A stretch of DNA of 64,000 nucleotides from Mesobacillus jeotgali. Its GTDB lineage: Bacteria; Bacillota; Bacilli; Bacillales; Cytobacillaceae. This document shows positions 1-64,000 of the stretch, piece after piece. How positions within the stretch are numbered: the stretch's first letter is position 1; each line of letters begins with the position of its first letter. Location of the stretch: assembly GCF_031759225.1 (NCBI RefSeq), contig NZ_CP134494.1, positions 436,001 to 500,000 of the forward strand, read 5' to 3'. The position numbers and the translations under genes were made by a program. The notes beneath the pieces were generated by a model that was not told where the DNA came from, made no database searches, and saw only the letters and a program-made list of their open reading frames with translations.

Positions 1-2
1 AA

Positions 3-173
3 CTTGGGAAGTTCGATTTGAAGACGTCGAGCTGGGTGCAAACTCCTGAGAATATTAGAAAGCTTGGTGGCGCGCTATTTTGTGACCGCCGTTATGATAC
101 TGTTTTTGTCTACCATAACGGAGCCGATTCCTATTATGCAGCAAGAGGTTTCCGGGGCGCGCTGAGGGTCTGA
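3..173 (+). CDS. DUF4256 family protein, C-terminal part
   Basis: An open frame enters from the left edge and ends at TGA 171-173, giving the last 56 residues of a protein. The tail contains KTSSWVQTP, RKLGGALFCDRRYDTVFVYH and a final YYAARGFRG segment, which I recognise as the conserved C-terminus of DUF4256, a small cytosolic family of unknown function common in Bacillus. The gene begins outside the window, so start and neighbours cannot be judged. A terminator hairpin lies 110 bases downstream. Confidence 0.75.
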   Translation, partial: LGKFDLKTSSWVQTPENIRKLGGALFCDRRYDTVFVYHNGADSYYAARGFRGALRV

Positions 174-282
174 AACTGTAAAAATATATAATTTAATAAA
201 ATCTGCCTATTGTTAATCCAATATGGTATACTGACTTTAAACCTTTTAAGCTTTAGATCTTTTTACATTACCGGTTCCATCT

Positions 283-312
283 CCCTGCTCAAATCTTGAG
301 CAGGGTTTTTTT
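283..312 (+). terminator. intrinsic terminator after the DUF4256 gene
   Basis: A perfect 10-bp stem (CCCTGCTCAA with TTGAGCAGGG), a 3-base loop and a run of T on the plus strand. Confidence 0.85.
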
Positions 313-332
313 ATTGAGAATTAAATTAGGGA

Positions 333-368
333 ATATAAAAAAAACAGGCTCTATAGAGAGCCTGTTTT
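333..368 (-). terminator. terminator of the cold-shock gene
   Basis: A 10-bp stem, AACAGGCTCT with AGAGCCTGTT (343-366), is followed on the minus strand by eight T. It sits 20 bases past the cold-shock stop codon. A short T run on the plus side may let it act in both directions. Confidence 0.85.
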
Positions 369-385
369 AAATAATCGATTTAAGA

Positions 386-586
386 TTAAGCTTTTTGAAC
401 GTTAGCAGCTTGAGCTCCACGAGCACCTTGCTCAACGTCAAAAGTAACTTTTTGACCTTCGTCTAAAGATTTGAAACCTTCACTTTGGATAGCAGAGAAG
501 TGTACGAATACGTCGTCTCCACCTTCGCGCTCGATGAATCCGAAGCCTTTTTCTGCATTAAACCATTTAACTGTACCTTGTTCCAT
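386..586 (-). CDS. cspC: cold-shock protein, CspC-like
   Basis: A 66-residue single cold-shock domain, the usual family length. The RNA-binding motifs RNP1 (GFGFIER, residues 14-20) and RNP2 (DDVFVHF, 24-30) are intact. The sequence, starting [17 protein letters not shown], matches Bacillus CspC more closely than CspB as I remember them. The family binds single-stranded RNA/DNA, melts secondary structure and acts as an RNA chaperone in the cytoplasm after cold shock or in stationary phase. The start is supported by AGGAGG. It is monocistronic, with its own terminator and a long leader as is typical of csp genes. Confidence 0.95.
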
Positions 587-833
587 TTTTGTTGCCTCCT
601 AGTGCGCTATCGCACAACGTATTACTATCCTTGCCCAAAGTGATCATCAAGACGAAAAGTTGATACTTATACTATCCTTTACACCGAACAAAAATAATTC
701 TTATTCATCATAACAAGAAACGTAAGATAAAGCAAATCGACACGACGGTAACTAAAATTATCTTTCTGTGTTTTACCTATCCTCCTCTCGGGAAGATGAA
801 ACTATTAGTTGATATTGATAGGAGGACTCGGAA
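587..833. promoter_or_regulatory. divergent intergenic region with csp leader
   Basis: This region separates the cold-shock gene (minus) from the SDR gene (plus). Just upstream of the csp ribosome site is a small hairpin, GTGCG-CTAT-CGCAC at 602-615, probably in the 5' untranslated leader. AGGAGG near 821-826 serves the SDR gene. No further gene is seen. Confidence 0.4.
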
Positions 834-1619
834 ATGGCTAAAACGATTTTTATTACGGGTGCAGGCAGCGGGCTTGGTCGTGGGGCTTCTCTTGGGCTTG
901 CGAAGAAGGGGCACCGGGTGATTGCGACGACTGAGCTGACTTCCCAGAAGACGGATCTGATGCGGGAGGCGGAGGAGCAGGGTCTTGATATGGAAGTGTT
1001 CAAGCTTGATATAACAAATGAACGGGATCGTGAACAAATTCAAAAGTATGATTTTGATGTGTTTGTTGCCAATGCGGCGATCAATGAAGGCGGGCCGCTG
1101 GCTGAGGTGCCGATGGACCGGATCCGCGCGCTATTCGAAGTGAATGTTTTCTCTACTTTGGAAACTGTGCAAATCGCAGCACGGAAGCTAGTGGAAAAAG
1201 GAAGCGGAAAAATCATCTTCATGAGCTCGATGGCAGGTATTTCAGCAACACCATATGTTGGGCCATATACGGCAACGAAGCATGCAATCGAGGGAATCGC
1301 CCAAACAATGAAGTCGGAGCTGGAAAAGCACAATGTAAAAGTAGCGACGATCAACCCGGGAGCTTTCGAAACGGGCTTCAACAAGCGGGCGGCTGAGGAA
1401 AAGTGGAAGTGGTACGATGAAGAGAAGAATTTTACCCGCAAAGAGGATATGGAAAAGCAGGAAGAGGCATTGAAGGACCAGTTTGATCCTAAGGATATGA
1501 TTGCGAAAATGGTAGAAATCATTCCTGCCGACCAACATAAATTCCGCACGGTTTATCCTGAGGAGACGGAAAAGCAGCTCAAAAAGACACAAGAGAAAAG
1601 ATGGACTATGGAGATATAA
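834..1619 (+). CDS. short-chain dehydrogenase/reductase (SDR)
   Basis: A 261-residue classical SDR. The nucleotide-binding glycine motif TGAGSGLG lies at residues 8-15, NAA (NAG-type) at 80-82, the catalytic serine in MSSMAG (130-135), and the active-site pair Y145/K149 in YTATK. These enzymes reduce or oxidise carbonyl or hydroxyl groups with NAD(P)H in the cytoplasm; the substrate cannot be read from the sequence. A threonine-rich stretch replaces the NAD-specific Asp after the second strand, so NADP use is possible. The start follows AGGAGG at good spacing. The gene stands alone between divergent and convergent neighbours. Confidence 0.9.
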   Translation: MAKTIFITGAGSGLGRGASLGLAKKGHRVIATTELTSQKTDLMREAEEQGLDMEVFKLDITNERDREQIQKYDFDVFVANAAINEGGPLAEVPMDRIRALFEVNVFSTLETVQIAARKLVEKGSGKIIFMSSMAGISATPYVGPYTATKHAIEGIAQTMKSELEKHNVKVATINPGAFETGFNKRAAEEKWKWYDEEKNFTRKEDMEKQEEALKDQFDPKDMIAKMVEIIPADQHKFRTVYPEETEKQLKKTQEKRWTMEI

Positions 1620-1677
1620 GCGGATATAGCCAAGAAACTGGCCGGATCCCATTGAGGATTCGGCCGCGGAATACATA

Positions 1678-2490
1678 TTAATCGGTCGAGATAAAAGCAT
1701 CGATTCCCTTGCTTTCGATCTCCCGTAAGCGAGCTTCGGCATTTTTACGGTCCGAAAAAGCTCCAGCTTGTACACGGTACCAGGTCTCGCCGGAAATCTC
1801 CGATGCAGCAATGAAGCTTTCAAATCCTTTTGAATCAAGGTCTGCTACTCGTTCCTCGGCATTCGCTCTTTGCTTGAAAGAACCTGCGATGACTTTAAAT
1901 AGCGCTCCGCGATCAGATGATTCCCCGCCAGTTGGCGTATTTTTTGCTGCAAGGTTGAACGCTTTTGCAATGCCATTCGCATGTCCCTGGGCTACATTCA
2001 GCCTCCAGGACTCCTGCTTCATAAGAGCTGCGTCCTGAGCATTGTCGATAAAACCGTTCTCGGAAAGCATGGCATCCATCGTCGATTCGCGCAGCACATG
2101 GAAATCGGCTTTTTTCTTGCCCCGGTTATTAAGCTGGTTCAGCTTCATCACTTCAGTGTGGATGATGTCCCGGTATCTCGCGGTTGCTGAATTATCGGAA
2201 AGTCCGCTGTAGATATAATCCTCATATCCACTGGCAGAGCCGTTAAAGGAATTGATGTGGATTGACAGGTAAAAGTCAGCGCCCCAGGTGTTGGCCTCAT
2301 TTGTCCGCTGGTCGAGGCTTTTCGTCACATCACTAGTCCTGCTCATCCTGACATCGATATTTTCATAGTTGTTTTCCAGAATGGTACGGAGTTTAAGCGC
2401 TATATCGAGAGTCAAATCCTTTTCCCGAAGACCATTTCCCTGTGCTCCAGGATCCGAGCCGCCATGGCCTGGATCTAAATAAAGTTTCAT
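1678..2490 (-). CDS. N-acetylmuramoyl-L-alanine amidase with SPOR repeats, CwlC-like
   Basis: A 270-residue enzyme. The Amidase_3 domain covers about residues 1-178 with the zinc ligands H9 (DPGHGG), E23 and H78 (SIHIN) and the catalytic E144 (ENGF). The C-terminal 75 residues hold two SPOR repeats, each about 37 residues and starting FKVIAGSF or YRVQAGAF, which bind denuded glycan. No signal peptide is seen, as in B. subtilis CwlC, the amidase that helps lyse the mother cell late in sporulation. The architecture and length match CwlC closely. AAAGGAGGAGG sits 7 bases before the ATG at 2490; an upstream in-frame extension lacks such a site. Confidence 0.9.
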   Translation of the reverse strand: MKLYLDPGHGGSDPGAQGNGLREKDLTLDIALKLRTILENNYENIDVRMSRTSDVTKSLDQRTNEANTWGADFYLSIHINSFNGSASGYEDYIYSGLSDNSATARYRDIIHTEVMKLNQLNNRGKKKADFHVLRESTMDAMLSENGFIDNAQDAALMKQESWRLNVAQGHANGIAKAFNLAAKNTPTGGESSDRGALFKVIAGSFKQRANAEERVADLDSKGFESFIAASEISGETWYRVQAGAFSDRKNAEARLREIESKGIDAFISTD

Positions 2491-2644
2491 ATAACCTCCT
2501 CCTTTTACTTGGTCCTTATAGACTATGTGAAAAAAATGAATTGGTAAGGGTGCATGTCTCGGCTGGGAAAAGTTAACTCCATTTTGACGGAACATTTTTT
2601 GAGTTGGACCGTAAAAGAAATAAGACTATATATGAGGTGGAAGG

Positions 2645-2962
2645 ATGGAAACGAAAATACAGACATCACAAAATGTAGAAATAGAGAGGACCCCCGAAGC
2701 AGATTTCAAAAAGATCTTGAATATCATCGGGATATTCATCTTTGCCGGACTGGCGCTGACCAGTGTCACCAACCCGATGCCAGCAAAATATCTCAAGGAA
2801 TATCTGCTGTTCATCGGAGGAAGTGCCTTGATTTATTACTTTTTGCTGAACATCTATTTTATCGGTGATACATGGCGGAAAGTGTTTTATGCAAGCCTGA
2901 GCGTACTCGGAATCGGAAGCCTGTTTATGGCGATTTATCTGTTTATTTATTCGACGCATTAG
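2645..2962 (+). CDS. small membrane protein of unknown function
   Basis: 105 residues with a charged N-terminus of about 25 residues followed by three hydrophobic segments (about 27-43, 52-70, 82-100), so probably a three-span membrane protein. I recognise no family motif. GAGGTGGAAGG lies just before the ATG. It is divergent from the amidase gene and followed by a short tandem array and a terminator. Confidence 0.7.
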   Translation: METKIQTSQNVEIERTPEADFKKILNIIGIFIFAGLALTSVTNPMPAKYLKEYLLFIGGSALIYYFLLNIYFIGDTWRKVFYASLSVLGIGSLFMAIYLFIYSTH

Positions 2963-2994
2963 GGGTATGGAGTAGATTTCCAAGAAAAGGTAAA

Positions 2995-3133
2995 TTGTAC
3001 AATTAATCGTGTTGAGTGCGCAATTATGGCTAATGAGTACGCAATTATCATAAAAGGTTGTGCAATTAATCTGTTTGACCGTGCAATTATTATAGAAGGT
3101 TGTGCAATTAATCGGTATAACCGCGCAATTAAC
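2995..3133. repeat. short tandem array, 21-23 bp units with core GTGCAATTA
   Basis: About seven head-to-tail units, each beginning GTGCAATTA or a close variant (GTACAATTA, GTGCGCAATTA, GTACGCAATTA, GCGCAATTA). Odd and even units differ in their tails (TCxGTxTxACC against TTATAGAAGGTT), so the true period may be about 42-44 bp. GGTT and AACC at the unit ends form dyads. Non-coding and located between a gene end and its terminator. Confidence 0.75.
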
Positions 3134-3213
3134 ATATAAGAACGTGAAGTAAGGTTCAACCAGACATTTATCTGAATAAATTTCAGTGCCGTTAATCATC
3201 TTATATTCAACAG

Positions 3214-3240
3214 AAACTCCCTGCACCAAGGGAGTTTTTA
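3214..3240 (+). terminator. terminator downstream of the small membrane protein gene
   Basis: AAACTCCCT pairs with AGGGAGTTT around a 6-base loop, followed by T. It lies beyond the short tandem array. Confidence 0.8.
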
Positions 3241-3666
3241 TTTTGCGAAAAAGTACTGGTTTAGTCGCTCGAAAATTAGTTCAGAATATTCATAATATAT
3301 TTACTTCGATAAATTTTGAAAGCGTTACCATTACCTTGAGGCTAGTAGAGACGCGGTTTTTCACTGTTCACATAATCATGTAACATCCTTGAAACAATCC
3401 TGGATGTTTGTTAGGTTAAATAACCGTAAGCCCCATAAGGGCAGGAAAAACTTGGACGACATAATTAACATAAGAATTTTTCTATGTGGTTTGGCTTGAA
3501 TGCTATTATTCATAACTACTTTTTTAAAAAAAGAGTTTTGGCCGCTCTTTTCGTGTTGCTTCCTTATCAGGAGAGCCTTAGGTATCGTAATAATTTAAAT
3601 ATACGAAAAGAGCTTTAACCACTATGTTAATTATTTCGTTTAGGGAAAACGAAAAGGAGAGATTTG
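3241..3666 (+). promoter_or_regulatory. long putP leader with competing hairpins
   Basis: 426 bases with no credible gene. Near the end are three related stems: AAAAGAG (3529-3535) can pair with CTCTTTT (3545-3551), while CTCTTTTCGT (3545-3554) can instead pair perfectly with ACGAAAAGAG (3603-3612). A third stem, TTTCGTTT (3634-3641) with AAACGAAA (3647-3654), ends directly at the ribosome site. The layout suggests conformational control of putP, but I do not recognise a known riboswitch. Confidence 0.35.
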
Positions 3667-5136
3667 GTGTCTTTTGAAGTATTAATTTCTTTGGCAATTT
3701 ATTTTATTGCAATGATCCTGATTGGATTGTATGCATACCGCAAAACGTCTGACCTATCAGACTATATGCTTGGCGGTCGTGGTCTTGGACCTTCGGTAAC
3801 GGCTCTATCAGCTGGTGCGTCTGACATGAGTGGCTGGATGCTGATGGGCTTGCCTGGCGCAATGTACACATCAGGTATTTCCAGTGCCTGGATCGCAATT
3901 GGATTATCGATTGGTGCCTATTTGAACTACCTCATCTTAGCTCCAAGACTTCGAACGTATACGGAGTTGGCCAATGATTCAATCACAATCCCCGATTTCC
4001 TTGAAAACCGCTTTTCAGATACGACGAAAATCCTTAAGTCTGTATCTGCAGTCGTTATTATCATTTTCTTCACGCTGTATACTTCAGCGGGTCTAGTTTC
4101 AGGCGGTACTTTGTTTGAGTCGGCATTCGGGCTTGATTATCGTATGGGCTTGTTCGTGACAGCTGGTGTTGTTATCGTTTATACACTGTTCGGTGGTTTC
4201 CTTGCTGTTAGTTTGACTGACTTTGTTCAAGGTATCATCATGTTCCTTGCGCTTGTCTTGGTGCCGGTGGTTGCTTTTACAGAGCTTGGCGGACCAACAA
4301 ATGTCATGGATACAGTAAGTGCAATCGATCCAACAATGATGGATCTTTTTAAAGGTACGACATTCCTTGGAATTGTTTCGCTATTGGCATGGGGCCTTGG
4401 TTACTTTGGCCAGCCGCATATCATCGTGCGCTTTATGGCGATCAAATCAATGGATGAGCTTAAGCCTGCGCGCAGAATCGCAATGACTTGGATGATTGTA
4501 TCCATCATTGGTGCTTTGGCAGTCGGTCTTGTCGGGATTGCTTATGTGCAAGTGAACAATGTAACTCTTGAAAATCCAGAAACAGTATTCATCATGTTTG
4601 CGAATATCTTGTTCAATCCTTATATCACTGGATTCCTGCTTGCTGCGATTTTGGCCGCGATCATGAGTACAATTTCTTCACAGCTGCTTGTTACTTCAAG
4701 TGCGTTGACGGAGGACTTTTACAAAGCGTTCTTCCGCCGTGAAGCAAGTGACAAAGAATTGGTATTCGTCGGCCGTGCAGCCGTATTGCTTGTCGCATTG
4801 GTAGGTATCGCACTTTCTTATACACCTAACGACACGATTCTTTCATTAGTCGGTAATGCATGGGCTGGATTTGGTGCCGCATTCGGACCAGTCATGCTTC
4901 TAAGCTTGTACTGGAAGCAGATGAACCGTTGGGGTGCGCTAGCAGGTATCGTCGTCGGTGCACTTACCGTCATCATCTGGATCAGCATCGATGGATTGTC
5001 AGCAATCCTGTATGAAATGGTCCCAGGATTCTTCTTGAGCTTGATTGCCGTCATTGTTGTAAGTAAAATCACAACCGGACCAGGCAAAGCGGTAAAAGAA
5101 GAGTTTAACGAAATGGAAAACATTATGTCTGAGTAA
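3667..5136 (+). CDS. putP: sodium/proline symporter, PutP/OpuE type
   Basis: 489 residues with about 13 hydrophobic spans, the usual length for the SSS (sodium:solute symporter) family. The N-terminal region has the family features YRKTSDLSDYMLGGR and GASDMSGWMLMGLPG, which hold sodium- and proline-binding residues. It imports proline with sodium across the cytoplasmic membrane, for nutrition or osmoprotection. The GTG at 3667 is 7 bases after AGGAG; a TTG one codon earlier is too close. No put catabolic genes are adjacent, so an osmotic (OpuE-like) role is equally possible. The long leader may regulate it. Confidence 0.9.
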   Translation: MSFEVLISLAIYFIAMILIGLYAYRKTSDLSDYMLGGRGLGPSVTALSAGASDMSGWMLMGLPGAMYTSGISSAWIAIGLSIGAYLNYLILAPRLRTYTELANDSITIPDFLENRFSDTTKILKSVSAVVIIIFFTLYTSAGLVSGGTLFESAFGLDYRMGLFVTAGVVIVYTLFGGFLAVSLTDFVQGIIMFLALVLVPVVAFTELGGPTNVMDTVSAIDPTMMDLFKGTTFLGIVSLLAWGLGYFGQPHIIVRFMAIKSMDELKPARRIAMTWMIVSIIGALAVGLVGIAYVQVNNVTLENPETVFIMFANILFNPYITGFLLAAILAAIMSTISSQLLVTSSALTEDFYKAFFRREASDKELVFVGRAAVLLVALVGIALSYTPNDTILSLVGNAWAGFGAAFGPVMLLSLYWKQMNRWGALAGIVVGALTVIIWISIDGLSAILYEMVPGFFLSLIAVIVVSKITTGPGKAVKEEFNEMENIMSE

Positions 5137-5145
5137 AATAAAAGA

Positions 5146-5178
5146 AAAGGGCTGCCGGTATTGCTGGCAGCCCTTTAT
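5146..5178. terminator. bidirectional terminator
   Basis: GGGCTGCC (5149-5156) pairs with GGCAGCCC (5166-5173), with A and T runs on either side. It serves putP and the convergent zinc-ribbon gene, whose stop codon it overlaps. Confidence 0.9.
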
Positions 5179-5363
5179 TTGAATTTTTCCGGTTTCCTCA
5201 CATAGCTTTCAATGATGAATCCACAGTCAGTACAAATAATGTGGAGAATCTCAGAGCCTAGGCTCATCACCTTATTCTCAGGACGCATAACAGCATATCC
5301 ATCGTGTCTACCTTTTCCAATCTCTGTTCCGCCGCATTTAGGACACTCTTTCGCAAAGTTCAT
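5175..5363 (-). CDS. small zinc-ribbon protein (TFIIIB-annotated family)
   Basis: 62 residues with two cysteine pairs, CPKCGG near the N-terminus and CTDCG about 35 residues later, forming a zinc ribbon. It matches a small Bacillus family usually labelled transcription initiation factor TFIIIB after its ribbon; the function is unknown and a true TFIIIB role is unlikely in bacteria. The ATG at 5363 is preceded by GAAAGGGATGAT at good spacing. A TTG six codons upstream is less likely. A large tandem array lies directly upstream. Confidence 0.75.
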   Translation of the reverse strand: MNFAKECPKCGGTEIGKGRHDGYAVMRPENKVMSLGSEILHIICTDCGFIIESYVRKPEKFK

Positions 5364-5460
5364 AGATATCATCCCTTTCAAAAAACGCTCATAGTGATTT
5401 TACGAATGGGGGTGCAGGAAGTTTCAAGAACTTGATCATGTGGTGGGTTGATTTGGAGAC

Positions 5461-6299
5461 CCTATAAGCCCAAAACGAGTCTGGGAGCAGCAAAAGGTCA
5501 TAAAGAAACATTCTATAAGCCCGAAACGAGGCTGGGAGCAGCAAAAGGTCATATATAAAAATTCAATAAGCCCAAAACGAGTCTGGGAGCAGTAAAAAGG
5601 TCATATAGAAACATTCTATAAGCCCAAAATGAGGCTGGGAGCAGCAAAAGGTCACATAGAACAATTCTATAAGCCCAAAACGAGTCTGGAAGCAGCAAAA
5701 GGTCATAAAGAAACATTCTATAAGCCCAAAATGAGGCTGGGAGCAGCAAAAGGTCACATAGAACAATTCTATAAGCCCAAAACGAGTCTGGAAGCAGCAA
5801 AAGGTCATATAGAAAAATTCTATAAGCCCAAAAAACGAGGCTCCGAAGCAAAAAAGGTCACATAGAAAAATTCTATAAACCCGAAACGTGTCTGGAAGCA
5901 GCAAAAGGTCATATAGAAAAATTCTATAAGCCCAAAACGAGGCTGGGAGCAGCAAAAGGTCATATAGAAAAATTCTATAAGCCCAAAACGTGTCTGGGAG
6001 CAGCAAAAGGTCATATAGAAAAATTCTATAAGCCCAAAACGAGGCTCCGAAGCAAAAAAGGTCACATAGAAAAATTCTATAAACCCAAAACGAGGCTGGG
6101 AGCAGCAAAAGGTCATATAGAACAATTCTATAAGCCCAAAACGAGTCTGGAAGCAGAAAAAGGTCCTATAGAAACATTCTATAAGCCCGAAACGATGCTC
6201 CGAAGCAAAAAAGGTCACAAAGAACAATTCTATAAGCCCAAAACGAGTCTGGAAGCAGCAAAAGGTCATATAGAAAAATTCTATAAACCCGAAACGAGC
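5461..6299. repeat. tandem array of about 17 units of 51 bp
   Basis: Each unit contains CTATAAGCCC, then AAAACGAGTCTGGGAGCAGC, AAAAGGTCA and a dyad TATAGAA-AAA-TTCTATA that spans the unit border. Units vary at fixed positions (GAGTC/GAGGC/GTGTC; GGGAGCAGC/GGAAGCAGC/CCGAAGC). One unit has two extra A. Because 51 is a multiple of three, long accidental open frames run through the array on both strands. It lies between the start of the minus-strand zinc-ribbon gene and the plus-strand fasciclin gene. Confidence 0.95.
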
Positions 6300-6485
6300 T
6301 AACTAGAAGGTTAAAGGTAATATAGGTGTTTTTTAAGGGTCAAAAAGAATATTTGAAGCAAGTGCCTAAGATGCATATGAAATCAGTCAATACAATCTGG
6401 GGATAAAACTGCAATGATGGAGAATACTACCTTTTGTAAAATACAGAGGTTAAACAGGCCTCTATTGGAAAAAGGAGTGTTTCTC

Positions 6486-6980
6486 ATGATGAAGAAGTTT
6501 GCGGTGATGCTTTTGGCAGTGATGATGGTCATGTCAATTGCGAACCCTGGTTTTGCTGCTGGCAATCCAGGAAATAAAAAGGATATTGTCGATACGGCAG
6601 TAGCTGCAGGTAATTTTAAAATTCTCGCAGCTGCCCTCGAGAAAGCAGGTCTGGTTGAAACCTTGAAAGGCGAAGGGCCGTTCACCGTTTTCGCGCCGAC
6701 AGATGAAGCGTTCAATAAGCTTTTGAAGGATCTAGGAATTACAGCTGATGAGTTGTTAGCAAGACAGGATCTGAAGGATATCCTGCTATACCATGTGCTT
6801 CCTGGCAAAGTTATGTCGGGTGATTTGAAGGAAGGCATGCAGGCACAGACACTTGCGAAGAAAAATGTAACGATCTCACTTGATCCTGTTCAAGTAAATG
6901 ATGCCAATGTGACAACTCCTGACGTTGAGGCATCAAATGGTGTCATACACGTCATTGATAAAGTGTTGCTGCCAAAATAA
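6486..6980 (+). CDS. secreted fasciclin (FAS1) domain protein
   Basis: 164 residues. A signal peptide covers about residues 1-25 ([14 protein letters not shown] then a hydrophobic run ending GFAA). One FAS1 domain follows, with the conserved [13 protein letters not shown] block, YHVLPGKV and a C-terminal [16 protein letters not shown]1 proteins act outside the cell in adhesion or matrix interactions; the ligand here is unknown. AAGGAG lies 8 bases before the ATG at 6486, so an in-frame upstream ATG at 6414 is rejected. Monocistronic, with a terminator directly after. Confidence 0.9.
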
Positions 6981-6988
6981 GTGTGCAT

Positions 6989-7020
6989 GACTGGATCCGA
7001 TGAGGGTTCAGTCTTTTTTT
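6989..7020 (+). terminator. terminator of the fasciclin gene
   Basis: GACTGGATCC pairs with GGGTTCAGTC (two G-U pairs), followed by seven T. Confidence 0.8.
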
Positions 7021-7109
7021 GCAAGTTCACCTCCATAGACATACATTTTTAAAAGCGGTATAATTAATTCGGATTTCGAAATATATTGTACAACTTAGAA
7101 GGTGGATGT

Positions 7110-8294
7110 ATGCAGAAAGAAAAATTATGGACGAAGGATTTCATTTCGGTTTCACTTGTGAATTTCGTGATGATGCTTTCTATGTATCTATTGATTGTAA
7201 CGATGGCTTCCTATGCTACCGATGCTTATGATGCGTCAACGAGCATGGCTGGTCTTGCCTCGAGCATTTTCATTATCGGCGTTCTTTTTGCCAGATTGTA
7301 TGGAGGCAAAGAGGTTGCGAGGATCGGCAGCAAAAAGATGTTGATCGGCGGGATATTGTTTTTCGTTTTGATTACTGCACTTTATCTGGTCCCCTCCAAT
7401 ATTTATGTCTTGCTAGTTGTCCGTTTTCTCCACGGTGTCGGGATTGGGTTTGCGTCCACCGCCACGGGAACGATTGTGGCGCAGGTGGTTCCTGCCAGCA
7501 GGAAAGGGGAAGGAATCAGCTATTTCAGCTTGAGTGTGATTTTATCGACGGCAATTGGTCCGCTGATCGGTCTGCCGATGATCAGCCAATTTGGCTACGA
7601 AAGTATGTTCATTTTTTCTCTCATAGTTGGGATGCTTTGTTTGCCGATTGCTTTCATGGTAAAAGAACCTGTTGTGGATAGTAGTGCAGAAGGTGCCCAC
7701 AGCGGTGGATTCAGTTTGGCGAGGTACCTGGAGCCCAATGCATTGCCGGTTTCGATCGTTATGTTCGTCATTGCGCTCGCATATTCCGGGACTCTTTCCT
7801 TTATCGCGTCATTTGCGAAAGAAGCTAATCTGACAGAGGCAGGAAGCATGTACTTCTTTGTTTACGCAATGGCCGTCTTATTTTCACGTCCGTTCACGGG
7901 GAAATTGATGGATGCAAAAGGAGCGAATTTCGTTGCTTATCCGGCCATGATTGCTTTTGCGTTAGGGATGTTGGTCTTGAGCCAGGCGACTTCAGGCGCT
8001 GTGTTCCTGCTTGCTGCTGCGCTCATCGGGTTAGGATACGGGAACTTTCAATCTGTCGCCCAGACAGTCGCTATCAAAATGACACCGCCGCATCGCATGG
8101 GCCTGGCCACCTCGACCTTCTTCATCATGATGGATATCGGAATAGGCGTCGGTCCGTTCCTGCTTGGATACATGGTGCCAGACTACGGATATCGCGGGCT
8201 GTACATGGCAATGGTGCCGCTGATCATCGTCGGAGTTTTTATCTACTATACTCTTCATGGAAAAAAAGAAAAAGCCCTTATGCAGAATGCGTAA
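7110..8294 (+). CDS. MFS transporter
   Basis: 394 residues with 12 predicted spans, the normal size for a major facilitator. The cytoplasmic loop after span 2 carries the motif-A-like LYGGKEVARIGSKKMLIGG. The protein resembles Bacillus drug- or sugar-efflux MFS members, but the substrate cannot be told. The ATG at 7110 follows AAGGTGG; an upstream TTG at 7086 has no site. It ends in its own terminator. Confidence 0.85.
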   Translation: MQKEKLWTKDFISVSLVNFVMMLSMYLLIVTMASYATDAYDASTSMAGLASSIFIIGVLFARLYGGKEVARIGSKKMLIGGILFFVLITALYLVPSNIYVLLVVRFLHGVGIGFASTATGTIVAQVVPASRKGEGISYFSLSVILSTAIGPLIGLPMISQFGYESMFIFSLIVGMLCLPIAFMVKEPVVDSSAEGAHSGGFSLARYLEPNALPVSIVMFVIALAYSGTLSFIASFAKEANLTEAGSMYFFVYAMAVLFSRPFTGKLMDAKGANFVAYPAMIAFALGMLVLSQATSGAVFLLAAALIGLGYGNFQSVAQTVAIKMTPPHRMGLATSTFFIMMDIGIGVGPFLLGYMVPDYGYRGLYMAMVPLIIVGVFIYYTLHGKKEKALMQNA

Positions 8295-8296
8295 AC

Positions 8297-8330
8297 AAAA
8301 ACCTCGCGGGAATTTGGCGAGGTTTTTGTA
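8297..8330 (+). terminator. terminator of the MFS gene
   Basis: AAAACCTCGC (8297-8306) pairs with GCGAGGTTTT (8317-8326). Confidence 0.9.
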
Positions 8331-8345
8331 TATGGTCGAAATGAC

Positions 8346-8826
8346 GGCGCATGGATTCCAGTTATGGAAGCCTCGTTTTTTAGGTCATGCGTCATTATGT
8401 GTCTCCATAAAGGTGATGGGAACCGCATTTTTCAAAACATGCGTCATAATGTGTCCCCATAAGGCCGATGGATAACGCATTTTTCAGAGCACGCGCGAAA
8501 AAGTGTCTCCATAAGGTCGATGGAAGCTGCTTTCTTCAGACCATGCGTCATAATGTGTCTCCATAGGGCCGATGGATACCGCATTTTTCAGAACATGCGT
8601 CAAAATGTGTCTCCATAAGACCGATGGAAGTTGCTTTCTTCAGAAGCCACGTGAAAATGTGCCTCCATAGGGCCGATGGGTGCCGCTTTCTTCAGAACAC
8701 ACGTCAAAATGTGTCTCCATAAGGCCGATGGATACCGCATTTTTCAGAACATGCGTCAAAATGTGTCTCCATAAGGCTGATGGATACCGTATTTTTCAAA
8801 GCATGCGCGAAAAAGTGTCTCCATTG
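8346..8826. repeat. tandem array of about nine units of 52 bp
   Basis: The unit reads GTCTCCATAAGGCCGATGGA, TACCGCATTTTTCAGAACAT, GCGTCAAAATGT. Each contains two dyads: CCAT-N7-ATGG and CGCAT-N10-ATGCG. Alternate units swap ATACCGCATTTTTC for AGCTGCTTTCTTC. The array fills the space between the ends of two convergent genes and begins right after the MFS terminator. Confidence 0.93.
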
Positions 8827-8920
8827 CTAATTCACTAAAACAAATAGACTGCAAACAAGCTCATTATTAGTGAGTTTGTCCACAGTCTAAGTGGTCGCAG
8901 TATCTAGGTGGGTTTTCAAT

Positions 8921-9244
8921 TTACATAGTCGGTGCGTAGTTTGTATTTTTTTCAGCATCGGTTTCCTTTGCTAGCTCTTCCATTTCCATATGGGTCTGAG
9001 GGAAACCGTTGGCCTGCCATTCTGCGCGCATGGCGGAATCAAGCTGGGTGAGACCTCTTTCAGCTGGGTCTATGCCCGCATCGACACTCTCCATTTGGTC
9101 GAGTTTCTCGCTGTTTCTCATGTCTGTATCCTCAAGAAAACGAATCGCGTCCCGTTGGCTTTTACGATAAGCAGCTGTCAGCAACACGGCGCCGCCAGCT
9201 GACAGCAAGGAAGCCAGGACAAAGTTCTTGGTCGATTTCTTCAT
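8921..9244 (-). CDS. membrane-anchored protein of unknown function
   Basis: 107 residues. A hydrophobic segment at about residues 8-25 follows KKSTKNF and is followed by basic AYRKSQR, giving a single N-terminal anchor. The remaining 80 residues are charged and probably flexible (acidic, Met-rich EMEEL region). I recognise no family. GGAGG lies 9 bases before the ATG at 9244; the ATG two codons earlier is too close. Confidence 0.65.
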   Translation of the reverse strand: MKKSTKNFVLASLLSAGGAVLLTAAYRKSQRDAIRFLEDTDMRNSEKLDQMESVDAGIDPAERGLTQLDSAMRAEWQANGFPQTHMEMEELAKETDAEKNTNYAPTM

Positions 9245-9365
9245 TGTCATTTCCCTCCATTCGAAAATAACTCCTCTTGAACATCTATATTCCCGTTTAA
9301 TATGACTTTAAAGAGTCCAGTTATTTACATTTTTATTTCAGAAGGGAAGCTAGAGCGAGAGCCAT

Positions 9366-9830
9366 TTATTCTTCCATCATCTTCTGGTCAAGGTGTTCGA
9401 GAATCATTTTCCAGGCTGAATCATGGCGGCTTTTGGATAATTCGTGAGGAAATCCTTTGTGAGTCAGGCTCAGGTGAGTTCCATTCTCCCTTGGTTCAAG
9501 TTCGATGATCACCACGGTTTCGGCACCCTCAGTTCCTCCAGCACCTGTTACCCAGGTGAATTCAATCAGGCGGTCCGGGATCAACCGAAGAAATCTTCCG
9601 TAATGCGGGTGGCGCTGCTCAACAGAATCTTCTTCTGTTTTAAAGACGGTCTCGAAGAAAAATAGGGAATTGACTTCAGCCTTCATGATCAGCGTTCCGG
9701 GGGCAGCAAACCATTCGTCAAACTTCTCTGTCCATGCCGCATAAAGAACATCAGGGGAAGAGGCCATGCTGCGCTCTACTGTGAAGCCAAACGGTCTGGC
9801 TGAAAGGTCGGGGATTGTTATTAATTCCAT
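9366..9830 (-). CDS. SRPBCC (AHSA1/START-like) domain protein
   Basis: 154 residues with the AHSA1 pattern: an N-terminal TVERSMASSPDVLYAAWT strand-helix, an FDEWFAAPG loop, a central FLRLIPDRLIEFTWV and the C-terminal helix SAWKMILEHLDQKM. The fold makes a hydrophobic ligand cavity; the ligand is unknown. It is the last gene of a three-gene minus-strand operon (VOC, DUF1801, this). The ATG at 9830 is 8 bases after GGAG, better than the ATG two codons upstream. Confidence 0.85.
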   Translation of the reverse strand: MELITIPDLSARPFGFTVERSMASSPDVLYAAWTEKFDEWFAAPGTLIMKAEVNSLFFFETVFKTEEDSVEQRHPHYGRFLRLIPDRLIEFTWVTGAGGTEGAETVVIIELEPRENGTHLSLTHKGFPHELSKSRHDSAWKMILEHLDQKMMEE

Positions 9831-9842
9831 TTTCATGTCTCC

Positions 9843-10265
9843 TTATGTAGTAGGATATCTTTCTTTTAAAAATGTGACAGACTGATTGATTAATGCTTTT
9901 AAAACTTCTACATCAATATCAGCTACTTTGTTTATGTACACACACGCTTTTCCAGTGGTATGCTTGCCGAACTCCTCCAGCAATGTCTCTCTTTCAGTGT
10001 CACCGGTGGCAAAATACAGGCTGATTTTCGCTTTCCGAGGAGAGAAGCCTACAAGTGGCGCGTCGCCTTCGTGACCGGAATCATACTTGTAATGATAGGA
10101 TCCAAACCCGATGATACTAGGTCCCCACATTTTCGCAGGGTAACCGGTCGTTTCTGTAAAAATATCCAATAACCTGTAAGCATCCTCACGCTTTTTGGGG
10201 CTGTCGACGTTTTCGATGAACTCGATGACATTATTGTCGTTTTCCTTTGTTTTTAGTTCGTACAT
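9843..10265 (-). CDS. DUF1801 (YdhG-like) protein
   Basis: 140 residues with the DUF1801 pattern: DAYRLLDIFTETTGYPAKMWG, then IGFGSYHYKYDSG and FSPRKAKISLYF. These small cytosolic proteins have no firm function. It sits in the middle of the operon, 29 bases after the VOC gene and 12 bases before the SRPBCC start; the company of two ligand-binding folds hints at a role in handling small molecules, which is only inference. Confidence 0.8.
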   Translation of the reverse strand: MYELKTKENDNNVIEFIENVDSPKKREDAYRLLDIFTETTGYPAKMWGPSIIGFGSYHYKYDSGHEGDAPLVGFSPRKAKISLYFATGDTERETLLEEFGKHTTGKACVYINKVADIDVEVLKALINQSVTFLKERYPTT

Positions 10266-10294
10266 GGATCAAGAGGTCTCCTTTCGTTTGAATA

Positions 10295-10666
10295 TTATCT
10301 ATGTTGGTCAACTAGAATCTGATTGCCGTCAGGGTCTTCAATCGTAAAATGAGCCGGACCTTTTCCGGATTCATCTGCTTCAGTCAAAAACTTAATCCCT
10401 TTTCCTTTGAGCTGCTTTTGTAGTTCGCGAACATCCGTGAAGCTTTCCAGGTTTTCGGCATTCTCATTCCAACCCGGGTTAAAGGTAAGGATATTCTTTT
10501 CAAACATCCCCTGGAACAATCCGATAATGCAATTTTCATTCTTAAGAATCAGCCAGTTTTGACTGATGTCTCCTCCAAGGGCTTGAAATCCAAGGTTTTC
10601 GTAAAACATTTTTGAGGCTGCAATGTCTTTTACAGTCAGGCTTACAGAAAATGCACCGAGTTTCAT
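10295..10666 (-). CDS. VOC (glyoxalase/bleomycin-resistance) family protein
   Basis: 123 residues forming two beta-alpha-beta-beta-beta modules. The first begins [23 protein letters not shown]; the second ends [16 protein letters not shown]. The typical metal-binding positions are only partly evident (final E replaced by Q in NQILVDQ), so it may be a binding protein and not an enzyme. First gene of the VOC-DUF1801-SRPBCC operon. AAAGGAT precedes the ATG at 10666. Confidence 0.85.
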
Positions 10667-10819
10667 ATTCACTACCATCCTTTTTATATAGAATCTTCTG
10701 ATATTTGAAAAATCTCACTCGTTTCTAGTATAGACAGGCATTTAGAAATTTACAATCAACCTCCAATAAGCCAAAGAAAAACCCCTCTGTCATAATTCGT
10801 TCAAAGCTTTTCAACAGAA

Positions 10820-10837
10820 TTGTGACTAATGTCACAA
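10820..10837. promoter_or_regulatory. Rex/FNR-type operator upstream of doxX copy 1
   Basis: TTGTGACTAATGTCACAA, a palindrome fitting TGTGA-N6-TCACA (FNR/CRP) and TTGTGA-N6-TCACAA (Rex). The same motif stands at the same distance from a matching promoter-like segment before the second doxX gene (31501). Confidence 0.6.
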
Positions 10838-10911
10838 CACAGTATTTTTTTGATTCAAATTTGATATCTTAATAGTGTAATAATAATAAATAACTTATTG
10901 GAGTGAAGAAC

Positions 10912-11424
10912 ATGTTTGCAAAATGGTTAAGAGAAAACAATGTTGCTGCTGGTCTATTGGCTGTTATTAGAATATGGCTTGGATATAACTGGATGACTGC
11001 TGGATGGGGTAAATTAACTGGAGGGTTCGACGCATCTGGATACTTGAAGAACGCCGTAGCGAATCCTGTAAAAGGTCCAGACGGAAGCATGGTATACGGC
11101 TGGTACGTGAACTTCCTTGAAAGCTTCGCGATCCCGAACGTCGATATATTCAACTTCATCGTTCCGCTAGGCGAATTTTTAGTCGGACTTGGTTTGATCC
11201 TTGGTACACTGACAACTGCTGCGATGTTCTTCGGCCTAGTGATGAACTTCAGCTTCTTCCTGGCTGGAACAGTATCTCACAACCCAACTGACATCTTCTT
11301 CGGCTTCATCATCCTGTTCGCTGGCTACAACGCTGGTAAATACGGTTTAGACCGCTGGGTTGTCCCATTCATCCGCAAAACAGTTTTCAAACGCGGAGAA
11401 GAAGCGACACGCAACGCTGCTTAA
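10912..11424 (+). CDS. DoxX family membrane protein, copy 1
   Basis: 170 residues with four hydrophobic spans. Family hallmarks are R-x-W-L-G-Y-NWMTAGWGKLTG near the N-terminus and PLGEFLVGLGLILGTLTT in the middle. DoxX/MhqP/CatD-like proteins sit in the cytoplasmic membrane and associate with quinone or thiol stress in several bacteria. It is about 90% identical to the gene at 31592, including leader and operator. GGAG lies 8 bases before the ATG at 10912. A redox regulator is likely. Confidence 0.85.
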   Translation: MFAKWLRENNVAAGLLAVIRIWLGYNWMTAGWGKLTGGFDASGYLKNAVANPVKGPDGSMVYGWYVNFLESFAIPNVDIFNFIVPLGEFLVGLGLILGTLTTAAMFFGLVMNFSFFLAGTVSHNPTDIFFGFIILFAGYNAGKYGLDRWVVPFIRKTVFKRGEEATRNAA

Positions 11425-11453
11425 CTTAAATTAAATCCCCATTTAATATAATT

Positions 11454-11484
11454 GGCTGCCGGGAAATCCGGCAGCCATTTTTAT
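11454..11484 (+). terminator. terminator of doxX copy 1
   Basis: GGCTGCCGG (11454-11462) pairs with CCGGCAGCC (11468-11476), followed by ATTTTT. Confidence 0.92.
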
Positions 11485-11881
11485 ATTCCCGAAAATAGAT
11501 TCTCCAATTGATTCCAGTGTTCCGCGATCCAGACATTTTCTTCGCGAAATCGTTTGAGGGGAGTGGAGTCTCCCATTTTGCTTAAATTGAAAAGGGGCGC
11601 TTTTCTTATTCAACAAACGGGCCCTATTGTTAAAGATCGCTTGGCAATAAGGATTAGTTAGTATAAAGATTGTATATATTTCACTTAAACTAAACCGATT
11701 TCAGTGTGAAAAATGTGGAGGAGAAATAGTCCCTGAATATTATAAAGGGATTTAGGAGTATCGACTACAGGATTTCCAATAATTATGGTGGAAGAAAAAA
11801 GACCGGACGTATTTTGTACGGTTTTTCTTATATTTTTGTAAGATAATGGAGTTTATCGCGTCTTATATGTAAGGAGGTGAG
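11485..11881 (+). other. intergenic region with degraded dispersed palindrome
   Basis: 397 bases with no credible gene. At 11608-11634 is a degraded copy of the dispersed palindrome: TTATTCAACAAACGGGCC, then CTATTGTTAA. At about 11797-11829 AAAAAGACCG pairs with CGGTTTTTCTT, a terminator-like hairpin close to the sigma gene. AAGGAGG at 11871 serves the sigma gene. Confidence 0.5.
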
Positions 11882-12370
11882 ATGGTGACACAGATTGAGG
11901 ATATTTATAATACATACTTTAAAGATGTATTTTTATATGTGTATAGTTTGTCTGGCGATAAGCATATCGCTGAAGATATTACTTCGGAAACTTTTATGAA
12001 GGCACTAACATCGCTAGACAGTTTCAGAGGGGAAAGTGATATCCGTGTTTGGTTATGCCAAATTGCCAAAAACAGTTATTACTCTTACTTGGGTAAGAAA
12101 AAAAACTTTGTAGATTTAGAGTCACTTCCGGAATCAGCTAGTGAAGACAATGTAGAACAAGAAATAACCACTTCGCAAGCGTCTATGAAGGTACATGAAA
12201 TTATCCAGAATTTAAAAGAGCCATATAAAAAAGTCTTTACGCTCCGTGTATTTGGAGAACTGTCATTTAAGCAAATTGGCAAATTGTATGCAAAAAGTGA
12301 TAACTGGGCTTGTGTTACTTATCACCGTGCTAGAGAAAAGATTAAAGCGCGATTGGAGGATTATCGATGA
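11882..12370 (+). CDS. ECF-type RNA polymerase sigma factor
   Basis: 162 residues with sigma-70 region 2 (about 8-75: LYVYSLSGDKHIAEDITSETF and FRGESDIRVWLCQIAKNSYY) and region 4 (about 103-158: LKEPYKKVFTLRVFGELSFKQIG then a helix-turn-helix). It directs RNA polymerase to a stress regulon. Its stop overlaps the start of the next gene, a zinc-finger membrane anti-sigma factor, by four bases (ATGA), so the two are translationally coupled. AAGGAGG is 4 bases from the ATG and 7 from the following GTG; either start is possible. Confidence 0.88.
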   Translation: MVTQIEDIYNTYFKDVFLYVYSLSGDKHIAEDITSETFMKALTSLDSFRGESDIRVWLCQIAKNSYYSYLGKKKNFVDLESLPESASEDNVEQEITTSQASMKVHEIIQNLKEPYKKVFTLRVFGELSFKQIGKLYAKSDNWACVTYHRAREKIKARLEDYR

Positions 12371-13272
12371 AAATTAGTTGTAATATGATTAGGGATATAC
12401 TGCCTTTATATGTCGAGAATATGGCAAGTCAAGATACTAGAGATATCGTTGAAGAACATATAGCTTCTTGTGAAAACTGCAAAAAACGACTTGAAGAAAT
12501 GAGGACGCTTGAAGAACTGCCAATAGATACCGATATAGCTCCCTTAAGAAATATACAAAATACATTGCGAAGGGAAAAGCTGCAAACGATTATTCTTTCA
12601 GTCATGGTAACATTGGTTTTTGCAGTGGTTACAATGGCTTATCTGACAGAGCCAGCATACATTTCTTATAATGAAAATGCGGTTTCAATCATTGAAAAGA
12701 ATGACGGAACTGTACTTTTGAATTTTAGTGAAGAAGTCTCCGGATTCCATGTAGAACAATATCCCGCAGCAGACAATTCAGGTTATGTCTATGATATAAC
12801 TACATGGGAAACGATTTGGCAACATAAAATAAGCAAAAACAACCTAGAAAATACTGTCTTAAACCCGAATGGAGAAACGGTCGCTTCAATCTATTATTAC
12901 AATACCGATGGAAGTGAAAATATTTTAATTTATGGAGATCCAATAACGGATGGTTCTATCATTACGTTACCTCGGCTAGTTTTAAGCTACTATGTGATGT
13001 TTGCTATAGGATTTTTACTTATTTGTGGAATTGGATTGGCCATATTCCGTAAGAATGAAAAAATAAGAAATGGACTAGAAAAAATAATTCTATTGCCTAT
13101 CTCCTACCTGTTTGCTCACTTAACTATAAAAGGTCTTCACTCAACAACTTACCTTGCTAGTCGAGACTTTTATGCAATATTACTAGTCACAATTTCTTTG
13201 TATTTTGCGTTGTTAGCTGGAAGGAACATATTAAAAAAAATATCAATCAAGAAGCCGAAAAGCACTTTATAA
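12367..13272 (+). CDS. anti-sigma factor, zf-HC2 membrane protein
   Basis: 301 residues. The N-terminal zinc-binding anti-sigma domain has C5, then H32-x3-C36-x2-C39 (HIASCENC). One span follows at about 77-95 and an extracytoplasmic sensor-like part at about 96-200, with three further spans toward the C-terminus. It should hold the upstream ECF sigma factor at the membrane until a signal is received. The signal is unknown. Coupled to the sigma gene by a 4-base overlap. Confidence 0.85.
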   Translation: MKISCNMIRDILPLYVENMASQDTRDIVEEHIASCENCKKRLEEMRTLEELPIDTDIAPLRNIQNTLRREKLQTIILSVMVTLVFAVVTMAYLTEPAYISYNENAVSIIEKNDGTVLLNFSEEVSGFHVEQYPAADNSGYVYDITTWETIWQHKISKNNLENTVLNPNGETVASIYYYNTDGSENILIYGDPITDGSIITLPRLVLSYYVMFAIGFLLICGIGLAIFRKNEKIRNGLEKIILLPISYLFAHLTIKGLHSTTYLASRDFYAILLVTISLYFALLAGRNILKKISIKKPKSTL

Positions 13273-13274
13273 TA

Positions 13275-13454
13275 GTTGTTGCTTTCAGCGATTTTTTTCT
13301 AAATTACAGTTCTATTTTACTTGATTCGGAAAAGTTTCCTGATGTATTCAGAGTTCTAAAACATGGCCAAAAAGTATCCTTTGAATTGGTTGAATACCCA
13401 ATTTCTATTGTTCAGGGGCCAGTTGCAGAAGATGGACTCATTATTTCTGATTAA
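13275..13454 (+). pseudogene. fragment resembling the C-terminal half of a cold-shock domain
   Basis: An open frame without a start codon runs to TAA 13452-13454. It reads FLNYSSILLDSEKFPDVFRV, then LKHGQKVSFELVE and GPVAEDGLIISD. This weakly resembles the second half of a cold-shock domain (HFSAI, FKSLEEGQKVSFEVVEG, GPQA). It overlaps the end of the anti-sigma gene in another frame and is followed by dispersed-repeat sequence, so it is probably a remnant left by rearrangement. Confidence 0.4.
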
Positions 13455-13659
13455 TGAGTCCATCTTCAACGAACGGGTGCGTTGATCCAGAAGGATTAAG
13501 GCACCTTTTTGTTGAAATCCTTATTGAACAAACGGGGCAGCATTCCTGTAATGAAGGAAAATGGTGTTTGAACAAAAAAATAACCTCTTGGTAGAATGAG
13601 AGAGTCCTGACGCTGGCCAGCAAAAAGGACAGATATCTCAAATACCAGGAGGCTTTAAA

Positions 13660-14955
13660 ATGAATTATAACCAGAATAAGAAGATTGCTCAAATAACTTC
13701 TCAGACTCTTATTATAGGAGTCGATATTGCCAAATTCAAGCATGTGGCACGGGCTCAAGATTTTAGGGGAATAGAGTTTGGATCTCCATGTCAATTTGAA
13801 AATACTAAAGAAGGAATTGAGCATTTTCTTAAATGGATTTCGGAAATTAAAAAAGAACAGCGTATGGAAAAAGTGATGGTTGGCATGGAGCCGACAGGCC
13901 ATTATTGGTTTAACTTGGCCCATATTTTAAAAGATAACGGGATTAAATTTGTCGCTGTAAACCCCTTGCACGTCAAGAAAAGCAAGGAGTTGGATGATAA
14001 CTCACCTACGAAGAATGATGTGAAAGATGCCAAGGTCATAGCTCAGCTGGTCAAGGACGGAAGATACGCAGAACCTACGATACCGCAAGGTGTTTATGCA
14101 GAACTCCGGGTGGCAAAGAAAATTCGCGATCTTTTAACTGAAGACCTACAAACGGTCCAAGGACAGGTACACAACTGGATTGACCGGTATTTTCCGGAAT
14201 TCCTCAAGGTATTTAAGAAATGGGAAGGTAAGGCTGCTTTACAATTCTTAAAGCTCTATGCCTTGCCACATGAAATAGCTGTATTCACCGAAGAAGAACT
14301 ACTCGTTCATTTGAGAAAATCCGTATCACGGAGTGTTGGATTAAACAAGATTCGCGAGTTAAAACAGGCAGCCAGTAAGTCCATCGGACTTCGACAAGGT
14401 GCTGAAATGGCCAGGCTTGAGCTAAAAACCATTCTGGCTAAGTATGAATTAATCCAGTTACAATTCGGAGAATTGGATGCAAGACTTGACGGTCTGCTTA
14501 ATGATATTCCAGGTGTACAACAAATGTTAGCGATAAAAGGTGTGGGCAGGGATACAATTGCCGGCTTCTTCGCTGAAGTAGGAGATTTAGGCGAATATAA
14601 TCATCCCAGGCAAATTATCAAGCTGGCCGGTTTAAGCTTGAAAGAAAATACATCGGGTAAGCACAAAGGAAAAACGACCATTACAAAAAGGGGCCGTAAG
14701 AAGCTAAGGGCCCTGTTATTCAGGGTTTGTATGATTCTTGTCGCCAAAAATACGGCATTTAAGGCGTTACATGCGTACTATACTCAACGTCCGGATAATC
14801 CATTAAAGAAGATGCAGTCCCTGATCGCTTTGTGTAATAAACTAATCCGGATCCTCTTTAGTATTGGTAAAAAGCAATTTGAGTTTAATGAAGAAAAGAT
14901 GTTAAAGGACATCCCTCATTTGGCACTAGCCCAGAAGACGGAAATGGCAGCGTAA
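13660..14955 (+). CDS. IS110-family transposase (DEDD recombinase), copy 1
   Basis: 431 residues. The N-terminal RuvC-like DEDD domain shows GVDIAKFKH (D), GMEPTGHYW (E) and NDVKDAKVIAQLV (D, D). The C-terminal Tnp20 domain has IKGVGRDTIAGFFAEVG, HPRQIIKLAGL and the KRGRKKLRALLFR block around the catalytic serine region. This enzyme, guided by an element-encoded RNA, cuts and joins donor and target DNA. AGGAGG precedes the ATG. Identical to the protein at 17423, so transposition or duplication was recent. Confidence 0.95.
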   Translation: MNYNQNKKIAQITSQTLIIGVDIAKFKHVARAQDFRGIEFGSPCQFENTKEGIEHFLKWISEIKKEQRMEKVMVGMEPTGHYWFNLAHILKDNGIKFVAVNPLHVKKSKELDDNSPTKNDVKDAKVIAQLVKDGRYAEPTIPQGVYAELRVAKKIRDLLTEDLQTVQGQVHNWIDRYFPEFLKVFKKWEGKAALQFLKLYALPHEIAVFTEEELLVHLRKSVSRSVGLNKIRELKQAASKSIGLRQGAEMARLELKTILAKYELIQLQFGELDARLDGLLNDIPGVQQMLAIKGVGRDTIAGFFAEVGDLGEYNHPRQIIKLAGLSLKENTSGKHKGKTTITKRGRKKLRALLFRVCMILVAKNTAFKALHAYYTQRPDNPLKKMQSLIALCNKLIRILFSIGKKQFEFNEEKMLKDIPHLALAQKTEMAA

Positions 14956-15012
14956 CTCTGTTTTAGTTTAGATGAATAGTAGTTCTGGTTTTATAGATTT
15001 TGGAGACATTTG

Positions 15013-15215
15013 AAGCACGGATTAGTCGGCAAAGCAACTAAATTACGGGCTAAGACCCTGTGGGGCAGCATGGCTGACATCCACCTCATGGAAAGGTTGG
15101 ACGAAGGAATTTGAGAGCGAAGACTCTGTGAGGCATGGGAGGGTTGACCTCCATGAGTAAATGTGGACATCCACCAGTGCGGTTATATTTTTACTCATCC
15201 ACCATTTTCTGTAAG
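15013..15215 (+). ncRNA. candidate bridge/seek RNA of IS copy 1
   Basis: The 3' non-coding part of the element is dense with stems: GGG-CTAAGA-CCC, GTGG...CCAC around CAGC-ATG-GCTG, CATGGGAGG with CCTCCATG, and GTGG-ACAT-CCAC. Guide RNAs of IS1111-type elements are known to come from this position. The segment GGGGCAGCAT (15062-15071) is identical to the left junction of both copies (target GGGGCAG plus element CAT), which fits a target guide. Exact RNA ends are a guess. Confidence 0.5.
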
Positions 15216-15421
15216 GAACTGGTTAGTGGGTTGTAGCTCTTTTTTCTTACTCTGTCCAAAAAAATCCTTTCAAGTGAAGATCCTCCATTTATAAAGCCAG
15301 TTACCGGAAGGTAAACGACTATGAAATTCTAAGAAAACATGAGTAAATCGGCGTTTTGGCTTCATTTATTGAGGGAGGAATGTTGAATAAGGGAATTGGA
15401 TATTTGCAAGGGGTGTTAACA

Positions 15422-15886
15422 ATGAATTTTGAAGAAATTGATATAAAGAAACATCGAGATACAGTAGTTGCATTTAGGAAAGATTCATTTTATGTAAGTT
15501 TTGGAGATACTACAGGGTTCGGTGATGAAAAAGAATATCTCCATTGGTTAGATGAAAAAATATCAACTTTTCCAAAAGGCTTTATTTTAGTGGAGGAGGA
15601 CGGTAAATATATCGGGCAACTTGAATTAACCGTTCGTGAGTATGAAGGTAACAATATTGGTTATGTAAATCTTTATTATTTAATACCCGAAATGCGTGGG
15701 AAGGGCAGAGGAAAAGAATTGCACAGTTATGCTTTGCAATTTTTCGCAGACAGCAAAGTAAGTGAGTATCATCTGAGAGTTTCCCCATCAAATGCTGCTG
15801 CGATTAAATTTTATCGTAAAATGGGAATGGAAGAAGTTGGTCCAGAGGTTGATGGGAAAGTTATAAGGATGAAGGGTTATTTATAA
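15422..15886 (+). CDS. GNAT family N-acetyltransferase
   Basis: 154 residues. The GNAT fold shows a central YVNLYYLIPEMRGKGRGKEL, which holds the acetyl-CoA pyrophosphate loop (RGKGRGK), and the C-terminal SNAAAIKFYRKMGMEEVG. The acceptor substrate is unknown. AAGGGGTG precedes the ATG at 15422. An open frame continues upstream into the insertion sequence but is not needed. It lies just past the right end of IS copy 1 and is followed by a dispersed palindrome. Confidence 0.85.
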   Translation: MNFEEIDIKKHRDTVVAFRKDSFYVSFGDTTGFGDEKEYLHWLDEKISTFPKGFILVEEDGKYIGQLELTVREYEGNNIGYVNLYYLIPEMRGKGRGKELHSYALQFFADSKVSEYHLRVSPSNAAAIKFYRKMGMEEVGPEVDGKVIRMKGYL

Positions 15887-15925
15887 GCGATGATTCAGGG
15901 TAGCTTATCTCCCTTTTGTTGAATT

Positions 15926-15960
15926 CCTTATTCAACTATCGAGGCAGGATAGTGGACAAG
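15926..15960. repeat. dispersed palindrome, intact copy
   Basis: CTTATTCAACTATC (15927-15940) pairs with GATAGTGGACAAG (15948-15960) around GAGGCAG. It is the best uninterrupted copy of the element that is split by the insertion sequences and intron elsewhere, preceded by the usual CCTTTTGTTGAATT. Confidence 0.7.
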
Positions 15961-15987
15961 ACTATAGCATATTTAGGGGGAGGAACG

Positions 15988-16824
15988 ATGCAATTACACA
16001 ACGGGCTGAACTCTTTTTTTAATGTAATTAAAAACTTGGAAAATAACCAAAGCAAAGAGGAAGCTTGGCTGAACTATTACAAAGAGTACAAAGAAATATT
16101 CGATACCATATTTGCTAATTTGTATATGACAGATATAAATAAAATAAAACAGGATATAGTTCCCCATATTGATTTGTATTCTTTAGCTGAACAGGCAAAT
16201 AAAAGTTCACAAGTTATAGACCAAGCAGAGGTAATTGAAGTACTGAAAAAGTCTGGTGATTACTTTAAATTCACAAAGGAATTTGATGTTTATATGTTGG
16301 TCGGTTTTGGACACATAGATGGAACGGCCTTGCCTGCTGCATCCAGACCATTTTTATATTTAGGTTTGGAAAGACTTTCAAATATTGATATTGAGAGATT
16401 AATACAGCACGAATTTAATCATCTGGTGCGTTTTGATTCCTTGTTAGAAGATAATATGACGGTAGGGCAGTTAATTATAGCAGAAGGTCTTGCAACTTTA
16501 ACTCCCTTGATTATGAATAAGATGGATTTTTCTCATAGTAATCTTCAGAATATGTTGTTTTTAGATGATCAACAATACAATCGTCTAAAAGAGAATATTC
16601 ATTTAATTGAGCAAGATATTAAAACCGATTTTGAGAAAAAAATAACCCCATCTCTTATGGCAAAATACTTTATGTTGAATGAGAATTTGAAATTCGGCAA
16701 ATCCGGCTATTTTTTCGGGATGCAAGTAATACTCACACTACTGAAAAATGGATGGGAACTAAGGGATCTAACCTTTTTAAATTCAAATTTAATTTGGAAT
16801 GAATATCAAAAATTGAGATATTGA
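15988..16824 (+). CDS. putative Zn-dependent protease-like protein (DUF2268 type)
   Basis: 278 residues. HEFNH at residues 141-145 is an HExxH zinc-metalloprotease motif, followed about 30 residues later by IIAEGLAT, where E could be the third ligand. A strand reading VYMLVGFGHIDGTA precedes it, as in the DUF2268 predicted proteases. No signal peptide, so probably cytoplasmic. Substrate unknown. GGGGGAGG precedes the ATG at 15988; the frame extends upstream without a better start. Confidence 0.65.
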   Translation: MQLHNGLNSFFNVIKNLENNQSKEEAWLNYYKEYKEIFDTIFANLYMTDINKIKQDIVPHIDLYSLAEQANKSSQVIDQAEVIEVLKKSGDYFKFTKEFDVYMLVGFGHIDGTALPAASRPFLYLGLERLSNIDIERLIQHEFNHLVRFDSLLEDNMTVGQLIIAEGLATLTPLIMNKMDFSHSNLQNMLFLDDQQYNRLKENIHLIEQDIKTDFEKKITPSLMAKYFMLNENLKFGKSGYFFGMQVILTLLKNGWELRDLTFLNSNLIWNEYQKLRY

Positions 16825-16929
16825 AAGAATACTTAAAAGCGTTCGCGATGGCCAAATTACAAAATTGGCTTCTTTCACTAACGGTGCAGGATAGTTAACT
16901 TAGATAAGGTGCAATACAGGAGGTTATAA

Positions 16930-17220
16930 ATGGAGATTCCAAGTGAACTAGATGGTGCAAGTGTAATCCATATTACTAAAAATTCATTGGAAAATACATT
17001 TGGGTATATCGGGTTCGTTGATGATAAAAGAAATTTAATTGATACAATCGATATAACTGCTGTTGCAATTTGCCGATATGATGGTAGTGTTGAATGTTAT
17101 CTTTTTTCTTGTGGCATAAATTGGGAAGTTATTGGTGATAAGGTTTACGACACAATAGAAGACGCGAAAAAGAGTGCTATGAACAGCCATAATGTTAAAG
17201 AAGAGGACTGGATTTTTTAA
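16930..17220 (+). CDS. small protein of unknown function
   Basis: 96 residues with an excellent AGGAGGT site 7 bases before the ATG. It is acidic with no membrane span; segments such as AVAICRYDGSVECYLFSC and YDTIEDAKKSAMNSHNV suggest a compact alpha/beta protein. I recognise no family. It stands directly upstream of IS copy 2, preceded at about 16878-16915 by a degraded dispersed repeat (CTAACGGTGCAGGATAGTTA). Confidence 0.55.
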   Translation: MEIPSELDGASVIHITKNSLENTFGYIGFVDDKRNLIDTIDITAVAICRYDGSVECYLFSCGINWEVIGDKVYDTIEDAKKSAMNSHNVKEEDWIF

Positions 17221-17422
17221 TATGAAAATTGAAGGAATAACATTAAATTATCGAGTTGGATAACCTTTAATTAACCAAAGTCTTATTCAACAAACGGGGG
17301 CAGCATTCCTGTAATGAAGGAAAATGGTGTTTGAACAAAAAAATAACCTCTTGGTAGAATGAGAGAGTCCTGACGCTGGCCAGCAAAAAGGACAGATATC
17401 TCAAATACCAGGAGGCTTTAAA

Positions 17423-18718
17423 ATGAATTATAACCAGAATAAGAAGATTGCTCAAATAACTTCTCAGACTCTTATTATAGGAGTCGATATTGCCAAATTC
17501 AAGCATGTGGCACGGGCTCAAGATTTTAGGGGAATAGAGTTTGGATCTCCATGTCAATTTGAAAATACTAAAGAAGGAATTGAGCATTTTCTTAAATGGA
17601 TTTCGGAAATTAAAAAAGAACAGCGTATGGAAAAAGTGATGGTTGGCATGGAGCCGACAGGCCATTATTGGTTTAACTTGGCCCATATTTTAAAAGATAA
17701 CGGGATTAAATTTGTCGCTGTAAACCCCTTGCACGTCAAGAAAAGCAAGGAGTTGGATGATAACTCACCTACGAAGAATGATGTGAAAGATGCCAAGGTC
17801 ATAGCTCAGCTGGTCAAGGACGGAAGATACGCAGAACCTACGATACCGCAAGGTGTTTATGCAGAACTCCGGGTGGCAAAGAAAATTCGCGATCTTTTAA
17901 CTGAAGACCTACAAACGGTCCAAGGACAGGTACACAACTGGATTGACCGGTATTTTCCGGAATTCCTCAAGGTATTTAAGAAATGGGAAGGTAAGGCTGC
18001 TTTACAATTCTTAAAGCTCTATGCCTTGCCACATGAAATAGCTGTATTCACCGAAGAAGAACTACTCGTTCATTTGAGAAAATCCGTATCACGGAGTGTT
18101 GGATTAAACAAGATTCGCGAGTTAAAACAGGCAGCCAGTAAGTCCATCGGACTTCGACAAGGTGCTGAAATGGCCAGGCTTGAGCTAAAAACCATTCTGG
18201 CTAAGTATGAATTAATCCAGTTACAATTCGGAGAATTGGATGCAAGACTTGACGGTCTGCTTAATGATATTCCAGGTGTACAACAAATGTTAGCGATAAA
18301 AGGTGTGGGCAGGGATACAATTGCCGGCTTCTTCGCTGAAGTAGGAGATTTAGGCGAATATAATCATCCCAGGCAAATTATCAAGCTGGCCGGTTTAAGC
18401 TTGAAAGAAAATACATCGGGTAAGCACAAAGGAAAAACGACCATTACAAAAAGGGGCCGTAAGAAGCTAAGGGCCCTGTTATTCAGGGTTTGTATGATTC
18501 TTGTCGCCAAAAATACGGCATTTAAGGCGTTACATGCGTACTATACTCAACGTCCGGATAATCCATTAAAGAAGATGCAGTCCCTGATCGCTTTGTGTAA
18601 TAAACTAATCCGGATCCTCTTTAGTATTGGTAAAAAGCAATTTGAGTTTAATGAAGAAAAGATGTTAAAGGACATCCCTCATTTGGCACTAGCCCAGAAG
18701 ACGGAAATGGCAGCGTAA
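17423..18718 (+). CDS. IS110-family transposase, copy 2
   Basis: 431 residues, identical to the transposase at 13660 including ribosome site and flanks. The DEDD residues and Tnp20 C-terminal domain are intact, so both copies look functional. Confidence 0.95.
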   Translation: MNYNQNKKIAQITSQTLIIGVDIAKFKHVARAQDFRGIEFGSPCQFENTKEGIEHFLKWISEIKKEQRMEKVMVGMEPTGHYWFNLAHILKDNGIKFVAVNPLHVKKSKELDDNSPTKNDVKDAKVIAQLVKDGRYAEPTIPQGVYAELRVAKKIRDLLTEDLQTVQGQVHNWIDRYFPEFLKVFKKWEGKAALQFLKLYALPHEIAVFTEEELLVHLRKSVSRSVGLNKIRELKQAASKSIGLRQGAEMARLELKTILAKYELIQLQFGELDARLDGLLNDIPGVQQMLAIKGVGRDTIAGFFAEVGDLGEYNHPRQIIKLAGLSLKENTSGKHKGKTTITKRGRKKLRALLFRVCMILVAKNTAFKALHAYYTQRPDNPLKKMQSLIALCNKLIRILFSIGKKQFEFNEEKMLKDIPHLALAQKTEMAA

Positions 18719-18775
18719 CTCTGTTTTAGTTTAGATGAATAGTAGTTCTGGTTTTATAGATTTTGGAGACATTTG

Positions 18776-18978
18776 AAGCACGGATTAGTCGGCAAAGCAA
18801 CTAAATTACGGGCTAAGACCCTGTGGGGCAGCATGGCTGACATCCACCTCATGGAAAGGTTGGACGAAGGAATTTGAGAGCGAAGACTCTGTGAGGCATG
18901 GGAGGGTTGACCTCCATGAGTAAATGTGGACATCCACCAGTGCGGTTATATTTTTACTCATCCACCATTTTCTGTAAG
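18776..18978 (+). ncRNA. candidate bridge/seek RNA of IS copy 2
   Basis: Same sequence as the candidate RNA of copy 1 (offset 3763). GGGGCAGCAT is at 18825-18834 and again matches the left junction of this copy (17297-17306). Confidence 0.5.
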
Positions 18979-19168
18979 GAACTGGTTAGTGGGTTGTAGC
19001 TCTTTTTTCTTACTCTGTCCAAAAAAATCCTTTCAAGTGAAGATCCTCCATTTATAAAGCCAGTTACCGGAAGGTAAACGACTATGAAATTCTAAGAAAA
19101 CATGAGTAAATCGGCGTTTTGGCTTCATTTATTGAGGGAGAAGAGTTTAAGAAGAAAGGGTGTGCAAT

Positions 19169-19702
19169 TTGGATATTTTTAATTATCTTGAAGAAATGCA
19201 GGAGGACATATTAAAGTGTGATTTAGCTACCTTCGAGAAAAAATACTATGAAATATGTCTTGATAAATCGGGAGAAGATGAAGCAATAACAATTCAAAAA
19301 GTAAATATGGCTGAGTATCGGGAATCAGTTGAGAATGGAATTTCCCAATCCTTGAATTTAGCTGCTAAGAGTTCAGCTAAAGTAATTTATTTTGAATATG
19401 ATATGGATAATGGATGGAGCAGCACCTTTTTCATTTGTGATGAATACAATGATCCCTTCGAAGAAGATGACGAGTGGGCTTGTGACTGGATTGAGGAGGT
19501 TGATGGAGGCTCTCTTGAAGAATTCTCTGATATTTATTTAGAAAATGGGTTCGATTCAACAGATAAAGCTTTAGGTAATACATTATATTTAATTGCAAGA
19601 ACAGTTTGTTTGTTTTCCGGTGTGTGTCAAAAAGTCGAAATGAACATTCCGATTTGTATAGCCTTTCACGACCAAGATCGAATAATGAGAGTAAGAATGT
19701 AA
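19169..19702 (+). CDS. protein of unknown function, acidic
   Basis: 177 residues, strongly acidic, with no signal or membrane span. It begins MDIFNYLEEMQEDILKCD and has the motif DNGWSSTFFICDEYNDPF and, later, a hydrophobic helix NTLYLIARTVCLFSG. I recognise no family; small acidic proteins like this are often toxin-immunity proteins, but nothing here proves it. A TTG at 19169 lies 8 bases after AAAGGG; a GTG three codons earlier is too close. Its promoter region was replaced by IS copy 2, whose right end is 28 bases upstream. Confidence 0.6.
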   Translation: MDIFNYLEEMQEDILKCDLATFEKKYYEICLDKSGEDEAITIQKVNMAEYRESVENGISQSLNLAAKSSAKVIYFEYDMDNGWSSTFFICDEYNDPFEEDDEWACDWIEEVDGGSLEEFSDIYLENGFDSTDKALGNTLYLIARTVCLFSGVCQKVEMNIPICIAFHDQDRIMRVRM

Positions 19703-19906
19703 GGTGAATTAGTAATGGTAGAAAATAGTGTTTTCGTGTGGATTGCATAGAATATTAAACATTGTGAAGTTTTGTACTTAAACTACCATGAAAATTAACT
19801 TCTGCGATTCTGTAAAAAAGGCAATACTTAAGAAGACGCAGCTCGTTCGTTTTTTAAAAAGGGAGAGCGCCAAATTCATTGATCTATGGTAATTGAGTGG
19901 ACTGGT

Positions 19907-21130
19907 TTAAGATGCTTTAGGTTCTTCTAACTTAACAATGTATCCTAAGCTTTCTAGTCGTCTCAGTGAATGCCTGACAATAGATTGTTGTCTCTGCTTA
20001 TCAAAGTAGTCTTCGCCTAAGTCTACATACATTTCTTTCCGTGTTAAGAGATAATAAGAGATACGTAACATGGCGTGAGCGACTACGATTCCAGCACGTT
20101 TCTTGCCTTTTCGTGAGGCTGTACGCCTATACAGTGCTCCGAGATAGTTTTTGGATCCCCTTACGGAATGAGCTGCTTCAGTTAACGCTGACCTTAAATA
20201 TTTGTTTCCTTTTTTGGTTTTGGCCGATTTCCTTTTCCCTGCACTTTCATTCTGTCCTGGAACCAAACCTGCCCAGGAACACATGTGGGCTGCAGTTGGG
20301 AACTGATTTTTTACATCCGTTCCTATTTCAGAAAGGATCTGTTCTGCCATCCGCGTCGCAATGCCTGGAATGGAATCAAGTATTTCTACATCCTCTTGAT
20401 GAACGCTTACTCTTGTCGCGACTTCTTGATCGAGCATCTCGATTTGTTCAGTAAGAAAGTCAATATGGCCTAAAATGGTTTTTAACATTAATCTTTGATG
20501 GGAGTTAATATAACCTTTTAAGGCCAGTTCAAGTTCGTCCTTCTTCTTTTTCATGGTGCGTCGAGCGAAGTTTGCTAGTTTCCCAGGATCTTCTTCTCCA
20601 TCTGCGATTGCGTCAAGCATATCTCTTGCCGAAACACCTAGTACATCCGAAACAACAGAACCCAGCTTAATGTTCGCGCCTTCCAACACCTTTTGGATTC
20701 GGTTATGTTGTCTAGCTCGCTCTTCAATGATACTACGGCGATAGCGAACCAGCTCGCGCAGCTCTCTTTGATTCCGGTCGGGAATATAACTTGCTTTAAG
20801 TAGTCCATGTCGAAGCAGTTTGGCAATCCATTCTGCATCCTTAACATCTGTCTTGCGTCCTGGAACGGCCTTCATATGTTGGGCATTCACCACTAAAAAC
20901 TCTATGTCCTCAGCTTCAAGTAAATTCACGATGGGTTTCCAATAAACGCTCGTGCTTTCCATGGCCACATGGGTACAGCCATGTTGTTTTACCCAGTCCA
21001 CCAATTGTAATAGAAATACAGTTTTGGTGGAGAATGTTTGAATCTCCTTTCCTTTTGGGGTGATGATACAGGCAGTAATGTTATCCTTATGGACATCCAT
21101 ACCACAAGCTCTTTCAATGACTACATCCAT
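19907..21130 (-). CDS. IS110-family transposase (DEDD recombinase)
   Basis: 407 residues. DEDD domain: CGMDVHKDNITACI (D), AMESTSVYWKP (E) and TDVKDAEWIAKLL (D, D). Tnp20 part: LDSIPGIATRMAEQILSEIG, CSWAGLVPGQNESAGKRKSA and GNKYLRSALTEAA. It differs clearly from the 431-residue IS1111-type enzyme in the same window. AAAGGATG lies before the ATG at 21130; the ATG three codons upstream overlaps that site. Confidence 0.93.
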   Translation of the reverse strand: MDVVIERACGMDVHKDNITACIITPKGKEIQTFSTKTVFLLQLVDWVKQHGCTHVAMESTSVYWKPIVNLLEAEDIEFLVVNAQHMKAVPGRKTDVKDAEWIAKLLRHGLLKASYIPDRNQRELRELVRYRRSIIEERARQHNRIQKVLEGANIKLGSVVSDVLGVSARDMLDAIADGEEDPGKLANFARRTMKKKKDELELALKGYINSHQRLMLKTILGHIDFLTEQIEMLDQEVATRVSVHQEDVEILDSIPGIATRMAEQILSEIGTDVKNQFPTAAHMCSWAGLVPGQNESAGKRKSAKTKKGNKYLRSALTEAAHSVRGSKNYLGALYRRTASRKGKKRAGIVVAHAMLRISYYLLTRKEMYVDLGEDYFDKQRQQSIVRHSLRRLESLGYIVKLEEPKAS

Positions 21131-21139
21131 TGAAAACAT

Positions 21140-21388
21140 CCTTTCTACGGCAAACTTGAAATAGAGGCTGGTGCATCAACCAGAATAGGATTAATCTACC
21201 ATGTGTGCTTCCCTAAAGGGAGCTACAGTCAGTGGTGCACCGTGGTCGGTGGAGTCAGACTAACGGATGGGCTCTAACGCACCATAGTTCAGCGACCTTC
21301 CTCTTCCAGCCGTAGAATCAGTATTGACGGTTCGGAACCATTTTCATTCTCTGTGGTGAAGCGCCGATTTTTTGCGCTTCATGGATGG
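21140..21388 (-). ncRNA. candidate bridge RNA of the second IS110 element
   Basis: The region between the element end and its transposase, read on the minus strand. It contains CCGTTAG (complement of 21260-21266), identical to the target next to the junction, directly preceded by GCCCATC, close to the element end AGCCATCC. A second GCGTTAG lies 10 bases away (complement of 21274-21280). Stems include GCTCCC-TTTA-GGGAGC. Adjacent donor-like and target-like segments in one loop region fit a bridge RNA. Ends are uncertain. Confidence 0.4.
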
Positions 21389-21407
21389 CTAACGGGTGCA
21401 AGAGTAC

Positions 21408-21436
21408 AGAAGCAACGCATAATTTGCGTTGCTTCT
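21408..21436. terminator. strong hairpin between IS110 and recombinase gene
   Basis: A perfect 12-bp stem, AGAAGCAACGCA with TGCGTTGCTTCT, loop TAATT. It sits just past the recombinase stop codon. The T run is weak, so termination is probable but not certain. Confidence 0.6.
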
Positions 21437-21444
21437 TCGCTTTG

Positions 21445-22284
21445 TTAGAAGTATTTCTGGTAAAACTCCTGTCTCAGCCTTCCGCTTAGTTGGGCATATA
21501 TTCGAGTGGTTTCACTTTTCTCGTGGCCCAAAAGGCTTTGGATAACTTCAACTGGGGCTCCATTATTCAATAAATGGGTGGCATAGCTGTGTCGGAGTTG
21601 GTGGGGATGAATTTCCTTATCTATGCCGGCACGCGCTGAGATTTTCTTAATGTAATACCTCATTTGGGCAATACTCATCCTGTGTGGCTGTCTATCTGTT
21701 ACAAAAATGGCCGGATCTTTATCCTGGCGGCTATCAATGTATCGCTTAAGCCATAACTCTGCCCGAATATTAAAATACACTTCACGTTCCTTGTCACCCT
21801 TTCCCCTGACGATGGCAGAACGGTTGGACCAATTAATGCAATTGCGATCAAGTGCAGCAATTTCACCGATTCTGCAGCCAGTTGAAAACATAAATTCAAA
21901 AAGTGCCTTTTCCATAGGACTTAGACAGGCTTCACGCAAAAGTTCAATCTCCCTTTCCGATAGAAACTTTGGAATTCTCTTGCCCGCTTTAGGCTCCTTG
22001 ATCTTTGCTGCTGGATTTATGGATATATGGCCTTCCTCGTGACACCAGCGGAACAATGACTTAAGAAACCGGATTCTGTGGGCCAAACTTGAGGGTTTTA
22101 AATCCTTGCCTTGAGTAACAAGATATTTCTTTAATCCTTCTGTGTCGAAACTATCGATATTCGGATCATTAAAATAACCGATGAGTAGCTTTGCTTGGAT
22201 TCCATATGCTTTTAAAGTATAAGGTGAAAAGCCTTCTATACGTTTATCAGCTTCATAGGATTTCCAAGCAGTTGATAACAACAA
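21445..22284 (-). CDS. tyrosine recombinase/integrase
   Basis: 279 residues. N-terminal SAM-like core-binding domain (about 1-85, SPYTLKAYGIQAKLLIGYF) and C-terminal catalytic domain with the active-site set: R in TGCRIGE, K in VRGKGDKERE, HQLRH (H, R), H in LLGHEKS and the nucleophile Y in TTRIYAQLS. It cuts and rejoins DNA at specific sites; substrate site and partner are unknown. The TTG start is 6 bases after GGAGGG. No att-like duplication or element backbone is visible, so it is an orphan integrase in the accessory block. Confidence 0.88.
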   Translation of the reverse strand: MLLSTAWKSYEADKRIEGFSPYTLKAYGIQAKLLIGYFNDPNIDSFDTEGLKKYLVTQGKDLKPSSLAHRIRFLKSLFRWCHEEGHISINPAAKIKEPKAGKRIPKFLSEREIELLREACLSPMEKALFEFMFSTGCRIGEIAALDRNCINWSNRSAIVRGKGDKEREVYFNIRAELWLKRYIDSRQDKDPAIFVTDRQPHRMSIAQMRYYIKKISARAGIDKEIHPHQLRHSYATHLLNNGAPVEVIQSLLGHEKSETTRIYAQLSGRLRQEFYQKYF

Positions 22285-22598
22285 ACCAATCCCTCCTATT
22301 TAATTAGGATATTAGAAGGTATTCTTGCCAGTTTTATAGAAATTTAGACTTGGTGAATAGGATTTAAACCTCTAAAATATGAGTGTGCAGTATAAGTTTT
22401 ACAAATTCAATGTGTTTAAATGTCTTAATTATGACTGAAGTTCATATAAACATTTAATGATGATACAAACAAATCTTGTGATAAATCTAGTCCCCCAGAT
22501 TTATCAGATATATGAAAGGAGTAAATATTTAATGAACAATCCAATTTAAATGTTTCCCTATTTAAGTAAAATTCATTTCAGAAATTGGGGGACATAAA
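22285..22598 (+). promoter_or_regulatory. possible translational attenuator before the MFS gene
   Basis: A hairpin GATAAATCT (22480-22488) with AGATTTATC (22497-22505) is followed by AAAGGAG and a five-codon frame MNNPI at 22532-22549. The end of that mini-frame, CCAATTT (22541-22547), is complementary to AAATTGG (22582-22588), which runs into the GGGGGA ribosome site of the transporter gene. This is the layout of ribosome-stalling attenuators that control antibiotic-efflux genes. No other gene is seen in these 314 bases. Confidence 0.4.
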
Positions 22599-23813
22599 AT
22601 GATGAACTTGAATAAAAACTTTTCTTTATTACTATTGGGTCAATCACTCGCTAATATTGGCGATGTATTGTATATGGTCAGTATTATTAGTACGATTTTT
22701 GAATTAACAGGCTCGGCAACCGCTTCTTCATTTGTACCATTTACAATTACATCTTCCATGTTTATATCTAGTCTGTTGACACCACTCTTGGTGGGGAAAG
22801 TAAATCTTAAATGGTTATTGGCTGGATCGCAAATCGGAAAGACTATTCTGCTTTTTATTCTGGGATTTATGTTAGTTGGAGTTACAACATCAAATTATTA
22901 TTTGATTTTCTCAATCATAGGATTGATTGCTTTACTAGATGGATGTGCAAATCCAATAAGACAGACATTAATTCCATACTATGTTAAGCCTAGTCAATTA
23001 ATTAAAGCCAATGGACTTGCAGAAACTGTTACGCAGATCATACAAGCAGTGATGTGGTTCATAGGGAGTTTATTCTTAATTATTATGAGCTCACAGCAAC
23101 TGGTCTGGTTAGCAGGAGGTTTGTTTATCGTAGCAAGCATCTTGCTAAGTCTTTTAGAAAGTGTAGCTGATAATAGAATTAAGGCTAAAGGGAAATTTGA
23201 ACAGATTACAGAGGGATGGGTAAATTTATCTAACACTCCAGTATTAAAAAAGATTGCTTGGCTAGACTTCTTTGAGACAATCGCAGGAACGGTTTGGATA
23301 GCAGCCATACTCCTTGTGTTCGTTAACGATGCTTTAGAGGTTGGTGGACAGTGGTGGGGATTTATCAATGGTGCCTTCTTTATAGGATTGATTTTAGGAA
23401 GTGTTTACTGCATTAAATATTCTTCAATCATTGAAAAGAAATTGGGGACCTTTATATTTATAGGTTCAATCCTGAGTTCCTTAGTAACATTACTATTTAG
23501 CCTAAACAGCATACCAATCGCTGCACTCCTATTGTCGCTCTTTGTAGGGATTTTTGGACAAATTAAAGGCATACCTCAACAAACAGTGATACAAACCAGC
23601 GTTACAAAAGAACAGTTATCAACGGTTTATACTTCGTTAGGAGCTATCGGTACTGGAATCTTTGGCGTTGGTTCTCTTGTTATGGGACTGTTAGCAGATT
23701 TACTGGAAATAAGAATCGTGTTTATTATCTCAGGAATACTGCTTGCAGTGGTCAGTTTAATTGTTTATAAAAGTAAGCACTTGTTTGTTAGGAATATAAT
23801 CGAATTTGAATAA
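22599..23813 (+). CDS. MFS efflux transporter (macrolide-efflux-like)
   Basis: 404 residues, 12 hydrophobic spans. The N-terminus FSLLLLGQSLANIGDVLYMVS and the PIRQTLIPYYVKPSQLIKANGL segment are typical of the MefA/DHA3-like subgroup of drug exporters. Substrate not certain. GGGGGA lies 6 bases before the ATG. A possible leader-peptide attenuator upstream suggests drug-inducible translation. Low-GC and in the accessory block, so probably acquired. Confidence 0.85.
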   Translation: MMNLNKNFSLLLLGQSLANIGDVLYMVSIISTIFELTGSATASSFVPFTITSSMFISSLLTPLLVGKVNLKWLLAGSQIGKTILLFILGFMLVGVTTSNYYLIFSIIGLIALLDGCANPIRQTLIPYYVKPSQLIKANGLAETVTQIIQAVMWFIGSLFLIIMSSQQLVWLAGGLFIVASILLSLLESVADNRIKAKGKFEQITEGWVNLSNTPVLKKIAWLDFFETIAGTVWIAAILLVFVNDALEVGGQWWGFINGAFFIGLILGSVYCIKYSSIIEKKLGTFIFIGSILSSLVTLLFSLNSIPIAALLLSLFVGIFGQIKGIPQQTVIQTSVTKEQLSTVYTSLGAIGTGIFGVGSLVMGLLADLLEIRIVFIISGILLAVVSLIVYKSKHLFVRNIIEFE

Positions 23814-23825
23814 TGAATGATAGAG

Positions 23826-23860
23826 TGGGACTGCGGATCATCTGTGGTCCCATGCTTTTA
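23826..23860 (+). terminator. weak terminator of the MFS gene
   Basis: TGGGAC (23826-23831) pairs with GTCCCA (23847-23852), followed by TGCTTTTATATTT. Confidence 0.5.
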
Positions 23861-23886
23861 TATTTGTGCTTTTAGGGGCTGAAAAG

Positions 23887-24633
23887 ATGGAGGTAAAGAA
23901 TTCACAAAGCAATTTTAATTTATTGGCAAGAATAAAAATTGTAAAAGGAGAAAACTTTGTAACTATAGAAGATACAAAAAGTCTGGCGAATCAAGAGCTA
24001 ATTGAACTTATAACATATCTGATGGGTCAGTCATTTATAAAGAACTGTAAAAATGTAAATATACTGGTTAATAGTAAATTCAACAAAAAAGTAGACTCTC
24101 TTTTAATAGAAAATGGGTTTAAGTTACATGATGAAAATGTTACTGTTCACAAGGTTTTAGATGATTTATTTAAGGTTGAAAACGGGTTCTTACTAAAGGA
24201 TTTGCACGAACTTTCGTTAGCAGAGTTTAAAAGGGTTTGGGAGGAATCAATGAAAGGATCATTAAATGCACCTTCTTCGCTAAATGTTGACGAACAAATG
24301 CGAAGTGTAGAGCTAGAATTAGGGCCCAACTATAAGAAATCTTGTATTATTGCTTATGATAATGGAAATCCAATCGGAGTAATTATGCCCCATATAGAAG
24401 CGGGGACTTCAAAAGAAGGAAGAATATTTTATTTTGGAATCATTCCAAGCGAAAGAGGGAAGGGGAAAAGCAAACTTCTTCATCAACAAGCATTAGAAAT
24501 ATTGAAAAATGACTTTATGGCCACCCATTATATTGGCTGCACTGGTCACAACAACATTCCAATGCTTAAAACATTCCAGAATAATGGATGTACAGTTATA
24601 GAACGAAATAAGGTTTTCAAAAGGAAAAACTAA
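23887..24633 (+). CDS. GNAT family N-acetyltransferase, two-domain
   Basis: 248 residues. The C-terminal half is a GNAT domain: FYFGIIPSERGKGKSKLLHQ holds the acetyl-CoA loop, followed by CTGHNNIPMLKTFQNNGCTV. The N-terminal 100 residues look like a degenerate GNAT-like part (MGQSFIKNCKNVNILVNSKF, then LIENGFKLHDENVTVHKV). Acceptor unknown. AGGGG lies 9 bases before the ATG at 23887; an upstream GTG in frame lacks a site. Followed by a degraded dispersed palindrome near 24700. Confidence 0.78.
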   Translation: MEVKNSQSNFNLLARIKIVKGENFVTIEDTKSLANQELIELITYLMGQSFIKNCKNVNILVNSKFNKKVDSLLIENGFKLHDENVTVHKVLDDLFKVENGFLLKDLHELSLAEFKRVWEESMKGSLNAPSSLNVDEQMRSVELELGPNYKKSCIIAYDNGNPIGVIMPHIEAGTSKEGRIFYFGIIPSERGKGKSKLLHQQALEILKNDFMATHYIGCTGHNNIPMLKTFQNNGCTVIERNKVFKRKN

Positions 24634-24654
24634 AAATTTGTGAAAGTAATGTGT

Positions 24655-24740
24655 GAGTTGACAAGGAAGGATTAATGTACTTTTTTGTTGAATTCCTTAT
24701 TAAGCTATAGGAGCAGAATACTTAAAGAACGACAAGTTAA
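24655..24740. repeat. degraded dispersed palindrome
   Basis: TTTTTTGTTGAATTCCTTAT, then TAAGCTATAGGAGCAGAATACTTA, preceded by AGGAAGGATTAATGTAC. The arms are diverged but the order of blocks is the same as in the copy at 15926. Confidence 0.5.
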
Positions 24741-24770
24741 AACTTGTTGTAAAACACAAGGAGTTTTTAC

Positions 24771-24866
24771 ATGAAAAAATCTATTCACGAATTAGAGTTG
24801 AGCGATTTCGATTTAAATCCAATATGGAAAACTGCTGAAATGGATGTAGTAATAGTTTATGAATAA
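24771..24866 (+). CDS. 31-residue open frame with good ribosome site
   Basis: ATG at 24771 lies 8 bases after AAGGAG and reads MKKSIHELELSDFDLNPIWK, ending TAA 24866. Its last codons overlap the start of the next gene by 8 bases. The sequence looks like the N-terminus of a larger soluble protein cut short, or a coupling peptide for the next gene. I recognise no family. Confidence 0.4.
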   Translation: MKKSIHELELSDFDLNPIWKTAEMDVVIVYE

Positions 24867-25218
24867 AATAATTATTGTGTTTGTTGGATTATTCTTGGTA
24901 GGTTGGAATGGAGTTCCCAAAAATGAATTGCTCGAAGAAACTTTATATGCAGGATACCATTACTATCTTGACCAAAAATATTCAGATTTTATATTGTGTC
25001 CAAGAATAGACATCGAAAGAATAAAAGGTGATACTCGTAGGCATATTGTTTATGCAAGTGCGTTAAATTATGGTTCACATCATGGTGACATTCCCTATGA
25101 TAGAATTCATTTCACATTAACTGATACTCCAGAAAAGGGTGTTGAAATCAATAAAGTTACAGTAGAAAAAGGTATTTCTGAAAAAGAAAGCCTTATACAA
25201 TGTAGGAGTAGAAACTAA
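24859..25218 (+). CDS. putative secreted protein of unknown function
   Basis: 119 residues. The N-terminus (MNKIIIVFVGLFLVGW) is a short signal-like hydrophobic stretch; the rest contains ETLYAGYHYYLDQKY and VEINKVTVEKGISEKES. It has no strong ribosome site of its own and overlaps the end of the small frame at 24771, suggesting coupling. Family not recognised. Confidence 0.45.
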   Translation: MNKIIIVFVGLFLVGWNGVPKNELLEETLYAGYHYYLDQKYSDFILCPRIDIERIKGDTRRHIVYASALNYGSHHGDIPYDRIHFTLTDTPEKGVEINKVTVEKGISEKESLIQCRSRN

Positions 25219-25227
25219 AAATTCTTA

Positions 25228-25300
25228 TTTCGCCAACGGGTGCCGTATCTTCAAGAAGGAGATCGCACCTTTTTTATTTAAGTAAAGGAGCAGTTACTTT
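25228..25300. repeat. degraded dispersed palindrome
   Basis: TTCGCCAACGGGTGCCG, then AAGAAGGAGATCGCACCTTT, then TTTAAGTAAAGGAGCAGTTA. The blocks match the left and central parts of the dispersed element. The region on to 25507 holds the marR promoter, with an imperfect dyad AGTTTTAAAA/TTTTTAAACT at about 25440-25475. Confidence 0.45.
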
Positions 25301-25507
25301 GAAAAAGATGGGTGTTTTTATTTAGTTAATCATCAAATTTTACAACCCTTCATTATTATTTTGCATTACGAAATCAACTAAGATGAACTTTTGTATGAAT
25401 CATTCTTTTGTCCTCAAAATTTATATTTTTCCCTGAAATTAGTTTTAAAATTAAATAGTTTTATTTTTAAACTTTTTATGCTAAGATACTTTTGGGAGGT
25501 AATTATT

Positions 25508-25939
25508 ATGATTAATAAACCAATTGATTATGAAAAAATCGATTATCTTATTTCGCATATGATAAGAAGTCTTGGAAAGGAAACACAAGAAATATTTGAG
25601 GAAAAGATTACAATTCCTCAATTTATCGTACTTCAAACCATCGCTAAAGATAAAAAGTGTAACTTAAAGGATATAGTCAACGAACTAGGGACTACAACTG
25701 GGGCTGCCTCTTTATTGATTGATAAGATGACTAAATTAGATTATGTCGTCAGAGAAAGAGATACTACCGATAGAAGGCTTATTTGGATTAGTTTCACAGA
25801 AAAAGGCGAAAAATTATATAACCATATCACACAAAAGAGAAATGAAGTTTTAGAACATTATTTTAGTAAGTGGACAGAGGAAGAAACGCAGACGTTTATG
25901 AATTTACTAAACAAAGCGTTCTCGGAGAAAGGGGAATAA
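25508..25939 (+). CDS. MarR family transcriptional regulator
   Basis: 143 residues with a winged helix: ITIPQFIVLQTIAKDKKCNL, then ELGTTTGAASLLIDKMTKL as recognition helix and the wing VVRERDTTDRRLIWISFTEKG. The DxRxx signature is present. It should bind near its own promoter and control the operon in response to a small ligand. The MMPL transporter follows after 3 bases, so it most likely represses efflux of a toxic lipid or drug. TGGGAGG precedes the ATG at 25508; the upstream frame lacks a site. Confidence 0.92.
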   Translation: MINKPIDYEKIDYLISHMIRSLGKETQEIFEEKITIPQFIVLQTIAKDKKCNLKDIVNELGTTTGAASLLIDKMTKLDYVVRERDTTDRRLIWISFTEKGEKLYNHITQKRNEVLEHYFSKWTEEETQTFMNLLNKAFSEKGE

Positions 25940-25942
25940 TTC

Positions 25943-28378
25943 GTGAAGTCATTATTTTCAGCAATTAGTAAATGGACAACAGAGAAATCATTATTATCCA
26001 TTATTTTAATAATCTTAATGACAGTAATTATGGTTATTGGGGCAACTAAAATTGAAGTTAAAACAGGTCAGGATATGATGATCCCATCAGATGACCCTGT
26101 TTTTCAAGATAATCTTCGTTTTCAGAAAGAATTTGGCGGTGAATCCATTTTTGTATTGTTATCCGGAGACAAGGAAGATGTTCTTTCGTCAATTGATGAA
26201 ATAAACGTCATACAAAAAGAGTTAAATAAAAATCCTTTAATCGATACTGTATTTAGCCCTGCTTCTATGGTTGAATTGGCAGTTGATAAAGCACAACAAC
26301 AGAAAGAAGCATTTCAAAAACAAATTAATCAGACAGTTGAAGAAGCAGTCAACCAAGCTATTCAAACAGCAAAAGAACAAGGTGCTTCGGAAGAAATTCA
26401 AGCAAAAGTAGCAGAAGAAACAAAATTACAGGTAATGCAACAGATAGAAGCCCAGTATGGCGCTCAAATGAAGCAAATGGAAGAAATGGGAGAACCCTCT
26501 TTATCAAACGAGGCTTTTGTTAAAACCGTTCTTTTTGATGAAAATGGTAATGCTCAAGAAATGGCTAATAAGCTTTTACCGCAGAATGGGGAACACGCCG
26601 TAATTGTTATAAAATTAGCTGGAAATTTAACCATTGATGATATGAACCAAGCTGTTAGTGATGTAGAAGATACATTTAAGGAAAAAGACATTAACGGACT
26701 AGAATCACTTGTATCAGGCACACCAAAACTAACACAAGCCATACAAGATAGCATGACTAAAGATATGGCAGTTATGCTTGGTTTGTCAGTTGTCCTTATG
26801 TTAGTAATTTTATTAATTGTTTTCCCTGTTAAATGGCGCTTATTAACTTTACCGATTGTACTTCTTGGTATTGTATGGACCTTTGGTTTAATGGGATATT
26901 TAGGAATTCCACTAAGTATGGTAACAATGGCAATCCTTCCTATCTTAATTGGTCTTGGAGCGGACTTTGCGATCCAATTCCATAATAGATACGACGAAGA
27001 ATTCACAAAAACGGGCAATGCAAAAGAAGCTGTTATTACTTCCATTAAGCATATGGGACCAGCCGTAGGTATTGCCGTCATTACAATGGCAGCAGGGTTT
27101 ATTACCTTATTGGTTTCTAAAGTTCCAATGATTCAAGATTTTGGTAAAATGTTAGCTATTGGCGTATTTGTCATTTATATTCTTGAATTATTTTTGATGT
27201 TTGCCATCTTAAACCTTCGTGATCGAAATAAAAGTCATTCTGTTAAGAAGCAGCATTCTAATAAGATAGAAAAAGCACTAGGATGGTTATCAAGAAAAGT
27301 GGTTGCCTACCCTCTGATTATTTTATTATTAGCGACTGGACTATCAGTTGGTGGTTTTACATTTGAAGATAACCTTAGAGTGGAAACAGATATAGAAAAA
27401 CTGATGCCACAAGATTCACCTGCACTAATAGGTTTAAATAAAATTCGAGATACCATCGGTTCAACTATGGAAGTGAATTTTATGGTTGAAGCTGAAGATG
27501 TAACAAGACCAGAAGTGCTTCAATGGATGGAAAACTTCGAGGAAAGTCAGCTTAATAAATACGATGCCATTGAATCTTCAACAAGCATTGCATCTGCAAT
27601 GGCGATGATGAATGATGGTCAATCACCATCTAATAAAGATCAAATTGATCAGTTAATTGAATCTCTTCCAGAAGCAATGAAATCATCTATGATTACAAAA
27701 GACAAAAAAATGGCTTCGATTACCTTTAGTGTGAAAAATATGGGGATGGAACAGCAAAAAGAATTAATAGAAGCCATTGAAAATGACATTCAATCACCGG
27801 AAGGTGTAGAAGTTACTTCAACCGGTATGATGGTTCTTGCAGTTAAAAGCATTAGCACTTTAACTGATAACCGCCACTTCTCAACTTTCTTAGGAATTGG
27901 AGCAGTGTTTTTAAGTTTACTTGTCCTGTACCGTCGAATAAAACAAGCGTTGTATCCAATTGTTCCTATCGTACTTGTCATTGGTTGGTCTGCGGCAATG
28001 ATGTTCTTCTTAGATGTCGCAATTAATCCTTTAACTGCCGTGCTTAGTGCATTGATTTTAGGGATAGGAACTGAATTTACGATACTGCTCATGGAAAGAT
28101 ACCAGGAAGAAAGGGAAAAAGGAATAGAATCTCAAGAAGCTATGATAACGGCTATGACAAAAATTGGGCGTGCGATTACAGCATCTGCTTTAACTGTTAT
28201 TGGTGGATTTAGTACCCTTATCTTTTCTGATTTTCTCATGTTAAAAGCCTTTGGAATTACGACAGTATTAGATACAATGTTTTGCTTGATTAGTACACTG
28301 TTAGTATTACCTTCAATTATTATCCTTTTTGAAAAGAAATTGGGAACAAAAAAAATAAAAAATGCTCAAACTGAATAA
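25943..28378 (+). CDS. MMPL/RND family transporter
   Basis: 811 residues in two similar halves. Each half has a span, a large external domain (about 45-265 and about 470-620) and five to six spans. The MMPL hallmark GADFAIQFHNRYDEE after span 4 and its second-half counterpart GTEFTILLMERYQEE are clear; Asp/Glu there carry protons. An acidic, Gln-rich coiled coil lies at about 115-180. It exports hydrophobic compounds or lipids using the proton gradient. The GTG start is spaced from AAAGGGG and 3 bases after marR. Confidence 0.92.
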   Translation: MKSLFSAISKWTTEKSLLSIILIILMTVIMVIGATKIEVKTGQDMMIPSDDPVFQDNLRFQKEFGGESIFVLLSGDKEDVLSSIDEINVIQKELNKNPLIDTVFSPASMVELAVDKAQQQKEAFQKQINQTVEEAVNQAIQTAKEQGASEEIQAKVAEETKLQVMQQIEAQYGAQMKQMEEMGEPSLSNEAFVKTVLFDENGNAQEMANKLLPQNGEHAVIVIKLAGNLTIDDMNQAVSDVEDTFKEKDINGLESLVSGTPKLTQAIQDSMTKDMAVMLGLSVVLMLVILLIVFPVKWRLLTLPIVLLGIVWTFGLMGYLGIPLSMVTMAILPILIGLGADFAIQFHNRYDEEFTKTGNAKEAVITSIKHMGPAVGIAVITMAAGFITLLVSKVPMIQDFGKMLAIGVFVIYILELFLMFAILNLRDRNKSHSVKKQHSNKIEKALGWLSRKVVAYPLIILLLATGLSVGGFTFEDNLRVETDIEKLMPQDSPALIGLNKIRDTIGSTMEVNFMVEAEDVTRPEVLQWMENFEESQLNKYDAIESSTSIASAMAMMNDGQSPSNKDQIDQLIESLPEAMKSSMITKDKKMASITFSVKNMGMEQQKELIEAIENDIQSPEGVEVTSTGMMVLAVKSISTLTDNRHFSTFLGIGAVFLSLLVLYRRIKQALYPIVPIVLVIGWSAAMMFFLDVAINPLTAVLSALILGIGTEFTILLMERYQEEREKGIESQEAMITAMTKIGRAITASALTVIGGFSTLIFSDFLMLKAFGITTVLDTMFCLISTLLVLPSIIILFEKKLGTKKIKNAQTE

Positions 28379-28424
28379 AAAAAAGCTGCCGATTTATTAT
28401 CTATAAAAATCGGCAGCTTTTTTA
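28378..28424 (+). terminator. terminator of the marR-MMPL operon
   Basis: AAAAAGCTGCCGATTT pairs with AAATCGGCAGCTTTTT; a long T run follows. Confidence 0.95.
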
Positions 28425-28905
28425 TTTCATCCAACTTTTTTACCATCCTTCTGCCATTCCCTAATGTATTGCCTAATCATATATTATTAGCAATTATCTA
28501 ATTTATTAACTAAACTGCCTCGTAAACGTGCGAAAAGCAGTGTGATTTCATAAGAGAAACACACTGCTTTTATAACTGTTTTTATATTTGCTTTTTACTA
28601 TGCGGGTAGCTCAAAAGAGAACGGCTTAATATGAATTCAGCGTGTTTTTTTATTGTGTTACCTTACCGAGAGTCATTACTGGAGATTATTCAATTATGCT
28701 GGTCCTGTTGTTACGAAGGATGTACCCTCTAATACAATAAGTGGCAGGAAATCCAGCCAAGATACTTAAAAATATTTTATGTTCTGATTCCACACGAAAG
28801 ATTGTGAAATAATGTACTTAAACTAAAGGGTGCTTCGTATTATAGAGTTAACCAGTATTTACTGGTTGGCTCTTTTTTTTATAGGACCTATTATTTCAGT
28901 AGCCA
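28425..28905 (+). other. intergenic region with hairpins and dispersed repeat
   Basis: About 480 bases without a credible gene. AAAAGCAGTGTG (28533-28544) pairs with CACACTGCTTTT (28560-28571), a terminator-like stem. At 28801-28836 is a copy of the long form of the dispersed element, ATTGTGAAATAATGTACTTA then AACTAAAGGGTGC. At 28845-28881 a 13-bp stem GAGTTAACCAGTA/TACTGGTTGGCTC is followed by eight T, a clear terminator. Confidence 0.6.
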
Positions 28906-30418
28906 GGGTAGAACGTACGGGTGCGTGGGAGTTAGATCTCGTAATATAAACTGTTCGCCCCCTACTTGTAGAATGATGTTTGAGGCTGGTTGGGACAATT
29001 TTGATCTCGTATAACAAGCGAAGCTATGGAACTACAGGAAGGTATTGGGGTTACTGGCGAGTAAACAAAGGGAGAGATAATCATTGAATCCAGTAGTTGG
29101 CCTGGATGTGGCCAAAGGAGAAAGTGAAGCTCAGGCATTTCTAGATAAAGACAAGCCATTTGGAAAGAGCTTCAGGATAAAACATATCAAGGAGGATTTA
29201 GATACCTTCATCTCTTTTTTGAAAGAGATAGAAAGAAAGACTGGCGTTAGACCAGCAGTAATTCTTGAATCTACAGGTCATTACCATACACCAATTATTC
29301 AATGTCTGGAGGAGAGTCAATATCTATATATCTTGGTAAACCCCATCATTTCTCATCAGGCCAAGAAAACCAGTCTTAGAAAGGTAAAGACGGATGCCGT
29401 GGATGCATATCAACTTTGTGTTTTGTATTACAAGGAAGAATTTGAGCCTTATAAGAAACGAGGACTAAGGCTACTAAATTTAAGAACACTGTCAAGGCAA
29501 TACGAAGCCGTTTCGAACCTTTACATTCAGGCAAAACTTCAATTCCACACAATTCTTGACCAGGTATTTCCGGAATATAGGGGAGTCTTTGGAGATCTAT
29601 TTTCAAAAGTTTCTCTACAGATTTTAAAGGAGTTTCCTACATCTGAAGATGTTCTGAGGACTGGTGAAGTAAAGATACTGGAGCGAATTGTGGGAATGCG
29701 TATAAAACGGTCTGAAGGTTGGGCCAGGGAGAGGGTAGCTAAATTAATAGCTTCGGCTGAGCGAAATCCTTTCCAACAAGGTGTGTATCAAAGTCAGTTG
29801 TTCAGTTTGGATATGTATATCTCTATGCTTCTTCAGTACCAAGAACACCTATCCAATATAGAGGCAGAGATAGATGTCCTGGCAGAAGAAATTGAAGAAT
29901 GTAAGATAATCCAATCAATTCCCGGTATAGGAGGAAAGATCGCGGCAACGATCATTTCCGAAATCGGAGAAATTGACCGGTTTAATCACCCTAAAAAACT
30001 TGTGGCTTACGCTGGAATTGATCCAAGTGTCCATTCATCAGGTAAGTTTACAGCTACTATAAATCATATTACTAAACGAGGTTCAAGCCGTTTACGGCAC
30101 GCTTTGTATATGGCCGTTTTATGCGGTATAAGAAGCTCCAGGAACAAGAAGCTAAAAGAGTATTATGATCGGAAACGAAATGAAGGAAAGCCTTCAAAAG
30201 TAGCACTGATAGCTTGTGTAAACAAGCTTTTACACTGGATTTATGCAATCCTAAAAAGGAATGAGCAGTTCCTAGATATGGCTTAATGAACAAGATAAAA
30301 CAGTTAATGAAAAACCTTCCAAACAGTATTTGGAGGGTTATTTGGCGTGCCTCCAAAAGTATAACACGGAAGAACAAATATTTTAATAAGAAGTTCTTGA
30401 CTCCTATTAGCTGGTTTA
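28906..30418 (+). mobile_element. IS110-family insertion sequence (third type), limits tentative
   Basis: A single IS110 transposase with about 180 bases of non-coding DNA before it and about 130 after. The left border may lie after CCTATTATTTCAGTAGCCAGGG and the right before TTGAATAATAACC, which would again be the two arms of the dispersed palindrome, but I have no second copy to prove the ends. The upstream non-coding part is the expected place for a bridge RNA. Confidence 0.5.
29084..30286 (+). CDS. IS110-family transposase (DEDD recombinase)
   Basis: 400 residues. DEDD domain: VVGLDVAKGESEAQAFL (D), ILESTGHYHTP (E) and VKTDAVDAYQLCVLY (D, D). Tnp20 part: IQSIPGIGGKIAATIISEIG, LVAYAGIDPSVHSSGK and KRGSSRLRHALYMAVL. 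It is unlike either of the other two IS110 enzymes in the window. TTG start, 7 bases after GGGAGAG. Confidence 0.93.
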   Translation: MNPVVGLDVAKGESEAQAFLDKDKPFGKSFRIKHIKEDLDTFISFLKEIERKTGVRPAVILESTGHYHTPIIQCLEESQYLYILVNPIISHQAKKTSLRKVKTDAVDAYQLCVLYYKEEFEPYKKRGLRLLNLRTLSRQYEAVSNLYIQAKLQFHTILDQVFPEYRGVFGDLFSKVSLQILKEFPTSEDVLRTGEVKILERIVGMRIKRSEGWARERVAKLIASAERNPFQQGVYQSQLFSLDMYISMLLQYQEHLSNIEAEIDVLAEEIEECKIIQSIPGIGGKIAATIISEIGEIDRFNHPKKLVAYAGIDPSVHSSGKFTATINHITKRGSSRLRHALYMAVLCGIRSSRNKKLKEYYDRKRNEGKPSKVALIACVNKLLHWIYAILKRNEQFLDMA

Positions 30419-30468
30419 TGTTGAATAATAACCATTATATTTTGGATCCGAAAACACAATAAATTAGA

Positions 30469-30512
30469 AAAATGGCGTGTCAAAACTGATGTCAGTTTAC
30501 ACGCCATTTTCA
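30469..30512. terminator. long-stem terminator
   Basis: AAAATGGCGTGT pairs with ACACGCCATTTT, with an inner stem AAACTGA/TCAGTTT. It lies between the IS110 region and the minus-strand spore lipoprotein gene and could serve both. Confidence 0.75.
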
Positions 30513-30578
30513 TTGTCATTTATAGGATGTGCACCATAAAACGGAAAGGTTTAGAATTCAACCCTATGCTTTCAAGTG

Positions 30579-31319
30579 TTATCTTCCGAAGAAGCCGTCC
30601 ATTGTATTACGGAAGTCTTCGAACATGCCGTCCCTGTTTCTGTCGGTGCGGATATCGTCTGCGAATGTGCCCATTCTGTCGTATGCATTGCGGTCGACCG
30701 AAACGTATACATTGTTGATTCTGTTATTGGCCTGGCGCACTCTTTGTTCAATCTGCAGCTCTAGCTGGCCATTATTGCCGTTCATGGTGTTACCAGTTGC
30801 GTTTCCATTCATGTTTGTGTTGCCAATTCCATTCATGTTTCCATTGCCGTTATTATTATCATTGTCAAAAACATTGTTGCCATTTTTGTTGCCAGCGTTT
30901 TGACGGTCGCCATTTCCTGCATCACCGTGGCCGTCGATTACTCCATCATTTCCAGCGGTGCTATCATCCTGGTCAACACGGCCATTCTTGGCAAAAGTCC
31001 TGCCGTTGCCATCCAATGCATCATTGATTTCTGCATTTCCATCGTTCTCCAGGTTATTTTCGGCAAGTCTGACCGCTACATAGGCATCGTTTTCGGAGAT
31101 GATGACTCGTGCGTCGTCTACTTCCGGCATCTGCTCTACCTGGCGTTCTGCACGATCAGCCAGTTGAAGCCTGTTGCCTTCAGTAGCCGGCCCGCGCCTG
31201 ACCTGTGAAATCTCAACCTGCTGGTCACGGTTATTGTCTGCGGCATTGTTATTGGCTCCGCATCCAGACAAGCTCATTGTAAAAACGGCACAGCCTGCTA
31301 AAATGAATGACTTTTTCAC
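30579..31319 (-). CDS. YhcN/YlaJ family sporulation lipoprotein
   Basis: 246 residues. Signal peptide with lipobox LSGC (Cys at about 20), so anchored outside the membrane. The YhcN/YlaJ domain is split: the first part (LADRAERQVEQMPEVDDARVIISENDAYVAV) and the end (LQIEQRVRQANNRINNVYVSVDRNAYDRM) flank an insertion of about 90 residues rich in Asn, Gly and Asp. Homologues are inner-spore-membrane lipoproteins that affect germination. The low-complexity insertion is unusually long. GTG at 31319 is 8 bases after AAGGAG. Confidence 0.85.
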   Translation of the reverse strand: MKKSFILAGCAVFTMSLSGCGANNNAADNNRDQQVEISQVRRGPATEGNRLQLADRAERQVEQMPEVDDARVIISENDAYVAVRLAENNLENDGNAEINDALDGNGRTFAKNGRVDQDDSTAGNDGVIDGHGDAGNGDRQNAGNKNGNNVFDNDNNNGNGNMNGIGNTNMNGNATGNTMNGNNGQLELQIEQRVRQANNRINNVYVSVDRNAYDRMGTFADDIRTDRNRDGMFEDFRNTMDGFFGR

Positions 31320-31499
31320 TATATTCACTCCTTGTCTAGTTGTTATTCGTCCTTATGATGGCTAGAATTTGGCGCAGTATGCAGGGAGAAGGTATTTTTT
31401 CAGAATTCCTAATAAGAGATGAGTAGTAGGTTAGTTATTGAGCTTTTTCAACCCTGATTTTATGTGTAGACATAATTTGTTCAAAACATTTCAATAGAA

Positions 31500-31517
31500 A
31501 TGTGAATTCATTCACAA
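31500..31517. promoter_or_regulatory. Rex/FNR-type operator upstream of doxX copy 2
   Basis: ATGTGAATTCATTCACAA fits TGTGA-N6-TCACA. Its centre is 34.5 bases from the conserved TTATCTTA segment, exactly as at 10820-10837 before copy 1, although the DNA between has diverged. Confidence 0.6.
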
Positions 31518-31591
31518 ATAACCCTATTTTCGAGATTTATTTGTTATCTTATAAGTGTACTAATACTAATTAACTTATTGGAGTGAGGAAC

Positions 31592-32107
31592 ATGTTTGCA
31601 AAATGGTTAAGAGAAAACAATGTTGCTGCTGGTATATTGACTGTCATTAGGGTTTGGCTAGGTTACAACTGGATGACTGCAGGTTGGGGTAAATTGACTG
31701 GTGATGGCTTCGACGCTAGTGGCTTCTTGAAAAATGCGGTTGCCAATCCGGTAAAAGGTCCAGACGGAAACGCAGTATACAGCTGGTATGTTACATTCCT
31801 TGAAAGCTTTGCGATTCCGAATGTAGAAATTTTCAACTTCATCGTGCCACTAGGGGAATTCCTTGTTGGGCTTGGTTTGCTCCTTGGAACGCTGACAACT
31901 GCTGCAATGTTCTTCGGCCTGGTCATGAACTTCAGCTTCTTCCTTGCCGGAACAGTATCTCACAACCCAACTGACATCTTCTTCGGATTCATCATCCTTG
32001 CCGCTGGTTTCAACGCTGGCAAATACGGTTTAGACCGCTGGGTTGTACCATTCATCCGCAAAACAGTTTTAAAGCGCGGAGAAGACGCCGCACGCAACGC
32101 TGCTTAA
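31592..32107 (+). CDS. DoxX family membrane protein, copy 2
   Basis: 171 residues, four spans, a close paralogue of the protein at 10912 (differences mainly at VIRVWLGYN, an extra Asp in TGDGFDASGF, and conservative changes). Same ribosome site (TTATTGGAGTGAGGAAC) and same type of operator upstream. Role as for copy 1: membrane protein of probable redox or quinone-stress function. Two copies under one regulator suggest dose or condition-specific use. Confidence 0.85.
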   Translation: MFAKWLRENNVAAGILTVIRVWLGYNWMTAGWGKLTGDGFDASGFLKNAVANPVKGPDGNAVYSWYVTFLESFAIPNVEIFNFIVPLGEFLVGLGLLLGTLTTAAMFFGLVMNFSFFLAGTVSHNPTDIFFGFIILAAGFNAGKYGLDRWVVPFIRKTVLKRGEDAARNAA

Positions 32108-32138
32108 TTTGATTTAACATCCCCCTTTAAAATAAATT

Positions 32139-32170
32139 GGCTTCCAGTCTTACTGGGAGCTATTTTTTTA
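32139..32170 (+). terminator. terminator of doxX copy 2
   Basis: GGCTTCCAGT pairs with ACTGGGAGCT (two G-U pairs), followed by ATTTTTTT. Confidence 0.85.
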
Positions 32171-32218
32171 TGTTGTGGATGATGCTATATTTTTCATAGG
32201 AGAAAGAGGTGTGGACCT

Positions 32219-32476
32219 ATGTTTAAGCGAATAAAATATACAACCAAACAGAAGAAGGATATGTCATTGATCTACTTTATCATAGCTGGGTTAATGCTGG
32301 TGGGGATGATTGTGGCTGGAAGCATTGAAGGGGTGGAGCGCAGTTTTGTGATTCCGCTTGTCTTGATGGTTACCTCCTTTTCTGTGGGGATGTTATACAG
32401 AAGGGATGTAGCCCGTGAAGAGAATAGGGAAGCCGTGGATCAAATTAAAAGAGAGTATGGAAGAGGAGGATTATGA
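32219..32476 (+). CDS. small two-span membrane protein
   Basis: 85 residues: basic N-terminus (FKRIKYTTKQKK), two spans at about 17-37 and 43-60, then a charged cytoplasmic tail. Unknown family. GAAAGAGGTG lies before the ATG. The next gene starts 20 bases before this one ends, so they form an operon. Confidence 0.65.
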   Translation: MFKRIKYTTKQKKDMSLIYFIIAGLMLVGMIVAGSIEGVERSFVIPLVLMVTSFSVGMLYRRDVAREENREAVDQIKREYGRGGL

Positions 32477-33356
32477 TTTAATCAGCCAGCTTCAGGAGCG
32501 GTGCATTGATCTTGACCAGACGGCATTGAAGCTGGAGCTTGATTACAAGCTTGGTGTCAGCTATGACAGCGGCGAGGGTATTCAGGATATTAATGAATTC
32601 ATGTACTTTGATGGGGAGAAGCTGATTGGCTATGCGGGGATTTGCAGCTTCGGCGGCCCATGGGAAGTGAACGGGATGGTGGATCCGGATTACCGCCGCC
32701 AGGGTGTTTTCAGCAAATTGTTTGAGCTGGTCATCGCTGAATGGAAGCGCAGGGGCTCTGGCAGCATACTGCTGCTGAGTGACCGTAACTCGGAAGCGGG
32801 GCAGAAATTCATTGTCGCAGTTGGAGCGCAATACAAGCATTCTGAATATGAGATGTTTTTGAAAAAAGATGCCCTTGTGGCTGATCCTGACCAGCTGGCG
32901 GGAATTGTTTTCAGGAAAGCGACGAACGCGGACGCAGCCGAGATTGCACGGCAGAATGCAATCTATTTTAACAATGAAGAAGAAATTAGTACCGAAGATA
33001 TGATTTTGCAGGTGGAAGAAGAAATCAGTCCGGAAGATATAATTTTGCCAGAGGAAGAGGAAAAGCGAGGGATGACCTCTTATCTTGTTGAAAAAGAAGG
33101 GCAGATCATCGGGAAAGTAAATCTGCAGTTGACATCCAAGCTTGGTGCTATCTTTGGTCTCGGTGTGCTGCCGGAGCACCGCCGAAAAGGTTATGGCAGG
33201 GCGCTTCTTTTGCTGGCTATCGAAAAGCTGCGGGAAGCAAATGCCCAGGAGATCATGCTGCAGGTAGCGGCCGAGAACTCGAACGCCCTTAACCTTTATA
33301 AGTCATGCGGGTTTGAAGAGACATCTACGATGGATTATTTTGAGTTAAGACCATGA
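32457..33356 (+). CDS. tandem-GNAT acetyltransferase
   Basis: 299 residues with two GNAT domains. Domain 1 has VNGMVDPDYRRQGVFSKLFE; domain 2 has LGVLPEHRRKGYGRALLLLA and NSNALNLYKSCGFEET. Both acetyl-CoA loops look intact. A short acidic repeat (EEEISTEDMILQVEEEISPEDIILPEE, given here only by its motifs EIS-ED-I) links them at about 190-210. Substrate unknown. ATG at 32457 after AAGAGAG; an in-frame GTG at 32415 after AAGGGATG is an alternative. Confidence 0.8.
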   Translation: MEEEDYDLISQLQERCIDLDQTALKLELDYKLGVSYDSGEGIQDINEFMYFDGEKLIGYAGICSFGGPWEVNGMVDPDYRRQGVFSKLFELVIAEWKRRGSGSILLLSDRNSEAGQKFIVAVGAQYKHSEYEMFLKKDALVADPDQLAGIVFRKATNADAAEIARQNAIYFNNEEEISTEDMILQVEEEISPEDIILPEEEEKRGMTSYLVEKEGQIIGKVNLQLTSKLGAIFGLGVLPEHRRKGYGRALLLLAIEKLREANAQEIMLQVAAENSNALNLYKSCGFEETSTMDYFELRP

Positions 33357-33360
33357 AAGT

Positions 33361-33393
33361 GTCCGCCTTCGAAATGAAGGCGGGTCTTTTTTA
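33361..33393 (+). terminator. terminator of the GNAT operon
   Basis: CCGCCTTC pairs with GAAGGCGG, followed by TCTTTTTT. Confidence 0.92.
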
Positions 33394-33505
33394 TAGGTAT
33401 ACTGCAGGAGAGCTAATGATATAATTCAGGTGTGGTAAATTTTTGAAAATATTAGTCTGCAAGTTTATAATTTTCCTATAAATGTCTGTGGAAAGGCGAG
33501 ATAAA

Positions 33506-33952
33506 ATGAAAGTAGTGATGAAAAGAAAGAGACTGATTGTGAAATTTTTAGGGTCAGCGGTTTTTGCAATCCCGGGTTTGCTGGCGCTGCTGTTTGGAAT
33601 TCTTTATATCGACTTGATTTGGTTAGCTGTGGGCTTGGGGTGCATGTTCTTTTTGCCTATTTTCATCCGTTCTGCGATTTACTTTATCAAACCAAAAGTG
33701 GTTTTTACGGTGGAGGATGGACTGATCAAATCAGGGGAGCAGGCGGTTGAGATTGAATCTCTTAAGGGTTATTACCATTACTGGAGAGGATCATCCAGTT
33801 ACCTGGGATTGGTGAAAAAGGATGATACGGAAGTGAAAATCGAGCTTTTTAACATGGTGGAAGAAGAAGATTATGCAGATGAATTGAAGAAATATCTCCC
33901 GAGAGTCAACCCGAATTGGGAGGACGCCGAGGAAGTGACTGTTAAGTTTTAA
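33506..33952 (+). CDS. membrane protein with PH-like domain (STM3941-like)
   Basis: 148 residues. A basic start (MKVVMKRKRL) leads into two spans (about 14-34, 39-60) and a soluble C-terminal beta-rich part (PKVVFTVEDGLIKSGEQAVE, then GYYHYWRGSSSYLGLVKKDD) resembling the bacterial PH-like/STM3941 proteins. Function unknown. AAAGG lies 9 bases before the ATG at 33506; an earlier ATG has no site. First of three closely spaced genes. Confidence 0.65.
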   Translation: MKVVMKRKRLIVKFLGSAVFAIPGLLALLFGILYIDLIWLAVGLGCMFFLPIFIRSAIYFIKPKVVFTVEDGLIKSGEQAVEIESLKGYYHYWRGSSSYLGLVKKDDTEVKIELFNMVEEEDYADELKKYLPRVNPNWEDAEEVTVKF

Positions 33953-33978
33953 ATTCATTTGAAACGGAGTTGTACCGA

Positions 33979-34605
33979 ATGAAAAATTTTAGAACCTCAG
34001 CCCTCATCATTTTATTGGTCATCACAGCCTTTGCTCTTTTGGATAATGCGAGAACAGCAGATTCTGCAGCGAAGCTTGAGGAGGATCAAAGGCGACTTGA
34101 AAGGAAAGTTACTAGTTTAGAAGAAGAAATTGAAAGACGGTCGAAGGTGGAGGCTGACTTGAAAATTGAAAACGATACTTTGGCTGTCAATCTTTCAACC
34201 ATTGAAGAAGAAGTGGCGTCATCACAGGCCTCTGTTCAATATGAGGACTTCATGGATGCGATGAGTGTTGTTGAAGCCTATAAAGCGGTGGAGGACTTTG
34301 AAAAGATCGCTGACTTAATTGCCTTTCAAAATTTCACAAGTTTTGGCACAAAGGATAAAGAGGGGAATTGTCCATGCAATATTAACTTCAAATATAGTAA
34401 TCTTGATTGGAGCCCTGGCGTGGTATTAAATCTTAAGGAATTTAATATCAACAAGGATAAAATCGTTCTTACATATCTTACCGTTGAGGACCTGGAGAAT
34501 AACTACCAATTCGTCATATCCAGGAGTGAAGGTTTTTACGATTCGACTGAAAAGTGGAGGATCGCAGACATTAGGCTTATAGAAAAGGAGGGAGACCCAT
34601 TATAA
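33979..34605 (+). CDS. anchored coiled-coil protein of unknown function
   Basis: 208 residues: N-terminal span (about 6-21), a coiled coil at about 28-80 (EEDQRRLERKVTSLEEEIER and on), then a globular domain of about 120 residues outside the membrane with CPCNINFKYSNLDWSPG. Not recognised; the layout is that of a cell-surface protein with a beta-rich C-terminus. CGGAG lies 9 bases before the ATG at 33979. Confidence 0.6.
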   Translation: MKNFRTSALIILLVITAFALLDNARTADSAAKLEEDQRRLERKVTSLEEEIERRSKVEADLKIENDTLAVNLSTIEEEVASSQASVQYEDFMDAMSVVEAYKAVEDFEKIADLIAFQNFTSFGTKDKEGNCPCNINFKYSNLDWSPGVVLNLKEFNINKDKIVLTYLTVEDLENNYQFVISRSEGFYDSTEKWRIADIRLIEKEGDPL

Positions 34606-35021
34606 AATTCGATAAATGGTTTTTCCCGTTAGTGATGTATTTTCTAGTGGTGACCTTGCTTTTGCTTTTTACGAAGGGAACGAACTTCAATCCATTAGGT
34701 TTTCATTATCAGTTTGACCAGGAGAATATGCTGATGACAATGGAAGAGGGATTTTGGGATAAGCAAGTGGTCGAAAAGCAGGTTACACCTCAGGAAGCGC
34801 TTGAAATCATGCTGCCGATTAATGAGGCGAAGCAATTATGGGAAGTGAATATCTATCTCATTGCTCTTTTTGCTGCCGTTTTTATTGCATTATTCTTTAC
34901 TCCTTTAAAAACGAAGAAATATTTTAGATGGTATGTAGTATTATATATGATCCTCCTTGTGTCCTTTATCATTTGGGACGTTGCTCAACATCAGGAGATT
35001 GCCGAAACACTTTTATCCTGA
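34599..35021 (+). CDS. membrane protein, possible ATT start
   Basis: 140 residues if started at ATT 34599. That codon is 7 bases after GGAGGGA and gives a natural basic start, MIKFDKWFFPLVMYFLVVTL. The next usual start, GTG at 34632, has no ribosome site and would cut into the first span. Three spans in all (about 9-25, 85-104, 113-130), with an external loop holding NPLGFHYQFDQENML. Unknown function; last of a three-gene cluster, overlapping the previous gene by 7 bases. Confidence 0.55.
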   Translation: MIKFDKWFFPLVMYFLVVTLLLLFTKGTNFNPLGFHYQFDQENMLMTMEEGFWDKQVVEKQVTPQEALEIMLPINEAKQLWEVNIYLIALFAAVFIALFFTPLKTKKYFRWYVVLYMILLVSFIIWDVAQHQEIAETLLS

Positions 35022-35041
35022 AAAAATATCTGGAAAGTGTA

Positions 35042-35140
35042 TTGACAGTGAAGTCGATTTCATGATAAATTTATCTCGAATTAAAAATAATTGATTTTGA
35101 GATTTATTTTTTTGAGATAATATCTCGAATTCGAGATAAA
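35042..35140 (+). promoter_or_regulatory. yceI promoter with MhqR-like operators
   Basis: TTGACA (35042-35047), 17 bases, ATAAAT (35065-35070). Overlapping the expected start is TTATCTCGAATTAAAA; downstream are GAGATAATATCTC and the perfect palindrome TATCTCGAATTCGAGATA (35121-35138). This last is the operator of the B. subtilis quinone-responsive repressor MhqR as I remember it. Confidence 0.7.
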
Positions 35141-35162
35141 AACAAAACAGGGGGATTTTAGA

Positions 35163-35687
35163 ATGGCTAAATTTGCAGTAGATCAGGCGCACTCAGCAGT
35201 TGGATTTGAAGTGAAACACATGATGGTATCAAAGGTAAAGGGAAATTTCGGTTCGTATACAGCTGACGTTGAAGCAGCAGACCTGACTGATTTAACAACA
35301 GCGTCAATCGCATTCAAAATTGATGTAGCAAGCATCGACACACGCAACGAGGACCGCGAAAATCACTTGAAATCAGCAGATTTCTTTGATGTGGAAAACT
35401 ATCCAACAATCGATTTCAAATCAACAAGCATCACTCGCGATGGCGATGATTACAAAGTAATTGGCGACCTGACAATCAAGGACGTAACAAAGCCAGTCAC
35501 ATTCGACGTTGAATACGGCGGCAAAGGCACAAACCCATGGGGCGTGGAAGTTTACGGATTCGAAGCAGAAGCAAAAGTAAACCGTGAAGAATTCGGCCTT
35601 ACATGGAATGCTCCACTTGAAACAGGCGGCGTTCTAGTCGGCAAAGATATCAAGATCAAAGTAGAACTAGAAGTAAATCCAGCATAA
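35163..35687 (+). CDS. YceI family protein
   Basis: 174 residues, a complete YceI lipocalin-like barrel: FAVDQAHSAVGFEVKHMMVS at the start, then NYPTIDFKSTSI, GDLTIKDVTKPVTFDVEYGG and the end FGLTWNAPLETGGVLVGKDI. The family binds isoprenoids such as polyprenyl quinones. No signal peptide, so cytoplasmic. The MhqR-type operator upstream ties it to quinone or electrophile stress, which suits a quinone-binding fold. GGGGG precedes the ATG. A remnant of a second copy is at 38229. Confidence 0.92.
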   Translation: MAKFAVDQAHSAVGFEVKHMMVSKVKGNFGSYTADVEAADLTDLTTASIAFKIDVASIDTRNEDRENHLKSADFFDVENYPTIDFKSTSITRDGDDYKVIGDLTIKDVTKPVTFDVEYGGKGTNPWGVEVYGFEAEAKVNREEFGLTWNAPLETGGVLVGKDIKIKVELEVNPA

Positions 35688-35690
35688 TGG

Positions 35691-35728
35691 AAAAAAGGGC
35701 GGCTATCCAAGAGGAAGCCGCCCTTTGC
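35691..35728. terminator. bidirectional terminator
   Basis: AAAGGGCGGCT pairs with AGCCGCCCTTT; shared by yceI and the convergent GNAT gene. Confidence 0.92.
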
Positions 35729-35729
35729 T

Positions 35730-36185
35730 TTACAGTTCCATAGTCATAAATACACTATTGAGATCCTCCGAATAATTCCCAAATGGAGGGCAATAAACAA
35801 AGCCGTATTTTTCATAGAGCTTCCTTGCAGGGATGAATGCCTCCATCGAACCAGTTTCCAGGCTCAATCTTGAATAGCCGCGCTCCCTGGCTTCCGTGAT
35901 GATATGTTCGAGCATTGCCTGTGCGACGCCTTTTCGGAGGTGAGCGCTGGAGGTTCTCATTGATTTAAGCTCGCCATGCTGGGAATCAAGCTCTTTCAAT
36001 GCACCACAACCCATTAATTGCTCGCCTTCCCAGATTGTCCAAAAGGTAATCTCAGGTTTTTTTAACTCATCAAGCCCCAGAGCATGGATGCTCTCGGGAG
36101 GGGAGTGAAGCTCCATCCCTTGCAAATGTTCTCCAATCAATGAAACCACTGCAGAACCTGTTAGGTCATCAACTATAATATTCAT
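35730..36185 (-). CDS. GNAT family N-acetyltransferase (YsnE-like)
   Basis: 151 residues. Core: ELKSMRTSSAHLRKGVAQAM (acetyl-CoA loop RKGVAQ) and LETGSMEAFIPARKLYEKYGF. This resembles Bacillus YsnE-type acetyltransferases acting on small molecules. It starts 15 bases after the stop of the YdeI-like gene on the same strand, so the two form an operon. Confidence 0.85.
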   Translation of the reverse strand: MNIIVDDLTGSAVVSLIGEHLQGMELHSPPESIHALGLDELKKPEITFWTIWEGEQLMGCGALKELDSQHGELKSMRTSSAHLRKGVAQAMLEHIITEARERGYSRLSLETGSMEAFIPARKLYEKYGFVYCPPFGNYSEDLNSVFMTMEL

Positions 36186-36200
36186 CCTATACTCCCGACT

Positions 36201-36851
36201 CTATTTCTTTTTCTGACGGAATAGATCCATGGTTTTATACCCTTCCGATAAGACCTCGACCATCTGTGCCTGGCGTTTATCGCGTGTTGCTTGCTGCTTG
36301 GCCGAAAAAATATAACGCGCCCAATCTTTTTGATAGCCAGGTGTCAGCTCTTTGTAAAATTTAAGTTCAGTTGGATGGTCCGCAAGCAGTTTTTCTATGT
36401 CTATGACATGAGCCTCATAATCAGCCACACACTGGCTTGCAGCTATTGACTTCTGGGCTCGCTTTTTTTCACGCTTTAATCCTACGACAGTAAACACATC
36501 GTCCATACTGACCATTCTCGAAAATTTAATATCGCTATTTTCCACATAACCGTCTTCGCCAACCTTCATGGCTGGGAAAATCTCATCTCTATGTACATAG
36601 GATTCATATCGTTTGTTCCCTTTTTTCGGGTAAGCAAAAAATAAGTAACCTTTTTCTTGCAAGCTCTCCCCATTAATGATTCTTTTTGTGTGATCTACCA
36701 TATCCTCAATACTCTGAACGAAAATGAAAATACCATCATGATCTTCGGAAATTTTGGTGTTATAACCATCGAAAAGATCATAATCACCTGGTTGGTTGAG
36801 AACAGCCAGATTCCTATACTTAGTCAGATTCAACTTATCTATGATTGTCAT
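36201..36851 (-). CDS. YdeI/OmpD-associated-like protein
   Basis: 216 residues. The C-terminal part, KELTPGYQKDWARYIFSAKQ followed by QATRDKRQAQMVEVLSEGYK, matches the C-terminal signature of the YdeI/OmpD-associated (DUF1905/bacteriocin-protection) family. The N-terminal 120 residues form an alpha/beta domain that I do not recognise. Cytosolic. Start ATG at 36851 follows GGAG. First gene of a two-gene operon with the GNAT. Confidence 0.65.
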   Translation of the reverse strand: MTIIDKLNLTKYRNLAVLNQPGDYDLFDGYNTKISEDHDGIFIFVQSIEDMVDHTKRIINGESLQEKGYLFFAYPKKGNKRYESYVHRDEIFPAMKVGEDGYVENSDIKFSRMVSMDDVFTVVGLKREKKRAQKSIAASQCVADYEAHVIDIEKLLADHPTELKFYKELTPGYQKDWARYIFSAKQQATRDKRQAQMVEVLSEGYKTMDLFRQKKK

Positions 36852-36972
36852 AATTTACTCCTTTGGCTATAAAGTATTATGTACCTATTGATTTTTATCT
36901 TTATTATAGAATATATAAAGTGGTATGATGCAATGGCTAAATCATATAAAAATTAAGAAATGAGTGTTCGGC

Positions 36973-38217
36973 ATGGGAAATGAAAATCTCAGGGAGGATT
37001 GGTTAAAGAATATCATCCTCTTTTTGAGCAGCCAGACGATTTCCTTATTTGGATCGTCCCTGGTTCAATACGCGATCATGTGGCATATCACCTTGACCAC
37101 GGAATCTGGTTTAATGATGACCCTGTTCATCATTTGCGGGTTCATTCCCACCTTTTTATTGTCACCCGTTGCAGGGGTGTGGGCGGACCGCTATAATCGG
37201 AAAATATTGATTGTTTTATCTGATGGCCTTATTGCTATCTCGACGTTGATTCTGGCCATTCTCTTTTTGATGGGGTATGACTCCGTTTGGCTGCTGTTTG
37301 TCATGGCAGCGGTTCGGGCTCTTGGAACAGGAATTCAAACGCCAGCGGTCGGGGCTATTTTACCGCAGATTGTTCCAAAGGATAAACTGACAAAGGTGAA
37401 CGGTGCGAATGGAAGCATTCAAGCTGTCATCATGTTCGTATCGCCAATGGTCAGTGCCGCTCTATTGGCAATGGCTTCACTTGAGGTCATCTTTTTTATC
37501 GACGTCATTACGGCTGCAATCGCGATTGTCACTTTGTTAGCCTTTTTAAAAATATCAGTTCATGAAAAGGCAGCGGAAAAACAAACGACCAGCTACTTTA
37601 GCGATTTTAAACAAGGGATCAAATACGTGAACGGTCAGGCGTTTCTGAAGCGATTCTTTCTGCTTTTTGCCATTTTCCTCGCGCTCATGGCACCTGCGGC
37701 GTTCCTAACGCCATTGCAGGTTACACGCAGCTTTGGCGGTGATGTTTGGGAGCTGACCGCAATCGAAATTGCCTTTTCAATTGGCATGATGGCAGGTGGA
37801 GCAATCATCGCTACATGGGGCGGCTTTAAAAATAAAGTGAAGACAATGGCATTCGCAGGTTTTATTATGGGAGCCTGTACTTTAGCGTTAGGGATTGTTC
37901 CTATCTTCTGGCTATACCTGGCTTTCATGGCTTTATTCGGAATTGCCATGCCAATCTTTAATACGCCAACTACGGTGTTATTACAGGAGAAAATCGAAGA
38001 GAATTACTTAGGAAGAGTTTTTGGCGTCATGGGGATGATTTCAACCTCAATGATGCCTCTTGGAATGTTGGTCTTCGGTCCAATGGCGGATTTCATTGAT
38101 ATCGAATGGCTGCTAATCGGAACGGGTATATTCATCCTTATTCTTACAGTGTTTTTAGGCCGTGACAAAGTGCTGCTTGAAGCAGGAGAACCTGTTCCTG
38201 TGGTGAGTGAAACGTAA
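36973..38217 (+). CDS. MFS transporter (macrolide-efflux/DHA3-like)
   Basis: 414 residues, 12 spans. N-terminal FLSSQTISLFGSSLVQYAIM and the motif-A-like GVWADRYNRKILIVLSDGLI place it in the DHA3 subgroup of exporters (MefA, Tet(V)-like). Substrate unknown. ATG at 36973 chosen; a GTG three codons earlier is possible. It is divergent from the YdeI-like gene. Confidence 0.85.
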   Translation: MGNENLREDWLKNIILFLSSQTISLFGSSLVQYAIMWHITLTTESGLMMTLFIICGFIPTFLLSPVAGVWADRYNRKILIVLSDGLIAISTLILAILFLMGYDSVWLLFVMAAVRALGTGIQTPAVGAILPQIVPKDKLTKVNGANGSIQAVIMFVSPMVSAALLAMASLEVIFFIDVITAAIAIVTLLAFLKISVHEKAAEKQTTSYFSDFKQGIKYVNGQAFLKRFFLLFAIFLALMAPAAFLTPLQVTRSFGGDVWELTAIEIAFSIGMMAGGAIIATWGGFKNKVKTMAFAGFIMGACTLALGIVPIFWLYLAFMALFGIAMPIFNTPTTVLLQEKIEENYLGRVFGVMGMISTSMMPLGMLVFGPMADFIDIEWLLIGTGIFILILTVFLGRDKVLLEAGEPVPVVSET

Positions 38218-38228
38218 AATAACATCAC

Positions 38229-38316
38229 AACTGTGAAAAGTTCAGTAATGCATGGAATGCTACACTCGAAACAGGCGGAGTTCCAGTCGGTAAAGATAAC
38301 GGTCAAAGTAAAAGCT
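38229..38316 (+). pseudogene. remnant of the 3' end of a second yceI gene
   Basis: Reads WNATLETGGVPVGKD in frame, aligning with WNAPLETGGVLVGKD of the intact YceI at 35163, after diverged NCEKFSNA (intact: NREEFGLT). Shortly after, bases are lost and the frame ends. Only about 30 codons remain. It sits between the MFS gene and the largest tandem array. Confidence 0.8.
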
Positions 38317-38326
38317 TAGTTGGTGT

Positions 38327-38370
38327 AACCGCTCGGGGGGACAAAAGACCTCGGGGCGGTTATTTTTTTG
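38327..38370 (+). terminator. terminator after the MFS gene and yceI remnant
   Basis: AACCGC pairs with GCGGTT around an imperfect inner stem, then seven T. Confidence 0.75.
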
Positions 38371-38401
38371 AGCGCAGGGTGGATGGATAGTTGAGGTTAT
38401 A

Positions 38402-39690
38402 ACGGGTTTGAGTGCTGCCGGGGTAATGCTGTCAAAGTAGAGAAGGAATCGTGACAGGTTTGGTTACTGGAGAGATAAAGCTGTTAAGAAAGAGAAGGAA
38501 TTGTGACAGGTTTGGTTGCTGGCGGGGTAAAGCTGTCAAGAAAAAGAGGAAATCGTGACAGGTTTGGTTGCTGGCGGGGTAAAGCTGTCAAGAAAAAGAG
38601 GGATTCGTGACAGGTTTGGTTGCTGGCGGGGTAAAGCTGTCAAGAAAGAGAAGGAATCGTGACAGGTTTGGTTGCTGGCGGGGTAAAGCTGTCAAGAAAG
38701 AGAGGGATTCGTGACAGGTTTGGTTGCTGGCGGGGTAAAGTTGTCAAGAAAGAGAAGAAATCGTGACAGGTTTGATTGCTGGAGAGATAAAGCTGTCAAG
38801 AAAAAGAGGAAATCGTGACAGGTTTGGCAATGATTGCCGTAAAGCTGTCAAAAAAAAGCTCAACTTAAGACAGGTTTGGTGTCAAATGAAGAAAAGCTGT
38901 CAAAAGAAAGGCGAACTTAAGACAGGTTTGGTGCCAAACGGAGAAAAGCTGTCAAAAGAAAGGCGAACTTAAGACAGGTTTGATGCCAAACGGGGAAAAG
39001 CTGTCAAAAGAAAGGCGAACTTAAGACAGGTTTGATGCCAATCGCAGAAAAGCTGTCAAAAGAAAGGCGAACTTAAGACAGGTTTGGTGCCAAACGGAGA
39101 AAAGCTGTCAAAAGAAAGGCGAACTTAAGACAGGTTTGATGCCAAACGGGGAAAAGCTGTCAAAAGAAAGGCGAACTTAAGACAGGTTTGATGCCAATCG
39201 CAGAAAAGCTGTCAAAAGAAAGGCGAACTTAAGACAGGTTTGGTGCCAAACGGAGAAAAGCTGTCAAAAGAAAGGCGAACTTAAGACAGGTTTGATGCCA
39301 AACGGGGAAAAGCTGTCAAAAGAAAGGCGAACTTAAGACAGGTTTGATGCCAATCGCAGAAAAGCTGTCAAAAGAAAGGCGAACTTAAGACAGGTTTGAT
39401 GCCAATCGCAGAAAAGCTGTCAAAAGAAAGGCGAACTTAAGACAGGTTTGGCGTCAAATGAAGAAAAGCTGTCAAAAGAAAGGCGAACTTAAGACAGGTT
39501 TGGCGTCAAATGAAGAAAAGCTGTCAAAAGAAAGGCGAACTTAAGACAGGTTTGGCGTCAAACGGGGAAAAGCTGTCAAAAGAAAGGCGAACTTAAGACA
39601 GGTTTGGTGTCAAATGAAGAAAAGCTGTCAGAAGAAAGGCGAACTTAAGACAGGTTTGGCGTCAAACGAAGGAAAGCTGTCAGAAGCAGG
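38402..39690. repeat. tandem array of about 25 units of 52 bp, two unit types
   Basis: Type 1 (about nine units, to about 38865): GACAGGTTTGGTTGCTGGCG, GGGTAAAGCTGTC, then AAGAAAGAGAAGGAATCGT. Type 2 (about sixteen units): GACAGGTTTG, a 13-base variable block, AAAAGCTGTC, then AAAAGAAAGGCGAACTTAA. Every unit has the dyad TGACAG/GACAG ... CTGTC(A) with half-sites about 26-28 bases apart. In type 2 the variable block follows a repeating order of three versions. No gene is present. Confidence 0.95.
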
Positions 39691-39883
39691 ACTATGGTGA
39701 GCCACCCTGGCCATTGGCGCGTTGACAATCATAACGCCAATTTGTTTTTCGTTTTTAAGTAAGAGGTTAGGTGAGGGAGCAAAGGTGGCATGAGCGGGAT
39801 TTCTGGTTTGGAAAACATTATCTTTTAACCTGAAATTTTGGTATACTTTTACCAAAATAATCTAAAGCAAGAGGGTACATATT
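39691..39883 (+). promoter_or_regulatory. promoter region of the AI-2E transporter gene with dyad over the -10
   Basis: ATTGGC...GCCAAT with flanking GTT/AAC at about 39713-39739 forms a terminator-like stem. ATTTTGGTA (39835-39843) and TACCAAAAT (39850-39858) form a perfect 9-bp dyad around TATACT (39842-39847), a probable -10 box. A repressor binding there would block the promoter. Confidence 0.5.
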
Positions 39884-40987
39884 TTGAAAAAATCGAGAGT
39901 ACAGTTTTGGCTGATTCAAATTTTGCTTATATTGACCATTATTTATGTTTCTACAAAGATTTCCTTTATGTTTGAGCCAATCGGGATTTTCATCTCGACG
40001 GTGTTCTTTCCGATTCTGATCACGGGCTTCCTTTATTTCCTGCTGAATCCGGTGGTTGATTTTCTGCAACGGAAGAAAGTGCCGCGCGTGATCGCTATCT
40101 TGATCATTTATGTGGTGTTCGGGGCGCTTTTGGTTCTGGCGATTGGGAATCTGGTTCCAGCTGTTTCCAAGCAGGCGACAGAGCTTGCGAATGATCTTCC
40201 TGTTTTCGCGGATAAAACGACGGAGTATTTTTACGATGTTGTACAGTCTTCAGAGTTTAAAAGCTTCAGGGATGAGCAGCGGGAAATGATTGATACGGTT
40301 CAGGAGCGATTGATTGAGTATGCGAATACTTTGCCGAACAAGCTGACGAATGGATTGAGAGGATTCCTCGGAATTGTCACCAATATCGCGATCATCCTGG
40401 TAACAGTGCCGTTTCTATTGTTTTACATGTTCAAGGATGGGCACAGGTTCCCGCAAGCTGTGTCAAAGTTCATACCGAAAGATTATCGTGATGAAGGGCT
40501 GAAAATCCTGAAGGAGACGGGCGAAACACTTTCCGCCTATATACAGGGTCAGGTGACAGTCGCCTCTGCGGTTGGGATTTTGGCTTTTATCGGGTACTTG
40601 ATCATTGATTTGCGCTATGCCTTGATTATGGCGTTAATCGTCGCATTCACAAACATCATTCCTTATGTTGGACCGATTATTGGCGGAGCTCCAGCCGTAC
40701 TGGTTGGGTTCTTCGATTCACCGACAAAAGCTTTGCTGGTGGTCATCGTCATCCTTGCGGCCCAGCAAATCGAAGGGAACTTGCTGTCGCCGCTTATCCT
40801 TGGTAAAACCCTGGATACTCATCCGGCAACGATTATCATTATTTTACTGGCAGCTGGAAATTTGGCTGGCGTACTGGGGATGGTGTTAGCCGTTCCAACT
40901 TATGCGGTCTCAAAAACAATCGTCTTGAATCTTGTCCGGTTCTTAAGAGCACGGAAAAGGGCAACAATTACCACCGAGGCAACATAA
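39884..40987 (+). CDS. AI-2E family transporter (YueF/YtvI-like)
   Basis: 367 residues with the family layout: two N-terminal spans, a span at about 70, a soluble stretch at about 85-150 (LANDLPVFADKTTEYFYDVV), then five or so spans containing the conserved FTNIIPYVGPIIGGAPA and QQIEGNLLSPLILGKTLDTH. Family members export autoinducer-like compounds or exchange Na+/H+; the role here is open. TTG start 8 bases after AGAGGG. Confidence 0.9.
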   Translation: MKKSRVQFWLIQILLILTIIYVSTKISFMFEPIGIFISTVFFPILITGFLYFLLNPVVDFLQRKKVPRVIAILIIYVVFGALLVLAIGNLVPAVSKQATELANDLPVFADKTTEYFYDVVQSSEFKSFRDEQREMIDTVQERLIEYANTLPNKLTNGLRGFLGIVTNIAIILVTVPFLLFYMFKDGHRFPQAVSKFIPKDYRDEGLKILKETGETLSAYIQGQVTVASAVGILAFIGYLIIDLRYALIMALIVAFTNIIPYVGPIIGGAPAVLVGFFDSPTKALLVVIVILAAQQIEGNLLSPLILGKTLDTHPATIIIILLAAGNLAGVLGMVLAVPTYAVSKTIVLNLVRFLRARKRATITTEAT

Positions 40988-41018
40988 ACTAACATGAGAA
41001 TCCTGGATTAGTCTTTGG

Positions 41019-41055
41019 GCGATAGAGCTGTATTTTAGCTTCTATCGCTTTTTTA
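41019..41055 (+). terminator. terminator of the AI-2E transporter gene
   Basis: GCGATAGA pairs with TCTATCGC, with inner GCT/AGC, followed by six T. Confidence 0.9.
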
Positions 41056-41099
41056 ATACGAATGCCATTAGGTAATCCAGCAAAGTGGGGAGGGATGGT

Positions 41100-41448
41100 A
41101 TGAGGAAGCGGAAAGTGGCTGATACTATTGGCGGTTGTTATGATTGCTGCTGTAATCGCGATCATAAATAAGCCGAATGAAGCTGATTTTGCGATTTGGA
41201 TGGAAGATACTTATGAGGTGCAGTGCCTGGATGAACAATGCGGAGCTTTTCAAATAGAAGAAGGTAATGAAAAAATTTTAATGAACTCAGTACGTGGAGG
41301 CTATGCACCAGGAATTTTCATTACAAAAATAAATAATACCTATAGAAATTTTGAAGATCCTTCCTATCAATTAGACCTTGAAGTAGCAGGTTTCTTCGGG
41401 AAAATAATGATTGAAAATGAAAAGATAAAAAGAATTAACAAAAGGTAA
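41100..41448 (+). pseudogene. frameshifted gene for a small anchored protein
   Basis: ATG at 41100 follows GGGAGGG and reads MRKRK; removing one A from the AAA at about 41112-41114 continues the frame as WLILLAVVMIAAVIAIIN, a perfect N-terminal anchor, into the 106-codon frame that ends at 41448. The rest is an external domain with YEVQCLDEQCGAFQIEEG (two Cys) and SYQLDLEVAGFFGK. The family is unknown. Either a real one-base insertion or an assembly error. Confidence 0.7.
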
Positions 41449-41451
41449 AGT

Positions 41452-41481
41452 GATGCTTTTCCATGAGGGAAAGCATTTTTC
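41452..41481 (+). terminator. terminator
   Basis: ATGCTTTTCC pairs with GGGAAAGCAT (one mismatch pair), then TTTTTC. Confidence 0.7.
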
Positions 41482-41494
41482 TTTTGAAGATAGG

Positions 41495-41557
41495 TGTAAG
41501 GTTTACTTGACACTAAAAGGAAATACTTGTAATTTATATGTAAGGTTAACCTTACAT
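41495..41557 (+). promoter_or_regulatory. promoter and palindromic operator of the HTH gene
   Basis: TTGACA (41507-41512), 17 bases, TAATTT (41530-41535). The expected start point falls in the perfect 20-bp palindrome ATGTAAGGTTAACCTTACAT (41538-41557). A second half-like site, GTGTAAGGTTTAC (41495-41507), borders the -35 box. The pair fits negative autoregulation by the HTH protein. Confidence 0.75.
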
Positions 41558-41574
41558 GAGGAGAGGTATTCATC

Positions 41575-41781
41575 TTGAAAAACAAAGTCAAACACTATAG
41601 GGAACAATTCGGCCTGACCCAAGCGCAACTGGGTGAAAAGGTAAATGTGTCGCGCCAGGCGATCAATGCGATTGAAAAGAATAAATTCGATCCTTCCATC
41701 TGGCTGGCCTATGATTTAGCGAAATTTTTTAATATGACGATTGAGGATTTATTTGAATTTGAGGAGAGTGAGCGAAAGTGA
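41575..41781 (+). CDS. XRE-family transcriptional regulator (YozG-like)
   Basis: 68 residues, almost only a helix-turn-helix: YREQFGLTQAQLGEKVNVSRQ then AINAIEKNKFDPSI. This small class pairs with a membrane-protein gene and autoregulates; here the next gene overlaps by 4 bases and encodes a membrane protein. TTG start 8 bases after GGAGAGG. Likely binds the palindrome upstream. Confidence 0.9.
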   Translation: MKNKVKHYREQFGLTQAQLGEKVNVSRQAINAIEKNKFDPSIWLAYDLAKFFNMTIEDLFEFEESERK

Positions 41782-42230
41782 GTATACTGAAACACCCCGC
41801 CATTAATATCATTTTCATTGGTTTCATGTCTGCCATCTATTCATTCTTTTTTATTTTTACTGCTGGTCATATGGAATTTACAAGTATGCTTTCGCATGGT
41901 AAAACGCTGAACTCGGATTTTTGGAATGGATGGTCCGACTTTTTAAAGACAGGGAATATGAAATACATTGGCTACTTAATCATCGGATTAACGATTGTGA
42001 TTATCGTTCTTATTCTTGTAAAAAGGATGAAGCAATACGACGAATATCAAGTGAGTATACTAGCGAAAAGCCTGTTGGTAGCCGGGATTTTATCCATCAT
42101 GATGATACCTTTTCTCATGCTCATGCTTTTAAGCGACCCAAACTACAGTACGGAAACGATTTTTTTATTTGCCACGGTCCAATGGGTCGGTGTTTTGGTT
42201 TCCTACTTATTTTTTGTTGTCCGTTCTTGA
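41778..42230 (+). CDS. four-span membrane protein paired with HTH regulator
   Basis: 150 residues, spans at about 9-29, 60-80, 95-116 and 126-146, with an external loop after span 1. Typical partner of YozG-like regulators (DUF3796/DUF2178-like arrangement), but I cannot name the family with certainty. GTG start inside the end of the regulator gene (GTGA overlap), so translation is coupled. Confidence 0.7.
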   Translation: MSILKHPAINIIFIGFMSAIYSFFFIFTAGHMEFTSMLSHGKTLNSDFWNGWSDFLKTGNMKYIGYLIIGLTIVIIVLILVKRMKQYDEYQVSILAKSLLVAGILSIMMIPFLMLMLLSDPNYSTETIFLFATVQWVGVLVSYLFFVVRS

Positions 42231-42345
42231 GATAAGTGATGATTTACCAAATGTTCATTTCAATACTTAGAGCCCTACCAACTGTACATAATATTCTGGG
42301 GAAGTCCTTTTTCCTATCTAAAAACAGATCATGGAGGACGATGGA

Positions 42346-42480
42346 ATGAGCGGATCTAAAGAGGAATTGAAAGAACAGCTTAGCGTGCTAACAGCTCGCA
42401 GGGACCGGATGCAGAAGAATCTTTACGAGGTCGAGAAGGAAATCGCGGAAATCACCAATAAGCTGGCTAAGATGAAGTAA
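42346..42480 (+). CDS. 44-residue coiled-coil protein
   Basis: ATG at 42346 lies 8 bases after GGAGG. The protein is highly charged and helical (MSGSKEELKEQLSVLTARRD then a heptad-like YEVEKEIAEITNKLAKMK). A good ribosome site and strong codon pattern support it as real. Function unknown. Confidence 0.6.
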   Translation: MSGSKEELKEQLSVLTARRDRMQKNLYEVEKEIAEITNKLAKMK

Positions 42481-42547
42481 AGGCGACACAAGATGGAAGC
42501 TTATAAAATCAGGGGAAGAGAATGTCCGATGGGCATCCAATTATTTG

Positions 42548-42576
42548 TTGACAAGCTTTGCATACGCATTTAATAT
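42548..42576 (+). promoter_or_regulatory. sigma-A promoter of the riboswitch transcript
   Basis: TTGACA (42548-42553), 17 bases, TAATAT (42571-42576). It starts transcription about 15 bases before the riboswitch. Confidence 0.8.
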
Positions 42577-42597
42577 TTACTTAATAATTGAATACTC

Positions 42598-42716
42598 CTA
42601 AAGGGGAGTAGCTTTTACAGCAAGGTCGTCATTACGGAGTTCATGACTCTCGGCTTTGTTGGCAACCATTGTTGTTAGCAAGACCTTTACCATATTAGCG
42701 GTAAGGGTCTTTTTTG
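42598..42716 (+). promoter_or_regulatory. manganese riboswitch (yybP-ykoY type)
   Basis: The hallmark blocks are present in order: AAAGGGGAGTAGCTTTT, GTCGTCATTACGGAGTTCAT, GACTCTCGGC and GTTGGCAACC. The end forms an intrinsic terminator, AAGACCTTTACC with GGTAAGGGTCTT plus T run. In the known class, Mn2+ binding prevents the terminator and turns on manganese-tolerance genes. The gene downstream encodes a DedA protein. Confidence 0.85.
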
Positions 42717-42720
42717 TCTG

Positions 42721-42757
42721 AAAAACCTTTGCCGGAAATATGGTAAAGGTTTTTTCT
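42721..42757 (+). terminator. second terminator between riboswitch and dedA
   Basis: AAAAACCTTTGCC (42721-42733) pairs with GGTAAAGGTTTTTT (42742-42755). It follows the riboswitch terminator after only a few bases and has a related sequence, as if duplicated. Confidence 0.8.
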
Positions 42758-42791
42758 TTATTGAAGGATTATTAAACTTAAGGAGAATGAC

Positions 42792-43400
42792 ATGGAAAAA
42801 TGGTTAATTGGGATCATGGAGGAATTTGGCTATGCGGGTGTCATGTTCTTGATTGCACTTGAGAACATCTTTCCTCCAATACCATCCGAAGTAATTTTAA
42901 CTTTTGCTGGATTTATGACTGCTTCTACGGATCTTAGTATTGCGGGCGTCATCCTTTCTTCCACCGTGGGATCACTGGTGGGGGCTGTATTGCTATATGG
43001 ACTAGGGAGACAGTTGGGCGTGGAAAAGTTGGGGAGGATTGTTGATAAATGGGGCTATCTTCTTCGGGTAACCAAAAATGATATTTACAAAGCAGATTCC
43101 TGGTTTGACCGATATGGGGCATGGACGGTTTTATTTTGCCGTGTTATTCCATTGCTTCGGAGTCTGATTTCCATTCCCGCTGGCATATCAGGAATGGCAT
43201 TTAGAACATTCCTGCTGTTTACAACAATTGGTACGTTGATCTGGAATTCAGTCCTTGTTTACTTAGGTGCAACTGTCGGAGCTTCCTGGGGAGAAATTGT
43301 TGCGTATATAGATGTGTACTCTCAGTTTATTTATATCATTCTAGTGCTGATCTCAATCAGCCTGTTAATTGTGTTGGTTTTTAGAAAGAGGAAAGTATAG
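42792..43400 (+). CDS. DedA family membrane protein
   Basis: 202 residues, the usual size. Family marks: NIFPPIPSEVILTFAGF near the N-terminus, and the central FDRYGAWTVLFCRVIPLLRS (F/Y-G-x-x-x-V/R-P). DedA proteins act in the cytoplasmic membrane, some as undecaprenyl-phosphate or phospholipid flippases, and affect envelope stress. Placement behind a manganese riboswitch suggests a role in metal homeostasis or envelope adaptation to Mn2+. AAGGAG precedes the ATG. Confidence 0.9.
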   Translation: MEKWLIGIMEEFGYAGVMFLIALENIFPPIPSEVILTFAGFMTASTDLSIAGVILSSTVGSLVGAVLLYGLGRQLGVEKLGRIVDKWGYLLRVTKNDIYKADSWFDRYGAWTVLFCRVIPLLRSLISIPAGISGMAFRTFLLFTTIGTLIWNSVLVYLGATVGASWGEIVAYIDVYSQFIYIILVLISISLLIVLVFRKRKV

Positions 43401-43405
43401 CGGAT

Positions 43406-43440
43406 ACGCTAAGAGCTTATGAAGCTCTTGGCGTTTTTTG
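43406..43440 (+). terminator. terminator of the dedA gene
   Basis: A 12-bp stem, ACGCTAAGAGCT with AGCTCTTGGCGT, then six T. Confidence 0.92.
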
Positions 43441-43627
43441 TGGTAAGTTAAGCCGAAACAGGGGTACGAGGTAAGCATTGAAATTAGAAGGAAAATGACT
43501 CAACGGGAGCTTCATTTGGTTTAGTGAATGCTCTCATTAATTTGAGTTGGAGGATTGCACCTTTTTTGTTGAATTTCAATAAATGCGGGTGAATTCAAGT
43601 ACTCAGTTGAAAAAAAGGAGGCATTTG

Positions 43628-43860
43628 ATGAGTTCCATCGCAATCGTTTAGTTTGGGTTATATCTGTTCCTTTATTCTTATTTTTCCTTGGTCTGTTCTA
43701 TGTTGAAGTATCGGTTTATTCGGTTCTGCCCCCAGAACAGGGCGGCATGAGTTTTTGGACTGAGTTGAAGAATGTCTGGTATCGTTCCGTATCGTTTTAT
43801 GCGATGGTCTTGATTGTTCTCTTTATGTTTTATTTGCGTTTTATAGCTAAGCGAAAGTAA
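43628..43860 (+). pseudogene. frameshifted gene for a small two-span membrane protein
   Basis: AAGGAGG lies 8 bases before ATG 43628. Adding one T after ATGAGT restores the frame MSFHRNRLVWVISVPLFLFF and on to TAA 43860, giving 77 residues with two spans and a C-terminal RFIAKRK. As sequenced, the start codon leads to a stop after seven codons. The upstream region (about 43495-43600) holds degraded dispersed-repeat blocks (CTCAACGGGAGC; GCACCTTTTTTGTTGAATTT). Confidence 0.7.
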
Positions 43861-43867
43861 GCGAAAT

Positions 43868-43903
43868 AAAAACGTCCCTCCATCTGCGGAAGGACGTTTC
43901 AGC
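43868..43903. terminator. bidirectional terminator
   Basis: AAACGTCC...GGACGTTT with inner TCC/GGA, between two convergent genes. Confidence 0.85.
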
Positions 43904-43905
43904 TT

Positions 43906-44910
43906 TTAGTTCCCATCTGCGAGTTCTTTTCGGTTTGGAGCAAGCGGTGGTTGTTCCAGCCATTTATTTTTTGTCATAATATCGAACCATTTCTTTGTCA
44001 CCATCAGGTTTTTGAGAACGATGGTTTCATATGTTCTGATAAGATCGGTGCGCATGGCGGAGGCCAGGCCTGTGCCATGATATACTTGGGCAGCCTGGAA
44101 TAAGAAGCCGGTATGATACATCATCAGCTTGTCTGAAAAAGGAGCTTCCTTCGATGTTGTGACTTCTGTTTCCCATGACCGGGGGACTGGCAGATTATCT
44201 TCGTGCATGATTTTTGCAAAAGCCTGAATTTGCTGGTCAGCTGTCTTCTCAGAATCCGATAAGAATTTTCTTACTTCCTTGGAGTGAGCAACCTGGCCAA
44301 AAGCAATCGACAGAGTCTTAGCCATAATATTCTTTTTGATGTTGAAGGAAATGCTGATAATTTCTGTGGCAGATAGGCTCCTGCCTTTACCGAAAATCCC
44401 ATCTGTAAAATCATCACTTTCAATAAATTCAGGGGCCTTCTTAGGATAAAATAAAGGATCTCTTTGAAAACTGCCTTTTTCAAGCAATAGTTCAATTGTG
44501 TTGTGGTACATCTCTTTTCCATCGTTATCGCATGAATCGTAAAAATCCCGTAAGTCTTTTCTGACAGAAACGCCTAATGCGGTGTTATGGCCAGTCAATC
44601 CATGAATTGTCATGATATGTAAATAATTCAGGCAAAAGATGTCGGAGAACAATCTCTTTGCCCCTTTATTGATATCAGCTTCACTAAATCCGACGGGAAC
44701 CGGGAATCCTTCATTCTCTAGAAATGTAACCAATTGCTTCTTTTGGCGGTCGAATTTCGAAATGGCATCCTCAAAAATCGCTTTAATCGCTTCATCTTCG
44801 ATTATGGTGAACATATATCTATTTACTGCATCGATCATTGTTCCGTTTACATATTCGCCCCACAAGCTTCCAATCTCAGAAGACGTAAGCTGTATTTTAT
44901 CTTTATCCAT
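43906..44910 (-). CDS. DUF3231 family protein (spore-coat-F-like repeats)
   Basis: 334 residues made of two similar helical halves (about 10-165 and 180-325). Each has the pattern LTSSEIGSLWGEYVNGTMID or ATEIISISFNIKKNIMAKTL followed by ferritin-like helices. DUF3231 proteins occur in spore formers and resemble coat protein F; several are induced during sporulation. Cytosolic or coat-associated; function not established. Start ATG at 44910 after AGGGAGG. Confidence 0.88.
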   Translation of the reverse strand: MDKDKIQLTSSEIGSLWGEYVNGTMIDAVNRYMFTIIEDEAIKAIFEDAISKFDRQKKQLVTFLENEGFPVPVGFSEADINKGAKRLFSDIFCLNYLHIMTIHGLTGHNTALGVSVRKDLRDFYDSCDNDGKEMYHNTIELLLEKGSFQRDPLFYPKKAPEFIESDDFTDGIFGKGRSLSATEIISISFNIKKNIMAKTLSIAFGQVAHSKEVRKFLSDSEKTADQQIQAFAKIMHEDNLPVPRSWETEVTTSKEAPFSDKLMMYHTGFLFQAAQVYHGTGLASAMRTDLIRTYETIVLKNLMVTKKWFDIMTKNKWLEQPPLAPNRKELADGN

Positions 44911-45316
44911 GTTTTCACCTCCCTGGTATTATTTCCTCCTTTAATCCAATATATAATCAATTTATAAGTGTGTTTTCATTACTTCAGTTTAGCTCTACAG
45001 GAATTTTTTAAAAAAAATGAACTTTTTTACATAGTTACGACTCTAACATAGGAGTGGGGTGAGGGGATGAATATTGTTCGTCATGCCAGAGAATCTGCTG
45101 ATCGAAGGGATCCATTATGAGAAAAACTACAATCAAAAGATTGAGATACCGGTTGGGTGGGAAGGAAGTATTGGGTGGAAGGTGCTGCCCAATGCTTCTT
45201 TTTTAATTTCTTAAATTAACTAATTATTCACAAAACGGTTAAGATAGCTTCCAGGAGGTAATTTATAATAGGTAGTGTATAGAAACTTTTTTTATATGAC
45301 AAGGGAGGTAATTCGT
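44911..45316 (+). other. intergenic region with a doubtful 46-codon frame and a terminator
   Basis: A TTG at 45074, 7 bases after GGGG, opens a frame with MPENLLIEGIHYEKNYNQKI and ends at 45214. Its last third coincides with a terminator stem, GGAAGTATTGGG with CCCAATGCTTC plus six T (about 45160-45207), so a gene remnant or a leader is as likely as a real gene. AAGGGAGG at about 45300 serves the SDR gene. Confidence 0.35.
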
Positions 45317-46078
45317 ATGAAATTGGATGGAAAAGTGGCGGTTGTAACGGGTGCGGCATCTGGTATGGGGAAGGCGATAGCGGAGCTTTATGCTCGTGAA
45401 GGGGCGAAGGTTCTTCTCGCTGACTTTAATAGTGAAGGTGCTGAAGTGGTAGCAAAGGGGATTGCCGAAAGCGGTGGAACTGCTAAGGCTCTGAAGGTGA
45501 ATGTGGCTGAATTGGCTGATGTGGAGAATATGGTCGATACAGCGGTTCAGGAGTTTGGAACGCTGGATATCCTTGTGAACAATGCCGGCATTATGGATGG
45601 GTTTGAGCCGGTTGGTGACATTGCTGATGAAAAATGGGACAAAATTTTCGAAGTAAACACGAAAGGCGTTATGCGCGCAATGCGGAAAGCGATCCCGATT
45701 TTTCTGGAGAAGGAAAAGGGGATTATCATCAATGTTGCTTCCACTGGCGGCTTCAGCGGAGCTCATGCGGGAGCAGCATACGGCGCATCCAAGCATGCGG
45801 TGATTGGGTTAACCAAGAATACGGGTTTCATGTATGCGCAAAAAGGCATTCGCTGCAATGCAATTGCACCGGGTGCGGTTGAGACCAATATTGGCTCAAG
45901 CATGACGAACATCAATGAATTCGGCATGTCACGTGCAGGCATGGCCCATTCATTGTCTCCTCGTGCCGGTAAGCCGGAAGAAATCGCACAAGCTGCCCTG
46001 TTCCTGGCAAGTGAAGAGTCCAGCTTTGTGAACGGAACCGTTCTCACCGTCGATGGCGGTTGGACCTCTGCATTTTAA
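45317..46078 (+). CDS. SDR family oxidoreductase
   Basis: 253 residues, classical SDR. TGAASGMG at 11-18; D36 (LLADF) indicates NAD preference; NNAG at 88-91; catalytic S142, Y155 and K159 (YGASK). The end has GKPEEIAQAALFLASEESSF and NGTVLTVDGGW, typical of FabG/3-alpha-HSD/glucose-dehydrogenase-like enzymes. Substrate unknown. ATG at 45317 follows GGGAGG; an in-frame GTG at 45275 is too far from its nearest site. Confidence 0.92.
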   Translation: MKLDGKVAVVTGAASGMGKAIAELYAREGAKVLLADFNSEGAEVVAKGIAESGGTAKALKVNVAELADVENMVDTAVQEFGTLDILVNNAGIMDGFEPVGDIADEKWDKIFEVNTKGVMRAMRKAIPIFLEKEKGIIINVASTGGFSGAHAGAAYGASKHAVIGLTKNTGFMYAQKGIRCNAIAPGAVETNIGSSMTNINEFGMSRAGMAHSLSPRAGKPEEIAQAALFLASEESSFVNGTVLTVDGGWTSAF

Positions 46079-46082
46079 AAAT

Positions 46083-46128
46083 AAAGATGGCTCCTCTGGA
46101 TGATAGAGGAGCCATCTTTATTTTGGTT
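46083..46128. terminator. terminator of the SDR gene
   Basis: A perfect 15-bp stem, AAAGATGGCTCCTCT with AGAGGAGCCATCTTT, then ATTTT. A-rich on the other side, so possibly bidirectional. Confidence 0.92.
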
Positions 46129-46171
46129 TACTCGTAACTGCTTGCTTATGATTACTGATCTTCCTCTTTTT

Positions 46172-46425
46172 TTAGCATTTGTCAGTATGCGGCCTGTTCC
46201 GCAAATACAGCTCAAGGTTGGGGCTGCTTCCTGTTACAATGTCTTCGGCAATGATTTTCGCCAGCACCTGGCTGTATACCGTTCCGTTGTCGCAAACGCC
46301 AAAAGGAAGTAGCTACTCGGATACTCATCATACACCCCGATAATCGGAAGTCCGTCCGCTGTCCCTCCGTAAAATGCCGCCAAGTAATATTCTGGTTCGA
46401 ATTTGACCTCAGGAGTTAAACTCAT
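46172..46425 (-). pseudogene. remnant of an FAD-dependent oxidoreductase, C-terminal part
   Basis: On the minus strand the frame from 46425 reads FEPEYYLAAFYGGTADGLPI and GVYDEYPSSYFLLAF; after one missing base the next frame continues DNGTVYSQVLAKIIAEDIV and LELYLRNRP to a stop at 46172. Together these are the C-terminal block of glycine-oxidase/GlpO-like FAD enzymes (DGLPIIG, YFLxAFGDNGT). Weak similarity may extend to about 46500 in yet another frame. The N-terminal FAD domain is gone. Confidence 0.8.
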
Positions 46426-46534
46426 CGAACAGCTTGTCTTTTTTATGAATCAGTTTGCTGTCTCGTTCCTGATGAATAAAAATGAGGTTGAAAAAAGAAG
46501 CTAATGGTATCAAATGAACTTAGGAGTTGAGAAG

Positions 46535-47515
46535 ATGCGCAAGTTTAAATGGTTGGGCTTTTTGATGATTGCCATTATGTTTATTTTTGCAGCTTGCAGT
46601 AATGACAGTGCCAATAAGGACCCGGAAGAAGCGCAAAGCAAGAATGCGGGGGGAAATACGAATCAGCAGGCGGATGACAGCAATAAGGAAGACGGGAATC
46701 AGGCAGATGGTGAAATTGCCTATAATCCTCCTTCAATGGAGGACCTGGATCCGAAAAACCCGATGACTGAGTATATTGAATATGGCCAGAAGGTTTTCCA
46801 TGAAACGGATACCGTTTTGGATGAATACGTAGGAAATCAGCTATCCTGTTCAAGCTGCCATGCAGATGCCGGGCTGGCCCAATCCTCATCGATGGTGGGA
46901 GTGACGACTCAATTCCCGCAATATCGCCCTAGGGAAGGGGAAGTTTTTACACTGGAGGATCGAATTAACGGATGCATGGTGCGCAGCATGAACGGTAAAA
47001 TGATTGCTGAAGACAGTAAGGAAATGCGGGCAATGATGTCTTACCTGACTTATATTTCTAATGGCATCGAAGTTGGCGCGGAGCTTCCATGGAGAATGCA
47101 GAACACGATGAAAGAGATTCCGCTGCCAAGTATCGAAAATGGTGAAAAGCTCTACACTGAAAAAACCTGTATCTCCTGTCACGGACAAAATGGTGAAGGA
47201 AAAGGCTCTACTGTGGGCCCGGCTTTATGGGGGGACAATTCCTTCAATGATGGTGCGGGGATGAACCGGATGTCAAAAATCGTCGGGTATATTCAGAATA
47301 ATATGCCGCCAAACGGTGGAACCCTGACGGACCAAGAAGCGGCAGATCTCGCAGCTTTTATCCTCTCCCATGAGCGACCTGTTTGGGAAGGGCATGATAA
47401 AGACTGGCCAAAAGGCGGACGCCCAACCGATATCATCACAAAAGACCGGCGTGAAAAGATACGCGAAGGGACATTCGATTGGTCTGAGATTGATAATGTT
47501 GTACAGCCGGATTAA
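46535..47515 (+). CDS. dihaem c-type cytochrome lipoprotein, TsdA-like
   Basis: 326 residues. Lipobox FAAC with lipid Cys21, then a linker of about 45 polar residues. Two haem motifs, CSSCH (105-109) and CISCH (212-216). Between them RINGCMVRSMNGK has Cys147, matching the unusual Cys haem ligand of the thiosulfate dehydrogenase TsdA. TsdA joins two thiosulfate molecules to tetrathionate or does the reverse. Here it would act on the outer face of the membrane. No sulfur genes are adjacent. ATG at 46535, 8 bases after AGGAG. Confidence 0.82.
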   Translation: MRKFKWLGFLMIAIMFIFAACSNDSANKDPEEAQSKNAGGNTNQQADDSNKEDGNQADGEIAYNPPSMEDLDPKNPMTEYIEYGQKVFHETDTVLDEYVGNQLSCSSCHADAGLAQSSSMVGVTTQFPQYRPREGEVFTLEDRINGCMVRSMNGKMIAEDSKEMRAMMSYLTYISNGIEVGAELPWRMQNTMKEIPLPSIENGEKLYTEKTCISCHGQNGEGKGSTVGPALWGDNSFNDGAGMNRMSKIVGYIQNNMPPNGGTLTDQEAADLAAFILSHERPVWEGHDKDWPKGGRPTDIITKDRREKIREGTFDWSEIDNVVQPD

Positions 47516-47528
47516 ATAGTTAGATGGT

Positions 47529-47558
47529 GGGACATGGGGCGGTTCTCATGTCCCTTTG
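47529..47558 (+). terminator. terminator of the cytochrome gene
   Basis: GGGACATG pairs with CATGTCCC, then TTTG. Confidence 0.75.
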
Positions 47559-47707
47559 TTAGGGTGAAAAGCCGGTCCAGACCGTATTGAATTAGTGTTT
47601 TTTATGAGTGATTTTTGAAAAAAATGAAGCAGACAGTGTAATTTTACTTAGAAATTGGGTTTAAATCGTTTACACATAACAGCATTCAACTGCCTGTCTT
47701 GTTTATG

Positions 47708-47830
47708 GGCGAAAGAATATTTTTATTGGCGAAAATGAGAGATTTATTAGCGAAAAATTGATTTTATTAGCGAAAATGAGCGGTTTACTCGCGAAAATCG
47801 ATTTTTATTAGCGACTTGGAAATTTTCGCT
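47708..47830. repeat. short tandem array with GCGAAAA core, 20-23 bp units
   Basis: GCGAAAA (or GCGAAAG) recurs at about 47709, 47730, 47753, 47772 and 47793, with alternating tails ATGAGAGATTTATTA and ATTGATTTTATTA. The end CCAAGTCGC-like segment and TTTTCGC give dyads with the core. Non-coding, upstream of a small gene. Confidence 0.7.
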
Positions 47831-47908
47831 GATTTTTTCCAGTTGGAGGCTTTTCATGGAACTTATGAACTCCCTATTCGTATAAAAAGAAAGGATAGGG
47901 GGATGGAA

Positions 47909-48175
47909 ATGAAGAAAGTGTTTGAAGTTACATACGGTGGCCATCATATACAAGTGGAGAATACGTGGTTTAGCGGGGAGAAGCTGTATGTAGACGGAAA
48001 ATTACAGGATCAGAATCTGGGGTTTGCTTTTGATCGGGCGACGTTGAACGGGGTAATCAGGAATAATCAAGGTGAAGACCAGATTATCAAGGTCAGCCTT
48101 GGTGGTGCGATCACCGTAGAGTGCCGGATTTTTGTCGACCATGAATTGATTTATCCTGATCATGAGATTCAGTGA
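47909..48175 (+). CDS. small protein of unknown function
   Basis: 88 residues, beta-rich: KKVFEVTYGGHHIQVENTWF, then GEKLYVDGKLQDQNLGFAF and AITVECRIFVDHELI. It looks like a small all-beta sandwich; family not recognised. ATG at 47909 is 6 bases after GGGGG; the ATG two codons earlier abuts that site. Monocistronic with a terminator. Confidence 0.6.
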   Translation: MKKVFEVTYGGHHIQVENTWFSGEKLYVDGKLQDQNLGFAFDRATLNGVIRNNQGEDQIIKVSLGGAITVECRIFVDHELIYPDHEIQ

Positions 48176-48180
48176 AAACA

Positions 48181-48212
48181 GAAAGGAGCTTAACTTAGTT
48201 GAGCTCCTTTCG
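48181..48212. terminator. bidirectional terminator
   Basis: GAAAGGAGCT pairs with AGCTCCTTTC; inner AAC/GTT extends the stem. Between convergent genes. Confidence 0.85.
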
Positions 48213-48218
48213 TGGTAG

Positions 48219-48986
48219 TTAAACCTTTTTTCGATCTTTCTTGCTCTGAAAAATAAAGATGGCTATGGCCACAGATGATGCTAGTACGAAGGCGATGATG
48301 GTGATCGTGATGTATAGCGGGTCATTGTTTGCTTCTTCTGGTACGAATCTTGTCGCAATGGGACCCATGGAGAGGAATAAAGGAATCAATACCGTGAACC
48401 AGGTTTTGGTATAGAGAGCTGCACCGATGAAAATGGCTGCACACAGGACTATGATCAGGTTGTTTTGCGCTGGCGTTGCGACGAAGATCTCTTCGAACTC
48501 CTGTGTTTTGTACCATAACATCATTGCTACCATTATTCCGGTTACGATTACGGAGATCCCGAAAAATATCACGTAACCCCATTTAGAATGAAAGATTTTC
48601 GGCATGATTTTGAATAAGAATGCACCGTAAACCAGGATGCTTATGGAGCTGATGACTAGCGCAAACCAAATGGTCCCTTGTGATAAGGAGAAAGTTCCTT
48701 CAATGGCAGGGCCGATACTTAAGTATGCTGATATCAGCAGGATCATCAAGGGAACCAAGCCTGCTAGCTGACGATAATCGGTTTTCATCGATTCGCCAAT
48801 GCTCTTCATATAATTCTTCGGACTGTCTCCGATGATATGGCTGACATCCTTGCCGGCTGCTTCCGCCTCCATCAAATGGACTTCAAGTTCTTCGGTAATT
48901 TCATTGATTTCCTGGTCGTTCTTTCCTTTTGAGATCAAATACATCCGCAGTTCCACTAAAAATTGCTCTGCTTGTTTCGAAACCAT
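48219..48986 (-). CDS. HAAS-domain membrane protein (DUF1700-like)
   Basis: 255 residues. The N-terminal 70 residues are the helical HAAS domain (FLVELRMYLISKGKNDQEIN and EITEELEVHLMEAEAAGKDV), followed by six or seven spans. HAAS proteins are encoded with PadR regulators, and here the start codon overlaps the padR stop (TGATG), so they are coupled. The pair probably senses a membrane signal. Exact role unknown. Confidence 0.85.
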   Translation of the reverse strand: MVSKQAEQFLVELRMYLISKGKNDQEINEITEELEVHLMEAEAAGKDVSHIIGDSPKNYMKSIGESMKTDYRQLAGLVPLMILLISAYLSIGPAIEGTFSLSQGTIWFALVISSISILVYGAFLFKIMPKIFHSKWGYVIFFGISVIVTGIMVAMMLWYKTQEFEEIFVATPAQNNLIIVLCAAIFIGAALYTKTWFTVLIPLFLSMGPIATRFVPEEANNDPLYITITIIAFVLASSVAIAIFIFQSKKDRKKV

Positions 48987-49318
48987 CAATTATTTCCCCC
49001 TTTGTTCAATACATTGTTCACCGAGGAGCTCAGTTGCGTCCACCGATGGACGAATTGCTCCAATTCCTGTTCGCCTTTTTCCGTCAATGAATAATACTTC
49101 CGTTTTGGTCCAGCAGTCGATTTCCTTAAGGTTGTGCTTACCAGGCCCTCTTTCTGCATCCGCAGCAGAAGGGGATAAATCGTTCCTTCGCTAAAAGAAT
49201 GAAAGCCATAGGACTCTAGTTTGGCAGCCAATTCATACCCATAAATTTCGCCCTCTTTGATTATGGACAAAAGGCATCCATCGAGAATCCCTTTAAGCAT
49301 TTGCGTCGTATCAGCCAT
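48986..49318 (-). CDS. PadR family transcriptional regulator
   Basis: 110 residues: winged helix with KGILDGCLLSIIKEGEIYGY, FSEGTIYPLLLRMQKEGLVS and the wing RKYYSLTEKGEQEL, the common PadR subfamily-1 layout with a short C-terminal dimer helix. It should repress its own operon. Two kinds of palindromic sites lie upstream. First gene of the padR-HAAS operon; GGAG precedes the ATG. Confidence 0.92.
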   Translation of the reverse strand: MADTTQMLKGILDGCLLSIIKEGEIYGYELAAKLESYGFHSFSEGTIYPLLLRMQKEGLVSTTLRKSTAGPKRKYYSLTEKGEQELEQFVHRWTQLSSSVNNVLNKGGNN

Positions 49319-49672
49319 CTGACGGGCTCCTTTCAGTAACTTGAATTGCGAGGTAATACGTTACTTATCTTGCATGGCATTGGATAAGTAACTTATATTG
49401 TTGCAGGTCATCTCGTATTAAAGAAATGGATCGTAACTATCACTACCTTGTATTACAAGGCTTTATTGTAAAAAAAGGACCTTGTATCACAAGGCTTGTG
49501 TGCAAATATCAGTACCTTGTATTGCAAGATATATACCAACTATACATTAAGGTATCTTGCAATGCAAGGGTTATATGGTTTATATTTTCCAAATAATGTC
49601 CAAAGCTGTCGTCCAAACTATGTCTCTGCCTGCCATTTTGTGGTATCGTGGAAATAACGATAAGGAGTTAGG
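49319..49672. promoter_or_regulatory. padR control region with two families of palindromes
   Basis: GTTACTTATC (49360-49369) and GATAAGTAAC (49383-49392) form a perfect 10-bp inverted repeat 42-74 bases before padR. Further up are four 15-bp palindromes: CCTTGTATTACAAGG (49446-49460), CCTTGTATCACAAGG (49480-49494), CCTTGTATTGCAAGA (49515-49529) and TCTTGCAATGCAAGG (49555-49569), spaced 34, 35 and 40 bases. They are probable operators. AAGGAG near 49662 serves the next plus-strand gene. Confidence 0.6.
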
Positions 49673-49888
49673 ATGTGTTTTATTTTGATGAAAAAGCTTA
49701 TTTTAAGCTTTAGCGTGCTGGTTCTTTTAGCGGCTTGCAACACAGGGGAATCGTATACCCACTGGACAGATAGTACGGATAACCAAACCCAGCGTCTGGA
49801 TGAAGCGGGGATAAAATATGAAATCAGAGAAGGCGAGATTTGGGTTCGCGAGAAGGATTTGAAGAAAGCGGTGGCCTGTTGTTCTTAA
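49673..49888 (+). CDS. small lipoprotein of unknown function
   Basis: 71 residues. A signal peptide with lipobox LAAC (Cys at about 22) leads to a mature part of 49 residues: GESYTHWTDSTDNQTQRLDE, then AGIKYEIREGEIWVREKDLK. The C-terminal Cys-Cys-Ser is unusual. AAGGAG is 6 bases before the ATG; an internal ATG five codons on is possible. Confidence 0.65.
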   Translation: MCFILMKKLILSFSVLVLLAACNTGESYTHWTDSTDNQTQRLDEAGIKYEIREGEIWVREKDLKKAVACCS

Positions 49889-50069
49889 GGGGCCTGTCTC
49901 GTTTGAGATAACTGATTATTCTAATAGTTGAGATGTGAAACGGCTATGATTGTAAGTCTGGGTGAGAGTTTGAGAGACGTTGGGACGGTTCTGGTGTCGC
50001 AGAAATAGAGAGGGCCATAAGTCTGGACGATGGGTGAACGGTCTTTTGTCCAAAGGGGGGAAGTTAAAA

Positions 50070-52127
50070 ATGATGCTGGAAAAAATGGAGCCAATTTCGA
50101 TTGCGGCAATTCAAGAGATGGGGACTGAATCTGTCGTGGATTGGTTTGAGAGGCATAAGGAATATTTCTATCGGCTTGGCTGGTATTATACTAGCAACCC
50201 GCAGCAGATGGAGGAGCTTTTTTACCAGAGTATTCTGAAGGTTCATAAGGAATGGCCGCGGTATAAAGGGAATGCAACATTCAAGATGTGGGTCACTTCG
50301 ATTTTTATTCAAAACATTCGAGGGATTTCAAGCTTGCCAGATTCAGTGGAGATGCAACCACGCCAGGATGTGTTTACTGCCATTCATCAACTGAATGGAA
50401 CCGAAAAGGATGCGCTGGTTCTTACATATGTGGCCGGCTGTACCCTGGAGGAGACTGCTCAAATCCTTGGTGTTACGGCTGAAAAAATAAAGCAGTTGTT
50501 GTTCTCGGGGATTCAGTCAGCCAGAAAACAATTAGATGGAGCCGACTATCATGGCTGTGAGCAATTCCAGAAGCATTATATCGATTATCTCGAAAAATGC
50601 ATGGAGCGTCCGGAAAAGATAGAGTTCGAGATTCATCTTTATAATTGCCGGGAATGTCAGGAGGATCTGGCGAGTTTCCAGGAAATCGCGATGACGAGAT
50701 TGAATCAAGTCGAGGGAGTCAATAACCTGGAAGTGGACCCTCAGCTAATGGAGAACGTCAAACAGAGATTAACAAATCAGAAGGTACATAGACAGCAGAA
50801 GAATAAAAAACGCAAGAAATGGGCCCTTGGCTTTGTCAGTGCTTTTGCCTTCATTTTGGCGATTGGCTTCATTACCGGTGCATTTCCAAAGGTCTATTAT
50901 GCTTGGACGGAAGATGATGTGCAGTTACGCGCCTTCCTCCAGGAGGGTTTTGGGCAGAGGCTGAATCTGGAAGCTGAAAGTGGCGGGGTGAAGGTGAAAA
51001 TAAAGGGTGTGGTTGCGGATGACATCCAGACGCTTGTATTCTATGAAATTCATGATTTGAAGGAAGACAAGCAGTATTTCATGACTTTTGAGGATGGACT
51101 TGCAGTCGAGAACGAATTCGACATAATGAATCGTGAATCCTATCCACGCTATTCTTTTCCAGAAATTGATGCCGAGATGAACAAAAAAGAGAAGAATGTA
51201 TTCTATGGAAAGGTAGCCCTAAGGCCGCTAAAAGATGACCAGGGGGAAATCGAGTTAAGGATTACCAGGCTTCAGAGACTGGCTAACGATGCTTCACTGT
51301 CATTTGGCTTTACTTCCGGTGACTATAAGGCAGGGGATTGGAGTTTCAAATTCCCGGTAACCAAACAGCCTTCCACAGAATACGAAATCAATGAACAGAA
51401 AGAACTCGAGGGTGTTGCCGTCCGACTGGAGAAGTTGATTGTAGCCCCAACTGTCACTCTTTTACAATTTGGCATCAATACTGAAAAGCAGGAAAAGAGA
51501 ATTGACTTCCTTAATTTTAAATCGCTGGAAGTGAATGATAAAAAGGTAGAGTCGGATCGTTATGGCAGCAATTTTATGGATTACCAGCTGGACAGTGACT
51601 GGACTGAATTCCAGGCCTATTTTGACCCGCTCTATGGTGAGAAAGTCAAAGACATCAGAGCCAATTTAGATTCAATCTATTTATCGATTGTAGATCATAA
51701 GAGCATCGAACTGAGCGGGGCATTCCCGCAGGAAATTGAATATGCAGGGAGTACCATTTCTATTGATAAAACCAAGGCCGGTCAGTCAACCGAAGTGATT
51801 GTACGGAATGATGATCTGGAAAATAGGGAATTCGAATCCCTTCACATTGATTTTGTGGACGAAAAAGGACAGCAACTCAATGTCACCCATATGGATTCCA
51901 AATCAGTACTTGTTGATAAAAACGGCGTCGAATATGATATGCGCACCGATCGAGTCGATTTTGAAAAATTAGAGCAACCACGCTATTTCGTCACAGAAAT
52001 GGGCATGAAGATAGAGGATGTTGAAGAGAAAACCATGAGACTCCAGATAACCGGCTATAACATCATGAAGTACCTGGATGAAGCTTGGGACCTGGGGACG
52101 GTTCTGGTGTCTCAGGATAAGGAGTAA
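50070..52127 (+). CDS. ECF sigma factor fused to membrane anti-sigma/DUF4179-type protein
   Basis: 685 residues in one frame. Sigma region 2 covers about 25-85 (NPQQMEELFYQSILKVHKEW, FKMWVTSIFIQNIR) and region 4 about 103-153 (LNGTEKDALVLTYVAGCTLE, GVTAEKIKQLLF). A zinc-binding anti-sigma motif follows: C163, H189-x3-C193-x2-C196. Then a span at 251-272 and about 410 residues outside, resembling DUF4179/DUF5643 domains of anti-sigma proteins. Sigma and its inhibitor are thus one polypeptide tethered to the membrane. GGGGGG lies 9 bases before ATG 50070. Confidence 0.82.
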   Translation: MMLEKMEPISIAAIQEMGTESVVDWFERHKEYFYRLGWYYTSNPQQMEELFYQSILKVHKEWPRYKGNATFKMWVTSIFIQNIRGISSLPDSVEMQPRQDVFTAIHQLNGTEKDALVLTYVAGCTLEETAQILGVTAEKIKQLLFSGIQSARKQLDGADYHGCEQFQKHYIDYLEKCMERPEKIEFEIHLYNCRECQEDLASFQEIAMTRLNQVEGVNNLEVDPQLMENVKQRLTNQKVHRQQKNKKRKKWALGFVSAFAFILAIGFITGAFPKVYYAWTEDDVQLRAFLQEGFGQRLNLEAESGGVKVKIKGVVADDIQTLVFYEIHDLKEDKQYFMTFEDGLAVENEFDIMNRESYPRYSFPEIDAEMNKKEKNVFYGKVALRPLKDDQGEIELRITRLQRLANDASLSFGFTSGDYKAGDWSFKFPVTKQPSTEYEINEQKELEGVAVRLEKLIVAPTVTLLQFGINTEKQEKRIDFLNFKSLEVNDKKVESDRYGSNFMDYQLDSDWTEFQAYFDPLYGEKVKDIRANLDSIYLSIVDHKSIELSGAFPQEIEYAGSTISIDKTKAGQSTEVIVRNDDLENREFESLHIDFVDEKGQQLNVTHMDSKSVLVDKNGVEYDMRTDRVDFEKLEQPRYFVTEMGMKIEDVEEKTMRLQITGYNIMKYLDEAWDLGTVLVSQDKE

Positions 52128-52138
52128 TATGTATTTTG

Positions 52139-52165
52139 GGGACGGGAAACTGTCCCTTTGTTTCA
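52139..52165 (+). terminator. possible terminator
   Basis: GGGGAC pairs with GTCCC(T) around GGGAAACT, then TTTG. It is only 16 bases from the next ribosome site, so readthrough is possible. Confidence 0.5.
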
Positions 52166-52180
52166 TAAGGAGGAATCAAT

Positions 52181-52975
52181 ATGTTATTTCAAAAGCTTAT
52201 GATTGCCGGGATGGTATCTTTGCTATTTTTATCGGCGTGCAGCACGGAAAAAAGTAACCCTTCGTCAAGTGTAGATCATAATGATGAGGTCGCTGAAAGT
52301 CAGCAACAGGAAGAGACGGGGAAACAAGATTCAGTGGAAACGACAACCCAAGATGACCAGGATCCTGCGGAAGGAACTAAAGAAGCAGCTGATGCAGCAG
52401 AGCTTGTAAACTTCGTGAAAAAGCAGTATACAAAAGGGGAAATTAAGGTCGATTATCCGCAGATAGCAAATCCGGATTTTGTGCAAGCGGAGAACATAAA
52501 CGAAGTGATTGTCAGAGGTGCGACTTATTTTTTCGAGAATGGCTTGTATGAGGGATATACCGGTGAAATTAAATTTGAAACTACTTTTCAGGATGAAGAG
52601 GTTGCCAGTTTTCTGTATCAAGGCCTGCTAACAAGCACAAACCAAATGTATCCGATCAACCTTTCTTATTCCACCATCGTCAATCTCCAAACAGGTGAAA
52701 AAGTGACATTGTCTGATCTCGTCACAGTCGACGAAGCGTTTGTTGACAAGTTCAAACAAGGAAAGATTCTCTCGGATGAATCTGAAGAATATAGTAATGA
52801 AGTAAAGAACTATATATCCAGTTTAGGCAATGAACAGCTCCTGAATGAATTGTCCAAAGCTGATAACATGGATTCATCAAGTGCCTTCACCTATGTAACC
52901 GACGATTCCATAGTCGTGATCCTGGGCGTCCCACATGCATTAGGTGACTTTGTTCAAGTGGAGATAGCGAGATAA
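52181..52975 (+). CDS. lipoprotein with DUF3298/RsiV-like domain
   Basis: 264 residues. Lipobox LSAC (Cys at about 20), an acidic Gln/Glu-rich linker to about residue 75, then a domain starting VDYPQIANPDFVQAENINEV and containing NLSYSTIVNLQTGEKVTLSDL, the pattern of DUF3298 (found in RsiV and PdaC relatives). Outside the membrane; ligand unknown. AAGGAGG precedes the ATG. It follows the sigma fusion at 53 bases and may share its control. Confidence 0.75.
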   Translation: MLFQKLMIAGMVSLLFLSACSTEKSNPSSSVDHNDEVAESQQQEETGKQDSVETTTQDDQDPAEGTKEAADAAELVNFVKKQYTKGEIKVDYPQIANPDFVQAENINEVIVRGATYFFENGLYEGYTGEIKFETTFQDEEVASFLYQGLLTSTNQMYPINLSYSTIVNLQTGEKVTLSDLVTVDEAFVDKFKQGKILSDESEEYSNEVKNYISSLGNEQLLNELSKADNMDSSSAFTYVTDDSIVVILGVPHALGDFVQVEIAR

Positions 52976-52999
52976 GGTGCGACAAACCTCTGTCTAGTT

Positions 53000-53155
53000 G
53001 GATATGTTCCCGGTTAGAGGGAGAGGCAGAGAAACCGGGCACATAAAGTCAGGATATGTTCCCGGTTAGGGGGAGAGGCAAAGAAACCGGGCACATAAAG
53101 TTAGGATATGTTCCCGGTTAAGGGAAGAGGCGGAGAAACCGGGAACATTAGGTTA
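53000..53155. repeat. tandem array of three 52-bp units with long dyads
   Basis: Unit: GGATATGTTCCCGGTTAGAG, GGAGAGGCAGAGAAACCGGG, CACATAAAGTCA. ATGTTCCCGGTT pairs with AACCGGGCACAT (complete in the third unit, GGGAACAT), so each unit can form a strong hairpin. It lies between the lipoprotein gene and the next plus-strand gene; no other terminator is seen there, so these hairpins may act as one. Confidence 0.92.
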
Positions 53156-53274
53156 GGGCCACTTCGGTTAAATGGGATTGGGTACTGTTTTGGTGCCCCA
53201 AGTCATAATAAGAAATTGTAACTTTTGCGGCGAGAGGACCGTCTCTCTGTCTAGTTAAATAAGGAGGATTTCCC

Positions 53275-53829
53275 TTGAATTTTATAGCATGGATGATAGT
53301 AGCCTGTGAAATAGCGTTTTGGGTTGTGATTATACTGGGGCTGACTATTCGGTATGTTTTTAAGAAAAAGAGGCTCAGCATCTTTTTCTTGGCTCTGACT
53401 CCAGTGATTGATCTGCTGTTGCTGGCTCTTACTAGTTATGATTTGTACCGCGGGGCAACGGCGACCATTGCACACGGGATCGCGGCCATTTATATCGGCG
53501 TTTCGGTTGCCTATGGAAAAAGCATGATTGACTGGGCAGATTCACGTTTTCGTTACTATATTTTGAAGAAAGGCGAAAAGCCTGAACGTCTGAGGGGAAA
53601 GGAATTTTCACAGAACGAAAGGAAAAACCTGATCCGCCACTACGCTGCGTTCCTGATTGGAGGCAGCATGCTCGGATTGATCATTTTCCTGATCAAAGAC
53701 CCGGCTAAGACGGAAAGCCTTTTCGCTGTCTTAAAAACATGGGGATTCATTCTCGCCATTGATACCGCGATAACAGCGAGTTACTTTATTTGGCCGAAAA
53801 AGGACAAAGCCACAAGAATTGGATCATAA
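53275..53829 (+). CDS. integral membrane protein of unknown function
   Basis: 184 residues, five spans (about 3-24, 37-53, 63-82, 122-141, 153-173) with a basic cytoplasmic loop containing RFRYYILKKGEKPERLRGKE. It resembles the B. subtilis YmcC-type membrane proteins as I recall them. TTG start 7 bases after AAGGAGG. Confidence 0.7.
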   Translation: MNFIAWMIVACEIAFWVVIILGLTIRYVFKKKRLSIFFLALTPVIDLLLLALTSYDLYRGATATIAHGIAAIYIGVSVAYGKSMIDWADSRFRYYILKKGEKPERLRGKEFSQNERKNLIRHYAAFLIGGSMLGLIIFLIKDPAKTESLFAVLKTWGFILAIDTAITASYFIWPKKDKATRIGS

Positions 53830-53875
53830 AAAAGGGATATCAAATCGCAATGATTTGATATCCCTTATTTTATCG
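53830..53875. terminator. bidirectional terminator
   Basis: AAGGGATATCAAATC pairs perfectly with GATTTGATATCCCTT; between convergent genes. Confidence 0.93.
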
Positions 53876-53907
53876 GTCACGGGTTCCTTTATAATTGTAG
53901 TTGCTCT

Positions 53908-54303
53908 CTATTTTGCATTTACATCTGGCTGATGAATGCCAAAGATATTTCCTTCAGTGTCTTTATAGTATCCCTGCCACGCCATGCCAGGCAGAGCGTA
54001 TTTAGGCAAAGCCACTACGCCGCCATTTTTAAGGATTGTTGTTTCGGTCACATCGTAATCTTCTACGCCCATTGTACATGCATATCCATTTAAAGGCTGG
54101 TTCGCTTCTGGAGGAGGACCTTGACGTTGCATTAAAGCACCGTTAATTCCAGGCTCATCTTCGCCACCAGTCACTGCTCCGAAATAAGGCATGCCAGCGT
54201 ATTCGCTCCAATCTTCAAATGCCCATCCAAATACTTCACCATAAAACTTTTTTGCACGATCCATGTTATCTACATGAATTTCGAAATGTACTAATCTACC
54301 CAT
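53908..54303 (-). CDS. VOC family protein
   Basis: 131 residues. Two VOC modules: VHFEIHVDNMDRAKKFYGEV at the start and MAWQGYYKDTEGNIFGIHQP at the end. H5 and the H in FGIHQP stand at metal-ligand positions. It resembles the many YraH/CFP32-like VOC proteins; substrate unknown. AGGAGG precedes the ATG. Divergent from the small membrane gene at 54582. Confidence 0.88.
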   Translation of the reverse strand: MGRLVHFEIHVDNMDRAKKFYGEVFGWAFEDWSEYAGMPYFGAVTGGEDEPGINGALMQRQGPPPEANQPLNGYACTMGVEDYDVTETTILKNGGVVALPKYALPGMAWQGYYKDTEGNIFGIHQPDVNAK

Positions 54304-54581
54304 GATTACCTCCTAATGATAAGAACAAAGTAAAAACAACTTCTATTATGTAATTTCTACAAAGCTGTTTGGCATACCTTCTCCATTATGGTACTACTTA
54401 GACGATTTATACTACTGTGCCAAGTAATAGACTGCGCAGAACAATATACAGGGAAAGGCCCACGATTTTTCGGAAGGGAAGGTGAATCATGAATAAAACT
54501 TGTACTGCAAAAATATATAAAGAATAAATGGTTTTGGACAACAACTTCCATACGAAATTGGAACTATAAGGTGCTGATCTT
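54304..54581. other. intergenic region, nothing recognised
   Basis: About 278 bases between divergent genes. Apart from AAGGTG near 54568 for the next gene, I see no hairpin, repeat or promoter worth naming. Confidence 0.4.
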
Positions 54582-54761
54582 TTGAATAGGAATAAGAATT
54601 TGAATGTAGTCATATTATTGTTAGTCTGTTTGCTTATAGTTCTATTTGTGCATGTTGTGCTCCACACGAAGGTGTATGTCGTGTTTAGCGCGAGTCTTGG
54701 TTCGGTCTTCATGATCGGACTGATCATTTTCCTCATTGTCTTCCTCTATTTCAATGGGTAA
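54582..54761 (+). CDS. 59-residue two-span membrane protein
   Basis: TTG at 54582 lies 8 bases after AAGGTG. The frame reads MNRNKNLNVVILLLVCLLIV then a loop HTKVYVVFSAS and a second span up to TAA 54761. Clear positive-inside N-terminus and two hydrophobic helices support a real small membrane protein. Unknown family. Confidence 0.6.
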   Translation: MNRNKNLNVVILLLVCLLIVLFVHVVLHTKVYVVFSASLGSVFMIGLIIFLIVFLYFNG

Positions 54762-54887
54762 GCTTAAAAATGGTTAAATGTTCCAAATATAGGTCTTGAG
54801 GCTGACTCCTTATTAAAGCTGCAGCCTGTTAATTGATTGAGGGTTATGACTTATGATTAACCTATAATCAGTTGGAGGCGAAGTAAT

Positions 54888-55601
54888 ATGAAAAAAATGA
54901 TCGGTTTTGGTTTGGCGGCAGTGTCTGCGGTTTTATTGTTGTCAGGTTGCAATAACATGATTTTTGCGAATAGTGGTAGTGATAATGAAGTGGTTGTCGA
55001 GAAGGACGGCGCTAAGGAGCTTGAGGTTGTCCTGAATTTTGGAGCCGGTAAAATGGATGTGGCGCACGGTGCAGATGAATGGGTTAGCGGGAACGCAATC
55101 TATGAACCAGAGAAAATGAAACCTGAAGTTTCCTATGATCTTGACGGGAAGGTAGGCAAGGTGGAGATTTCTCAGCCGGACTATTTTAAAATTGGCAAGA
55201 TGAAGAATGAATGGGATTTGAAGCTGAATGAGGATGTTCCACTAGACCTTGTCGTGAATGCCGGGGCATCAGACACCAATCTTGACTTGAAAGGGTTACA
55301 GCTTTCAAATCTTGAAGTGAACGCAGGGGTTGGTGAAATAACCGTTGATCTCGGAGGAGATTGGAAAGAAAGCTTTGATGGCCGGATTTCATCCGGAGTA
55401 GGACAGATGACCGTTATCCTTCCTAAAGATATAGGGGTAAGGGTCAGTGTAGATAAAGGAATTGGCTCATCGTCATTTGAAGATTTGATTTCAAAAGGCA
55501 ATGGAATGTATGTGAATGAAGCTTACGAAGATGCAAAAATAAAGATCGATCTAGATGCTGACATTGGGGTTGGTGAAGTAACGTTTAAAACGGAGAAGTA
55601 A
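54888..55601 (+). CDS. toast-rack (DUF2154/LiaF-like) lipoprotein
   Basis: 237 residues. Lipobox LSGC (Cys at 21). The mature part is a repeated-strand domain with NFGAGKMDVAHGADEWVSG, VNAGASDTNLDLKGLQLSNL, VNAGVGEITVDLGG and ADIGVGEVTF, the glycine-Asp pattern of toast-rack proteins, also found in LiaF-type envelope-stress sensors. Outside the membrane; partner unknown. TGGAGG lies before the ATG. Confidence 0.85.
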   Translation: MKKMIGFGLAAVSAVLLLSGCNNMIFANSGSDNEVVVEKDGAKELEVVLNFGAGKMDVAHGADEWVSGNAIYEPEKMKPEVSYDLDGKVGKVEISQPDYFKIGKMKNEWDLKLNEDVPLDLVVNAGASDTNLDLKGLQLSNLEVNAGVGEITVDLGGDWKESFDGRISSGVGQMTVILPKDIGVRVSVDKGIGSSSFEDLISKGNGMYVNEAYEDAKIKIDLDADIGVGEVTFKTEK

Positions 55602-55620
55602 ACACAACGGTATAATGGAG

Positions 55621-55662
55621 AGGAGTCAATTCGTATATGAATTGACTCCTTTTTCTTTTCTG
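55621..55662 (+). terminator. terminator of the toast-rack gene
   Basis: AGGAGTCAATTC pairs with GAATTGACTCCT, followed by TTTTTC. Confidence 0.92.
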
Positions 55663-55729
55663 CTGGTATCTCTCAGTATAGTAATCCTTCCTCAGGGAAT
55701 ATTAAGGAAAAAGTAATTTAGGTGTTTAT

Positions 55730-57192
55730 ATGAATGAAGATCAAATGAGCATTTCGAAGGTATTGCAAGAGAACTTACATTATATACAGAATGCCTTTCA
55801 TCATAACAAAGAGTTAATCATCCGTTCATTTTTTTCTCGCCGAAATCTTCAGGCTGCCTGGTGTATTTGGATACGATCGCTGATAAAAAGGCGATTCAGG
55901 AGCATATACTAGGCCCGATTTTAAAGCTTGATCATTGGCCGAAAAAGCCGATTCAGCAGATTGAAAACACGATCGAAATTTCTAAGATTAAGCGCATTTC
56001 CGACCTCGGAGAAGCAGTGAACGAGTTGTCTAATGGAAATACGCTTATTTTTATCGATGGTGCTGATTCCTGTATTTCTGCTGATACGGCAGACTGGAAG
56101 GACCGGTCGCTTTCACCGCCTCAGTCCCAGCGGGTGTTAAAAGGACCGCAAATCGGTTTTACCGAGCTAGCCAATAACAATATCTCACTCATCAAACGAT
56201 TCATTAAAAATAATCAATTGAGCATCGAGGATCAGACGGTGGGGGAGGAAACCAGTACTGGGGTTTTTCTTCTGTTTTTAGCTGATAAAACGGATCACGA
56301 TATTCTGAATCATGTCAGGAACAAAGTCAAATCCGTTCATTTGAAGTCCATCTTGGACTCGTCATACATTCAGGAAAGCATTTCCGAGGGCCAAATCACA
56401 CCTTTTCCGCTTGTGTTGACAACAGAACGTCCGGATGTGGTGGCAGGCCATTTATTGGAGGGAAAGATCGCCATTGTTTGTGATGGGTCACCAGATGTCT
56501 TGATCGTGCCTGCTCTGTTCATCCAGTTTTTCCATTCGCCTGAGGACTATTATGAGAGTTCCATGTTTGATTTTACGAGGCTGATCCGAATACTCTCTTT
56601 TGTCACTTCGATTTTCCTGATTCCTTTTTATATCGCTTTTGTTTTATTTCATCAGGAGCTGATCCCCAGTGAATTGCTTGTCAGTCTGGCTGCCCAAAGG
56701 CAAATCGTTCCGCTCCCTTTAGTCATTGAAGTCATCCTACTAATGGTGATATTCGAAGTGTTATTGGAAAGCTCCATTCGTTTGCCGACGGGCATCATGC
56801 TGGCATTTTCCATCATTGGGACGATCATTTTAGGGCAATCGGCAGCAGAGGCAGGAATTGTCCAGCTCTCTACACTGGTCGTCATTTCAGCCACTTATGT
56901 CTTGAATTTCGCGATACCCGTTCATCCTTTCGGCAATGCCATCAAGGGAATTCGCTATATTCTTGTGTTTTTGGCCAGCACTTTTGGCTTGTATGGGATC
57001 ATCCTGGGAACGATTGTCTTAGTCAACCATCTTGCATCATTAAATAGCTTTGGCGTTCCCTACTTATCGCCAATCTCTCCTGTAAAAAAAGCAGATTTAA
57101 AAGATACCTTTATTCGATTCTCGTTAAAAAAAATCATCAATTCAACGAAAAGATATGATAAGGACGATCTCCTTAAAAATAGCCGTAAATGA
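55730..57192 (+). pseudogene. spore germinant-receptor A subunit (GerA family), frameshifted
   Basis: ATG 55730 opens MNEDQMSISKVLQENLHYIQ, a normal GerA N-terminus. Adding one T to the seven-T run at about 55830-55836 joins it in frame to SPKSSGCLVYLDTIADKKAI and the rest to TGA 57192. The full protein would be 487 residues with an N-terminal domain of about 250 and five or six spans (from about FVTSIFLIPFYIAFVLF). GerA subunits of the inner spore membrane help sense nutrients. As sequenced no full-length A subunit is made. First gene of an A-C-B operon. Confidence 0.85.
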
Positions 57193-58374
57193 GTGATAGC
57201 AGTGAAATATCTTTATACTCTCTTTATACTTTTATCGTTGGCTGCGGTGTTCTTTGCTCCTGTAGAAAAGCATGAGTTAAATGAAATGACCTTTTCATTT
57301 GCGATGGGAATCGATTATGCAGACGACGGGTATGAAGTCTCCCTGCAATTGATCAATCCTGCGGCCATTGCGGGGAAAACGCAGATCCCCAACTCGCCTT
57401 ATGTCGTTTATAAAGAAACAGGCAGAACCATTGATACTGCTTTGGAAAGAATTTCTGTCAATGTCTCTCGTTTTGTGCATTTGAAACAGTTGGAAGTCAT
57501 TCTATTAGGTGAAAGAATCGCTCGTGAGGGAAAAATCCAGGACATTACCCAATATGTGATGCATTCGGCTCAGGTTCCGACTGATGCCCATCTAGTCATT
57601 GCCCAGGGAGTTAGTGCGAGTGAACTGCTAAAGCTTTACTCTCCAATTGAAGGTTTTTCGGCATTTGAAATTGAGAACATCCTCCAAAAGTTAGGCAGAG
57701 ACATTCCGGTCACCGCGTCGGAAATCAAGGTGGACGAAATCAAGGAAGGAAAAGATATTGCCATGCCTTTTATCAAAATAGAAGGAGATCTCAAGAGCGG
57801 CAAGGAGAAGGGGAACTTGGAGACAACGAGTCCAACACATATCTCCTATGGAGGGCTGGCTCTTTTCAAAGAAAATAAGCTTGTTGAATTCCTTGATTAC
57901 CGGGATGCAGCCTATGTCTCGATGCTGCAGGGCGTTGAATCAGGTTATTCTATTGAAGCCAGCTGTCCTAAGGGAGAGAATGGCCTATTTACCTACCGCA
58001 TTTTTGGCAATAAAGCTCGAGAGGGGAAAGTAGAGATATACGAAGACAAATATGTTTTTCATTTCAATCTGAACCTTTCGGGAGACATTAGCCAGTTAAA
58101 GTGCAAAATTAATTTAGAAAACCCTCAGGAGATCAAGCTGCTCGAGGAACAGATCAAGATAACGATTCAGAAAGAAGTGGAGGATCTGCTTACGATCGCA
58201 CAGAAAAATGAGCTGGATCCTTTAGGCTTAGGTCTCATCATGAGCGAGGAAAGTCCGGAGAATTGGAATAAGCTGAAATCGGATTGGCCCTCCCATCTGA
58301 AAAACGCGGAAATCAAGCTTCATACGAAAGTGAAGGTACAAAGCATCGGAAACTACAAGATAGGGGGTGGATGA
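57193..58374 (+). CDS. Ger(x)C family germination protein lacking the lipobox
   Basis: 393 residues with the GerC pattern: LNEMTFSFAMGIDYADDGYE near the N-terminus, LKQLEVILLGERIAREG, and the C-terminal domain GKVEIYEDKYVFHFNLNLSG. GerC subunits are normally lipoproteins (LSGCWDRREL), but here the site reads FFAPVEKHELNEM with no Cys, so lipid attachment is lost. GTG 57193 overlaps the end of the A gene; GTG 57202 is an alternative. The stop overlaps the B gene. Confidence 0.85.
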   Translation: MIAVKYLYTLFILLSLAAVFFAPVEKHELNEMTFSFAMGIDYADDGYEVSLQLINPAAIAGKTQIPNSPYVVYKETGRTIDTALERISVNVSRFVHLKQLEVILLGERIAREGKIQDITQYVMHSAQVPTDAHLVIAQGVSASELLKLYSPIEGFSAFEIENILQKLGRDIPVTASEIKVDEIKEGKDIAMPFIKIEGDLKSGKEKGNLETTSPTHISYGGLALFKENKLVEFLDYRDAAYVSMLQGVESGYSIEASCPKGENGLFTYRIFGNKAREGKVEIYEDKYVFHFNLNLSGDISQLKCKINLENPQEIKLLEEQIKITIQKEVEDLLTIAQKNELDPLGLGLIMSEESPENWNKLKSDWPSHLKNAEIKLHTKVKVQSIGNYKIGGG

Positions 58375-58375
58375 G

Positions 58376-59497
58376 GTGGAGAACAAGCCAATCATTGGAA
58401 TCATCGAGACGATGTTCGCGATGCTGCTGTTCCTGCTCGGGAGCTCCGTTATCCTGGGGCTGAATCTTACGGCTGAAAAAGCCTCGTGGATTGTCAGTCT
58501 AGCTGCAGGGGGAGCAGGGCTGCTTTTATTCCATATCTATGTCTATCTGTGGAAAAATAACGATTATGGGAACCTTGCTCTGATATTGAAAAAGAACATG
58601 GGGAAATTCCTTGGAATGGCTGCTTCTCTTTTGTATGTCCTGTACTTTGCTTACTTGGCCTCCCGTGTTTTGGCCGATTTTACGATGTTCATCAATAGCA
58701 CCTTGCTTTATACGATGAGCCCGTTCTTCATCAAATTCTCAATCTTTCTTGTGGTTGCCTACACTTACGTAAAGGGACTGGAAGCCTTTATCCGTTCAGC
58801 CGTCATTATTGGCAGTGTGACTTTGTTGTTTATCCTGCTGATTCCAATCTGGATTCTCATAAGCGGGACATTTCATTGGGAATATATCGATCCCATCTTT
58901 GATATGGATTTCAACAACATCATCAAGGTCCTGCCGACGATGGTTACGTTTCCGTTCGGAGAGCTGATCGCTTTCGTCATGATTTTTCCTTATTTGAATC
59001 ATGAACACAGATCAGCGGTGTCCAAAAATGGAAACATGATGATTATCTTTTTTACGATATTGTTATCGCTTATTTCTTTCCTGACGATTGGAGTCCTTCA
59101 TCCGGAATTAGCCAAGAATTATACATTCCCTATAATCAATGCAATTGAAGGGGTAACGCTCTTCGATTTCATCAAAAGACTGGATGTCTTCGCGGTGATC
59201 ATCATTATTTTTGGCGGATATTTTAAAATCGCCATCTTCACTTTCGCAAGCATAAACCTAGCAAAAACGACCATGAACAAGGTAAAACCAAAGCTTCTGA
59301 CGGTTTCCATCCTGATGGTCATACTGTTGCTGTCTTATCCTTACGCAGAAAACCTATCACAGCATCTCGAGGTAGGGCTGAAATACGTACCTTTATTGAT
59401 CCATCTCCCTTTGGCCATCCTGTTGCCGATATTCATCATGTTCATCACATTCGTAAAAAAGAGAAGGAGAAATTCCCGGCTCAGCGAACCTTCTTGA
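58376..59497 (+). CDS. germinant-receptor B subunit, spore germination permease
   Basis: 373 residues, ten spans, APC-superfamily GerB type: IIETMFAMLLFLLGSSVILG at the N-terminus and the conserved FPFGELIAFVMIFPYL in the middle. GerB subunits form the transporter-like nutrient-binding part of the germinant receptor in the inner spore membrane. GTG 58376 is 8 bases after GGGGG and overlaps the C gene; a GTG three codons earlier is too near. The order A-C-B differs from A-B-C of gerA. Confidence 0.88.
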   Translation: MENKPIIGIIETMFAMLLFLLGSSVILGLNLTAEKASWIVSLAAGGAGLLLFHIYVYLWKNNDYGNLALILKKNMGKFLGMAASLLYVLYFAYLASRVLADFTMFINSTLLYTMSPFFIKFSIFLVVAYTYVKGLEAFIRSAVIIGSVTLLFILLIPIWILISGTFHWEYIDPIFDMDFNNIIKVLPTMVTFPFGELIAFVMIFPYLNHEHRSAVSKNGNMMIIFFTILLSLISFLTIGVLHPELAKNYTFPIINAIEGVTLFDFIKRLDVFAVIIIIFGGYFKIAIFTFASINLAKTTMNKVKPKLLTVSILMVILLLSYPYAENLSQHLEVGLKYVPLLIHLPLAILLPIFIMFITFVKKRRRNSRLSEPS

Positions 59498-59506
59498 ATA
59501 ACAATG

Positions 59507-59540
59507 AAAAAGCTCCCTAGCAAGGGAGCTTTCCTTTATG
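59507..59540 (+). terminator. terminator of the germination operon
   Basis: AAAGCTCCCT pairs with AGGGAGCTTT, then CCTTTAT. Confidence 0.85.
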
Positions 59541-59598
59541 TATTCCTAAGAACGGTGATGAATCCGTCCAGAATCTGATGGCTTATTTTAAACTGATA
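59536..59598 (-). pseudogene. 3' end of the GNAT gene cut off by the IS3 element
   Basis: On the minus strand, left of the insertion, a frame reads YQFKISHQILDGFITVLRNT and stops at 59536. This is a typical GNAT C-terminal strand and matches what the truncated GNAT at 61242 lacks. Confidence 0.7.
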
Positions 59599-59662
59599 TG
59601 CTCCCCTTTAGGTAGACAGATTAAAAAATAAAAATCTGTTTACTTAAAGGGGAGTATTTTTT

Positions 59663-60340
59663 ATGTCAAAAAGGACATATTCATTCCAAGATAAAATCAA
59701 GATCGTAGAGGCGTTAAAAAAGGGTAGCCATTCTATTTCAGAGCTGAAGTTTATATACAAAGTAAATGATCATGCAATTTATGATTGGGTCTACAGGTAT
59801 GAAAAATACGGAGCAGAAGGATTAAAGAAGTCTTCTACCTGGAAGAGGTATTCTAAGGAACTTAAGCTGGCGGCTGTACAGGACTATCTTAGTGGGGACT
59901 ACTCTCAAAATGATGTTATCAGAAAGTATGAAATCTCATGTAGACGAGTCCTCCAGAAATGGATTAACAAGTATAATGGTCATAGAGAATTAAAGGACAC
60001 TTCCAAAGGAAGGACAAACACTATGACTAGAAGAAACACTACCATAAATGAACGAAAAGAGATTGTGCTCTATTGCCTTGAGAACGGCAAGGATTATCAG
60101 AAGGCAGCTGAGACCTTTAAGGTCTCTTACCAACAAGTATATCAATGGGTTAAAAAGTATGAGGATGGCGGCGAAGAAGCCCTTCGGGATAAGCGAGGGA
60201 GGAAAAAGGAAGAAGTTGAACTCTCCCCAGAACAGAAGATGAAATTGGAGATGAAGAGGCTTGCGAGTGAAAATGAGCGATTACGCGCAGAGAACTTATT
60301 CCTAAAAAAGTTAGAGGAGATCGAAAGGAGGCGAAGATAA
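59663..60340 (+). CDS. IS3 OrfA, helix-turn-helix protein
   Basis: 225 residues with three or so helix-turn-helix units (KIKIVEALKKGSHSISELKF, LAAVQDYLSGDYSQNDVIRK, EIVLYCLENGKDYQKAAETF) and a C-terminal leucine zipper (LASENERLRAENLFLKKLEE). It binds the terminal repeats. The run AAAAAAG at 60304-60310 in phase A-AAA-AAG is a classical -1 slippery site, after which OrfB's frame is open, so an OrfAB fusion transposase is made. AAAGGGGAG precedes the ATG. Confidence 0.92.
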   Translation: MSKRTYSFQDKIKIVEALKKGSHSISELKFIYKVNDHAIYDWVYRYEKYGAEGLKKSSTWKRYSKELKLAAVQDYLSGDYSQNDVIRKYEISCRRVLQKWINKYNGHRELKDTSKGRTNTMTRRNTTINERKEIVLYCLENGKDYQKAAETFKVSYQQVYQWVKKYEDGGEEALRDKRGRKKEEVELSPEQKMKLEMKRLASENERLRAENLFLKKLEEIERRRR

Positions 60341-60411
60341 GCCAGATACGCCTTGAGGAGAAATATATCGCTATCAAGGAACTTCACGAAGAAGAAGGAT
60401 TCTCTTTCGTT

Positions 60412-61218
60412 ATGCTTTGTGAAATTGCGGGGTTGGCCAGGTCTGCATATTATAAATGGCTGAAGCGAACACCTTCCAAGCGTGAATGTCAGAATGTGAT
60501 ACTTGTAGAAGAAATGAAGGCTCTCCATGAGGAGGTTAAAGGAATCTACGGCTACCGCAGGATTACGATGACTTTGAATAGAAGGTTGAGCAAGAGCTTC
60601 AATGAAAAGCGAATCTATAGGCTGATGAAGATTGTCGGCATTCAAAGCGTTATTCGGAAAAAGAAAAATCGATATAAAAAGTCAACCCCTCAACACGTCG
60701 CAGAAAACGTGTTAGACCGTAATTTCCAAGCCGAAAGTCCTAATGAGAAATGGGTAACTGATGTGACTGAGTTCAAGTATGGAGAAGCAAAAAAGGCTTA
60801 TTTGAGTGCAATTAAAGACTTACATGATGGAGCCATCGTTAGTTACGTATTTGGACATTCCAACAACAATAAACTGGTGTTTGATACGCTGGATCAGGCC
60901 ACGGCCCTACTGAATGGTGACCGCCCACTTATACATAGCGACAGGGGCTTTCAGTATACCCATTTTGGATTTAAACAAAGAATAGATCAAGCACAGATGA
61001 CTCAAAGTATGTCCCGAGTCGGAAGATGTATTGACAATGGTCCAATGGAATCCTTTTGGGGATCACTGAAAAGCGAGAAATATTACATGGAGAAATATAA
61101 GACCTTTGAAGAGCTTTCTGCGGCGATTGATGAGTACATATACTTTTATAATCATGAACGTTACCAAAAAAGATTAAACGGCCTTAGCCCCTTAGAATTC
61201 AGGGCTAAAGCCGCCTAG
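60412..61218 (+). CDS. IS3 OrfB, integrase-core transposase
   Basis: 268 residues from the first ATG, though synthesis most likely comes by -1 frameshift from OrfA at 60304-60310. HTH_21 region YGYRRITMTLNRRL, then the rve DDE domain: WVTDVTEFKYG (D), LIHSDRGFQYTHFGFKQRI (D) and DNGPMESFWGSLKSEKYY (E). End YNHERYQKRLNGLSPLEFR is typical of IS150. All three catalytic residues are present, so it looks active. Confidence 0.93.
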   Translation: MLCEIAGLARSAYYKWLKRTPSKRECQNVILVEEMKALHEEVKGIYGYRRITMTLNRRLSKSFNEKRIYRLMKIVGIQSVIRKKKNRYKKSTPQHVAENVLDRNFQAESPNEKWVTDVTEFKYGEAKKAYLSAIKDLHDGAIVSYVFGHSNNNKLVFDTLDQATALLNGDRPLIHSDRGFQYTHFGFKQRIDQAQMTQSMSRVGRCIDNGPMESFWGSLKSEKYYMEKYKTFEELSAAIDEYIYFYNHERYQKRLNGLSPLEFRAKAA

Positions 61219-61241
61219 ATTGTTTTTATTATTTCCACTGT

Positions 61242-61736
61242 CTACTTGACGGGGAGCAGTTCAAACCCTTTGCTTCTGTAAAAATTGAGGGCAGCATCAT
61301 TCCCGTTGGATACATAGATGAATTGGTCATGGACGTCGTTAAAGGAATCGAGCCATTCCTTTGATTTTTCAAAAAGGACCGACCCAATCCCCATGCTACG
61401 ATACCCATCTTTGATATAAAACTGCGATAGGCAGCCGACATCATTCCCTTTTACCGATTCCATGTCAAAAAAAGTAGCAAACTCGCTTGAATATACTTCC
61501 TTTGGTGAAACATTGCTATACACGTAGCCAACAACTTGATCCCCATCCATTGCGGCAATGATTTGATTGTCTTTCGCGTTTTTAATCGATGGAACAAGTC
61601 TTGTTTCAAAGCTCATGCCATCAAAGAGTTCAGGGCGAATCGTCGCTAATGATTTCTGGTAGACCATCAACTCATTGCAGAGATCTTTTACAGTGGTAAT
61701 CTGCTCTTCCGATATGAGCTCATAAGTAATTGCCAT
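61242..61736 (-). CDS. GNAT acetyltransferase, 3' end replaced by IS3 sequence
   Basis: 164 residues as it stands. GNAT core: DVGCLSQFYIKDGYRSMGIG (acetyl-CoA loop) and VSNGNDAALNFYRSKGFE. The last six residues, LLPVK and the stop, come from the right end of the IS3 element; the native ending lies at 59536-59598. The catalytic fold is nearly complete, lacking the last strand, so activity is doubtful. Start at 61736 after AAGGAAG. Confidence 0.85.
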   Translation of the reverse strand: MAITYELISEEQITTVKDLCNELMVYQKSLATIRPELFDGMSFETRLVPSIKNAKDNQIIAAMDGDQVVGYVYSNVSPKEVYSSEFATFFDMESVKGNDVGCLSQFYIKDGYRSMGIGSVLFEKSKEWLDSFNDVHDQFIYVSNGNDAALNFYRSKGFELLPVK

Positions 61737-61898
61737 TATCCAACTTCCTTTCTTTCAGAATCCTAAATCGGATTATACCGCGAAACATCGATTCTTGATA
61801 ACCAAAATGGAAAAGGTAGCCTATTGTTTTTTCTTAAAGATAGCTTGTCATGATTAGGCCGCATGGTTCATAAACTCTATCAAGAGGGGGGTGTAGAG

Positions 61899-62117
61899 TT
61901 GAACCGTGTTTCGAACAGAGTAGATTATTATATAAAAGACAAATGTCTCTTAAGTGCCAATGTAAAGCAGTGGGAGCAATATATTGCTGCCTTGAGGGCC
62001 TGCAATACCGTGACGATAAACAAACAGGAATACATGGTAGACAAAATAAATATGGTTCACGATCCTGCAACCATCGTGTTGAAAGTCAATATTCAACCAC
62101 TTAAAGTTTACAATTAA
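61899..62117 (+). CDS. small protein of unknown function
   Basis: 72 residues: MNRVSNRVDYYIKDKCLLSA, then WEQYIAALRACNTVTINKQE and a beta-rich end. No family recognised. TTG at 61899 is 7 bases after GGGGGG; an ATG twelve codons upstream lacks a site. Followed by a terminator. Confidence 0.5.
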   Translation: MNRVSNRVDYYIKDKCLLSANVKQWEQYIAALRACNTVTINKQEYMVDKINMVHDPATIVLKVNIQPLKVYN

Positions 62118-62150
62118 GTATCCTTCCGGGATGCTTTTTATTTTTTTAGG
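62110..62150 (+). terminator. terminator
   Basis: AAGTATCC pairs with GGATGCTT (one G-U), followed by TTTATTTTTTT. Confidence 0.7.
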
Positions 62151-62674
62151 ATCTTTTCTGGTTTCTGACATGAAATGTTGGAGCGCGACAGTATTTACTT
62201 TGGACATGTGCCCGAAAAGAGGAGGAGCCGGGGGTTTCGGTAACAAGTTGGAGGAACATATGCCCGGTGATATGCATCAGTAAGTTTATTGATTCATGAG
62301 AGGCTATCCTATGTATCACCTCCTATCTAACTTGATTTCCAAGCAACGTTGATCCAGAAGGATAACTGGTTTACTTCAGAGGTGCAAACAAGTAAAACAC
62401 AAGGCATATTGCACGGATTTTCACATTGAAATTCACAGTGCAATTTTTCTTGTTATATCAATGTTTATTATAATTTTATTTAAAAACCTCACATCAATTC
62501 ACAGGTCATTTCTCATTGACGGAAATAATTATTGGAGGGTGTGTGATTTTGTGTTGATTAGGTAAGTGGATTGTACGGTATTATAAAGGTGTTTGGATAT
62601 TTATGTTAAAATTAAAATAAGGTTATAGAAGACTTTGTGAAACAATGTACTTAAAGTAACGGAGCAGTTTAGTT
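62151..62674 (+). repeat. intergenic region ending in the dispersed element
   Basis: 524 bases without a credible gene. GGAGG before a seven-codon frame MPGDMHQ (62260s) may be a gene remnant. AACGTTGATCCAGAAGGAT near 62346 is shared with 13480. ATTGCAC (62408-62414) pairs with GTGCAAT (62438-62444), then T5. From about 62636 the dispersed element runs TTTGTGAAACAATGTACTTA, AAGTAACGGAGCAGTTTAGTT up to the intron. Confidence 0.6.
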
Positions 62675-63592
62675 GTGCGAAATGTTCCTAGTTAAAATGG
62701 AGGATGGTAACATCACTCTGGTAAAGGCTAGGCAGTTCCTTTCGGAACTGAAGGATTATATCGAAGAATCAAATGAAGGGGTAACGCCCCGAAGGGTTCT
62801 CTCTTAGTCGAGTAGCACTGGATTGAGTAAGAATGAAAGTGTTATAAGCTCGGTGAAAAGGCGTGAGAATTTACCGTAACAGGTTAAGCTGACGAAAGCC
62901 TACCCGATGGGGTGGTGTAGATCATGATGCTTGAGTTGAATGAATATGGTGAGAATGCAAATAAACCTAAAAGAAAAGGTTAAGCTGGCGAACTTCTGAA
63001 TGTACGGGTCTAGACCTGCGATACATAGAAATGTGTATATCACCAAATTGTGAGGTTAGCTGTGGGTAAGTAAGAATAACTAATATGAAAATCCATGATA
63101 CGTTACAGGCGTATGAATGCTAACAGGCTTACAGGAAGCACCTAAGTTCATTCTATAATAGATATAATTCAACGTTGTAAGCTGATAACGTGGAGGGCTT
63201 ACTCCCGAAGAAGCGTTGGCAAGGAAAGCAGTAATGACATTAGTTACTGTATAACTTGTCTTTATGTCAGTGAAAGTGGTGGCACAGTACCAACGAAAGG
63301 CCTAATCAGCCTGGAGGGATAGCCACTAGACTAATGAAGAATCATTTAATCATGTAAGGCAAGTCTTTATCGGTTAATAAGGTTCTTGTGAGACTAATAG
63401 AGGTTTACCTCCTACGGGAGGCACCGACTTATTGAAACGGAAGAATTGAGACATGAAGGGGCTAAGGTTTCTGAGGTGTTGATGATTAAATTGAATTGGA
63501 TTAGTTGGAACGCCGTATGCGGTGAAAGTCGCACGTACGGTGTGAACAGGGGGAAAAGGGAGCGATAACTTCAAACCCTTACCTATCTGTAT
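62675..63592 (+). mobile_element. ORF-less group II intron
   Basis: 918 bases. It begins GTGCG, the group II 5' consensus. Domain V is unmistakable: CGCCGTATGCGGTGAAAGTC followed by GCACGTACGGTGT (about 63510-63543), with a CGC catalytic triad. A domain VI-like stem and final AT end it at 63592. AACTAA (63078-63083) is complementary to the last six exon bases TTAGTT (62669-62674), a good EBS1-IBS1 pair. No reverse transcriptase gene is present. Removing the intron joins GCAGTTTAGTT to GAATAAGAA, restoring the dispersed element. Confidence 0.85.
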
Positions 63593-63653
63593 GAATAAGA
63601 AATCACAAAAGTAATGAGCATTTACTTTAAAATAAGATTAAACGGGGGTTTAT

Positions 63654-64000
63654 ATGAGAAAAGTTTATCTAGATAGAACAGAATTAATTGGAGCCATAAA
63701 TGTAAATATAGAAGATACTGAAGTTATACTAGCAGGGACAACAATTTTTCCTATGAGTGCTCATGATAAAAATGAAGAGTATCAAAAATTTGCTAGCGAT
63801 TATGATATTCAATTTATCTTTGACGATGATATTCCACATTTAGAGTTTTTTACGGTTCCACATGTAGATATTATGGCAAAAGATAGTAAAGGTGGATTTA
63901 TCGGAACTGTTTATCAACAGTGTGATTTGGAAAGTGACGCACCAATTTGTTATATCAATAGGGATTTAGAGTGTTTGATAATTTCTGAAAACGCAGAAGA
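63654..64000 (+). CDS. unknown protein, N-terminal part
   Basis: ATG 63654 lies 6 bases after GGGGG; 115 codons remain open to the window edge. It starts MRKVYLDRTELIGAINVNIE and has an acidic stretch DYDIQFIFDDDIPHLEF. Soluble, no signal peptide. I do not recognise the family. It begins 61 bases after the intron. Confidence 0.6.
   Translation, partial: MRKVYLDRTELIGAINVNIEDTEVILAGTTIFPMSAHDKNEEYQKFASDYDIQFIFDDDIPHLEFFTVPHVDIMAKDSKGGFIGTVYQQCDLESDAPICYINRDLECLIISENAE

Follow-up and report, generated by a model that had tools for sequence, protein, structure and literature searches.

A short intergenic palindrome recurs through a 64,000-nucleotide stretch of the Mesobacillus jeotgali genome (the window), where several unrelated mobile elements have split it. 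Sequence comparison suggests that this palindrome very probably serves as the core site for recombination in an integron-like system of gene cassettes in Bacillales, with a dedicated Xer-type recombinase that we call int. The comparisons support the site itself, its arrays and their orientation, the presence of an attI-like site next to int at the majority of loci, the assortment of cassettes and a homology switch in the spacer.

The window contains nine palindromic sites: four are uninterrupted, and the other five have been split by elements of four kinds: an IS1111 type in two copies, two types of IS110 and one group II intron. The sites, an associated hairpin and the inserted elements are as follows.

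11605-11638, + strand: uninterrupted site; a sigma/anti-sigma paralogous block begins inside it at 11625
13465-13516, + strand: long terminator-like hairpin (left half-site plus T run), just upstream of a site
13519-13538 and 15376-15392, + strand: site split at GC^AG by IS1111-A copy 1; the right half has an intact counterpart in genome G100 (L243)
13539-15375, + strand: IS1111-A copy 1; CDS 13660-14955, non-coding region downstream; Pfam DEDD_Tnp_IS110, 1.3e-32
15927-15960, + strand: uninterrupted site
16869-16909, + strand: uninterrupted site
17282-17301 and 19139-19154, + strand: site split at GC^AG by IS1111-A copy 2
17302-19138, + strand: IS1111-A copy 2; CDS 17423-18718
19763-19785 and 21392-21409, + strand: site split at CTA^ACGGG by IS110-B; right part 35 bp from the end of int
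19786-21391, - strand: IS110-B; CDS 19907-21139 (minus), non-coding region upstream; Pfam DEDD_Tnp_IS110, 4.8e-41
24696-24730, + strand: uninterrupted site; T-run remnant of the long hairpin before it
28803-28833 and 30418-30433, + strand: site split at GGGTGC^TT by IS110-C
28834-30417, + strand: IS110-C; CDS 29084-30286, non-coding region upstream; Pfam Transposase_20, 5.5e-26
62636-62674 and 63593-63611, + strand: site split at TTTAGTT^GAATAAG by a group II intron
62675-63592, + strand: ORF-less group II intron; Rfam RF02004, 1.6e-26, and RF00029, 4.2e-9

An earlier note on this DNA had described a repeated palindrome split by mobile elements. That description was confirmed, and exact coordinates were fixed for the nine sites. 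Most of the 12 positions it listed were borne out; the one at 13465 proved to be a different, longer hairpin sharing the left half-site, and those near 25228 and 43500 are degenerate or partial copies (25222, 43498). The four split copies it claimed stand, with the break points it gave: GC^AG for both IS1111-type copies (junctions 13538/15376 and 17301/19139), CTA^ACGGG for the IS110 at 19785, and after TTTAGTT for the intron. The total is five, since the third IS110, near 28906, which had been offered as a possible further case, splits a site at GGGTGC^TT (28833/30418) and is therefore another case. The sigma/anti-sigma block starting at 11625 has a paralogue at 541622-539984 (94.8%).

The sites share the consensus CTTATTGAACTAAC-GGGGCAG-GTTAGTTGAAGAAG. 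In the window, the right arm with at most one mismatch occurred 18 times against 6.2 expected, a count reached in none of 100 shuffles; the signal of the core alone was weak (34 against 23.5 expected, a count matched in 2 of 100 shuffles). Model R2 was derived from sites in other genomes, its seeds having been found with model R1, itself built from this genome; it matched the window region at six places with E from 0.006 to 2.7. A strict 38-nt pattern with three mismatches allowed found no copy in the genome because the sites are too divergent for such a pattern. The 91-nt stretch holding the hairpin at 13465-13516 plus a second hairpin gave -42.1 kcal/mol. A first covariation test of the palindromic hairpin showed nothing above shuffles; in a second, the covariation score was reached by 14 of 500 shuffles and other measures by 51 to 307. 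A folded-RNA reading of the palindrome was dropped, as the two tests gave it little support.

Two neighbouring genes lying between sites in the window are found apart from each other in relatives.

15422-15886, + strand: cassette gene, GNAT acetyltransferase; in G100 (98%) it lacks the DUF2268 neighbour
15988-16824, + strand: cassette gene, DUF2268 predicted Zn protease; in G121 and G068 (92%) it lacks the GNAT neighbour

These cassettes are adjacent in the window and apart in all three genomes, with the cuts at the sites. Across homology blocks generally, 1102 of 5990 ends fell no more than 25 bp from a site centre, IS and intron copies included, compared with 2.7% of random positions. Scattered columns aside, identity exceeded background up to column 17 at the 231 boundaries with homology on the left, and at the 32 with homology on the right it did so from column 25 onward; the homology switch therefore falls within the spacer GGGGCAG, with two reservations: boundary pairs lack independence, and the conserved site makes BLAST ends imprecise.

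The proposed cassette recombinase lies beside the IS110-B insertion.

21445-22284, - strand: int, Xer-like tyrosine recombinase, 279 aa from TTG, opposite to the array

int matched Pfam Phage_integrase (1.7e-39), and the catalytic residues R, HxxR, H and Y were invariant in 20 of 20 aligned int sequences. It fell below curated NCBIfam cut-offs for XerA (204 bits, cut-off 220) and integron integrase (87, cut-off 265). P0002 was likewise below those for XerC (203 against 335), XerD (200 against 330) and XerA (209 against 220); the integron-integrase model TIGR02249 gave it 89.2 bits and P0001 87.4, with the best stretch covering the C-terminal part only. Alignments to XerD and XerA over most of the length revealed no IntI-like insertion, and the R to H spacing was 92-93 in the three homologues measured. 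A second int copy, 95% identical, lies at 4056452-4057303. The genome also encodes two XerC/XerD-like recombinases; at the sequence level int is not the housekeeping XerC/D, to which it shows 25-28% identity. The recombinase tree was used solely to separate int from XerC/D because its support was moderate (87/95) and IntI sequences were left out.

To examine sites around int more widely, we drew on public genome records for the loci of the 78 best int relatives, a set confined to the closest ones and totalling 1.283 Mb; 8 of the 78 int genes had a stop or broken frame in the matched range. A site profile trained on matches from these same loci returned 543 matches at E<=0.1, in 76 of 78 loci, and none in reversed sequence. 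All but four (539/543) were on the strand opposite int. In 52 of the 74 loci with enough flank the arrangement was attI-like, the distance from int to an upstream site (E<=1) being 40-135 bp. The other 22 had no near upstream site; nor was one recognised nearby upstream of the window copy of int, and in four close relatives (L065, L066, L071, L072) the first site was 974-976 bp away. The possibility that int is always closely flanked by sites on both sides was ruled out, such flanking being seen in 11 of 70 loci only. In 283 of 327 usable intervals without int (median 752 bp), the longest ORF lay on the site strand, and in a 222-member subset the median distance from stop codon to site was 69 bp; this fits co-oriented single-gene cassettes whose 3' end carries a site. 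When the int-site interval was scanned for a promoter towards the cassettes, 2 of 49 had one with at most two mismatches, against 8% of shuffles, and there was no enrichment.

The 400 bp next to the int-proximal site were homologous in 0 of 173 locus pairs whose int genes share 85-95% DNA identity, and in 3 of the 15 pairs sharing >=95%. At this site the int-side (left) half followed the int lineage, and the right half, with the next cassette, was replaced. These patterns suggest a mechanism in which int would bind the two inverted arms of the site, with strand exchange taking place in the 7-nt spacer. When two sites recombine, the gene between them would leave as a circle, and the attI-like site next to int would take the circle in by recombining with it; repeated insertion could then build same-strand arrays pointing away from int. 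IS110, IS1111 and group II elements would exploit the site as a conserved intergenic target. Here we infer recombination itself, its catalysis by int, the circular intermediates, the single- or double-strand chemistry and the mode of cassette expression.

The IS1111 and IS110 members combine a DEDD transposase with a non-coding region downstream or upstream, respectively, and the intron has the conserved group II domains, with RF02004 and RF00029 above gathering score. All four genome copies of IS1111-A, identical in transposase, were in a site, as were all three intron copies (two ORF-less, one with a reverse-transcriptase ORF). Three of five IS110-C copies were clearly in a site; the fourth (4.35 Mb) has the GGGTGC core only, and the fifth sits in another hairpin with ACGGGTGG. 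IS110-B, which has the core CTA at both junctions, was in a site at one of two independent genomic places, the other being two copies in tandem, placed in TTTAACTAACGG before a start codon. Genome-wide, copies lay mostly inside the palindrome rather than outside it (clear site insertions at 11 of 14), and the claim of one common target for several unrelated elements held overall; the counts for IS110-B and IS110-C weigh against it. For IS1111-A, IS110-C and the intron, three of the four elements, this target is conserved in most relatives that were scored. An empty site, as the earlier note had asked for, was found in G100, whose orthologous cassette has an intact palindrome where the window carries IS1111 copy 1. 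The intron points in the site and cassette direction, inserted in the right arm after TAGTT. When the IS110/IS1111 non-coding regions were compared with the target flanks for a pairing guide RNA, the longest matches were 7 nt, which about 10% or more of shuffles reached, and none was significant.

Passages of PMC11187229 and PMC7923331 describe IS1111-type elements and group IIC-attC introns, respectively, that target true integron attC sites. A cassette recombination site would therefore account for the convergence of unrelated elements, such attC parasites being known elsewhere. The earlier interpretation is thus supported in part: it was right about a shared target but missed that the palindrome, rather than a passive REP-like repeat, is on this evidence the proposed recombination site of a cassette system with its recombinase gene in the window. 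The window IS1111 copies resemble the attC-targeting IS1111 elements as set out in part of PMC11187229 in having a non-coding region downstream of the transposase and a fixed point in a cassette recombination site, but they target the Bacillales site, split it at GC^AG, and guide pairing is putative here. Similarly, the intron recalls the group IIC-attC lineage dedicated to a cassette recombination site (PMC7923331, in part), but it lies in the site direction in the right arm and is assigned here at the level of group II.

The architecture invites comparison with a true integron, in which the recombinase would be IntI and the sites attC missed in Bacillota. In both, a site lies just upstream of a tyrosine recombinase gene, the single-gene cassettes are co-oriented and terminated by a site, arrays occur whether or not an integrase is present, and specialised IS and introns act as parasites; one homologue, among the best 120 of 1433 listed, carries the NCBI name 'site-specific tyrosine recombinase/integron integrase'. 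We nevertheless regard this explanation as highly improbable, given that int is Xer-like, shows no IntI-like insertion in the XerD and XerA alignments and scores 89 bits at best against the IntI cut-off of 265. The host is Bacillales, no Pc-like promoter was found between int and site, int sometimes lies between two close sites, and the sites are about 36 nt, with a 7-nt spacer, other arm sequences and little folding support. The attC R boxes are RYYYAAC and GTTRRRY. By eye, the consensus arms ..GAACTAAC / GTTAGTTGAA.. fall outside them, and an attC reading from ATTCAAC/GTTGAAT was dropped because they do not fit. In a passage of PMC7923331 the R box is printed as RYYYACC.

Movement of real arrays by housekeeping XerC/XerD, with int a passenger cassette, would resemble the Acinetobacter pdif modules, whose genes are flanked by short Xer-type sites according to part of PMC7399989; the Bacillales system differs in its dedicated recombinase gene beside the array and one site orientation in long arrays. 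The Xer-like int, the two XerC/XerD-like recombinases and the loci with int between two close sites fit this explanation, which is more doubtful still: the upstream site in 52 of 74 loci has a left half following the int lineage, and across one set of 200 genomes the presence of int predicts sites (found in 6 of the 8 genomes that have int and in 11 of the 192 that lack it, 9 of these 11 carrying a single match), whereas XerC/D are generally near-universal. Dispersed REP- or MITE-like repeats, with genes between them by chance and blocks shuffled by homologous recombination, seem the least probable explanation. Site clusters do occur in this genome at a distance from both int genes, and REP sequences are palindromic intergenic IS110/IS1111 targets, hit by IS621, ISPpu10 and ISPa11 in the account given in part of PMC11187229; the Bacillales palindrome differs in being, as proposed, itself the recombination site of a gene-capture system. 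Against repeats stand the near-uniform strand of the matches relative to int, the int-proximal sites, whose left halves follow the int lineage and whose right halves have been exchanged, and the homology switch within the spacer. Divergent 36-nt sites should also be poor RecA substrates.

The cassette-system interpretation would probably extend to a Bacillales gene-capture platform not descended from IntI, with a Xer-derived integrase, a short dif-like site, crossover in the 7-nt spacer and mobile arrays whose insertion site is linked to int. Its range would take in numerous genera of Bacillaceae and planococci, and divergent int/site pairs would occur in other families of the class; it would have its own IS1111, IS110 and group II parasites, and an origin from Xer recombinases parallel to that of integrons. 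In searches of the open-access literature we found no description of such a system. Integrons are reported to be very rare in Firmicutes: the part of PMC9024848 concerned reports one complete integron (Limnochorda pilosa) and a few attC clusters with IntegronFinder 2.0. A separate cassette system could explain part of accessory-gene turnover in Bacillales, would give a second case of gene capture evolving from Xer recombinases, and might offer a compact recombinase as a tool. Element convergence on one palindrome would become predictable ecology, with specialised IS and introns tracking repeated intergenic cassette sites.

Of 195 eligible cassette proteins, 100 were sampled. PADLOC identified five families with one or two members each, and the same proteins fell into 79 Pfam families of mixed function; a defence-island reading was dropped on this comparison.

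The window occupies 436001-500000 of a complete contig of 4.63 Mb and holds nine copies of the palindrome described in the earlier note, here called the site (about 36 nt, two inverted arms and a 7-nt spacer, GGGGCAG). The palindrome is real, and part of the original list fell away: the entry at 13465 turned out to be a longer hairpin resembling a terminator, the one at 25222 is degenerate, and the one at 43498 matches in part. The arm motif was found 18 times in the window against 6.2 expected, a count that 0 of 100 shuffles reached, which excludes chance; the core motif (34 versus 23.5; 2 of 100 shuffles) excludes it only marginally. A covariance model built from 15 sites and used on the own genome found the sites clustered, mostly in the same orientation inside each cluster. 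Sites were on the plus strand at 0.08-2.39 Mb and on the minus strand at 2.8-4.3 Mb, i.e. in the first and second contig halves (exception, 541645), as if co-oriented with replication; minus-strand matches at plus sites are the palindrome read backwards. Some sites have just before them a terminator-like hairpin that itself starts with a second half-site (window 13465-13516). T5 was present within 30 nt upstream of 102/445 sites, downstream of 53/447 and in 11.5% of random 30-mers.

The proposed cassette recombinase is int, a Xer-like tyrosine recombinase gene at window 21445-22284 (minus strand), with a second copy at 4056452-4057303. Its protein matched Pfam Phage_integrase (1.7e-39), and the catalytic R, HxxR, H and Y were invariant in 20 aligned sequences. 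Identity to the genome's own XerC/XerD-like proteins was 25-28%. XerA ranked best among NCBIfam models (209 bits for the int sequence P0002; cut-off 220), followed by XerC and XerD, far under their cut-offs, and the integron-integrase model scored 89 against a cut-off of 265. XerD and XerA chains aligned with int over most of its length without a long insertion. There were 1433 homologues at E<=1e-30; most names among the best 120 were generic, such as XerD or tyrosine-type recombinase, but a single one read 'site-specific tyrosine recombinase/integron integrase'.

A scan of genome contigs for int gave 317 encoding stretches, of which the best 80 were kept; the resulting 78 loci are therefore the closest relatives. 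Their titles name Bacillales genera with one exception, a contig titled Chryseobacterium sp. ISL-80 (L066, int 95% identical), which may be a mislabelled record or a transfer. A site profile made from the 150 best matches within these loci gave 543 matches at E<=0.1, in 76 of the 78 loci, and 539 of them lay on the opposite strand to int. Since the training matches came from these very loci, reversed sequence is the fair control; it gave zero site matches at this threshold. Among the 74 loci whose flanks were long enough, 52 had a site (E<=1) 40-135 bp upstream of int and 13 had one 35-115 bp downstream; int had close sites on both sides in 11 of 70. From 457 intervals between neighbouring sites, 57 outside 150-4000 bp, 26 without a 60-aa ORF and 47 holding int were removed. 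The remaining 327 had a median length of 752 bp, and in 283 the longest ORF was on the site strand. Proteins of these cassettes (small genes between sites; 100 of 195 eligible scanned) matched 79 Pfam families, with SUKH, GNAT, NUDIX, glyoxalase and DinB on top.

Cluster comparison revealed paralogous blocks at distant loci of the own genome, one carrying int, in which homology begins or ends inside the site. Homology of an alpha/beta-hydrolase unit (2152088-2153163 versus 4056530-4055454) stops exactly after GCAG, and that of a sigma/anti-sigma unit begins inside the site at window 11625. Homology-block ends, IS and intron copies included, fell no more than 25 bp from the centre of a site in 1102 of 5990 cases, compared to 2.7% of random positions. 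For 51 blocks, each of the two loci had a site at either end; most of these blocks contained int, one was an IS1111 relative and eight were taken as neither int nor IS1111, five of these between different genomes. An example across genomes is a 412-bp block (86%) in Bacillus sp. FJAT-29814 and Psychrobacillus. At 231 boundaries with homology on the left only, not mutually independent and probably many int-proximal, identity exceeded background through column 17 and hardly past it; at 32 with homology on the right only, it did so from column 25, with scattered exceptions, columns 1 and 3 among them. These limits place the putative exchange point in the spacer, columns 18-24.

In the 50 int-proximal sites placed, the left half varied with int lineage and the right half was of cassette type. 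When locus pairs were compared, the 400 bp behind the int-proximal site proved homologous in 3 of the 15 whose int DNA was at least 95% identical and in 0 of 173 at 85-95%. A kept int-side half and a replaced cassette side are likewise the behaviour of integron attI. GNAT and DUF2268 cassettes, adjacent in the window, are separate in relatives and cut at sites: 6 of 151 genomes gave a match, namely the own genome, G100 (GNAT only, 98%), G121 and G068 (DUF2268 only, 92%), and G015 and G040 (parts of one cassette each). The earlier note had proposed looking at empty sites in relatives, and in G100 the palindrome is intact where the window carries IS1111 copy 1.

By analogy, the int/site/cassette system would work like an integron, sharing co-orientation, an attI-like site (adjoining int on its upstream side) and sites at the 3' side of cassettes. 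On the features tested, it falls outside integrons as defined: int does not score as an IntI, no insertion like that of IntI was seen in it, and the attC boxes do not match the site. No promoter for the arrays was found between int and the site. In Firmicutes, the IntegronFinder 2.0 paper reports a single complete integron, and it gives Bacillus subtilis 168 as an example of a genome without attC sites (PMC9024848). Searches of open-access literature turned up no title or abstract start with a description of the system; a prior description elsewhere is possible.

A search of 200 genomes from the class detected int (E<=1e-70) in 8 of them and, under strict filters, sites (E<=0.001) in 17. Sites occurred in 6 of the 8 genomes with int and in 11 of the 192 without; 9 of these 11 had a single match. 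In the two int genomes without recognised sites, int was at 50-51% identity. One, L172, carries an array whose sites, CTAACGGGAAACGTTAG and CTAACGGGCAGGTTAG, are related yet distinct and form three pairs 70-72 nt apart around an apparent terminator hairpin (by eye):

1267-1367, L172, paired sites flanking hairpin
5714-5815, L172, paired sites flanking hairpin
8080-8179, L172, paired sites flanking hairpin

In L173, the second of the two genomes, a single related site follows int. From these two cases, int and site appear to diverge together. Since two complete sites flank the hairpin in L172, the full unit may be a two-site composite.

Five of the nine window sites are split, by four kinds of element: IS1111-A, IS110-B, IS110-C and an ORF-less group II intron. 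The junctions named earlier were correct, and the third IS110 (IS110-C, near 28906), suspected of sitting in the palindrome, does lie in a site. Genome-wide, 11 of 14 insertions were clearly in a site, contrary to the possibility that copies lie mostly outside it. IS1111-A split the site at GC^AG in 4/4 copies, and the intron followed TAGTT in 3/3 (two ORF-less, one with a 603-aa reverse-transcriptase ORF between intron pieces at 4051150 and 4048436). IS110-B was in a site at 1 of 2 independent places and IS110-C clearly so at 3 of 5, the fourth having the GGGTGC core alone and the fifth lying inside another hairpin.

In relatives, IS1111-A matched 46/151 genomes; 33 loci were used, 4 from the own genome plus the 29 top-ranking ones of the family search, and 24 of them had both ends. 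Against 990 random joins, 19 of the 24 joined flanks scored above the 99th percentile (12.9) and 15 above the maximum (38.3). Of the five low joins, one belongs to an own copy whose spacer is 1 nt longer. Two, sharing the same flank, have the left half intact but lack the right, another has a second element to its right, and the last is weak. Nine unscored loci with one readable end were mostly 70-72% relatives, some less site-like. The intron matched 43/151 genomes; compared with 1200 random placements, 25 of 26 5'-junctions (two own) in the 30 best loci scored above the 99th percentile and 22 above the maximum. IS110-C had both flanks in 27 of 30 loci used: 18 above the 99th percentile, three more with a clear left half, and six unlike the site or, in one case, on the percentile line. 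No IS guide match to the site was significant. In L132, a group II intron start (GTGCGAAATGT) comes after the int-proximal site; the attI-like position is thus open to the intron as well.

Other features were seen in the window:

338-680, minus strand, cspA thermoregulator RNA (Rfam RF01766)
5462-6392, 8364-8824 and 38386-39686, tandem repeats with a period of about 51-52 bp (similar array at 2147091-2147881)
59593-61277, probably a mobile element (second copy at 629912-631597, 99.6% identical)
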